Below are positions 1 through 33,983 of a DNA stretch of 33,983 nucleotides, one piece after another. The notes under the pieces are model-generated. The model saw nothing but the letters and a program-made list of their open reading frames with translations, was not told the origin of the DNA and made no database searches. The position numbers and the translations under genes were made by a program. The stretch comes from Bacteroidota bacterium (lineage in GTDB: Bacteria; Bacteroidota; Bacteroidia; CAIKAF01), in the NCBI GenBank assembly GCA_027621385.1, contig JAQCBQ010000004.1, positions 1 to 33,983 of the forward strand, read 5' to 3'. Numbering within the stretch: position 1 is the stretch's first letter; each line of letters begins with the position of its first letter.

Positions 1-2
1 TG

Positions 3-3000
3 TCCTTAAAAGTTCCATTAAAATTAGAGGCATATCCTGAAGGACCGGCCTTGGTCTCCATCAACTCATTTGGATATGGCGGCACCAATGGTCACATGGT
101 GGTTCAAGAGCCCCCCCGCGATTATTTGGAAAACTTTAAACCCAATGGCAAAGATGTGCACCGCCACCAATGGTTGTTCCCCATTTCTGCGCGCAGCGAA
201 AACGCCCTTAAGGGCATCGCAGCTAAATATTTAGATTTTCTGAATAAGGGGCAAATTGGTCTGGCTGATTTCGCTTATTCTTTAAGCCATCGCCGCACAC
301 ACCACAACCACCGGTTGACCATCGTAGCCGGAACCAAAGAAGAATTGCTTGAAAAACTTCAGGCCTATGTAAATGGAGATGCTGCAGTAGGAGTAAATCA
401 ACAACAAACCGTCGAACAACCTCAATTGGTTTGGGTTTTCACCGGAATGGGACCACAATGGTGGGCCATGGGGCGTGAATTGTACCAACAAGAGCCGTTG
501 TTCAAAGCCAAATTGGACGAGTGCGATGCCATCTTCAAAGGGATTGCCGGTTGGTCATTGCTTGAAGAAATGATGAAGCCCGAGGCGGAATCTGGAATGG
601 CTGCGACTAAAATCGCTCAACCTGCCAACTTCTTTGTTCAAGCCGGTTTGATTGAATTGTGGGAAGCCTGGGGAATTCGTCCAGATGCGGTGGTTGGTCA
701 CTCTGTAGGTGAGGTTCCCGCTGCGTATTACTCAGGAGCCCTGACCTTGGCAGAAGGGGTATTGGTTTCATACCACCGTTCACGTTGTCAGCAAATGACT
801 GCCGGACAAGGCACCATGCTGGCCGTAGGTCTTGGAGAAGAAGATGCCCAAGCATTGGTCAATGAATTGGGACTGAGCTCAACCATTTCGGTAGCGGCCA
901 TCAATTCCTTTAGCGGAGTTACCCTTGCCGGAACCAAGGAGTCCTTGGAAAAAGTGGGCGAAGTGTGCACTCAACGTCAAATTTTCAATAAAATGCTGAC
1001 GGTTGAAGTGGCCTACCACTCCTATCAAATGGATCCGTTGCAAGAAGAATTGCTGAAGTCATTGGCTTCATTGAACCCGCAAACGGCAAAAATTCCATTG
1101 TATTCTACCGTAACCGGTACACGGATGGATGGAAAAGAGTTCGGCACGGAATACTGGTGGCAAAACGTGCGCCAGCCGGTACGCTTCGCTAAAGCAGCCC
1201 AAACCCTGGTAAATGACGGATATTCTATTTTCTTGGAAGTCGGTCCGCACCCCGTTTTGCGCACCAACATCAATGAATGCTTGACCGCCGCCGATAAAAA
1301 AGGATACACCATTCCATCTTTACGCCGTGGCGATCCGGAATTGGCGACCTTGTTGAACAGCTTAGGCATGCTTCATGGACTCGGATTCCAAGTGAATTGG
1401 TCTTCGTTCACCCAAGGCGGACACTTTGTTAAGTTGCCCACCTATGCCTGGGATATGGATGATTACTGGCAAGAATCTCCCCGCTCCATTGAAGAAAAGC
1501 ATGGAGTTGCCGGTCACGTTTTCTTGAACAACAATTTGAGGATGCCTTTCCCGGCATGGGAAGTGGAAATCAACCGCTACTTTATGCCTTGGATGGACGA
1601 CCATAAAATCGAATCCATGACGGTTATTCCCGGAGCCGCTTATGTGGAAGCCGGATTGGCCTTGCATGAAAAGACATTCGAAAATCAGGCATGTACCTTG
1701 CAAAATCTTGAATTCCACCAAGTATTGGTGGTTGATGAGAAAAAGGTCCAAATGTTCCATACTCAATACAATCCTGCTACCAAAGGCTATTCGGTGTACA
1801 GCAGGTATCGGGAAGACGATTCTCCTTGGACATTGCATGCTACTGGTCGTATGCTAAAGGATACGGTTTCGCGGACGATTCCCACCTTTGGCTTCAGCCA
1901 AGTTCAACAGCGCTGCACTCAAGAGCTCTCGGCGCCTGATTTGTATGTTACCCTAGCCAACCGCGGTCTGCATTACGGCCCTTGGTTCCAAGGAATCAAA
2001 CAAATTTTCAAAGGAAACAACGAGGTTTTGGTGCGCATTGAAGGAAACGATTCCTTGGCCATCAATACCGATAATTATTTGTTGCACCCTACCATTTTGG
2101 ACTCCGGATTCCAAACCATGGTAGCCATTGTAGAGGAAAGCAGCAACAATCCAAGTCCGTTTGTCCCGGTATCCATTTCGCAGGTGGTCTTTTACACCAG
2201 CCCCGGCGAAGCCTGCTGGAGTTATTGCCAGATTACGGAACGCAAAGAAAACAGCATCAAAGGAGATTTGATTTTGTTTGACGACCGCGGAGAAGTATTG
2301 GTGTCCTTGCACGGCATTACCTGTCAAGCCATTTCATCGGGAAGCGCTAGCGATGAGGATGCTTCCGATGAATGGTTCTATGAATACGAGTGGAAAACAT
2401 CAGAGCTGGAAAGCGTTTCGGTTGCAGGTGAACACTGGATGATTATGGGAGATGAGGGCGATTTGACCACCGATTTGATTGGAGCCCTTGCAGAACAAGG
2501 TGTAACCAGTACGCTGGTGATGCCCGGAGATGAGTATATGCTGGAAGACATGCTCGCCACCGTACGCTTGAATACAGAAGCCGACTTTTATCAATTGATG
2601 AAAGACACAAAAGACATGGGCATTGCTCGTGTGGTGTATTTGTGGTCGGCTCAACCGGATTCTGATGGTTTAAATCTGAGCCCAGATGGTATTGTAGATC
2701 GTACAATGCCCGCCGTGTTTTTGGGTAAAGCCCTTGCCGCGGAATGGGGCGGAAAATCCGTTAAATGGGCCAGCGTCACAACTGCTGCACAAGCTGTACA
2801 TACTGAAGAAGCTTTGGCCTCGTTGGAAACAACACCCTTCTGGGGAATGGCACGCCTAATCAGCAATGAACACCCCAACATTAAAACCTGCATGATTGAT
2901 TTAAGTGCCGCCGATGCCAATGCCTCGGTACTGGTGCAAGAACTCAGCAGCGATTGGGCTCAAGACGACGTGGCTTGGAGAAATGGAAAGCGCTATGTAA

Positions 3001-5249
3001 AAACCTTACAGCGGGCTTCATTTAAAGACGATTCAAGTGAAAAAACCATGATGGTCTCTACCGATACTCCGGTTTCACTTGAAATTGGTCAGATTGGTAG
3101 AATCGATTCTCTGCACTACGAGCGCACAGAACGCCGTGCCCCAGAAGCCGGTGAGGTTGAAATTCAAACCTTCGCCTCTTGCCTAAACCTGAAGGACGTA
3201 CTTAAAGTTATCGGTCAACTTTCACTAAAAGCGACCTCGGGTACGTATTTTGAAAGCACCTTCGGCATGGAGGCCAGTGGCATTGTAACTCGGGTAGGAG
3301 AGGGTGTTACTGAGTTTAAACCCGGTGATGAAATTGTACTTGCTGCTCAAAACGGCTGCTTAAAGTCCTATGTTACCGCCTTGCCAACCTTCTACATTCG
3401 CAAACCTAAGCACATTGCATGGGAAGATTGTTTGATGGTGGTTCCCTACATGACGGTGTTGTACGGATTGCGCGATCGGGCTCAGCTGCAACAGGGTGAA
3501 AAAATCCTCATACACAACGCTACCGGCGGAGTAGGTTTGGCCGCCATTCAATGGGCCAAACACGTAGGCGCCGAAATTTTCGCTACCGCAGGCAGCGAAG
3601 AAAAGCGCAATCATCTAAAGAACCTGGGTGTAGATCATGTGTACGATTCCAGGTCGCTGGATTTTGCTACCGATATTCGCAAAGATACCGGCGGATACGG
3701 AGTGGACGTGGTCATTAACGCCATCGCTGGCGAGGCCCTGTACCAGTCGTTCGAATTGCTGGCTTCCTACGGCCGATTTGTTGAAATCGGTAAACGCGAC
3801 ATTTCTGAAAACAATGGATTGCCAATGGCCGCATTCAACCGGAACATTACGTTCCACGGTATTGATGTGGATCGATTGATGATTGAACGGACTCCCGTCG
3901 TTCAAGGTTTGTTGCGCGACATCGAGCGGTATTATGACTCTGGTATTTTTGCCGCTGTCAACACCCATTTGTTTGCCGCTGCTGAGGCTGAAGAGGCCTT
4001 TACCTTCTTGGCCCAGTCTAAGCACATTGGTAAAGTGGTCTTGAATTTTAAAGACCAGCAGGTCCCCGTGGCCAAAGCCCAAGATACTCAAGAACTGGAC
4101 CTTTCGGGCTCGTATATGATTACCGGAGGTACGGGTGGATTTGGTTTGCAGATTGCCGATTGGTTGAGCCAGCGCGGCGTAGCACAGTTGATTCTAGCTT
4201 CCCGCAGTGGGGCCAAATCGGATGAAGCCAAAGAGGCCATTGCTAAAATGCAAGCCAGAGGAACACGCGTTTGGGCTGATCCGTTGGACATCACCAATGC
4301 CGAAGCCGTAAACACCATGATTCAATCCATGACGGGCAGCATGCCTCCCCTGAAAGGAATTGTTCACGGAGCTGTGGTTCTGGACGATGGTTTCTTGATG
4401 GACATGAACCGAGAGCGATTTATGACTTCCTTCCAGGCTAAAGTGGGGGGTGCATTGAATCTGCACCGTGCCACTCAGCATTTAAAATTGGATTTCTTCC
4501 TTTCCTTCTCTTCCATTTCAGCCTTAATCGGAAACAACGGTCAGGCCAACTATGTGGCTGCAAATGCCTTCTTAGATGGATTTGCTCATTACCGCCGTGG
4601 ACTTGGATTGGCAGGAACCACCGTGAATTTGGGTGTGTTGGGAGAAGTAGGTGTGGCTGCGCGCGACGCCAACGTTACGGCCATCTTGGAATCGGGTGGA
4701 ATCAAAGGGTTTAGTAACCGTCAGGCTTTAGATGGCTTGGGAATGGTACTGGACAATGCGCCTGTTCAAATTGGTATGTTTGACGTAGATTGGCACCGTT
4801 GGGCCAGCGTGAATGGAGCTGCCGCGCAGTCTTCTCGATTTAAAGATTTGGTGGCGGCTGCCGGTGCCGGAAGTGGAACCAATGCTGTGTTGGGCGAATT
4901 GGCCGCGGCGCTTACCGTGCTAAGCGACTCTGAGCGAATGGGCTACATGGAACAAGCTACGGCTGAAGAGCTGGCGGGTGTACTCAAACTTTCGGTTGAA
5001 AAAATTGACCGGAGCCGAGGAATCAACCTGTTGGGCATCGATTCGCTGATGGCGGTTGAGCTGGGCCGGGCCATTCAAGGCCGTTTTGGATTGGAGGTAA
5101 GCACCATGGAACTGTTGAGCGGTCCGAATACCTCTCAGCTGGCCAGCGCGCTCCTTGAAAAGGCAAAGGCTTCCGGAGCACTGGTGGGCAATGTCGATGA
5201 CCTGAGTGAGGAAGAACTTGATGCCTTGCTTGCCGAAGTAAAAGAGTAA
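3..5249 (+). CDS. Type I highly reducing polyketide synthase, 5'-truncated by window edge (KS end-AT-DH-psiKR-ER-KR-ACP)
   Basis: The reading frame is open to the left edge, so the listed TTG at 51 is not the start; most of the KS and its catalytic Cys lie outside. Residues below count from nt 51. The KS end is NSFGYGGTNGH. AT covers about 125-415, with FTGMGPQ and GHSVGE (Ser218); VAYHS resembles the malonyl-type HAFHS motif, a weak hint. DH covers about 486-770, with His518 in an HxxxSxxxxP variant (Ser replaces the usual Gly) and Asp684 in LDSGFQ. A structural KR half (about 780-1000) precedes ER (about 1010-1335, GGVGLAAIQ). KR covers about 1350-1600, with TGGTGGFG, an LDD motif typical of B-type KRs and Tyr1501. 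ACP has Ser1665 in GIDSLMA. The order matches iterative lipid-making PKSs such as mycocerosic acid synthase. There is no thioesterase, so chain release needs another enzyme. The product is unknown. Confidence 0.93.
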   Translation, partial: SLKVPLKLEAYPEGPALVSINSFGYGGTNGHMVVQEPPRDYLENFKPNGKDVHRHQWLFPISARSENALKGIAAKYLDFLNKGQIGLADFAYSLSHRRTHHNHRLTIVAGTKEELLEKLQAYVNGDAAVGVNQQQTVEQPQLVWVFTGMGPQWWAMGRELYQQEPLFKAKLDECDAIFKGIAGWSLLEEMMKPEAESGMAATKIAQPANFFVQAGLIELWEAWGIRPDAVVGHSVGEVPAAYYSGALTLAEGVLVSYHRSRCQQMTAGQGTMLAVGLGEEDAQALVNELGLSSTISVAAINSFSGVTLAGTKESLEKVGEVCTQRQIFNKMLTVEVAYHSYQMDPLQEELLKSLASLNPQTAKIPLYSTVTGTRMDGKEFGTEYWWQNVRQPVRFAKAAQTLVNDGYSIFLEVGPHPVLRTNINECLTAADKKGYTIPSLRRGDPELATLLNSLGMLHGLGFQVNWSSFTQGGHFVKLPTYAWDMDDYWQESPRSIEEKHGVAGHVFLNNNLRMPFPAWEVEINRYFMPWMDDHKIESMTVIPGAAYVEAGLALHEKTFENQACTLQNLEFHQVLVVDEKKVQMFHTQYNPATKGYSVYSRYREDDSPWTLHATGRMLKDTVSRTIPTFGFSQVQQRCTQELSAPDLYVTLANRGLHYGPWFQGIKQIFKGNNEVLVRIEGNDSLAINTDNYLLHPTILDSGFQTMVAIVEESSNNPSPFVPVSISQVVFYTSPGEACWSYCQITERKENSIKGDLILFDDRGEVLVSLHGITCQAISSGSASDEDASDEWFYEYEWKTSELESVSVAGEHWMIMGDEGDLTTDLIGALAEQGVTSTLVMPGDEYMLEDMLATVRLNTEADFYQLMKDTKDMGIARVVYLWSAQPDSDGLNLSPDGIVDRTMPAVFLGKALAAEWGGKSVKWASVTTAAQAVHTEEALASLETTPFWGMARLISNEHPNIKTCMIDLSAADANASVLVQELSSDWAQDDVAWRNGKRYVKTLQRASFKDDSSEKTMMVSTDTPVSLEIGQIGRIDSLHYERTERRAPEAGEVEIQTFASCLNLKDVLKVIGQLSLKATSGTYFESTFGMEASGIVTRVGEGVTEFKPGDEIVLAAQNGCLKSYVTALPTFYIRKPKHIAWEDCLMVVPYMTVLYGLRDRAQLQQGEKILIHNATGGVGLAAIQWAKHVGAEIFATAGSEEKRNHLKNLGVDHVYDSRSLDFATDIRKDTGGYGVDVVINAIAGEALYQSFELLASYGRFVEIGKRDISENNGLPMAAFNRNITFHGIDVDRLMIERTPVVQGLLRDIERYYDSGIFAAVNTHLFAAAEAEEAFTFLAQSKHIGKVVLNFKDQQVPVAKAQDTQELDLSGSYMITGGTGGFGLQIADWLSQRGVAQLILASRSGAKSDEAKEAIAKMQARGTRVWADPLDITNAEAVNTMIQSMTGSMPPLKGIVHGAVVLDDGFLMDMNRERFMTSFQAKVGGALNLHRATQHLKLDFFLSFSSISALIGNNGQANYVAANAFLDGFAHYRRGLGLAGTTVNLGVLGEVGVAARDANVTAILESGGIKGFSNRQALDGLGMVLDNAPVQIGMFDVDWHRWASVNGAAAQSSRFKDLVAAAGAGSGTNAVLGELAAALTVLSDSERMGYMEQATAEELAGVLKLSVEKIDRSRGINLLGIDSLMAVELGRAIQGRFGLEVSTMELLSGPNTSQLASALLEKAKASGALVGNVDDLSEEELDALLAEVKE

Positions 5250-5257
5250 TGGATTGG

Positions 5258-5293
5258 CGCCGGATGGGAGCCTTCCCGTCTGGCGGCCATTTT
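5258..5293 (+). terminator. Intrinsic terminator of the PKS gene
   Basis: Eight bases after the PKS stop, CGCCGGATGGGA can pair with TCCCGTCTGGCG over 12 positions, with two G-T wobbles and a GCCT loop. A short spacer and ATTTTTC follow, with a second T-run (ATTTTTTTA) about 10 nt later. This has the form of a rho-independent terminator. Confidence 0.65.
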
Positions 5294-5310
5294 TCATTTG
5301 GATTTTTTTA

Positions 5311-5460
5311 GGGGGCCTTATCCGGCTTTCCGTTCTAGGTCAGTGCATACAACGGCACCGGGCTGGTCGCTGCATGGGCTCCCAAGGTCGCCTCCGCCCG
5401 CCCGCCCGGTGTTGCCGTTGTATGCACCGCCCTATCACTGCAATCCGGGGCCCGGCCGCC
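5311..5460 (+). repeat. Intergenic palindromic repeat, copy 1 (forward)
   Basis: This is the most divergent of five related copies. It has a CGGCTTTC left end, a central core GGCTCCCAAGGTCGCCT (5377-5393) and a CAATCC right end. Long arms GTGCATACAACGGCACCGGG (5343-5362) and CCCGGTGTTGCCGTTGTATGCAC (5405-5427) pair along their length apart from a 3-nt insertion. The core is identical to that of the copy after ftsZ. It lies 61 nt after the PKS stop, in the same orientation as the PKS. Confidence 0.8.
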
Positions 5461-5512
5461 TCAGGCTAAAAATCAGGAGAGAAATTTAGAACAGCACATG
5501 TGGGCTGTGAGG

Positions 5513-5661
5513 TGGCCCGCGGCAGGGATTGAAGAGGCTAGCGCGCAAAGCAAAAAACCGCTGTTGGAGGCAGGGCAAAAGAGCGACGTGAGGAGCTACT
5601 TTTGGCCCAACTCCAACCGGTTTTTTGCTGCGTACTAGCCCTGAAAGCCCGCAGCCGCCCC
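5513..5661 (-). repeat. Intergenic palindromic repeat, copy 2 (reverse)
   Basis: Read on the minus strand it begins GGGGCGGCTGCGGGCTTTC, has the core AGCTCCTCACGTCGCTC, and ends TTCAATCCCTGCCGCGGGCC. Perfect arms AGCAAAAAACCG (5549-5560) / CGGTTTTTTGCT (5618-5629) and GTTGGAG / CTCCAAC stack into a long hairpin. It faces copy 1 tail to tail, with about 50 bp between them. It is the only copy not placed in sense orientation directly behind a gene. Confidence 0.85.
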
Positions 5662-5854
5662 CTTCCACATCCAAACCCTTGAATCTCTATCTTTTGTGCA
5701 ATTGAATGGCTTTAAAATATTGAAAATCAATAGTTTAAATTTAAATCGGCAGTTTTTCGCTAACAATAAATACTAAAAAAAACGTTAAAACCCTTTGCAG
5801 GAAAGGGATGTGGCTGATTTTGGTCGCTGAATTTGAGCAATAGTTATTAACAAA
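5662..5854. other. AT-rich non-coding stretch upstream of mraZ
   Basis: I see no gene here. It holds small palindromes (ATTGA-AAA-TCAAT, TTTAAATTTAAA) and a hairpin CCCTTT-GCAGG-AAAGGG (5791-5807) without a T-tract. A TGAATTTG at 5828-5835 is one base off the Bacteroidota -7 box but lacks a well-spaced TTG. Base composition is far more AT-rich than the repeats to its left, as expected for promoter DNA. Confidence 0.5.
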
Positions 5855-5890
5855 GTGGGAAATTGTGGGACTTTGTGGGGAAAAGTGGGA
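5855..5890 (+). promoter_or_regulatory. Putative MraZ operator: four GTGGG boxes at 10-bp period
   Basis: GTGGGA, GTGGGA, GTGGGG and GTGGGA start at 5855, 5865, 5875 and 5885. MraZ of E. coli is known to bind tandem TGGG repeats in front of its own operon, so this array 35 bp before mraZ probably serves autoregulation of the dcw cluster. A weak promoter may overlap it: TTTG at 5872 and TAATTTAG at 5900-5907, though the spacing is a little long. Confidence 0.8.
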
Positions 5891-5925
5891 AATCTTGGCT
5901 AATTTAGCGACGTAGAAGACCCACT

Positions 5926-6390
5926 ATGGCCCATTTTATCGGAGAACATAGCGCAAAAATTGATTCCAAAGGACGGGTATTGTTCCCGGCTTCCTTTCGC
6001 AAGCAATTGGCGGGCGAAGGCCAAGAGGAATTTGTGTTAAACCGTGGATTTGAACGCTGTTTGGTGCTGTATCCAAGAAAGGAGTGGGATGCGATTTCGG
6101 CTCAGCTGGCCAAATTAAACCCCTTCAAAAAAGAGAACCGCTTGTTTGTTCGGCAATTCAACAATGGCGCCATGCCGATTACCTTGGATTCTGCGGGCAG
6201 AATGCTGATTGGCAAGGATTTGCTCGGTTATGCTGGCATCAGTAGCGATATGATTTTTGCGGCCAACGGCAATAAAATTGAGCTGTGGTCAAAGGCCGAT
6301 TATGAGGAAATGATGCAAATTGATTCCGACGCCTTTGCTGACCTGGCTGAGCGTGTGATGGGCGGAGATTTAAACGCCTCTGAAGAATAA
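5926..6390 (+). CDS. mraZ: Transcriptional regulator MraZ
   Basis: The 154-aa product has the two-lobed MraZ/AbrB-like layout. The first half is MAHFIGEHSAKIDSKGRVLFPASFRKQL, and the second has ITLDSAGRMLIGKDLLGYAG; the DSKGR and DSAGR turns mark the two SpoVT-AbrB repeats. Family members form ring-shaped DNA-binding oligomers, and in E. coli MraZ represses its own operon. It is the first gene of the dcw cluster here, as usual, and four GTGGG boxes lie directly upstream. Its TAA stop overlaps the ATG of rsmH by one base (TAATG), which suggests coupled translation. Confidence 0.96.
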   Translation: MAHFIGEHSAKIDSKGRVLFPASFRKQLAGEGQEEFVLNRGFERCLVLYPRKEWDAISAQLAKLNPFKKENRLFVRQFNNGAMPITLDSAGRMLIGKDLLGYAGISSDMIFAANGNKIELWSKADYEEMMQIDSDAFADLAERVMGGDLNASEE

Positions 6391-7298
6391 TGCAGACTTC
6401 AGTATACCATACTGCCGTATTGCTCAAGGAAACGGTAGATGCTTTGAATATGAAGCCCGACGGAGTGTATATCGATGTGACGTTTGGGGGAGGCGGGCAC
6501 AGCCGAGAAATGCTGCAGCGCCTGGATTCAAACGGTCAATTGCTGGCTTTTGACCAAGATCCGGATGCCCGGCAAAATTGCCCGGACGATGCGCGGCTGA
6601 CCTTCATCCCCTCCAACTTCCGCTATATGGCCTCGTATTTAAAGGTGCATCAAGTAACTGAAGTGGATGGCATCTTGGCCGATTTGGGGGTTTCTTCCCA
6701 CCAATTGGATGTGGCAGAACGGGGGTTTACCCATCGGGTTGAAAGTCCTTTAGATATGCGCATGGGGCCAGGGATGCCTCAAACTGCCGCTCAGGTGTTG
6801 AATGCATCCTCTGCAGAAGAACTTACCTTTATTTTTAAAAATTACGGCGAGGTTAAGTTGGCCTACCGCTTGGCTCAGCGGATTGTTCGGCAGCGCGAGC
6901 TGGCTCCGTTTAAATTGTCCTCTGATTTGCGGCCCATGCTGAAAGGTTTGTGTCCGCCCGAGGGTGAGAACAGGCTTACTGCTCAGGTATTTCAGGCCCT
7001 GCGCATTCATGTAAACGATGAGTTGGGTGCCCTGCGCGAATTTTTAGAAGGAGCCGCATTGGTTTTGAAAAAGGGGGGACGGGTATCGGTTATTTCCTAC
7101 CATTCTTTGGAAGACCGAATGGTTAAGCACTTCTTTCGGTCCGGTAATTTTCAAGATGAGGTTAAGACGGACTTGTTTGGGAAGCCTTTACGTCCGTTGC
7201 AGCCCATCAATCGGCAAGCCATTCAGCCCAGCGTTGAAGAACAGGCGCTGAATCCCCGCTCGCGCAGCGCAAAACTTAGAACGGCAGAGAAAGTATGA
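6390..7298 (+). CDS. rsmH: 16S rRNA (cytosine-N4)-methyltransferase RsmH (MraW)
   Basis: The 302-aa product has the normal family length. The SAM-binding loop VTFGGGGHSREML lies near residues 28-40, followed by ADLGVSSHQLD and RGFTHRVESPLDMRM, a conserved RsmH block. VSVISYHSLEDRMVKHFF near the C-terminus is the family signature. The enzyme N4-methylates a cytidine in the decoding centre of 16S rRNA (C1402 in E. coli). It overlaps mraZ by one base and the following ftsL-like gene by four (ATGA). Confidence 0.97.
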   Translation: MQTSVYHTAVLLKETVDALNMKPDGVYIDVTFGGGGHSREMLQRLDSNGQLLAFDQDPDARQNCPDDARLTFIPSNFRYMASYLKVHQVTEVDGILADLGVSSHQLDVAERGFTHRVESPLDMRMGPGMPQTAAQVLNASSAEELTFIFKNYGEVKLAYRLAQRIVRQRELAPFKLSSDLRPMLKGLCPPEGENRLTAQVFQALRIHVNDELGALREFLEGAALVLKKGGRVSVISYHSLEDRMVKHFFRSGNFQDEVKTDLFGKPLRPLQPINRQAIQPSVEEQALNPRSRSAKLRTAEKV

Positions 7299-7678
7299 TC
7301 CGGGCAAAGAAAAAACAAGCATCTGCAGCAGCAGAAGCCAAGACCGGAAACGCTTGGTTTAAGTCTTTTTTGCGTGCGGAATTGATAGATCCGGCCTGGG
7401 TGTTTAAACATGCCAATTTTGTTTTGTTTTTGACTTCTTTGGGCTTGATTTATATTGGGGCCTCGTATGTTTCCTTGAACAGCATTCGTCGGCTTGAGGC
7501 CCTCGAGAAAAGCATAAAGGTGCAAAAGGCCATTAGCATCGAGCAGGAAAACCGCCTGATGGAATTGTCAAAAAAGGGTAGGCTAGAGGCCTTACTTTCT
7601 TCTCGAGGTATAACCATTCCGTTTGAACCACCTCATGTTTTGGTGGTTTCGACGGATAGCCTAATTGCATTGCACTGA
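7295..7678 (+). CDS. ftsL: FtsL-like cell division protein (FtsL_2 type)
   Basis: The 127-aa product has a basic cytoplasmic N-terminus (MIRAKKKQ), one membrane segment (FVLFLTSLGLIYIGASYV, about 47-64) and a periplasmic coiled-coil region (LNSIRRLEALEKSIKVQKA onward). It ends in a short tail with ITIPFEPP. Position between rsmH and ftsI and this topology fit the Bacteroidota FtsL analogue, a bitopic divisome scaffold. Sequence conservation in this family is low, so the call rests mainly on topology and synteny. The start overlaps the rsmH stop (ATGA). Confidence 0.85.
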   Translation: MIRAKKKQASAAAEAKTGNAWFKSFLRAELIDPAWVFKHANFVLFLTSLGLIYIGASYVSLNSIRRLEALEKSIKVQKAISIEQENRLMELSKKGRLEALLSSRGITIPFEPPHVLVVSTDSLIALH

Positions 7679-7679
7679 T

Positions 7680-9731
7680 ATGTCGTCCAAGAAAATCATA
7701 TCGCGCAAAACAAACCTGGTGGCGTTGTTCATCGTAATCTCTGCTCTTTCTGTGGTTGGTCGGGTGGTTCAAATTCAAGCAGTTGAAGGCGAAGATTGGC
7801 GGCAGCGCGCCAAAGAACAATCGGAGTTTGTGCAACGCATTGAGCCGGTTCGCGGAAATATTTTAGCCAGCGATGGCTCTTTTTTGGCCATTTCCTTGCC
7901 CCTCTACGATGTGTATTGGGATTTGGGCTGTCCGGGTGCTCACCGAGATTCTTTAAAAAAATACAGCAAAGCCATTGGTGAAGGTTTGGTGAAAATAATG
8001 GGAAAGGGAAGTGCTTCAGCTTACATGGCGGGAATTTATGCGGCACAACGCTTGCCCAATCGATACTATAGCTTGGCTCGAGGATTAAGGCACCATCAGG
8101 TGGAAGCCATCCGGACGCTGCCTATTTTATCTCTGCCGCCCTACAAGGGAGGCTTTATTGTGGAATCGCGCAGCACCCGGGAAAAGCCCCTTGGGATATT
8201 GGCTTCTAGAACCATTGGTCGGATTTCGGAAAATAGCCAGCTTCTTGGCTTAGAAGCTGCTTATGATGCGCAATTGCGCGGAAAACAAGGGTTGCGGTAC
8301 CTGGAGAAATTATCGAAAAATGTGGTTCGACCGGCCTTTGGTGAAAATGCGGTAGAACCGGAAGACGGTCAGGACATTCGAAGCACCATTGATCCTGACA
8401 TACAGGAGGTATTGGAAAACGAACTGTACCGGCAGCTGCAATACAGTCAGGCAGACCACGGTACCGCTGTGGTTATGGAGGTGAAAACAGGATACATTCG
8501 GGCCATTGCCAACTTAAAGCGAGGACAAGACGGTCAGTATTATGAAAGCTATAACTATGCCATCGGAGAAAGTGTAGAGCCAGGCTCAACCATGAAGCTG
8601 GCTTCCATGTTGGCCTTGTTGGAGGACGGATTTGTGCATCCTTCTGATACAATCCAAACAGGAAATGGCGAACTGGTTTTGGCGCCCAATGCTACCTTGC
8701 ACGATAGCCGCCGTGGCGGACACGGGAAGCTTTCAATTGCTCATGCCTTTGAGGTGAGCTCCAACATCGCCATGGCAAAGATGGTGTTAAAGCATTACAA
8801 GGCACAACCCGAAAAGTACCTGGAACATTATCGCCGGTTGGGCTTGCATGAACCCTTAGGCATTGATATTCCAGGGGAAGGGAAGCCATTGGTAAAAAGC
8901 CCGGGAGATAAAACCTGGAGTCTTTTAACCATTCCCATGATGGCCATTGGGTATGAAATCAGGCAGACGCCATTGCAAATCTTAACCCTTTACAATGGCA
9001 TTGCCAATGGGGGGCAGCGGATGAAACCCCAGTTTGTGGAGGCCATTTTAGAGCGAGGAAAACCCATTCAGGTTTTTCCTCCAAAGCCAATTGGAGATAA
9101 AATGTGTTCTGATTCTACTCTACAGCAGCTGAACCGCATGTTAAAGGGAGTAGTGCAACAGGGCACAGCCTCCAATTTAAAAGGCCATGTGATTCCGATT
9201 GCGGGTAAAACAGGTACGGTAAAAATTGCCTCTGGTAGCGGCGGCTATACCTCTACTTATCAGGCTAGTTTTTGCGGATTTTTCCCTGCCGACAACCCAA
9301 GTTATTCCTGCATTGTGGCGGTAACCAACCCAACCATGAATTCCTATTATGGGAACTTGGTGGCTGGCCCTGTGTTTAAAAAGGTGGCCGACCAGGTATA
9401 TTCAAACTCGTATAAGATTAATCGATATCATTATTCAAAACAGCCTCGACCTGCTGCCTCTCCCTTGGTTTTTAGAGGGAATGATTCTGAAATCAATTGG
9501 ATAAAAGGCCAATTGGGAATTCCTGTTACTGCCATAGCTAAAGCCACTCCACCGAATGAGCGTAGCATGCCGGATATGCGGGGTTGGACGGTAACCGATG
9601 CCGTTGTAGCCTTGGCAAAGCGAGGTATTTCTCCTCGAATTGTCGGGCAGGGAAAGGTCCGTCGCCAAAGCCCTGCTCCAGGGCTGTACGATCCTGAAAA
9701 TACATCTGTTTTATTGGAATTAGCGCCATGA
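7680..9731 (+). CDS. ftsI: FtsI / class B penicillin-binding protein with C-terminal PASTA domain
   Basis: The ATG at 7680 is preferred to the TTG at 7665 listed in the ORF track; it lies two bases after the ftsL stop. The 683-aa product has an N-terminal membrane anchor (LVALFIVISALSVVGRVVQI), then the dimerization domain with VRGNILASDG. The transpeptidase domain has GSTMK (nucleophile Ser303), SSN (360-362) and KTG (510-512). One PASTA domain occupies the last 55 residues or so (MPDMRGWTVTDAVVALAKRG). It cross-links septal peptidoglycan as the partner of FtsW. A PASTA-bearing FtsI recalls Gram-positive PBP2x. The 3' end overlaps murE by four bases. Confidence 0.95.
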   Translation: MSSKKIISRKTNLVALFIVISALSVVGRVVQIQAVEGEDWRQRAKEQSEFVQRIEPVRGNILASDGSFLAISLPLYDVYWDLGCPGAHRDSLKKYSKAIGEGLVKIMGKGSASAYMAGIYAAQRLPNRYYSLARGLRHHQVEAIRTLPILSLPPYKGGFIVESRSTREKPLGILASRTIGRISENSQLLGLEAAYDAQLRGKQGLRYLEKLSKNVVRPAFGENAVEPEDGQDIRSTIDPDIQEVLENELYRQLQYSQADHGTAVVMEVKTGYIRAIANLKRGQDGQYYESYNYAIGESVEPGSTMKLASMLALLEDGFVHPSDTIQTGNGELVLAPNATLHDSRRGGHGKLSIAHAFEVSSNIAMAKMVLKHYKAQPEKYLEHYRRLGLHEPLGIDIPGEGKPLVKSPGDKTWSLLTIPMMAIGYEIRQTPLQILTLYNGIANGGQRMKPQFVEAILERGKPIQVFPPKPIGDKMCSDSTLQQLNRMLKGVVQQGTASNLKGHVIPIAGKTGTVKIASGSGGYTSTYQASFCGFFPADNPSYSCIVAVTNPTMNSYYGNLVAGPVFKKVADQVYSNSYKINRYHYSKQPRPAASPLVFRGNDSEINWIKGQLGIPVTAIAKATPPNERSMPDMRGWTVTDAVVALAKRGISPRIVGQGKVRRQSPAPGLYDPENTSVLLELAP

Positions 9732-11194
9732 AGATTCTAAGAGATATCTTATTTAAGGCTTCTATTGTGGAAGTAGTTGGCTCTACGAATTTGGCCATAG
9801 AAAGGCTGTCTTCAGATTCCAGAACATTGGGAAAAAACAGCCTGTTTTTTGCCGTGCGTGGAACTCAGGTTGATGGCCATGCTTTCATTGAAGCGGCCAT
9901 TGAACGGGGTGCAGTGGCTGTAATTTGTGAAGAACTTCCCCTTCATCAGCACGCTCAGGTAACCTACGTTAAAGTAGGCAATGCCGCTGCTGCTATGGGT
10001 TGGGTTTCTGCCAATTTTCACGGAAATCCCTCTTCAAAACTTAAAGTGGTCGGTGTTACAGGAACCAACGGAAAGACCTCTGTGGCCACCGGTATGTTTG
10101 ATTTATTCACAAAAATGGGATTTGCCTGCGGATTACTTTCCACGGTTGAGAACCGCATTGGTAGCGAGGTGATCCCAGCCACCCACACTACACCAGATTC
10201 AATTTCTCTTCAAGGCCTGATGAGTCAAATGTTGGAACGGGGCATTGCATATTGCTTTATGGAGGTAAGTTCGCACGCCCTAGATCAGCACCGGACCACC
10301 GGGGTTGAGTTTACGGGAGCCATGTTTACCAACATCACTCAAGACCATTTGGATTACCATAAGACCTTTGCACGCTACATCGAAGCCAAAAAGAAATTGT
10401 TTGATGGACTTACCTCGAACGCTTGGGCTTTGGTGAATGGCGACGATCGGAATGGCAGAGTGATGCTTCAGAATTGCAAAGCCGCCCAACAATACACCTA
10501 TGGATTGAAGGGCGATGCAGATGTGAAAGGTAAAATTGTAGAGAATAGCCTTGATGGCCTGCTGCTGCAAATCCAACAAAAAGAAATATCCACCCCATTT
10601 GTAGGGAAATTTAATGCCAGCAATTTGTTGGCCATGTATGGTGCAGCCACCTTGCTAAAGCAAAATCCAGATGCCGTTCTTACTCATTTAAGTATGATAG
10701 GGCCACCCGCAGGCCGTTTTCAGCGGCTTAGCCGTTTAGGTTGCCCCACCGTCTTTGTGGATTATGCACATACTCCCGATGCCCTAGAAAAGGTATTGAT
10801 GACCTTAACTGAAACCACTCAGGGGCAAGGACATATTTACACTGTAGTAGGCTGTGGAGGGAATCGGGATGCCAGCAAACGCCCAATTATGGGAAAAATA
10901 GCAACTCAATATAGCTATAAGAGCATTTTCACGTCCGACAATCCAAGAAATGAGGCCCCGATGAGCATCATTCAAGCTATGCAATCCGAGTTGAGTTTGG
11001 AGGAAAAGGTTAGGGTAGTGGTGATGGAATCAAGGGCCGAAGCCATTCAAGCCGCATTCCAACTGGCTCAACCCCAAGACGTTATTTTGATTGCCGGAAA
11101 GGGACATGAAACCTACCAGGAAATTCAGGGTGTAAAGTACCCGTTTGATGATGTGCAAGAGGCTCGAAACGCATTAAACAACTACAACGCTTAA
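9728..11194 (+). CDS. murE: UDP-MurNAc-L-Ala-D-Glu:meso-diaminopimelate ligase MurE
   Basis: The 488-aa Mur ligase has the N-terminal UDP-binding domain with [18 protein letters not shown], the ATP loop VTGTNGKTS (about residue 110) and [21 protein letters not shown] and a C-terminal ligase domain with SDNPRNEAP follow. The DNPR motif is the known signature for meso-diaminopimelate selection, so the peptidoglycan is inferred to be the ordinary Gram-negative A1-gamma type. The enzyme adds the third residue of the stem peptide in the cytoplasm. It overlaps ftsI by four bases and is separated from mraY by four. Confidence 0.97.
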
Positions 11195-11198
11195 CACT

Positions 11199-12386
11199 AT
11201 GCTTTACTACCTTTTTGATGCATTAGATCAGGCAGGGCTTCCAGGAGCTGGGGTGTTCCGTTTTCTTTCCTTCCGCGCCGGCTTGGCCTTGCTGATTTCT
11301 TTACTCATTTCGGCTGTGTTAGGAAAGCAGTTGATTGCCTTGCTTCGAAATAAGCAGGTTGGAGAATCGGTCCGCGATTTGGGATTGGAAGGTCAATTGT
11401 CGAAGGCCGGTACCCCCACCATGGGGGGGCTGATTATTCTCGCAGCGATCCTTATTCCCACTGTTTTAATGGCTCGATTGGACAACGTTTACATCTGGCT
11501 GATGATAACCGCCACGGTGTGGTTGGGCGCCATTGGATTTTTAGATGACTACATTAAAGTGTTTAAGAAAGATAAGCGTGGCTTGGCCGGCAAGTTTAAG
11601 GTGGTTGGACAGGTGGGCATTGGCTTATTTGTAGGCGTTGTGCTATACCTCCACCCCTCTGTTGTGGTCCGTGTTTTTGACAACCAAGGTTCCTTCTTCG
11701 ACTCGCACCGATTGCTTACAACTCTACCTTTTATTAAAGGTCATGAGTTGGATTATGGCTCCATTATGGCTTGGGTGCACCAGGGTTGGGAAAATTATGC
11801 CTGGATTATATTTATTCCTCTGGTCATTTTTATTGTTACGGCAGTTTCAAACGGAGCAAATATGACCGATGGATTGGACGGACTCGCAACCGGAATTTCC
11901 GCCATCATTGGTTTGGTATTGGGCATTTTTGCGTATGTCAGCGGCAACATCAAGTTCGCCGAATATTTAAATATCATGTACATCCCCAATTCTGGAGAAT
12001 TGGTCATTTTTTCAGCGGCGTTTGTAGGGGCTTGTGTGGGGTTTTTATGGTACAATTCCTTCCCGGCTCAGGTATTTATGGGGGATACGGGCTCTCTATC
12101 CTTAGGAGGTATCATTGCTGTTTTGGCCATTTCGCTCAGAAAAGAGCTAATGATTCCCATTTTATGCGGGGTATTTCTGATGGAGAATGTTTCGGTGATT
12201 CTTCAGGTGAGCTATTTTAAATATACCAAGGCCCGATTCGGGGAAGGACGTAGAATATTCAAGATGTCGCCCCTGCACCACCACTATCAAAAGCTGGGCT
12301 GGCATGAGGCTAAAATTGTTGCTCGATTTTGGATTGTTGGACTGGCTTTGGCTGCTTTAACCATCATTACGCTAAAACTACGATGA
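11199..12386 (+). CDS. mraY: Phospho-MurNAc-pentapeptide transferase MraY
   Basis: The 395-aa polytopic membrane protein carries the MraY signatures [40 protein letters not shown] and [13 protein letters not shown] late [10 protein letters not shown] loop is also present. It transfers phospho-MurNAc-pentapeptide from UDP to undecaprenyl phosphate, giving lipid I. The Asp-rich and HHH motifs that coordinate Mg2+ and substrate are intact. It runs slightly longer than the E. coli enzyme because of an insertion after the third membrane region ([14 protein letters not shown]). Its stop overlaps the murD start (ATGA). Confidence 0.97.
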
Positions 12387-13738
12387 GTTCTGCTGTAAAC
12401 ATATTGGTTTTAGGTGCCGGCGAAAGTGGCATGGGCGCAGCTTTTTTGGCTAGAAAAAAAGGGTTGACCTGTTTGGTGTCGGACGCAAAGTCCATTGGCA
12501 ACGCGGAACAAATTCAATTGCTGGAATGGGGAGCACAGGTGGAAGAGAAGGGCCACAGCCTTGCCGCTGATCTGTTGCCCGATGCCGTAGTGAAAAGTCC
12601 TGGAATTCCGAACGAAAGCCCAATTGTCCAATCCTTTTTAAGGAAAGGAGTCCCTGTTATTTCAGAAATTGAATTTGCGGGGAGATATACAAAGGCAAAG
12701 CTGACGGGCATTACCGGCACCAACGGAAAAACCACCACCACCCACCTGGTGCATCACATCTATTCCCATGCCGGACTCAATGTAGCCATGGGTGGAAATG
12801 TGGGTACTTCTTTTGCGCGGTTGGTGGCGGAAGAATCCAAGCCTGTAGACCATTATGTGCTTGAAGTATCCAGTTTTCAATTGGATAATACTCCAACCAC
12901 CCGCTTTCATACGGCTATACTTCTCAACATTACTCCCGATCACCTAGATCGATATCAGTACAACTTTGAGCGGTATGCAGACGCCAAAATCAACCTTTTA
13001 ACCAATCAAACCGCAGAGGATTTCTACATTTTTTGTGCGGAAGATCAAGGAGCGCTTGATGCCTTGAAACGAAATCAACATAAACTTGAAGGTCAACCCC
13101 TTTCTTTTGGAATTCAACATCAACCTGGGCTAGCAGCCTGGACAGACTCAACGAATATGTACATCAAAGACAATCATTTAACGCTGGACATGCTGATTTC
13201 CGATTTGGCTCTGCCCGGAAAGCACAACCTATACAACTCCATGGCGGCTGGTATTGCTGCCCGGGTTCAAGAAATCAAAAAGGAAGAGATTCGTGAAGCC
13301 CTTTCGGATTTTCAAAATATAGAACACCGGATGGAATTTGTGTTAAAAATAAAGGGAATGGATTTTATTAACGATTCCAAAGCCACCAACATCAATGCTG
13401 CTTGGTATGCTCTAGATTGCTATGATGGACCTTTAATTTGGATTGTAGGCGGGGTGGATAAAGGTAACGACTATTCAGCCCTCAGAGATTTAGTTCAGAG
13501 TAAGGTAAAAGCAATTATTTGCTTGGGTAAAGACAACGAGAAAATTCGGTCTGCATTCCATGGACTTGTTCCGGAATGGATGGAAACTCAATCGATGGAA
13601 GAGGCGGTGAAGGGTGCATATTACCTAGGAAAGGCCGGCGATACCGTGTTGCTTTCACCTGCTTGCGCCAGTTTTGATTTATTCGATAACTACGAGGACC
13701 GAGGACGCAAATTTAAAACCGCGGTTCGAAACCTGTAA
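12383..13738 (+). CDS. murD: UDP-MurNAc-L-alanine:D-glutamate ligase MurD
   Basis: The ATG at 12383 overlaps the mraY stop and places [15 protein letters not shown] at the N-terminus; the longer ORF-track start only adds mraY-frame residues. The 451-aa product has the Mur ligase ATP loop [12 protein letters not shown] (about residues 109-120), EVSSFQLD, a [10 protein letters not shown] block and FINDSKATN in the C-terminal domain, all typical of MurD. It adds D-Glu to UDP-MurNAc-L-Ala. One-base overlap with ftsW (TAATG). Confidence 0.97.
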
Positions 13739-14910
13739 TGAAAAATTGGTCAACATATTTGAAAGGAGATTCCCTCATTTGGGTGGTGGTTTTCTTTCTG
13801 TCTTTAGCCTCCATCTTGGCTGTGTACAGCGCAGCCGGGACCTTGGCCTATCAAGGCGTTGGGGGGACGGCAGAAGCCTATTTGCTTGATCGCTTGAAAT
13901 TTATTGCCCTCGGATTGGCAACCATGTACTTCGCCCATAAAATCCCATTTCGAGTGTATGGATTGGTGGGTACGTTGGGTATAGTTATCGTTATTCCTTT
14001 GCTGATTTTAACCTTGTTTATGGGTTCAAACATCAACGATGCCAGCCGGTGGTTACGCATCCCAGGACTGCCATTTTCCATTCAAACTTCCGATTTAGCT
14101 AAACTTTTCTTGGTGCTTTATCTGGCAAAACGACTTGCAGCCTCTCAAGCAGTCTTGGCCGATTTTACCAAGGGCTTTCTTCCGTTAGCACTTCCATTAG
14201 TGGTAATTACTGTGCTGGTGTTGCCTGCTAATTTTTCAACGGCAGCCTTATTGTTTTTAATTGGATTAATCATGATGTTCATAGGGGGTGTTCCTTGGAA
14301 GTATCTATTTGGATTGGTTGGATCTGGAGTTCTAGGTTTGCTGCTGTTGATTCTTTTGGCCACTGCCATGCCGGGAGTACTGCCGCGTCTTTCAACTTGG
14401 AAGGCAAGGATAGAGAACTTCACCTCTGATGAACCCAAAGATGCGTATCAAATCGAGCAGGCTAAGATGTCGATTTCTATGGGGGGTGTTTTTGGACAAG
14501 GCCCAGGTAATAATGCCGGAAAATACCGCCTGCCTCAAAGCTATTCTGATTTTATTTTTGCCATGATTATTGGCGAGTATGGCATGTTTGGAGCAATTGG
14601 TTTGCCCCTAGCGTTCATCATACTCCTGTATCGATGTCTAGTTGTGGGTGCTCGAAGTCAAAGTGGGTTTGGCACCTTCGCCGCCTATGGAATTGGACTT
14701 TCCATCGCTATTCAAGCCTTCATCAATATGGCCGTGGCCGTCAATTTATTCCCGGTAACCGGTCAGCCACTCCCTTGGGTTTCTATGGGCGGCACCTCGA
14801 CCATCATCACCGGACTTACATTAGGAATTGTATTAAGCATTGGTAGAGGAGAGACTCAAAGCGATTCTTCAACACAAACGGCAGAGGAGGGCCAGGTTGC
14901 TCATGCCTAA
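13738..14910 (+). CDS. ftsW: SEDS-family septal peptidoglycan polymerase FtsW
   Basis: The 390-aa polytopic protein has many hydrophobic segments and the SEDS landmarks INDASRWLRIPG, PKDAYQIEQAKMSISMGGVFGQGPG, DFIFAMIIGEYGMFGAIG and VSMGGTSTI near the end. FtsW polymerizes lipid II into glycan strands with FtsI at the septum. Being FtsW rather than RodA is inferred from position in the dcw cluster. It overlaps murG by eight bases, and the sequence before the murG ATG (GCAGAGGAGGGCC) is purine-rich. Confidence 0.95.
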   Translation: MKNWSTYLKGDSLIWVVVFFLSLASILAVYSAAGTLAYQGVGGTAEAYLLDRLKFIALGLATMYFAHKIPFRVYGLVGTLGIVIVIPLLILTLFMGSNINDASRWLRIPGLPFSIQTSDLAKLFLVLYLAKRLAASQAVLADFTKGFLPLALPLVVITVLVLPANFSTAALLFLIGLIMMFIGGVPWKYLFGLVGSGVLGLLLLILLATAMPGVLPRLSTWKARIENFTSDEPKDAYQIEQAKMSISMGGVFGQGPGNNAGKYRLPQSYSDFIFAMIIGEYGMFGAIGLPLAFIILLYRCLVVGARSQSGFGTFAAYGIGLSIAIQAFINMAVAVNLFPVTGQPLPWVSMGGTSTIITGLTLGIVLSIGRGETQSDSSTQTAEEGQVAHA

Positions 14911-15994
14911 GCGTTTCGTTATAAGTGGAGGCGGTACAGGAGGCCATATCTTCCCCGCCATTTCAATTGCTCAGGCCTTGCAAGCGCAATTGGCAGATGC
15001 TGAATTCCATTTTGTGGGAGCAATGGGAAAAATGGAAATGAACAAGGTGCCTGAGGCTGGATTCCCAATTCTTGGCTTACCCATTCGCGGACTAAATCGA
15101 ACTCAGCCGCTCAAGAATGTAACCCTACCCTGGGCGCTGCTCAAATCGGTATGGAAGGCCCATGTTTTTTTAAGGGATTGGAAACCCGATGCAGCCATAG
15201 GCGTGGGTGGATTTGCCTCGGCAGCTTTAGGTCTTGCAGCCCTACAACGCCGCATCCCCTTGTTCATTCAAGAGCAAAATGCCTTTGCCGGCAAAACAAA
15301 TTCAATGCTGGGAAAATATGCCACCAAAATATTTGTGGCCCACCCCGGTATGGAGCGTTTCTTCCCCGCCCCTAAAATCGAACAATCAGGCAACCCCGTT
15401 CGGGCGGAATTTGAAACCCCTCCACCGCTTGCCTCAACGGCTCGATTGAGCTTCGGCCTACTTCCAGACAAACCCACCATTTTGATTACCGGCGGAAGCC
15501 TTGGGGCAGGAGCCATCAATACCGCCGTAGATGCCGCGCTTGAAGGTTGGCTAAATCAAGGTTGCCAACTTATTTGGCAAACGGGTGAACGGCAATTTCA
15601 ACACCATCAACACCACCACCGCCCCGGCTCTGTTTGGGTTTCTGCTTTTATTCCTGATATGCGCATGGCCTATGCCGCGGCAGATCTTGCCATTAGCCGT
15701 GCCGGAGCTATGGCCATAGCCGAACTTATGGCCATGAAGGTTCCCTCTATTTTGGTGCCTCTGCCAACAGCCGCCGAAGACCACCAAACCTTTAATGCGC
15801 TTTCGCTCTCGAACCAAAATGCCGCTGTTCATTTGCCTGAAAATCAGCTGAGGGAGAATCTAGAATCGGCCACATTAAATCTATTGAAAGACGAAGGTGG
15901 CCGGGCTCATATGCGTAAAGCATTACAAGATTCATTTCAATCTGGAGCAGCAAATAAAATTGCGAGTTCCATCATCCAATCTTTAAACGCATGA
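14903..15994 (+). CDS. murG: UDP-GlcNAc:lipid I GlcNAc transferase MurG
   Basis: The ATG at 14903 gives the canonical MPKRFVISGGGTGGHIFPA start; the ORF-track start at 14840 lies inside ftsW. The 363-aa GT28 enzyme has the glycine-rich GGGTGGH loop, VGGFASAA, QEQNAFAGKTN, ITGGSLGA and the UDP-GlcNAc site SRAGAMAIAELMA. It converts lipid I to lipid II on the inner face of the membrane. A histidine-rich stretch (HHQHHH, about 234-239) sits in the second Rossmann domain where homologues usually vary; it is probably a surface loop. It overlaps murC by four bases. Confidence 0.96.
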   Translation: MPKRFVISGGGTGGHIFPAISIAQALQAQLADAEFHFVGAMGKMEMNKVPEAGFPILGLPIRGLNRTQPLKNVTLPWALLKSVWKAHVFLRDWKPDAAIGVGGFASAALGLAALQRRIPLFIQEQNAFAGKTNSMLGKYATKIFVAHPGMERFFPAPKIEQSGNPVRAEFETPPPLASTARLSFGLLPDKPTILITGGSLGAGAINTAVDAALEGWLNQGCQLIWQTGERQFQHHQHHHRPGSVWVSAFIPDMRMAYAAADLAISRAGAMAIAELMAMKVPSILVPLPTAAEDHQTFNALSLSNQNAAVHLPENQLRENLESATLNLLKDEGGRAHMRKALQDSFQSGAANKIASSIIQSLNA

Positions 15995-17364
15995 ACCTGC
16001 CTCAACATACCCATGTGTTTTTCCTCGGCATTGGCGGTGCCGGAATGAGTGCCTTGGCAGGCATGCTTAAAGAAAAGGGATATAAGGTCGCTGGATACGA
16101 CCGAAGCCCCGGATTAATGACCAAATCCTTAGAATCCCAGGGAATTCCCATTGTGCATCAAGAGGATGTTGCGGCCATCCCTGAGGGTTGGAATACCCCC
16201 TCGGTTTTGGTGATTTATACTCCGGCAATTTCACCCAATTCATTGCTGATAAATCATTTCGCTAATCAAGGTAACCGAATCATGAAACGGGCACAATTGA
16301 TGGGCGAATTGCTAGAAAACACTTCAGTTTTGGCCGTTGCCGGTACACATGGTAAAACAACAACATCAGCCCTGTTAATTCACCTTTTGAATGCGGCGAA
16401 CATTCCAGCCAATGCACTAATAGGAGGATTCTCGGTTAATTTAGAAGGGAATTTCCAATCCAGGCTCAATGCCACATTTACTGTTGCTGAAGCCGATGAA
16501 TTTGATCGGTCATTCTTAACCCTGAAACCCTATGCTGCCATTTTCAATAGCTTGGATGCAGACCATTTGGATATTTATGGTACCGAAGAGGAACTAAAGA
16601 AAAATTATGCCTATTTCGCCAATACAGTTAAGAAGGATGGGTTTATTTTAATCGCTCCAAAAATCGAATTGGAAAGCCAACATTCCCATCTGATTCCTTT
16701 TGGTACGCCCGAAAGTGGGATTTATGCTGAAAACATTCAAATTTCCTCAGGAAGTACGCGCTTTAATCTGGTGTATGAGGGGACTGATTTGGGTGAGTTT
16801 CTCCTTCCCATGCTTGGTCAACACAACATCTTCAATGCCTTGGCGGCTCTTGCCCTTTGTTTGAAATTAGGAGCTTCTGTTCAAAATTTGCAGAGCGGAC
16901 TTGCAAATTTCAAGGGTGTACTTCGCCGAATGCAACCGTTGGTAAACAAACCCGAGATTGTGTATTACGACGATTATGCACACCACCCAACTGAAATTGA
17001 TGCTGCTGTTGCGGCGCTTCGGGAAGCCTTCCCGAACCGACGTATTCTAGGCTTGTTTCAACCCCACTTGTTCTCTCGTACCCGCGATTTTTGGTCTGGA
17101 TTCCAAACTAGCCTGCAGCAGGTTGATGAATTAATTCTGATGGACATCTACCCAGCCAGAGAATTACCCATTTCAGGCATTAACAGCGAGGAACTCAGCC
17201 GTGGAATGACTCAAATACCCGTACAGCTTGCCAACCACGATACCTTATTGCCTTTAGTAAAACAAACCGTAAAATCAGGGGATGTAGTACTTTCTATCGG
17301 AGCAGGAGATATTGACCGGCATTGTTCCTTCATTGCAAACCATTTAAATACCCTTTTCCCATGA
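15991..17364 (+). CDS. murC: UDP-N-acetylmuramate:L-alanine ligase MurC
   Basis: The 457-aa product begins with the MurC nucleotide-binding signature FFLGIGGAGMSALAGML. The ATP loop VAGTHGKTTTSA (about residues 115-126) follows, then EADEFDRSFL, SLDADHLDIYG and YYDDYAHHPTEI; GTHGKTTT and DDYAHHPTEI separate MurC from the other Mur ligases. It adds L-Ala to UDP-MurNAc, the first step of stem-peptide assembly. Its stop overlaps the ftsQ start (ATGA). Confidence 0.97.
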   Translation: MNLPQHTHVFFLGIGGAGMSALAGMLKEKGYKVAGYDRSPGLMTKSLESQGIPIVHQEDVAAIPEGWNTPSVLVIYTPAISPNSLLINHFANQGNRIMKRAQLMGELLENTSVLAVAGTHGKTTTSALLIHLLNAANIPANALIGGFSVNLEGNFQSRLNATFTVAEADEFDRSFLTLKPYAAIFNSLDADHLDIYGTEEELKKNYAYFANTVKKDGFILIAPKIELESQHSHLIPFGTPESGIYAENIQISSGSTRFNLVYEGTDLGEFLLPMLGQHNIFNALAALALCLKLGASVQNLQSGLANFKGVLRRMQPLVNKPEIVYYDDYAHHPTEIDAAVAALREAFPNRRILGLFQPHLFSRTRDFWSGFQTSLQQVDELILMDIYPARELPISGINSEELSRGMTQIPVQLANHDTLLPLVKQTVKSGDVVLSIGAGDIDRHCSFIANHLNTLFP

Positions 17365-18164
17365 AGAAGTGGCTTAAATGGATTCGATTTGCATTGGGAT
17401 TGGCTTCCATGGGATTCCTGTTGGGCCTGGCTCAAACTCAGCCCAACAGGCATAAAACAACAGCCGTGGTTGAATGGAGCGATAACGATACCCTAGAGCT
17501 GATTGATTATCAAACGGTACAGGCATTAACAGCAGAGTTTATTTCCAATCCCAATGCTTGGCCCCGAATTGATTCTATTGAAGACCGCTTATCCCGATTT
17601 CCTTCCATTGAAGGTGCACAGGCTTCGGTAGGAATAAATGGCATGGTCCGCATTCGAATAAACCAACGTGACCCACTTCTGCGCCTTATTGATTCCTTAG
17701 GACACCAACAGTACTTAGATAAGCAAAAGCAACTTTTCCCGGCTCTGGTTGGAATTCCCGCTCAACTCCCTGTTGTTACCGGGCTGCCATTGTTGCCCAA
17801 GCTACCCCAAGACTCTACAACCATGGCTGATTTAATGGCTCTGGCAACGGCACTCTATGCCGATCCATTCTGGTGGAACTTTACCGATCAAGTGGCAATA
17901 ACCCCCCAGGTTGGTTTTGTGATTAGTCCAAAATTGGGCAACCACCAAATTATTTTAGGCTCCGCCAATGAACTTATTGGCAAGCTAAATAAGCTCCGTA
18001 TTTTTTATCGGCATGGCCTTCAGCCTTCCGATTGGAACACCTATTCCGTAATAGATGCCCGGTTTAAAGGTCAAATCGTATGTCAACCTCTACGGGTACA
18101 ACCCGAAAAGGTCGATACCCTTATCAACCCTGATTCCACACACACTTTATCCAATACACTTTAA
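17361..18164 (+). CDS. ftsQ: Divergent FtsQ cell division protein
   Basis: The ATG at 17361, overlapping the murC stop, gives a 267-aa protein. The ORF-track start at 17322 lies inside murC. It has a basic N-terminus (MKKWLKWIR), a membrane segment (FALGLASMGFLLGLA) and a POTRA-like stretch (IDSIEDRLSRFPSIEGAQASVGINGMVRIRINQRDPLLRLID, quoted in part). A beta-rich domain follows, with VGFVISPK and LNKLRIFYRHGL. FtsQ is the periplasmic hub of the divisome. Sequence identity to proteobacterial FtsQ looks low; the call rests on topology, the POTRA-like pattern and position between murC and ftsA. Confidence 0.85.
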   Translation: MKKWLKWIRFALGLASMGFLLGLAQTQPNRHKTTAVVEWSDNDTLELIDYQTVQALTAEFISNPNAWPRIDSIEDRLSRFPSIEGAQASVGINGMVRIRINQRDPLLRLIDSLGHQQYLDKQKQLFPALVGIPAQLPVVTGLPLLPKLPQDSTTMADLMALATALYADPFWWNFTDQVAITPQVGFVISPKLGNHQIILGSANELIGKLNKLRIFYRHGLQPSDWNTYSVIDARFKGQIVCQPLRVQPEKVDTLINPDSTHTLSNTL

Positions 18165-18174
18165 ATTATTCACT

Positions 18175-19473
18175 ATGAGTGCCAAAAAAACAACCCCATC
18201 TACTGAACGTCTAACTGTCGGACTGGACATCGGAACAACAAAAATTGTGATGATGATTGGCAAGCTGAATGAACACGGCAAAATTGAAATCGTTGGCTCA
18301 GGTACGGCTCCATCTACTGGCGTACAGCGCGGCATGGTTACCAACATAGTTCATACAGTTCAGGCCATAAAACGAGCAAAGGAAATGGCGGAAGATGAGG
18401 CTCAAGTTGAAATTGAACAAGTTATTGTTGGCATTGCAGGACAGCACATCCGTAGCTATCACAATACCAGTGTTAAAATGCGGGGTCAAGATGCTGATAT
18501 CATTACTGAATCTGATATTCATGACCTTACGGAACAAATGCAAAAAATGGCTTTGGCTCCCGGTGAAAGCATCATCGATGTAATCCCCCAGAATTTCGTG
18601 GTAGATGATTTACCTGAAATAAAAGATCCCATAGGTATGCAAGGTGCTCGCATCGAAGGGAATTATCACATTATTACCGGACAGATTAATCCCGCAAAAA
18701 ACATTTACCGGTGTGTGGAGGAAAGCGGAATGAAGGTCCTTGACCTCGTCCTTGAACCTCTGGCTTCTTCAGAATCGGTACTTACTGAGGAAGAAAAAGA
18801 AGCGGGAGTTGCTTTGGTGGATATTGGCGGCGGTACTACCGATATTGCAATTTTTCAAGATGGCATCATCCGTCACACTGCTGTAATTCCTTTCGGAGGG
18901 AATATCATTACCCGCGATATTATGACCGGGTGTCAATTGCTTCAACGCTATGCTGAAATTCTAAAAATCAAACACGGCTATGCAATTCCTTCTCAAGAAA
19001 TGATGAACCGGGCAATCACAATCCCAGGTGTTCAGGGCGGCGCTTCCAAGTCCATTAGTGTTTTCAATTTGGCCAACATCATTAAGGCTAGAATGGAAGA
19101 AATTCTGGAGTGCGTGCATGCTGAAATTCGCAACAGCGGATTTGCCCATCACTTAGGAGCTGGAATAGTACTTACTGGCGGTGGCTCACAGCTACGCCAC
19201 ATCCGCCAGCTTACCTCCTATGTAACCGGCATCGATGCCCGCATCGGTTTGCCAAACAGCCACGTCAGCGGAGCTTCCGACGACGTGCTTGCACATCCTA
19301 AATATGCTACTTCGGTGGGCCTCATGATGATGGGATTTCGAAAAAAATACCAGGCCACAGCCAACGCCCCAAAGCAACAAAAGGAATCGGTGTCTCCAAA
19401 ATCACATTTCTTGGACATCATCAAAAAACAATTAAACTCCATTCTTGACGACCCGAACGATACAATCAATTAA
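18175..19473 (+). CDS. ftsA: Cell division actin-like protein FtsA
   Basis: The ATG at 18175 gives a 432-aa protein starting MSAKKTTPSTERLTVGLDIGTTKIVMMIG; the ORF-track start at 18055 reads through the ftsQ end. The actin-fold phosphate motifs are DIGTTK and VDIGGGTTDIAIFQDG, with LTGGGSQL in the adenosine motif. The FtsA 1C/SHS2 insertion lies at about residues 85-165 and begins around VEIEQVIVGIAG. The last part (HFLDIIKKQLNSIL) could form the amphipathic membrane-targeting helix. FtsA tethers FtsZ to the membrane. There are 10 nt after ftsQ and 37 nt before ftsZ. Confidence 0.96.
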   Translation: MSAKKTTPSTERLTVGLDIGTTKIVMMIGKLNEHGKIEIVGSGTAPSTGVQRGMVTNIVHTVQAIKRAKEMAEDEAQVEIEQVIVGIAGQHIRSYHNTSVKMRGQDADIITESDIHDLTEQMQKMALAPGESIIDVIPQNFVVDDLPEIKDPIGMQGARIEGNYHIITGQINPAKNIYRCVEESGMKVLDLVLEPLASSESVLTEEEKEAGVALVDIGGGTTDIAIFQDGIIRHTAVIPFGGNIITRDIMTGCQLLQRYAEILKIKHGYAIPSQEMMNRAITIPGVQGGASKSISVFNLANIIKARMEEILECVHAEIRNSGFAHHLGAGIVLTGGGSQLRHIRQLTSYVTGIDARIGLPNSHVSGASDDVLAHPKYATSVGLMMMGFRKKYQATANAPKQQKESVSPKSHFLDIIKKQLNSILDDPNDTIN

Positions 19474-19510
19474 TCTATACTACAATCAATAATCCTCAAC
19501 CCTAAAAACC

Positions 19511-21013
19511 ATGAGTACGAACCTAACCAATCCAGAAGATATGTTTTCTTTCGAAATGCCCCGCAAAGACAATGCCTCCATCATCAAAGTTATTGGTGTG
19601 GGCGGCGGCGGATCAAATGCTGTAAACCACATGTTCCGTCAAGGAATCACGGGTGTGGATTTTATGGTCTGCAACACCGATCACCAGGCTCTCAATACCA
19701 GTCCTGTTCCAATTAAAATTCCCCTAGGCCAAAATTTAACCGAAGGAAGGGGTGCTGGGTCTATTCCTGAAATTGGGCGGAAAGCCGCCATTGAAAGCAT
19801 CGACGATATTCGTCAACATTTGTCCGACAACACCAAAATGGTATTTATCACTGCGGGGCTGGGCGGCGGAACAGGTACAGGAGCCGCTCCGGTCATTGCT
19901 AAATTGGCCAAAGAAATGGGCATCCTCACGGTTGGAATTGTAACCATTCCCTTTCAATTCGAAGGTAAAAAGCGGGGTATGCACGCCACGGCTGGTTTGG
20001 AAGAAATCCGCAACAGCGTAGATACCCTTCTGATTATTTCCAACGATCGCCTCCGCGAAATCTACGGAAATCTATCTCTCACCAATGCCTTTGGAAAGGC
20101 CGACGATATTCTAACCACGGCGGCAAAAGGCATCGCTGAAATTATTACCGTGCCTGGCTACATTAACGTAGACTTCGAAGACGTTAAAACGGTAATGACC
20201 AACGGCGGAGCCGCCATTATGGGCGCCGCCATCACCGAAGGTGAAAACCGTGCAACATTGGCCGCAGAACAAGTGTTGAACTCTCCACTGCTCGATGATT
20301 CAGATATCAACGGAGCCAAACATATTCTCCTTTACATTTCCTACGGAGAAAATGAACTCACCATGGACGAGGTAACCGAAATCAACGAATATGTTCAGGA
20401 AAAGGCCGGCATGAATGCAAATATGATTTGGGGAACCGGTCAAGATGATGCATTGGGTCAGGCCATTCGAGTTACCCTCATCGCTACTGGATTCAATAAA
20501 GATGAGTCCGCGGCAACAGAACAGGTTACCGTTCAATTGGATACCACCAACGATTCCCTGAAGACAGAGGACGCCTTCGAGATGTCTCCGCTAGAAGCCT
20601 TGGAGCCTCAAATTGAAGCCTCAGAAACTGGCGATTCAAATCCGATTACGGTTGATTTGCTTGGCGATGAAAGCCCCCGCGAATTGAATACCAGCGAATA
20701 TACCCTGTATCAACGCGAAGATAGCGAGGAACTTCCCGCACAGCCTCAAACGCGTGCTGAAGTCCCTACACCGACCAGCATTTCTTCCATGGGCCAGCGC
20801 AGGGAATTGCTCGAAAACATCACGGCTCGCCTCCAAAATCCCGCTCGAATCGCTGAATTGGAGCAAAGCCCCGCTTATTTGCGTAAAAAGGTAGAACTGG
20901 AACTGACGCCAACCATGGACGATCGCGTAGCTTCAAAGTCAACTCTATCAATGGAAGGCGGCGAAATTCGCCTAAGAGACAACAATTCCTTCCTGCACGA
21001 TAGCGTTGATTAA
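19511..21013 (+). CDS. ftsZ: Cell division GTPase FtsZ
   Basis: The 500-aa product has the tubulin-like core with VIGVGGGGSNAVNHM, the GTP signature GLGGGTGTGAAPV, ISNDRLREIYG and the T7 synergy loop NVDFEDVKTVM. After the core (about residue 335) comes a long acidic, variable linker and a C-terminal region with PARIAELEQSPAYLRKKVELE, a block I associate with Bacteroidota FtsZ. The protein is longer than E. coli FtsZ mainly because of this linker. It forms the Z-ring. It is the last gene of the cluster, and repeat copy 3 begins 24 nt after its stop. Confidence 0.98.
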   Translation: MSTNLTNPEDMFSFEMPRKDNASIIKVIGVGGGGSNAVNHMFRQGITGVDFMVCNTDHQALNTSPVPIKIPLGQNLTEGRGAGSIPEIGRKAAIESIDDIRQHLSDNTKMVFITAGLGGGTGTGAAPVIAKLAKEMGILTVGIVTIPFQFEGKKRGMHATAGLEEIRNSVDTLLIISNDRLREIYGNLSLTNAFGKADDILTTAAKGIAEIITVPGYINVDFEDVKTVMTNGGAAIMGAAITEGENRATLAAEQVLNSPLLDDSDINGAKHILLYISYGENELTMDEVTEINEYVQEKAGMNANMIWGTGQDDALGQAIRVTLIATGFNKDESAATEQVTVQLDTTNDSLKTEDAFEMSPLEALEPQIEASETGDSNPITVDLLGDESPRELNTSEYTLYQREDSEELPAQPQTRAEVPTPTSISSMGQRRELLENITARLQNPARIAELEQSPAYLRKKVELELTPTMDDRVASKSTLSMEGGEIRLRDNNSFLHDSVD

Positions 21014-21037
21014 TTCCGGGCTTTGTTGATGTTCTTG

Positions 21038-21186
21038 GGGGCGGGTTACGGGCTTTCGCGGGTAGTCCGCAGGCACAGGCCTCGGCTCCAGCGGCTTTAC
21101 GCGGGCTCCCAAGGTCGCCTGCGCAGCACGCGGAGCCGCGCCCTCTGCCTTTACGGGCTACGCCTGCTCAATCCCGCCCGCAGCCA
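21038..21186 (+). repeat. Intergenic palindromic repeat, copy 3 (forward)
   Basis: Left end GGGGCGGGTTACGGGCTTTC, outer stem GTAGTCC (21063-21069) / GGGCTAC, inner arms CGGCTCC / GGAGCCG (perfect) and AGGCACAGG / CCTCTGCCT (one mismatch). Core GGCTCCCAAGGTCGCCT (21104-21120), right end TCAATCCCGCCCGC. It fills most of the gap between ftsZ and the thioesterase gene and runs in the ftsZ sense direction. I see no separate intrinsic terminator after ftsZ, so the structure may itself end transcription. Confidence 0.88.
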
Positions 21187-21234
21187 CCTCAAAACCAATA
21201 CCACCCTACAAATCCTTTCCTCGGGTTTAGTTCC

Positions 21235-21242
21235 TAACTTTG
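21235..21242 (+). promoter_or_regulatory. Bacteroidota -7 promoter box for the thioesterase gene
   Basis: TAACTTTG matches the TAnnTTTG consensus exactly, and the ATG begins four bases later. No good TTG -33 element is visible at the expected distance. If it is used, transcription would start at or next to the A of the ATG. Confidence 0.55.
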
Positions 21243-21246
21243 AACT

Positions 21247-21684
21247 ATGAGCATCTGGTTTACGATTTATTCCCTCAACGACATCAATGCCTTGTGCAAT
21301 AATACCCTCATGGATCATTTGCAAATGGAAGTGATTGAAGTGGGAGACAATTTTATTAAAGGGAAAATGCCCGTTGAACATTTCACCGTGCAGCCGGCCA
21401 GGTTGCTTCACGGCGGAGCCACTGCCGCTTTGGCTGAATCGCTCGGAAGCATTGCTGCCTACATGACTGTAAATCCACAAACCCATGCATGCCTTGGAGT
21501 TAATCTTGACATTACGCACATCAAGGCTATACCCGAAGGTCGAGGCCCTGTATTCGGCACGGCAAGGCCGGCAAAACTTGGAAATACACTTCAAGTTTGG
21601 AACATTACCATGGAAACATCCTCAGGCCAAATTGTGGCTGAATCAAGACTCACCCTGTTCGTACGCGCATTAAAGTCGGCATGA
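21247..21684 (+). CDS. Hotdog-fold acyl-CoA thioesterase (PaaI/YdiI-like)
   Basis: The 145-aa product has the hotdog core with LLHGGATAALAESLGSIAAYM (His55, Glu64), the HGG...E signature of PaaI/YdiI-type thioesterases. LGVNLDITHIKAIPEGRGPVFGTA follows in the central helix and sheet. Such enzymes hydrolyse CoA thioesters; in Bacteroidota, relatives are often linked to 1,4-dihydroxy-2-naphthoyl-CoA or phenylacetyl-CoA, but nothing here fixes the substrate. An in-frame TGA two codons upstream fixes the start at 21247 or later. The 3' end overlaps the methyltransferase gene by four bases, so the two are probably co-transcribed. Confidence 0.88.
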   Translation: MSIWFTIYSLNDINALCNNTLMDHLQMEVIEVGDNFIKGKMPVEHFTVQPARLLHGGATAALAESLGSIAAYMTVNPQTHACLGVNLDITHIKAIPEGRGPVFGTARPAKLGNTLQVWNITMETSSGQIVAESRLTLFVRALKSA

Positions 21685-22571
21685 ATCAAATCCCAATACT
21701 TGCCACCCGAGGCTGGAATAATTATGAATTAATCGATTCAGGCGGGTTTGAAAAGCTGGAACGATTTGGCAACATAATCACTATCCGTCCTGAACCTCAA
21801 GCCATTTGGGAGAAAGATCTATCCAATTCCGATTGGGAAAAAAGAGCCCATATCCGATTTGTAGGCAGCAGCCCCCGAGATGGGAAATGGATGGAATTAA
21901 AGCCATGCCCTGAACGGTGGACACTGGAATATGAATTGAATTCCCAAAAAATCCTCACATTTCAGCTGGCTCGAACCAAATTCAAGCACATCGGTTTGTT
22001 CCCGGAACAATCGGTAAATTGGGAACGCCTGTTTCAGGCCCTGTCGGCCATGAAATCACCAGAAAAATCCGTATTAAATGCCTTCGCCTACACCGGTGGC
22101 GCAAGTCTGGCTGGCCGAGCTGCCGGCGCCTCGGTAACCCATGTTGATTCCATAAAACAGGTGGTCAGTTGGGCGGCTAGCAATCTGGCACTTTCCAAAA
22201 TGGACGGAATACGCTGGATGGTCGAAGACGCCCCAACCTTTTTAAACCGCGAATTGCGTCGGGGTAAATCCTACAACGCCATCGTTCTAGATCCCCCCGC
22301 ATTTGGGCACGGACCCAACGGTGAATCCTGGATTTTAGAAAAACAAATCTACGATTTGGTTGACACCGCCATTCAATTGCTGAATCCAACCGAAGCAATC
22401 CTCATTGTCAATACCTATTCGCTCGGCTTTTCTTCAATTCTTGTTTACAATGTGTTGAAGCAGTTGGCACTTCCCTCAGATTTAATAGAATCTGCAGAAT
22501 TATGCCTTGAAGATGGGTTTGGGAAACGACTACCCTTGGGTGTCGTAACTACCCTGAAACGGGGTTTTTAA
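21681..22571 (+). CDS. Class I SAM-dependent methyltransferase (RlmI/RlmK-like)
   Basis: The 296-aa product has the Rossmann methyltransferase motifs SVLNAFAYTGGASLAGRAAGASVTHVDS (motif I, about 132-159, quoted in part as NAFAYTGGAS) and AIVLDPPAFGHGPNG (motif IV, DPP). These resemble the C-terminal domain of the 23S rRNA methyltransferases RlmI and RlmK. The N-terminal PUA domain of RlmI is absent; instead there is a short beta-rich region (LIDSGGFEKLERFGNIITIRPEPQ). The substrate is most likely RNA but is not shown by the sequence. The gene overlaps the thioesterase stop (ATGA). A short ACCC...GGGTTTTT at its 3' end could be a weak terminator. Confidence 0.85.
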   Translation: MNQIPILATRGWNNYELIDSGGFEKLERFGNIITIRPEPQAIWEKDLSNSDWEKRAHIRFVGSSPRDGKWMELKPCPERWTLEYELNSQKILTFQLARTKFKHIGLFPEQSVNWERLFQALSAMKSPEKSVLNAFAYTGGASLAGRAAGASVTHVDSIKQVVSWAASNLALSKMDGIRWMVEDAPTFLNRELRRGKSYNAIVLDPPAFGHGPNGESWILEKQIYDLVDTAIQLLNPTEAILIVNTYSLGFSSILVYNVLKQLALPSDLIESAELCLEDGFGKRLPLGVVTTLKRGF

Positions 22572-22577
22572 AAAATG

Positions 22578-22652
22578 GGAGGACAATGGGATTCGAACCC
22601 ACGACCTTCAGAACCACAATCTGACGTTCTAACCGACTGAACTATGCCCTCC
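22578..22652 (-). tRNA. tRNA-His (GTG anticodon)
   Basis: On the minus strand the sequence folds into a complete cloverleaf. The acceptor stem is GAGGGCA / TGTCCTC, the D arm starts at GTTCAGTCGGTTAGAAC, and the anticodon arm TCAGA-TTGTGGT-TCTGA has GTG at positions 34-36. The T arm is GTGGG-TTCGAAT-CCCAT. An extra 5' G (G-1) faces C73, the known identity element of tRNA-His. The 3' CCA is not fully encoded. Confidence 0.96.
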
Positions 22653-22677
22653 ATGTCAAAGAATCCCTAATGGGATG

Positions 22678-22685
22678 CAAATATA
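22678..22685 (-). promoter_or_regulatory. -7 promoter box for tRNA-His
   Basis: On the minus strand TATATTTG matches TAnnTTTG exactly, 25 nt before the tRNA 5' end. A clear -33 TTG is not visible. The rest of the 215-bp gap between the tRNA and copA shows no gene. Confidence 0.6.
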
Positions 22686-22855
22686 GCAATTCTACTCATA
22701 TTTCTTTTTTCCTAGCATCAGATAGCAATAAAAGATGAAGGACATCTAACCTAAGCGTTTGATTTCATTGAATGTTCATCTCGAGCTTGGATTGTTCTTG
22801 CGTTAGGACGTTCCTTTTCGGTGATTTTTATCTCCAATCCGCCCTAAAATACAGG

Positions 22856-22863
22856 TATCTTTG
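22856..22863 (+). promoter_or_regulatory. -7 promoter box for copA
   Basis: TATCTTTG is an exact TAnnTTTG match whose last base lies four nt before the copA ATG. No TTG is seen 17-23 bp upstream. The placement implies a leaderless or nearly leaderless mRNA. Confidence 0.55.
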
Positions 22864-22867
22864 ACCT

Positions 22868-24961
22868 ATGGAATTTCATTTAACCATTGCGGGAATGAGC
22901 TGTACCGCATGCTCTGCTGCTGTTGAATCTGCATTGAGGAAAACACCGGGAATAAACGAAGCACAGGTTTCATATACCTTGGCAGAAGCTAAAATTCAAG
23001 TGGATTCGCCCCAAGTGGCTCAGTTGGCCATTGAGGCGATTAAGAAGGCGGGTTATTCAGCCTCTCTTTCACCATCAGAGCAACATGCTCCAAGCCCAGC
23101 TTGGCCCGTTCTCCTTGCTCTGGGGTTTACCCTGCCCGTGTTTATCAGTGGGATGTTTTTTCATTCCCACCCATTAACCCCTTATTTTGGTCTGCTTTTT
23201 AGTACTCCGGTTCTTTGGCTGGGTCGTTCTTTTTTTCAACGCGGTTTCCTTCAAATCCGCAAGGGGAAGCCGGCAATGGATACCTTGGTTGGCATCAGCA
23301 CTGGTGTTTCTTATTTCTACAGCATAACTGCCCTTGCCTTGGGTCACACAGATTCCTTGTTTTTTGAAGCTGCTGCCATGGTTATTTCATTTGTTATGCT
23401 AGGAAAATGGCTAGAGGAAAAGGCCAGGTATAAAACCTTAGCTGGCATTAGATCCTTAATCCAACTTATGCCGTCAAGAGCAAGACTTTACCCCGATGCC
23501 AACTGGGTTGAACTTGCTCAACTTAAGAAGTTGGATTTGATTATGGTTGCCACTGGCGATGAAATACCTGCGGATGCGCAGGTGGAATCCGGACAAATGG
23601 AGGTGGATACCTCTTGGCTAAGTGGAGAGTCATTGCCAATACTAGCCCGCTCTGGAGATGTGGTTTTTGCAGGAAGCAGCGTGGTAAGTGGACATGCCGT
23701 TTTGCGAATTACTGCCATCGGCGATTCGTCTAGACTTGGACAAACCTTGGCACAGGTTAAAAAGGCCTTGGTTACGAATTTGCCCATGCAACGGTTGGCC
23801 GATGCCGTATCAGCAAAGTTTGTGCTCTTCATTATCGCATTTGCCTTAGGGAGTGCTGGACTATGGTTGTTTCTTGCCCCTGAAACCCCAGCTATTTTTG
23901 CGCTACAGGTCGGTCTCACCGTTTTAGCCGTGGCTTGTCCTTGTGCGCTTGGGCTTGCCGTTCCTACGGTAATTTCTGTAGCCTTGGGCAAAGCAGCTCA
24001 AAAGGGGATTTTCTTCCAACGGCCAGAGGCCTTGGAGTCTTTGGCGCAGGTGCGGCGCATTTTTATGGATAAAACCGGAACCTTGACCGAAGGGAAGCCT
24101 AAGGTTGTATGGACCAATGCTGTACCTCAAGAACATGCTGCAGTGGTTTGGGAGCTGGCTTCTATATCTCAGCATCCGCTTTCCAAATCGCTTGCCAATT
24201 GGGCCAAACAACGTAAGCCTAATTTGCCTTATTCCTCAATTTCTCAGATCACTGAGGTTCCGGGTTTTGGTTTGGAAGGAATATGGGACGGAAAAGAAAT
24301 CCGGCTTGGTGCTCCCAATTGGGCCGGTCCTTGGCCAACAGAAATTGCAATGGATGCCAGTCCCGTTATTCTTGGAAATGGACAGGCTACATATGCAGCC
24401 TTTTTACTTCAGGATGCCCCAAGGGCGAATGTACTGGCCATAATGAAGCAGTTGATTCATTTGAGATTAATTCCCATCGTGTTGACGGGCGACCGAACCC
24501 TGTCTTCTGCTGTTCGCGACGTTTTGCCGCAGCAGGTTCAAGTTCATTTAAGTCAACAACCCGAAGATAAGATACGTGCCATTGAACGGGCAAAATCAGA
24601 GGGAGAAATTGTTCTAATGGTGGGCGATGGAATCAATGATGCTCCGGCTCTTGCGCATGCAAACATTGGAATTTCGATGGGGGAAGGCAGTTACCTGGCA
24701 CGACAGTGCAGCCACATTAATTTAGGCGATTCCAATTTGGATTTGTTGCCGGAAGCCATACGAATTTCAAAACAGGCAGTTCGCCTCATGCGCCAAAATA
24801 TGCTTTGGGCTCTTTCCTATAATTTGGTGGCTCTTCCCCTGGCAGCTGGTGTTTTATTTCCGTTTACAGGACATTTATTTAATCCTATGTGGGCAGGAAT
24901 GGCCATGGCGGCCAGTTCTGTTTTTGTTGTTCTGAATAGCCTTCGTTTATCTTTTTCGTAA
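22868..24961 (+). CDS. copA: Cu(I)-type P1B ATPase (CopA-like)
   Basis: The 697-aa product has one N-terminal heavy-metal domain (GMSCTACS, Cys12 and Cys15). Membrane helices follow, then the actuator loop LSGESLP and the CPC transport motif (357-359) in ACPCALGLAVPT. The phosphorylation site is DKTGTLTEG (Asp401), with the SQHPLSKSL nucleotide-site motif and GDGINDAPAL (about 586-595). YN in WALSYNLVALP and MAASSVFVVLNSLRL near the end match the known Cu(I) selectivity residues of subgroup P1B-1, so copper is favoured over Zn/Cd. It should pump Cu(I) out of the cytoplasm. An in-frame TGA two codons upstream and the metal-binding motif at residue 12 fix the start. No copper regulator or chaperone is adjacent. 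Confidence 0.94.
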   Translation: MEFHLTIAGMSCTACSAAVESALRKTPGINEAQVSYTLAEAKIQVDSPQVAQLAIEAIKKAGYSASLSPSEQHAPSPAWPVLLALGFTLPVFISGMFFHSHPLTPYFGLLFSTPVLWLGRSFFQRGFLQIRKGKPAMDTLVGISTGVSYFYSITALALGHTDSLFFEAAAMVISFVMLGKWLEEKARYKTLAGIRSLIQLMPSRARLYPDANWVELAQLKKLDLIMVATGDEIPADAQVESGQMEVDTSWLSGESLPILARSGDVVFAGSSVVSGHAVLRITAIGDSSRLGQTLAQVKKALVTNLPMQRLADAVSAKFVLFIIAFALGSAGLWLFLAPETPAIFALQVGLTVLAVACPCALGLAVPTVISVALGKAAQKGIFFQRPEALESLAQVRRIFMDKTGTLTEGKPKVVWTNAVPQEHAAVVWELASISQHPLSKSLANWAKQRKPNLPYSSISQITEVPGFGLEGIWDGKEIRLGAPNWAGPWPTEIAMDASPVILGNGQATYAAFLLQDAPRANVLAIMKQLIHLRLIPIVLTGDRTLSSAVRDVLPQQVQVHLSQQPEDKIRAIERAKSEGEIVLMVGDGINDAPALAHANIGISMGEGSYLARQCSHINLGDSNLDLLPEAIRISKQAVRLMRQNMLWALSYNLVALPLAAGVLFPFTGHLFNPMWAGMAMAASSVFVVLNSLRLSFS

Positions 24962-25372
24962 GTCTGGAAAGTCAGCATCTTCTCCTTTTGCTCGCTCCTC
25001 CGGACTTTTATATTTGAAAAACAGATTAATCCAAATTGATCTGGAAAGGCGAAATACAATGGGAAAGCTGAGCAATAAGCTGCCTCCAATCGCTGAGAAG
25101 TAAATCCATTCCTCCTCCCAGCTAAAAAAGGGGAGTAATACTACGAATACGGCAATGGCTATGGCGGTGGTCAGGGCATAACTCACATAACTCGCCCCAA
25201 AATAGAATCCCGGTTCGGGCTGATAATTGAAGCCACACGCGGAACAGGAAGAATGCATTTTCAAGGCCGAAGTTGGCTTGAACAGATTGTTGCTATGGAA
25301 TATGGGGCCCTCATGGCAACGCGGACACCGCATGTGGAAAATGGAGTACATTTTTTGGCCCTTCTGAAACAT
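24947..25372 (-). CDS. DUF983 family membrane protein
   Basis: The 141-aa product begins MFQKGQKMYSIFHMRCPRCHEGPIF and has a second Cys pair (CSACGFNYQPEPGFYFGASYVSYAL); two CxxC pairs before the membrane part are the DUF983 hallmark. Two hydrophobic segments follow (ALTTAIAIAVFVVLLPFF and IYFSAIGGSLLLSFPIVF). The CxxC pairs probably bind zinc, but no function is established that I can name. An in-frame TAA just upstream limits the start to 25372 or Met8. Its last 15 nt overlap the copA 3' end on the opposite strand. Confidence 0.88.
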   Translation of the reverse strand: MFQKGQKMYSIFHMRCPRCHEGPIFHSNNLFKPTSALKMHSSCSACGFNYQPEPGFYFGASYVSYALTTAIAIAVFVVLLPFFSWEEEWIYFSAIGGSLLLSFPIVFRLSRSIWINLFFKYKSPEERAKGEDADFPDLRKR

Positions 25373-25376
25373 GGGT

Positions 25377-25384
25377 TAAAGATA
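25377..25384 (-). promoter_or_regulatory. Possible -7 promoter box for the DUF983 gene
   Basis: On the minus strand TATCTTTA differs from TAnnTTTG only in the last base and ends four nt before the ATG. A TTG lies 15 bp further upstream, slightly closer than usual. Confidence 0.4.
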
Positions 25385-25455
25385 AAAGGGATTTCTAAGC
25401 AATTGGGTGATATGCATCACCTCAATACATTTGTTTTGAGGTGGTATTGGTTTTG

Positions 25456-25600
25456 TGCGGCAGGGATTGAACAAGGTAGCCCGCAAAGATGCCGGCGGGA
25501 GCTACCCTAGGGCGAGGAGGCGACGTGAGGAGCCACCGCAGCCCAAGGGTAGCCCGTCCGGCAGCTGCGGACTACCTGTGAAAGCCCGGCAGCCGCCCCG
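25456..25600 (-). repeat. Intergenic palindromic repeat, copy 4 (reverse)
   Basis: Read on the minus strand: GGGGCGGCTGCCGGGCTTTC left end, outer stem GTAGTCC / GGGCTAC, and inner arms GCTACCC / GGGTAGC and GCCGG / CCGGC. The core is GGCTCCTCACGTCGCCT and the right end TTCAATCCCTGCCGC. It lies just past the gldJ terminator, in the direction of gldJ transcription, and upstream of the DUF983 promoter. Confidence 0.88.
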
Positions 25601-25633
25601 AAGAAAATGGCCATTTAAATTTAGGGGAGGAGC

Positions 25634-25660
25634 AAAAAAAAACCGCGCCTAAGCGCGGTT
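25634..25660 (-). terminator. Intrinsic terminator of gldJ
   Basis: On the minus strand AACCGCGC-TTAG-GCGCGGTT is followed by a run of seven further T residues: a perfect 8-bp GC-rich stem with a tetraloop, starting six nt after the gldJ stop codon. Confidence 0.92.
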
Positions 25661-25666
25661 CAGAAT

Positions 25667-27220
25667 TTAATTGTTTCGTTTATCCGGTTTGGCATATTGA
25701 GAACCGCCACGGTGCACATAGCGGTTGTGTTTCGCAATGCCCATTGGAGGACCAATTCGATCCATGGCACAACGGAAACCAATCCATTCAGTAGAAGCTT
25801 GTTCGTCCAAATGACGGCGAGTGCCAGGAACCATCCAGTAGGCCGGATCTTTCCATGAACCACCTTTAATAACCCGAGACTGATTGTTAATTAAAGTGGT
25901 AGCACTGTAGTCGTACATGGCATGTGTTCCAGAAACCGAATCGGCGTAGCTGGCATCGTTGAAGTACAATGAAGAAACAACGTCTCCATCTTCATAATCC
26001 AAATAGTTGGCTCGCTTGTAGTTGCGGCGCATAGCGGCATCATCTTTGGTTACATCTACATACTGAATGCGACCTAAAGAATCTTTTTCCGCCAAAAAGC
26101 CTTCATCATCCAACAATTTCTTTTTGAAAACGTTACCGCGGAATGGGCGGAACTCATCAAAATCCATTAAAGAAAGCGGGCGATATACATCCATAACCCA
26201 TTCTGAAACGTTGCCGGCCATATTATATAAGCCAAAGTCATTGGGCCAGTAAGCATATACAGGAACGGTGGCATCTCCCATATCGTTCAGACGACCTGCA
26301 CTTCCCATGTAGTCTCCACGGCCACGACGAAAGTTCGCCAAGAAGTCTCCTTTGAATTTCTCATTCGGATTTCTGGAAATATGACCACTCCAGGGGTACA
26401 GCCTTTTCTCTTTAATGATTTCGCGGTCGGTGGAAGGATCTGTGTTTCCTACTAAAGCCAATGCAGCATACTCCCATTCTGCCTCGGTTGGAAGTCGGAA
26501 TTTAGGAAGAAGCAAACCATCTTCAATACGCACTTTACGTTGTTCTCCGGTAAAAATATTTACAGGTTGGAATTTCTTTTTATTGTTCAAACCAAGTTCA
26601 TATTGACCAGCCAGATAGGCTTCAGTGTTGAAGTTTTCTTCTGCCAATTGCTCTTGAGGATGCCAAACCATGATTTTTTCCCGAACCATGATCATTTCAT
26701 TGGTTCGGTCGGTACGCCAGGCGCAAAAATCATTGGCTTGAATCCAGCTTACTCCTACAACAGGGTAGTAATTGTAGGCAGGATGCCGTAAATAGTTGTC
26801 GACATAATTGTCAAAAAAGCCCATTTTAGATCTCCAAACCAGGGTGTCGGGCAATGCCTTTGTCAACACCTCAGGGTAATCTTCTCCAAAAACCCGCTTT
26901 ACCCATTCCAAATATTCCCGGTAGGCAACATTGGAAACTTCAGCCTCGTCCATATAGAAGGAAGAAACTGTTACTCTGCGCGGTTGATTGTCATGTTCAA
27001 ACAGAACGTCTTGTTCTACTTGACCCATTACGAAGGTGCCTCCCTCAATAAGTACAAGACCAGGACCTGTTTCTTGTTCAATGTACGGCGGAACCTCAAA
27101 GCCACCATTGCGGGCATCGTTGTATGCCCATCCTGTGGTAGATGAAATTTGTTGGTCTTTGCAAGATGCAAAAGCCGCAACAAGTGCGGCTAACATTCCA
27201 ACTTGAGTTATTTTTTTCAT
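25667..27220 (-). CDS. gldJ: Gliding motility / type IX secretion lipoprotein GldJ (FGE-sulfatase fold)
   Basis: The start at 27220 (minus) is chosen because MKKITQVGMLAALVAAFASC is a lipoprotein signal with the lipidated Cys20; the ORF-track start adds 15 unsupported residues. The 517-aa product has the SUMF1/FGE fold, with GPGLVLIEGGTFVMG, SSFYMDEAEVSNVAYREYL, PVVGVSWIQANDFCAWR, FRLPTEAEWEYAA, YNMAGNVSEWVMDV and GGSWKDPAYW. The Cys pair used by formylglycine-generating enzymes in the GGS region is absent, so a structural role is expected. In gliding Bacteroidota GldJ stabilizes GldK and the outer-membrane ring. Being GldJ rather than GldK is inferred from the ETGPGLV start and from linkage to porU and porV, as in Flavobacterium johnsoniae. 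Confidence 0.87.
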   Translation of the reverse strand: MKKITQVGMLAALVAAFASCKDQQISSTTGWAYNDARNGGFEVPPYIEQETGPGLVLIEGGTFVMGQVEQDVLFEHDNQPRRVTVSSFYMDEAEVSNVAYREYLEWVKRVFGEDYPEVLTKALPDTLVWRSKMGFFDNYVDNYLRHPAYNYYPVVGVSWIQANDFCAWRTDRTNEMIMVREKIMVWHPQEQLAEENFNTEAYLAGQYELGLNNKKKFQPVNIFTGEQRKVRIEDGLLLPKFRLPTEAEWEYAALALVGNTDPSTDREIIKEKRLYPWSGHISRNPNEKFKGDFLANFRRGRGDYMGSAGRLNDMGDATVPVYAYWPNDFGLYNMAGNVSEWVMDVYRPLSLMDFDEFRPFRGNVFKKKLLDDEGFLAEKDSLGRIQYVDVTKDDAAMRRNYKRANYLDYEDGDVVSSLYFNDASYADSVSGTHAMYDYSATTLINNQSRVIKGGSWKDPAYWMVPGTRRHLDEQASTEWIGFRCAMDRIGPPMGIAKHNRYVHRGGSQYAKPDKRNN

Positions 27221-27286
27221 GCCTAGGCAGTTTAAAGCGAATACAAAGGGATAACGAAAGTACAAAAGATTATTGTATGTCCAAGT

Positions 27287-28255
27287 TTAGAAAGAAGGAC
27301 AGCGAACAGTTCGGAATCGACGCATAGGTTGTCGGCATGGAATTTTTAAGCCCAACGAAATTTCATGCGAGCCTGCAGTCCGGTTGGTTAGTCTTGAAAT
27401 GGTTACATCATAGGAATACCCAATTCTCCAGGTGTCGCGTTGTAAGCCAAACAGTGCAATAAAGGAATCGTTATTGCGGTACCAAATTCCACCTACAATA
27501 GGTCCTTTTCCGGCATACAAACCAATGTTTAATTGATAAAAGGATTGCTGCAACATAAAAAGAACGTTGGGAGAAATGAACAAATCACCGGAATACTTAC
27601 GGCGCTTGCCCAAGGGAATCATGGCTCCAAAATGAGTAGTTAACTTAAAGGGTAGTGCACTTGCACCCAAAAAACCCTCATTTGGCTGAGTAATATGATG
27701 AATGGCGGCGCCACCATAAAATATTTGATTGTACAAGACGGCCCCTGCGGCAAAATCAATCATCACCTTCTCGTCGTTATCAAAAACCTCTTGAGTAGCA
27801 TAAATAAATCCGTAGCGGTCATCAATTTGGTCCCCAAAGGTCAGTTTACCTACATCTAAGCTGCGTTGCAAAATACCCACTTCCGCCGCCAAGCGCAGGC
27901 TGGCCTTGCGTGACAATTTGATTAAATACGAATATGAAACGGCAAAATTGTGCGAGGTAATGGTATTCGTTCCGGCTTCATCCCGCATCATGCGGATGCC
28001 AATCCCACCTTGCAAGGCATCAAAATGCTGATCGTAAGAAACAGCATATGTTCTATAATTTCCAGAAATACCGGTCCACTGAAAACGGCTGTTCATGGAA
28101 ATTCTAGGGCAACGGACAGAGCCGGCAAAAGCGGGGTTCAAATATATTTGGTTGGCATAAAACTGAGTAAATTGAGGGTCTTGGGCCTCTGCCGTAACCA
28201 CTGCTAACCCACCGGCCAACACCAAAAATATCTTCTTTAAAATGTTATTTACCAT
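27287..28255 (-). CDS. PorP/SprF family type IX secretion outer membrane protein
   Basis: The 322-aa product starts with a signal peptide (MVNNILKKIFLVLAGGLAVVTAEA) and then QDPQFTQFYANQIYLNPAFAGS, the hallmark N-terminus of the PorP/SprF family. Repeated beta-strand patterns and HEISLGLKIPCRQP near the C-terminus agree with a membrane beta-barrel. Members work in type IX secretion, often paired with a particular surface adhesin; no large adhesin gene is next to it here. It lies 66 nt upstream of gldJ on the same strand, so the two may share a transcript. It is divergent from porU. Confidence 0.9.
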   Translation of the reverse strand: MVNNILKKIFLVLAGGLAVVTAEAQDPQFTQFYANQIYLNPAFAGSVRCPRISMNSRFQWTGISGNYRTYAVSYDQHFDALQGGIGIRMMRDEAGTNTITSHNFAVSYSYLIKLSRKASLRLAAEVGILQRSLDVGKLTFGDQIDDRYGFIYATQEVFDNDEKVMIDFAAGAVLYNQIFYGGAAIHHITQPNEGFLGASALPFKLTTHFGAMIPLGKRRKYSGDLFISPNVLFMLQQSFYQLNIGLYAGKGPIVGGIWYRNNDSFIALFGLQRDTWRIGYSYDVTISRLTNRTAGSHEISLGLKIPCRQPMRRFRTVRCPSF

Positions 28256-28280
28256 AACCGAAGAATGGACATATGAAGTT

Positions 28281-28288
28281 CAAAGATA
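28281..28288 (-). promoter_or_regulatory. -7 promoter box for porP
   Basis: On the minus strand TATCTTTG matches TAnnTTTG exactly, 25 nt before the porP ATG. A -33 TTG is not clear. It probably drives porP and possibly gldJ. Confidence 0.6.
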
Positions 28289-28538
28289 AGAAACGGGAGT
28301 AAAGTTAGAACATATTTTAACATTTTGATGTTGAAAATGCAGAAGGCTCTCGGTCAAAACCCAAAGTCGAGGTGTTTGCATATCCTAAAATTTAATTCAT
28401 TTCTAACCCATGAGGTATACGAAAATCGATTGTGCCGCGTTATTGGCTCGATCTTGCATCAGATTTCTCCTTTAAAGTTACGATTTAATTTTAAAAATTC
28501 AAGTCTTTCCATGCCTGCGTTCAGATTTTCTTGTTGGA

Positions 28539-28570
28539 TTTGTACCTGTGCCCTCCAACATGTACCTTTA
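28539..28570 (+). promoter_or_regulatory. -33/-7 promoter for porU
   Basis: TTTG (28539-28542), a 20-bp spacer and TACCTTTA (28563-28570) fit the Bacteroidota TTTG/TAnnTTTG promoter, with one mismatch in the last base. The -7 box ends six nt before the chosen porU ATG. Confidence 0.6.
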
Positions 28571-28576
28571 CATTCT

Positions 28577-31500
28577 ATGAGGTTGTTCGTTTTTGGAATT
28601 GTTTTTTTTCTTGGTTTAACTGCATCGGCTCAGCCCAATCCAATTCGTGTTTCTCTTGATTTGAAAGAGCGGGTGCAAGCCGACTCGAAGGATGAGACCA
28701 TAGAATTGATGGGCTTAAATGCATTTCCCGATTCCAAGCGACCTTCGTGGTCCCTTGTATTTGAACGCGGTCAGGCCCTGATGTCGTACTCCGTTCGGCC
28801 CATTTCATTCGATACACTTAGAACGAATGCGCAGGTGCTGGCAGATCTGCCACTTTTAAGTCATGAAATTCGCACCAAGGCCTTGCGGTATTCTGTTCGT
28901 GGAGAACAATTCCTGCGTTTGATTGGCGACGCGCTTTTTAAAGATACGGATGGCCACATCCTTTTAATTAAAGAGGTAGAACTCGCCCCTCAACCCATTA
29001 TCTCATCAGAAAGTGCTACCAAATCGTTTTCATTTCCCCTCAGTTCTTCGGTCCTTAATTCGGGAACTTGGTTTAAATTGGGAATGGTTTCGGAAGGGGT
29101 ACACCGCTTAGATTACAATCAGTTGTTGCAATGGAATGCCATTAGCGGCCCCATATCATCCAATCAATTGGGTATGGTGGGGAACGGCGGCTACCGATTG
29201 GCGGAAGATTTAAATGCCCCACGTCCAGATGACCTTCAACCCATTCCTTTGCAGATTGAAGACGGCGGAGACGGTCAATTTGGCCCAGGAGACTTTCTCC
29301 TGTTTTACACGCATGGATTAAAACGCTGGGTTTGGAACGGTCAGCAATACGAGCATGACAATAATATGTATTCCGATACTGTCTATGCTTTTTTTAGTCC
29401 CAATCAGCCGGGGCCCCGACTTCAAAATCAAACCATGCCACAGGGGTTGCCTGAGTATATCACCAACAAGGGAGACTTTTTCCAATGGGTAGAAGAAGAA
29501 AAGCAAAACCTCATTAAATCAGGCCGAAAGTGGTTTGGCGATGTGTTTAGCTTTACCAATACCTATTCGTATTCATTTTCCTTAGGTAACTGGACGCCGG
29601 GAGATTCCGTTTCCCTTCGAATAGCTACCGCTGCCCGATGTGTCAGTTGCTCTTCTGTGTTTTCGTTTTCAGCCAATGGAATTTCTGTGGGCAGTGCCAC
29701 TTTGGGTCAGGTTTCCAGCAATTACGCCGGCAACTACATCACTGAAAATACATTTTCAACCCGATTTCCCGTAAATTCCAGCACGCTGTCTGTTCAGGTT
29801 TCTCGAACCAGCCCCCAATCCGGTTCTGAAGATCAACGCGCCTGGTTGGATTATGTTACCGTCCATTACCGACCAACGCTTCAGTTTAGCGGGCAACCCT
29901 TCGTTTTTCAAGATCATAAGGCAGCGGGATTGGCCGAATTTCGAATCTTAAATCCAAGCTTACCTATGCAAATGTGGCGGGTCGATGACATGGCCAACCC
30001 CCTAAACCTTAAAACGGCATCTGCTAGCGGTTTTGATTACGTTCGCCTTGAAAATGCAGAAGGAGCTAAGTTGGTTGTGTTTGGAGCACCCAATACCCTT
30101 CCATCGCCTTCCTTCTTCGGACAGGTCCCCAATCAAAATATCCATGCCCTGGTCGCTTTAGACCCTGTCCCAGATTTGGTGGTAATTACGCATCCTTCTC
30201 TTGTGCAACCGGCCACAGAACTTGCCGAAATGCACCAAGTGCAAGACGGAATGGTGGTGCACTTGGTTACAACAGAACAGATTTTCAACGAGTATTCCAG
30301 CGGCGGCCAGGATATTTCCGCTCTTCGGGATTATGTTCGCAGCTATTTCCAATTTAGGGGCGATTCCATTGGTCCTCGATATGTTATGCTTTACGGTTCT
30401 GGCAGCTTCGACTATCTACCCCATCGAAACCGGCTTTCGGCCCCCAATCACAATTTGGTGCCCTCGTTTCAAACTTGGGATTCGCGCAGCCGAAGCGGCG
30501 GTTCTCACCCCTCTGATTTTTTCTATGCGGCATTCAGCCCGAACACCAGCAGCGACGGTGTGGTGAACAGCAGTACGCCCATTTGGCTTGGCATAGGTCG
30601 CGTGTTAGCTACCACTGCAGAAGAAGGATTTGCTTACAATCGAAAAGTTCAGCATTATCAAGAAAGCAGCGATTGCTTCGGAGATTGGCGCAACACTGTA
30701 ACGCTGTTCTCTGACGATATGGAAGCCGCGTGGGAAAGCAGCTTTATTACCGACAACGAATGGATTTACCAATGGCTGAAAACCAATCAGCCCGTTTGGA
30801 ATGTTGATAAGGTTTACATTGATGCGTTTCAACAAAATACCACAGCTGGGCAGAGGTATCCGGAAGCCAACGATTACTTGAATCGGCGAATAAATAAAGG
30901 CACCTTGTTTTTAAATTACATTGGCCATGGTGGCGAATCCGGACTTACCGCAGAACGAGTACTGCAAATCGATGACATTGAAAAATGGACAAACTCCAAT
31001 CAGTCTTCGATTTTCTCCACAGCAACCTGCACCTTCACCCGGTTTGATGACCCAACCTTTGAATCGGCCGGAGTGCGCGTTCTGCAACGAGAAGATAAAG
31101 GAGCAGTAGCCTTATTGAGTACAGTTCGAGCCATTCCGGTGGTTCCAACTTACCTTAAAAAATGGACTCAGGTCACCTTCGGAGGGTTTGATGCTTCTGA
31201 TACACGCTTGGGAGATATCCTGTTTGAATCTAGAAAATGCATTCCCAGTTGCGACGGTGGAGAAAACAATATTTTACTTTTTGGCGACCCTGCCTTGCGT
31301 CCCGCTTATCCTAGGTATTTGGTGCTGACAGATAGCATAAATGGACAGGCCATTCAAAATGAATCTTTTGATGATACCCTAAAGGCAACAGATGTGGTTC
31401 GGATCAGTGGCCGAATCGCCACCCGCGATAGCATACTAATGGACTCCTTCAATGGGATTATCTCGGTCACGGTGTACGATAAACCCCAGCAACTTCAAAC

Positions 31501-32404
31501 CCTTAAAAACGATGCTGAAGGGATGAACTTTGATTTTGAAATCCAAAATTCGGTGGTTTTCCGGGGCCAAGCTAGCGTTCAAAACGGTCAATGGAGCATA
31601 CAGTTTAAGGTGCCGCTGGATATCAATTACTTGGTAGGCGAAGGAAAATTCAGCTATTACGCACACAACGGAAACGTGGACGCTCATGGCTACCAAGCCA
31701 ATATTAAAATTGGTGGTGCCTCCGGAAACTGTGAAAACGATGGACAAGGCCCAGAAGTTACCTTATTCATGAACGACTCCCTGTTTGTGAATTTAGGAAT
31801 TACCCATGCTTCGCCCACATTTTACGCAGAAGTAAACGACGCAAGCGGCATCAATACGGCCAATGGAGGCATTGGCCATGAAATTCAACTGAGCATTACG
31901 GGCCCTGTGAATCAAACATTTTACCTCAATGATTATTATGAGGCGGCCATCAACAGCTACCAATCCGGCTCAATCCGCTTCCAATTGAAAGACCTGCCCG
32001 AGGGCTTTTATACGGCCGAATTGTTGGTCTGGGACGGCTGCAATCAAGCCACTCGAACAACATTGAATTTTACGGTAGTCGGAACGCAACCCAATCTGAT
32101 TCGCGCAGAAGCTTGGCCAAATCCATTTGATAATCAAACGGCGTTAACGTTCCAACACAATTTAGCCGGAAAAGAACTAAAAGCCCATGTCCGCCTCACC
32201 GATGTGAGTGGAAGTTTGGTCAGAGAATTCAATTGGAACGGCAACTCAACAGGTTTCCAAGGTATCAATTTAACTTGGGATGGCACAAACAGCAGCGGCT
32301 CAAAAGTCAGTCCGGGCATGTATATTTTTTCGGTACAGCTGTCAGACGAGTTCGGTCAGGCTGCCTATGGCTATGGCCGAGTTATTTATGCCGGACGCCC
32401 ATAA
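28577..32404 (+). CDS. porU: Type IX secretion sortase PorU (C25 gingipain-like)
   Basis: The ATG at 28577 is preferred because it begins a clear signal peptide (MRLFVFGIVFFLGLTASAQ); the 84 extra residues in the ORF track do not fit. The 1275-aa product has a long N-terminal beta-rich region, then a caspase-like C25 peptidase domain. Its predicted catalytic His784 lies in NYIGHGGESGLT and Cys818 in STATCTFTRFDDP. A type IX C-terminal signal domain follows (AEAWPNPFDN ... GMYIFSVQL). PorU cleaves the C-terminal signal from cargo at the cell surface and joins cargo to the anchor, as part of the attachment complex with PorV. It is followed by porV after 52 nt. Confidence 0.95.
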   Translation: MRLFVFGIVFFLGLTASAQPNPIRVSLDLKERVQADSKDETIELMGLNAFPDSKRPSWSLVFERGQALMSYSVRPISFDTLRTNAQVLADLPLLSHEIRTKALRYSVRGEQFLRLIGDALFKDTDGHILLIKEVELAPQPIISSESATKSFSFPLSSSVLNSGTWFKLGMVSEGVHRLDYNQLLQWNAISGPISSNQLGMVGNGGYRLAEDLNAPRPDDLQPIPLQIEDGGDGQFGPGDFLLFYTHGLKRWVWNGQQYEHDNNMYSDTVYAFFSPNQPGPRLQNQTMPQGLPEYITNKGDFFQWVEEEKQNLIKSGRKWFGDVFSFTNTYSYSFSLGNWTPGDSVSLRIATAARCVSCSSVFSFSANGISVGSATLGQVSSNYAGNYITENTFSTRFPVNSSTLSVQVSRTSPQSGSEDQRAWLDYVTVHYRPTLQFSGQPFVFQDHKAAGLAEFRILNPSLPMQMWRVDDMANPLNLKTASASGFDYVRLENAEGAKLVVFGAPNTLPSPSFFGQVPNQNIHALVALDPVPDLVVITHPSLVQPATELAEMHQVQDGMVVHLVTTEQIFNEYSSGGQDISALRDYVRSYFQFRGDSIGPRYVMLYGSGSFDYLPHRNRLSAPNHNLVPSFQTWDSRSRSGGSHPSDFFYAAFSPNTSSDGVVNSSTPIWLGIGRVLATTAEEGFAYNRKVQHYQESSDCFGDWRNTVTLFSDDMEAAWESSFITDNEWIYQWLKTNQPVWNVDKVYIDAFQQNTTAGQRYPEANDYLNRRINKGTLFLNYIGHGGESGLTAERVLQIDDIEKWTNSNQSSIFSTATCTFTRFDDPTFESAGVRVLQREDKGAVALLSTVRAIPVVPTYLKKWTQVTFGGFDASDTRLGDILFESRKCIPSCDGGENNILLFGDPALRPAYPRYLVLTDSINGQAIQNESFDDTLKATDVVRISGRIATRDSILMDSFNGIISVTVYDKPQQLQTLKNDAEGMNFDFEIQNSVVFRGQASVQNGQWSIQFKVPLDINYLVGEGKFSYYAHNGNVDAHGYQANIKIGGASGNCENDGQGPEVTLFMNDSLFVNLGITHASPTFYAEVNDASGINTANGGIGHEIQLSITGPVNQTFYLNDYYEAAINSYQSGSIRFQLKDLPEGFYTAELLVWDGCNQATRTTLNFTVVGTQPNLIRAEAWPNPFDNQTALTFQHNLAGKELKAHVRLTDVSGSLVREFNWNGNSTGFQGINLTWDGTNSSGSKVSPGMYIFSVQLSDEFGQAAYGYGRVIYAGRP

Positions 32405-32426
32405 CCCATATTAACTGAAACTGACC

Positions 32427-32434
32427 TATATTTG
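32427..32434 (+). promoter_or_regulatory. -7 promoter box for porV
   Basis: TATATTTG is an exact TAnnTTTG match, 22 nt before the porV ATG and after the porU stop. porV may thus be transcribed both on its own and by read-through from porU. No clear -33 TTG is seen. Confidence 0.6.
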
Positions 32435-32456
32435 CACAGCAGGAATTACATTTAGC

Positions 32457-33644
32457 ATGCACACAATTTTCAAACATACTGCGCTTGCCCTACTTTGTGT
32501 TGGAGCAGCTACTTCTACAAGCCGCGCTCAAGACAGCGAGCCTACACGGGTTGTAACAACCTCCGTTCCTTTCCTGGTCATCGGCCCCGACGCTAGAGCC
32601 GGAGGAATGGCCGATCAAGGTGTTTCCACCTCTGCCGATGCCAATTCACTGCATTGGAACGTGGCTAAACTTGCCTTTGTTGATAAACCCATGGGAATGT
32701 CGGTATCTTACACACCCTGGCTGCGAAATTTAGTTCCGGATATCAATTTGGCCTACGTAGGGTTTTATGGAAAAATCAACGACCGCTTTACCGTTGGTGC
32801 CTCGCTGCGCTACTTTAATATGGGCGATATTAACTTTACGGATGAAGTCGGCATGTTTATGGGGACGTTTACTCCCAATGAATTGGCCATCGATGCCGGA
32901 GGTTCTCTGCTTTTGTCTGAGTATTGGAGCATGGGCATTAGCTTTAAATTTATCAGTTCTAACCTTACGCTGGGGCAGCAAGTCAACGGTCAACCCACAC
33001 AGCCCGGTTTGGCCGGTGCAGGTGATTTGGGTTTTTATTTTCAAAAACCCGGTCGTAAAATTGCCGGATTTCCCGTCATGTATCGCTTCGGAACCGCTAT
33101 CCAAAATATCGGGTCAAAAATTGATTATGGCAGTGCCCGTGGTCCGGAATGGATTCCTGTGAATTTCCGATTGGGTGGTGGAGCTGAACTTAAAATTGAC
33201 GACTACAATCGAATTGCCTTGAATTTGGAAGTCAGCAAGTTGCTTGTTCCAACTCCGCCAGAAACCAACATTACTGGCGATACCATCATTGCGGGACAAG
33301 ACCGCGATCGCCCTGTCCTCACAGGTATGTTTACTTCGCTGGCCGATGCGCCCGGTACCGGAGTATATGGTAGCGTGTTTGCCGAAGAAATGGACGAGTT
33401 TGTTTGGAGCATTGCTGCAGAATATTGGTACGGAAATGTCCTTGCCATCCGTTCAGGGTTCTTCTATGAATCGCCCCGCAAAGGCAACCGGCAATATGTA
33501 ACCTTAGGCGCCGGTTTGCGCTACAAAGTCTTCGGTCTAGATTTCGCGTACGTATTGCCCGTCGGCGGTCGCACAAATCCCCTTTCCAACACGCTACGCT
33601 TCACCCTAAGCTTTGATTTCGCAAAGGGTTTCGGAAAAAATTAA
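32457..33644 (+). CDS. porV: Type IX secretion outer membrane protein PorV (LptO)
   Basis: The 395-aa product has a signal peptide (MHTIFKHTALALLCVGAATSTSRA), then the PorV hallmark VPFLVIGPDARAGGMADQGVSTSADANSLHWN (quoted in part as GPDARAGGMAD). Alternating amphipathic strands of a FadL-like barrel follow, ending in TLRFTLSFDF, a typical outer-membrane barrel end. PorV collects cargo from the SprA translocon and presents it to PorU. Adjacent genes encoding the shuttle and the sortase are typical of type IX organisms. Repeat copy 5 begins about 43 nt after the stop. Confidence 0.95.
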   Translation: MHTIFKHTALALLCVGAATSTSRAQDSEPTRVVTTSVPFLVIGPDARAGGMADQGVSTSADANSLHWNVAKLAFVDKPMGMSVSYTPWLRNLVPDINLAYVGFYGKINDRFTVGASLRYFNMGDINFTDEVGMFMGTFTPNELAIDAGGSLLLSEYWSMGISFKFISSNLTLGQQVNGQPTQPGLAGAGDLGFYFQKPGRKIAGFPVMYRFGTAIQNIGSKIDYGSARGPEWIPVNFRLGGGAELKIDDYNRIALNLEVSKLLVPTPPETNITGDTIIAGQDRDRPVLTGMFTSLADAPGTGVYGSVFAEEMDEFVWSIAAEYWYGNVLAIRSGFFYESPRKGNRQYVTLGAGLRYKVFGLDFAYVLPVGGRTNPLSNTLRFTLSFDFAKGFGKN

Positions 33645-33670
33645 GAGTAAATCGTACCGTCAATTCTCCT

Positions 33671-33688
33671 CAAAAAGTGTTCTTTTTG
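33671..33688 (+). terminator. Weak hairpin after porV
   Basis: CAAAAAG-TGTT-CTTTTTG can form a 7-bp stem, AT-rich and without a separate T-tract beyond the stem. It could help end porV transcription, but the evidence is weak; the repeat that follows may matter more. Confidence 0.35.
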
Positions 33689-33832
33689 GGCGGTTACGGG
33701 CTTTCAGCAGTAGTCCTCGCCAAAAGCAGGGTATGCAGCGTCCTATGTTAGGCTCCTAAAGTCGCCTACATAGGCCAGCGCATACCGCTGCTTTTCGCTG
33801 TGGGCTACTTGCTTCAATCCCTACCGCGGGCC
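33688..33832 (+). repeat. Intergenic palindromic repeat, copy 5 (forward)
   Basis: Left end GGGCGGTTACGGGCTTTC, outer stem GTAGTCC / GGGCTAC, arms AAAAGCAG-GGTATGC / GCATACC-GCTGCTTTT (2-nt insertion) and CCTATGT / ACATAGG (perfect). Core GGCTCCTAAAGTCGCCT (33751-33767), right end TTCAATCCCTACCGCGGGCC. This copy has the most regular overall fold. It runs in the porV sense direction. Confidence 0.9.
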
Positions 33833-33983
33833 ATATCGATTCCAAATTGGTATTCAATTTTGAACATTGCTGCTCATGTTTCTTGCAGCGGAATCGGCCT
33901 TCAAATCTCCTCCCATTTAAAAAAATATGGCCTTTCCCCTTGAAACTTTGAAAATCCTCGCGTAAATTCGTAGTTCATCGATG
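33833..33983 (+). promoter_or_regulatory. Promoter-like region of a gene beginning at the window end
   Basis: TTG (33940-33942), a 20-bp spacer and TAAATTCG (33963-33970, one mismatch to TAnnTTTG) precede an ATG in the last three bases (33981-33983). This may be the promoter and start codon of the next gene, which cannot be seen. The part before it (33833-33939) shows nothing I can name. Confidence 0.35.

Follow-up and report, generated by a model that had tools for sequence, protein, structure and literature searches.

The polyketide synthase (PKS) gene at the left edge of the DNA analysed here (the window, bases 1-33983 of contig C39 in assembly G000, from a little-known Bacteroidota lineage) is probably one part of an unlinked pathway of the SgaA/SgaB/reductase type for PKS-made sphingoid bases. 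In the mechanism we propose, the PKS would add malonyl units in repeated, fully reducing cycles to a saturated, probably unbranched chain held on its own ACP. A PLP enzyme of the alpha-oxoamine synthase (AOS) family, encoded on contig C15, would take the ACP-bound chain and join it, in a condensation that releases CO2, to an amino acid, most likely serine. The product would be a 3-keto long-chain base, whose keto group an extended SDR encoded on contig C24 would reduce to give the amino alcohol. This order of release, condensation and reduction is drawn by analogy with SgaA, SgaB and SgaC.

The assembly is 94% complete and fragmented (246 contigs, 2.36 Mb), and the ORF at 3..5249 (+ strand, 1748 aa), open at the left edge, is the 3' four-fifths of the PKS gene. 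From N- to C-terminus, Pfam finds the C-terminal extension of a KS, an AT (429..1385, PF00698, 259 bits), the N and C parts of a DH (1515..2348, PF21089 and PF14765), a zinc-type ER (3078..4046, PF08240, PF00107 and PF13602, with a TIGR02824 span), a KR (4107..4640, PF08659, 204 bits) and an ACP (4965..5153, PF00550, 42.6 bits), all on the + strand, with no match to a thioesterase in the 1748-aa part. The active-site motifs are intact, namely GHSVGE in the AT, DHKIESMTVIPGA and LHPTILDSGFQ in the DH, HNATGGVG in the ER, the Ser/Tyr/Asn set in the KR and LLGIDSL, with its GIDSL motif, in the ACP. Domain order and motifs thus bear out the first-pass annotation, which had described intact AT, DH, ER, KR and ACP sites and no thioesterase. 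The same annotation had named an inactive KS as the finding that would overturn its reading; the KS lies at the end of contig C51 (L001, ORF 1474-2739, 422 aa), with DTACSS, EAHGTGT and KTNIGH all there, and on this point the reading stands. The window gene is therefore part of an intact KS-AT-DH-ER-KR-ACP PKS without thioesterase.

The last 71 bases of C51 agree with the first 71 of the window at 64 positions (7 mismatches), and the KS piece and the window part map side by side on the complete PKS gene of the related genome G003, so that the join is sound, if not base-perfect; the mismatches are probably due to strain variation. G003 carries the whole gene between pgk and mraZ, as an open frame of 2,151 aa in the order SHMT, PGK, a small ORF on the reverse strand, PKS, mraZ and dcw, and its protein is 99.5% identical over the window part of the PKS. 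The dN/dS of 0.019 against G003 indicates strong purifying selection, and values of about 0.03 were obtained against G005 and G001, with dS near saturation for both pairs. The gene occurs in all six genomes of the genus and in three of the six genera of the family. No neighbourhood of the PKS is conserved within the family; its surroundings change with the genus, from pgk and mraZ to an ACR-type pump and polyprenyl synthetase, a rhodanese-MBL gene and others.

Some other features of the window were recorded alongside. Just 5' of mraZ, at 5855-5890, three overlapping matches to GTGGGA-N4-GTGGG stand at 10-base spacing (0.24 expected by chance); they resemble MraZ operator repeats and are ordinary. 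The intergenic region between PKS and mraZ holds a 36-nt imperfect inverted repeat (5322-5448, 81% complementary, arms 55 nt apart), which is shared with G003 alone among the loci compared. At 25667-33644 lie type IX secretion genes, encoding a protein with an FGE-sulfatase domain, PorP/SprF, a PorU-like C25 peptidase and PorV.

The first-pass annotation had placed a loader, a releasing enzyme and any phosphopantetheinyl transferase (PPTase) probably to the left of the window. That position is taken by SHMT, PGK and the small reverse-strand ORF. The candidate releasing enzyme, the AOS, is on C15, the candidate reductase on C24 and the sole PPTase-family gene found on C127. Likewise, a FAAL or other loading enzyme upstream was considered and dropped, since the three AMP-binding ORFs of the genome are on other contigs; neither FAAL nor acyltransferase genes adjoin the PKS, which has housekeeping genes beside it here and other housekeeping genes beside it in related genera. 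Reading the DH motif at 1602-1631 as HxxxSxxxxP was correct as to the Ser, but this residue is no special feature, as the position is S, G, N or A in close relatives and N in mycocerosic acid synthase (MAS).

The clue to a partner came from relatives. We scanned named genomes, obtained 77 PKS loci and clustered their neighbour genes. In 21 of the 77 loci a gene of about 445 aa, encoding a PLP enzyme of the AOS family, follows the PKS on the same strand, directly in most cases and otherwise within 2 kb. The hosts of these linked pairs include Planctomycetota, Cellvibrionaceae, Nitrosomonas, Methylobacter, Nitrospira, Terasakiella, Nocardia and Mycobacterium, among others. On a Planktothrix plasmid the two enzymes are fused into a single protein of 2,532 aa; on a Pseudomonas plasmid the PKS adjoins the AOS in a cluster that includes LTA-synthase-like, GNAT and SDR genes; on a Paraburkholderia plasmid they are one gene apart; and the marine locus L069 has contiguous genes for a PKS, an AOS and an SDR whose Pfam type is that of the C24 protein. 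Other relatives of the PKS have no AOS neighbour and stand beside NRPS or thioester-reductase-like genes, so the family as a whole is not tied to one partner.

Within this collection, the gene after the related PKS in two Acidobacteriota loci (L064 and L079) is not an AOS but resembles Male-sterility/thioester-reductase genes (shown for L079), and in L079 a sulfotransferase-like gene also follows; PKSs of this type would here release their chains in a different way. Six loci from Nitrosomonas, Nitrospira and Methylobacter (L088, L090, L092, L095, L124 and L127) hold a related PKS-AOS pair with no ER motif in the alignment. The genes that follow encode an MMPL transporter and a LolA-like protein, joined in some loci by a PPTase, and apparently serve to export the product. 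One record (L059, JACSSC010000058.1), titled Candidatus Competibacteraceae, has its PKS placed as in G009, a Bacteroidota genome of the family studied here; its name looks wrong, or the record mis-binned.

If the PKS of the window works with an AOS, such an enzyme should be encoded in the same genome and, among relatives, only in those that have the PKS. We tested this prediction by searching the 16 genomes of the family (G000-G015) with the AOS of one PKS-linked pair; widening the choice of genomes to the order yielded these 16 again. A full-length homologue, 53-58% identical and including the N-terminal extension, was found in G000-G005, G009 and G012-G015, whereas G008 had only a fragment at the end of a contig. 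The PKS-negative genomes G006, G007, G010 and G011 gave nothing above 38% identity. In the genome of the window the homologue is the SgaB-like protein of about 461 aa on C15. In genera g4 and g5 the next gene downstream of the AOS encodes the extended SDR, whose conservation is 70-100% across the family's 12 PKS-positive genomes and at most 31% in the PKS-negative ones; in the genome of the window it is encoded on C24 and is of the extended HpnA/3-beta-HSD-like type. It may resemble CerR, the bacterial ceramide reductase, but we make no claim of this. Two other neighbours of the AOS, a glycosyltransferase gene that follows it in four of the genomes of the genus and a two-component pair that precedes it, were considered as pathway parts and set aside, since neither is conserved with the trio.

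When the AOS search was extended to 247 Bacteroidia, a single genome outside the family, G136, was found to have the enzyme, and it has the PKS (50%) and the SDR (59%) too, each of the three on a different contig; in its congener G024 all three are absent. PKS, AOS and SDR thus occur together in 13 of 13 PKS-positive genomes from two orders and in none of five PKS-negative relatives; given the kinship of these genomes, we take the tally as roughly two independent contrasts. Among the Bacteroidota genomes examined, PKS and AOS are nowhere adjacent, as illustrated by C39/C51 and C15 in the genome of the window and by the contigs of G136.

The phylogenies of the two enzymes agree with each other. 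In the AOS tree, the Flavobacteriales sequences fall in a clade that otherwise consists of PKS-linked or PKS-fused AOSs alone (99/98), apart from KBL, BioF and cysteate-type enzymes and also from the Sphingobacterium serine palmitoyltransferase (SPT) once this was added. In the PKS tree, the Flavobacteriales proteins join the PKS of G136 (L060) and then the AOS-linked PKSs of Cellvibrionaceae (L078 and L081; SH-aLRT 98), and the same Cellvibrionaceae pairs are the nearest group to the Flavobacteriales in the AOS tree (SH-aLRT 86, by a quick method). These matching placements fit a common descent of both genes from one linked pair.

The first demonstration of bacterial sphingolipids made by a PKS dates from 2025 and concerns two neighbouring genes of Pseudomonas (PMC12134224). 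In P. fluorescens MYb115, PfSgaA and PfSgaB together make C24-C28 sphinganines; PfSgaB has SPT activity, prefers L-serine almost exclusively and rejects alanine and glycine, and SgaC, an SDR described as a KDSR homologue, is the proposed 3-keto reductase (PMC12134224). Our search for literature on SgaAB-type lipids found no other paper, and as far as we found, the clustered Pseudomonas pair is the only one for which a bacterial PKS-AOS route to sphingoid bases has been shown. The parts correspond to those described here, with an iterative single-module type I PKS, a PLP-dependent AOS of SPT fold and an SDR as candidate 3-keto reductase. They are arranged differently, in that the PfSga genes form a two-gene cluster inside a larger gene cluster whereas the Bacteroidota PKS is unlinked from its AOS, and AOS and SDR are adjacent in g4 and g5 only. 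The likeness to the Sga enzymes is judged from their published description, and the SDR found here is of the extended HpnA/3-beta-HSD-like kind where SgaC is called a KDSR homologue. Measured against what defines an SgaAB-type system, the genome has a single-module reducing type I PKS without thioesterase and an AOS of the PKS-linked clade, but the two genes are not adjacent; this lowers the case for calling the locus an SgaAB cluster, not the case that it works like SgaAB. The fungal pathways to fumonisin and sphingofungin share the off-loading of a reduced polyketide chain by an AOS (PMC12134224, PMC7711896), but they are clustered, their products are further oxidised, and the match of the AOS to SphA (PDB 9pep) is weak (8.5e-28).

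Besides the AOS of C15, the genome has three other AOS-family ORFs, a KBL (C209, above its own cut-off), a cysteate-type enzyme (C192) and a BioF-like protein (C44). Across these four ORFs, none of the three NCBIfam SPT cut-offs was reached by the SgaB-like AOS (311 bits with the Bacteroidota SPT model, whose cut-off is 640), the KBL or the cysteate-type enzyme, and the BioF-like ORF had no match to the SPT models at 1e-60; judged on these ORFs of a 94% complete assembly, a canonical SPT is likely absent from the genome. The Sphingobacterium SPT (PDB 8guh/3a2b) belongs to the same PLP alpha-oxoamine synthase family as the C15 protein, but the latter is extended at its N-terminus by a stretch that includes a basic helix, and its PKS-linked clade lies outside SPT. 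The cysteate-type ORF (C192:7233-8345, L207) matches cysteate-C-fatty acyltransferase at 5e-170 and SPT at 9e-67, which suggests that the lineage makes sulfonolipids.

This last enzyme raises an alternative, that the PKS feeds the sulfonolipid pathway and capnine-type bases are made from its chains, which we regard as very improbable. Cysteate-C-fatty acyltransferase (PDB 28eh) is itself an AOS-family enzyme, and the C192 ORF is far nearer to it than to SPT. Its homologues, however, occur regardless of the PKS: an ORF of this type is also present in PKS-negative G006 and G010 and so does not depend on the PKS, and the enzyme is about 31% identical to the PKS-linked AOS query and falls outside that clade. 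Slightly better, but still poor, are the chances of the idea put forward in the first-pass annotation, a MAS-type PKS whose product, a long fatty acid that is saturated or methyl-branched, would pass to another acyltransferase for an unusual lipid. What we find next to dcw in this Bacteroidota genome is indeed a fully reducing, probably iterative module for making lipids, built like MAS; MAS and Pks2 of mycobacteria have the same KS-AT-DH-ER-KR-ACP order and lack a thioesterase, and the best solved relative is MAS (9d2z). Methyl branching is where that idea falters, as the AT reads TKIAQP...VAYHS where MAS has VQP...VASHS, and the bulky Tyr in place of Ser gives it a malonyl-like signature, which points to malonyl-CoA as extender. 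Membership of the MAS/Pks2 equivalog (NF041183) is not supported, since the 1748-aa part scores 879 bits and the KS piece 396 where 2400 is the cut-off, and the strict co-occurrence is with an AOS and an SDR, with no FAAL or acyltransferase next to the gene. A literature search for MAS-like PKSs in Bacteroidetes found nothing relevant.

The strongest competitor, although unlikely, keeps the same PKS-AOS partnership and lets the AOS use alanine, glycine or another amino acid; the cell would then secrete a specialised metabolite, an amino ketone or an amino alcohol, and would not make a sphingoid base for its membrane. Enzymes of the AOS family do differ in their amino acid (the match lists contain KBL, BioF, the cysteate enzyme and SPT), and serine use has been demonstrated for PfSgaB alone; that enzyme, however, rejects alanine and glycine (PMC12134224), and the strong constraint on the genes, together with their retention in every one of the six genomes of the genus, fits a core function better than a niche metabolite. 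That the PKS is a recent acquisition or a functionless relic is hardly credible: although its presence in the family is patchy (three of six genera) and it has no linked cluster, the dN/dS of about 0.02, the intact active sites, the presence throughout the genus and a GC content of 0.495 against 0.469 in the rest of the window all speak against it. A PKS-made chain released by the AOS and reduced by the SDR is thus the reading we favour.

How two proteins encoded apart might meet is suggested by their ends. The PKS finishes in an acidic 15-residue tail, LSEEELDALLAEVKE (5202..5246, + strand), with a net charge of -5 to -7 over the last 22 residues, and the AOS begins with a basic helix, LSVEEKKELLKKLMKEKA (net +2 to +3); both are conserved in the lineage and present in G136. 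The tail may be a docking helix for the N-terminal helix of the AOS, and the two may help the proteins to find each other despite their separate genes. A LSxEExxxLL-like motif is strongly concentrated at PKS C-termini (of 2,672 60-aa stretches taken from the interior, 4 have it), but 6 of 46 PKSs without an AOS neighbour carry it too, some of them followed by other partners, and the strict pattern of the tail is present in just 3 of 21 AOS-linked PKSs and missing from L078 and L081, the nearest of these. As the motif is general at PKS C-termini and not specific to AOS partners, its value as AOS-specific evidence is weakened and docking is put forward only as a suggestion.

A fuller version of the favoured pathway is possible, although we hold it to be doubtful. 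PKS and AOS would be a core but dispersed system and the primary source of sphingoid bases for the membrane, in the place that SPT with ordinary fatty acids holds in other Bacteroidota. The lineage would have gained the genes together, as a single unit akin to the linked pair of Cellvibrionaceae, before they were scattered, and the two proteins would make contact through tail and helix.

The survey of such gene pairs in PMC12134224 relied on adjacency, and a survey of this kind would miss pairs whose PKS and AOS genes are not neighbours. Co-occurrence across genomes can assign 'orphan' reducing PKSs to a partner; here, it turns an apparent orphan into a testable pathway with a candidate reductase and a possible docking pair. 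Our findings suggest that the PKS-AOS route to sphingoid bases also exists, with the genes for PKS, AOS and reductase dispersed in the genome, in Bacteroidota, which as a phylum are known for sulfonolipids and for sphingolipids made by SPT.

Follow-up and report, generated by a model that had tools for sequence, protein, structure and literature searches.

Hairpin copies in the window

The window, i.e., the whole stretch of 33,983 nt analyzed here (contig JAQCBQ010000004.1 of a Bacteroidota MAG), contains five copies of a long hairpin repeat and one tRNA gene, the latter being the only Rfam match at gathering threshold across the window. The copies are listed with their scores against a covariance model of the family (model R1), which also defines their ends.

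5311–5453, plus strand: copy 1, 53.9 bits, core at 5377–5391, fold z-score −3.5
5519–5660, minus strand: copy 2, 91.9 bits, core at 5582–5597 (AGCTCCTCACGTCGCT), fold z-score −5.3
21039–21181, plus strand: copy 3, 127 bits, core at 21104–21118
22578–22651, minus strand: tRNA gene
25457–25598, minus strand: copy 4, 103.9 bits, core at 25520–25534
33688–33827, plus strand: copy 5, 91.4 bits, core at 33751–33765

An earlier note, made from the letters of this DNA, had described five copies with shared ends and an invariant core. The copies are real, as each matches the single model over its full length (E 2e−9 to 1e−24). The core is not strictly invariant, copy 2 carrying a deviating version, and the shared ends are conserved in the family, although copy 1 has different, still complementary ones (GGGGGCC...TCCGGCTTTC with GCAATCCGGGGCCC, in short GGGGGCC...GGGGCCC). 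Copies 2 and 1 form a tail-to-tail inverted pair, copies 3 and 5 start 25 and 43 nt past the stop codons of the ORFs at 19511–21013 and 32457–33644, respectively, and copy 4 lies downstream of both the minus-strand ORF at 25667–27265 and the intrinsic terminator of that ORF.

Hairpin anatomy and covariation

Folding predicted that each copy forms a single long imperfect hairpin of about 142 nt. The foot is formed by GCGGC/GCCGC, above which come an asymmetric internal loop and GGG.TT/AA.CCC. The helix that follows has GTAGTCC/GGGCTAC at its end and contains a conserved T·G mismatch; it leads into the variable stem (about 20 pairs and one conserved unpaired base) and finally into a tip of the form GCGG..GGC-TCC(C/T)AA(G/A)GTC-GCC, in which the core GGCTCC..A.GTCGCC is conserved. 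The ends (GGGCGG..CGGGCTTTC and TCAATCCC.GCCGC), the GTAGTCC/GGGCTAC helix and the GGCTCC...GTCGCC tip are thus shared between copies, while the intervening stem is copy-specific but keeps its complementarity. Variation in the feet is paired as well (GGGCGG..CGGG with CCCT.CCGC, GGGCGCC..CCCG with CGGGGGCGC, GGGCGGG with CCCGCCC). The left flank is a T-rich tract that is almost free of C, and beyond the right end a weaker consensus extends for about 20 nt.

In an alignment of 26 diverse copies, double changes were found in 49 of the 52 pairs and 88.8% of the paired cells were complementary, as compared with 57.9% in shuffles, a signal that was abolished by sliding the partners; this alignment was fitted to the model, so that the counts lean towards it, but arm-against-arm alignments made without the model agree.

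Copy number and distribution

At least 145 matches to model R1 were found in the whole source genome (2.36 Mb in 246 contigs), a lower bound because at most 150 candidates were scored, and sites with the core motif (at most one mismatch) number 186 genome-wide versus 13 for a reversed control pattern, which is far above chance. Element length is tightly distributed, almost all copies having 139–146 nt (typically about 142 nt), and the two most alike copies of this genome are 95.1% identical. The description of a dense, structured, non-coding repeat family is therefore confirmed. The covariance-model search that the earlier note had proposed was run on the source genome and its relatives and succeeded in both, which disposes of the possibility that these five copies are the only ones and have no counterparts in relatives. 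Seven contigs of the source MAG (C8, C26, C91, C143, C170, C181, and C215) end inside hairpin copies; the assembly is thus probably interrupted by the repeat, and the genome would hold more copies than counted. A derivative of 85 nt, lacking the tip and the inner stem, is located near position 66 of locus L227 (minus strand), as expected from hairpin-mediated deletion.

With the same model, the family was detected in each of the six genomes sampled from the genus, more weakly in G002 and G004, and four close species of the genus carry tens to hundreds of copies each. The repeat is rare in other genera of the family, most of which have no copies by this model. Named carriers comprise freshwater Flavobacteriales MAGs (LaPlata, Erken) and the Bacteroidetes MAG K_DeepCast. 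Bacteroidales and other Bacteroidetes MAGs contain homologous long forms in which the stems are different and the tip reads AGCTTCC..GGTCGCT, and a wider model (R2) recovered the same long form from many g63 genomes (a genus of the flavobacterial family f54). No match to the hairpin family was found in plasmid and phage collections.

Relationship to Flavo-1

Flavo-1 (RF01705, Rfam type sRNA) was proposed as a candidate structured RNA by Weinberg et al. 2010 (PMC2864571) and is counted as one of the most abundant sRNA families (PMC9029176). Three of the loci found with R2 scored 57.8 (L338), 55.1 (L340) and 42.2 bits (L332) against the Flavo-1 model, the gathering threshold of which is 42 bits, and in g63, where each genome has 38–126 Flavo-1 copies, the two models match identical loci at near-identical coordinates. 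One g63 locus bears both a short Flavo-1 of 79 nt and a long form of 142 nt. In the window, the best Flavo-1 score was that of copy 1 (5315–5471, minus strand, 30.4 bits, E 0.011, aligned over the full 1–76 model positions); other copies of the source genome reached 28.7 or 27.3 bits or went undetected, and none genome-wide attained an E value of 0.001.

By score, then, the window copies fall outside Flavo-1, but they agree with it in terminal motifs and short-helix arrangement: the feet match when the other strand is read (GATTG..GCGGAAA...AAAGC.GGGA), the succession of short helices and internal loops is shared, and both have a high copy number. The Rfam model differs in describing a short hairpin of 76 positions, whereas the copies here have a long extra stem and the GGCTCC..GTCGCC tip, about 142 nt in total. 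Since the window scores are below and those of several g63 loci above threshold, the family is, as judged from sequence resemblance, a long-arm branch related to Flavo-1 and no formal member of it. The earlier statement that no named family could be matched was fair, as the window copies are sub-threshold and the link emerged only through loci of another genus. MIR1144 and other weak Rfam matches near copies were taken as chance matches to long hairpins. Short Flavo-1-like hairpins of 60–80 nt (GGGCTTTCCGCTGCAATGCCC...GGGCATTTCCACTGCAATCCC) were also seen at L248 (position 7186, plus strand), L355, L364, and L373; at least L248 belongs to G001, and the genus thus has both short and long forms.

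Genomic placement, conservation and turnover

The copies are intergenic and co-oriented with the upstream gene in 92 cases versus 48, the co-oriented ones starting a median of 21 nt past its stop codon. Convergent gene contexts outnumber divergent ones (42 versus 14, both resting on simple long-ORF calls), and all eight sampled pairs of copies closer than 300 bp are tail-to-tail. No T-run follows the hairpin on either strand; a T-run precedes it. An intrinsic terminator directly upstream is not the rule, being present at only 29 of 142 copies.

In the close relative G003 the site was occupied in 45 of 45 tests. The sites of copies 3 and 4 are occupied there. Elements differ from their G003 orthologues by 1.7% and the adjacent 60 bp by 6–7%; this roughly fourfold stronger conservation in place suggests a host function, unlike a dead transposon. 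G001 and G005 are congeners at greater distance. There a site can carry the stem of the source genome with compensated changes, carry another stem, or lack the hairpin altogether; about half of the sites tested are empty. The window copies illustrate this range: copy 4 is absent from both genomes, while copy 5 has an orthologue with compensated changes in G005, the corresponding site of G001 holding a hairpin with a different stem. The family thus probably spread in the past, is now not visibly active, and is constrained in place. At close distance the 45 tests yielded no clean pair of empty and filled sites, which would have shown the insertion ends and the target. A fixed insertion unit of 194 bp was considered and dismissed (some empty-site differences are 193–195 bp, others 134, 158, or 336), as was a role of the stem in guiding the element to local flanks (longest match on average 7.55 versus 7.43 in controls, i.e., no excess).

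Within window positions 21016–22868, the segment 21223–22697 has one orientation in the source genome and G003 and the reverse one in G001 and G005, and one breakpoint of this inversion coincides with copy 3.

Pairing as DNA or as RNA

Among 305 distinct copies, the variable stem contains 4877 Watson-Crick pairs, and its isolated mismatches number 37 (G·T) and 42 (A·C), a ratio to be read as indicative because the copies are related and not phylogenetically independent; the source genome's own copies have 8 and 19, respectively. G-U thus accounts for about 0.8% of the variable stem and is no commoner than A-C, whereas a control on tRNA acceptor stems (21 tRNAs of the same set of DNA) gave 12 G-U and 0 A-C. 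Pairing that serves an RNA would tolerate G-U far above A-C in its varying helices, so the equal counts indicate strand-symmetric pairing, as for DNA. Between nearest-neighbor copies, double transversions (218) exceed double transitions (130), and wobble intermediates therefore play no special role. Two conserved positions do retain G-T on the plus strand (164 and 69 counts among the 305 copies); these look like fixed recognition features, but an RNA reading would equally allow them. Taken together, the stem pairing appears to be maintained as DNA, i.e., as a hairpin, as a cruciform, or through arm-to-arm templated correction. Of the structured RNA that the earlier note had suggested, the structure stands and the RNA is disfavored by the mismatch pattern, even if the nearest family is filed as sRNA. 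In a transcriptome of F. psychrophilum (2021), Flavo-1 matches showed no consistent sense or antisense orientation to transcripts, and many were untranscribed (PMC9723704), which fits the DNA reading. In the open-access library searched, we found no paper that treats Flavo-1 as a DNA repeat, and a literature search by sequence fragment returned nothing relevant.

RAYT genes and mobilization

The family resembles REP/BIME sequences (PMC6006769) in being intergenic, present in high copy number, hairpin-forming with conserved mismatches, and arranged in close inverted pairs. It differs in length (139–146 nt as compared with 21–65 nt), in its stem, which varies between copies, and in the position of GTAG, which sits within the hairpin, some 24 nt away from its end, and not, as GTAG/GTGG in REPs, at the foot. 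Two RAYT-like genes are present in the source genome, and subclass 2.6 TnpAREP genes of Bacteroidetes reportedly have atypical secondary structures on their flanks (PMC6006769). Nevertheless, G001 and G005 (99–100% complete) have no Y1 gene and yet at least 53 model matches each, G468 and G483 are likewise carriers without a Y1 gene, and a copy was present in only 1 of 20 Y1 neighborhoods of carrier genomes. One RAYT of G003 has a copy 158 bp upstream, while the two RAYTs of the source genome have different short palindromes within or around the gene. On the sequence evidence we therefore rejected RAYT as the driver, and the RAYT-driven repeat raised in the earlier note is unsupported. A non-autonomous mobile element is the best fit of its three suggestions, although transposition was not seen; no cargo-bearing or autonomous version with distant half-ends was found in 1.97 Mb of sampled DNA.

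The RAYT-like genes of the source genome and G003 (L031 1327–1893, L032 1447–2043, L194 1087–1719) contain short palindromes inserted in frame (coding for ETHNRASL and ENATKGEHRGSPL) that are unlike the hairpin family and correspond to those described for TnpAREP subclass 2.4. In G002 and G004 (L187, L188, L192, L196), variant long hairpins with other tips, e.g., GGGCCCCCGAAGTATCGAGGGGCC, occur near Y1 genes, of which three resemble subclass 1.2; given the density of copies, this nearness is probably a coincidence.

Interpretation and alternatives

We consider it rather likely that the family is a long-arm branch related to Flavo-1 and constitutes a DNA hairpin repeat whose copies once spread as a non-autonomous element. 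It would act as folded DNA, either as a cruciform or as a hairpin formed by single-stranded DNA during replication, and a putative protein would recognize the feet, the fixed mismatches and the tip. The stem could drift because only its complementarity would be needed, changes in one arm being matched in the other through selection or arm-to-arm copying, and a putative mobilizing enzyme may formerly have spread the copies. The patchy distribution and the turnover of sites at greater distance (occupied, empty, or with a different stem) speak for this reading; against it count the host-function-like conservation in place, the lack of a clean pair of empty and filled sites at close distance, and the fact that no such enzyme was identified among the sequences examined.

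The alternative of a structured RNA, i.e., a 3′-UTR hairpin or a noncoding RNA that is read from a single strand and influences termination or the stability of the mRNA, would account for the co-orientation shortly past stop codons, the excess of convergent contexts, the conservation in place, the plus-strand G-T positions, and the Rfam type of Flavo-1. We regard it as unlikely, since G-U is no commoner than A-C in the stem while the tRNA control behaves as an RNA should, no T-run follows as in a normal terminator, and the F. psychrophilum matches lie on either strand and are often untranscribed. Strand-symmetric pairing and strong conservation in place would be equally expected of a DNA site maintained by the host for chromosome organization or the insulation of neighboring genes and bound by a nucleoid or cruciform-binding protein, for which the gene-end placement and the tail-to-tail pairs also speak; this seems improbable, as sites are often not shared with G001 and G005 and most genera of the family do without the repeat. 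That the copies are REP sequences mobilized by a RAYT (Y1 HUH transposase), e.g., of subclass 2.6, is very improbable and already largely refuted by the carriers without Y1, the lack of linkage and the different palindromes at the source genome's own RAYTs, notwithstanding its two RAYT-like genes, the description of that subclass, and the single copy near a RAYT in G003.

More broadly, we tentatively propose, with slightly less than even confidence, that Flavo-1 and the long branch form a phylum-wide class of DNA hairpins and not RNAs, the arms of which would be kept Watson-Crick by a strand-symmetric process (templated copying or selection on extruded DNA) and which would be moved or used by a putative non-RAYT enzyme. 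Flavo-1 is routinely annotated; if the pairing is kept as DNA, a large set of sRNA annotations in Bacteroidota would be wrong, and a widespread DNA hairpin element would have a partner protein yet to be found. The long branch, which has a conserved tip and at least 145 copies in a genome of small size, offers a strong model for the search for this partner and for a clean test of RNA versus DNA.

Comparison with other hairpin elements

Conservation of structure over sequence is also known from the attC sites of integrons, which are recognized in folded form with extrahelical bases. The ends described here do not contain the R″/R′ boxes of attC (RYYYAAC and GTTRRRY), the copies do not form cassette arrays, and the tip, variable in attC, is conserved. 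ERIC elements, intergenic imperfect palindromes of about 127 bp, share this general form with the family, but they are conserved along their whole length, whereas the stem of the hairpins is specific to each copy.
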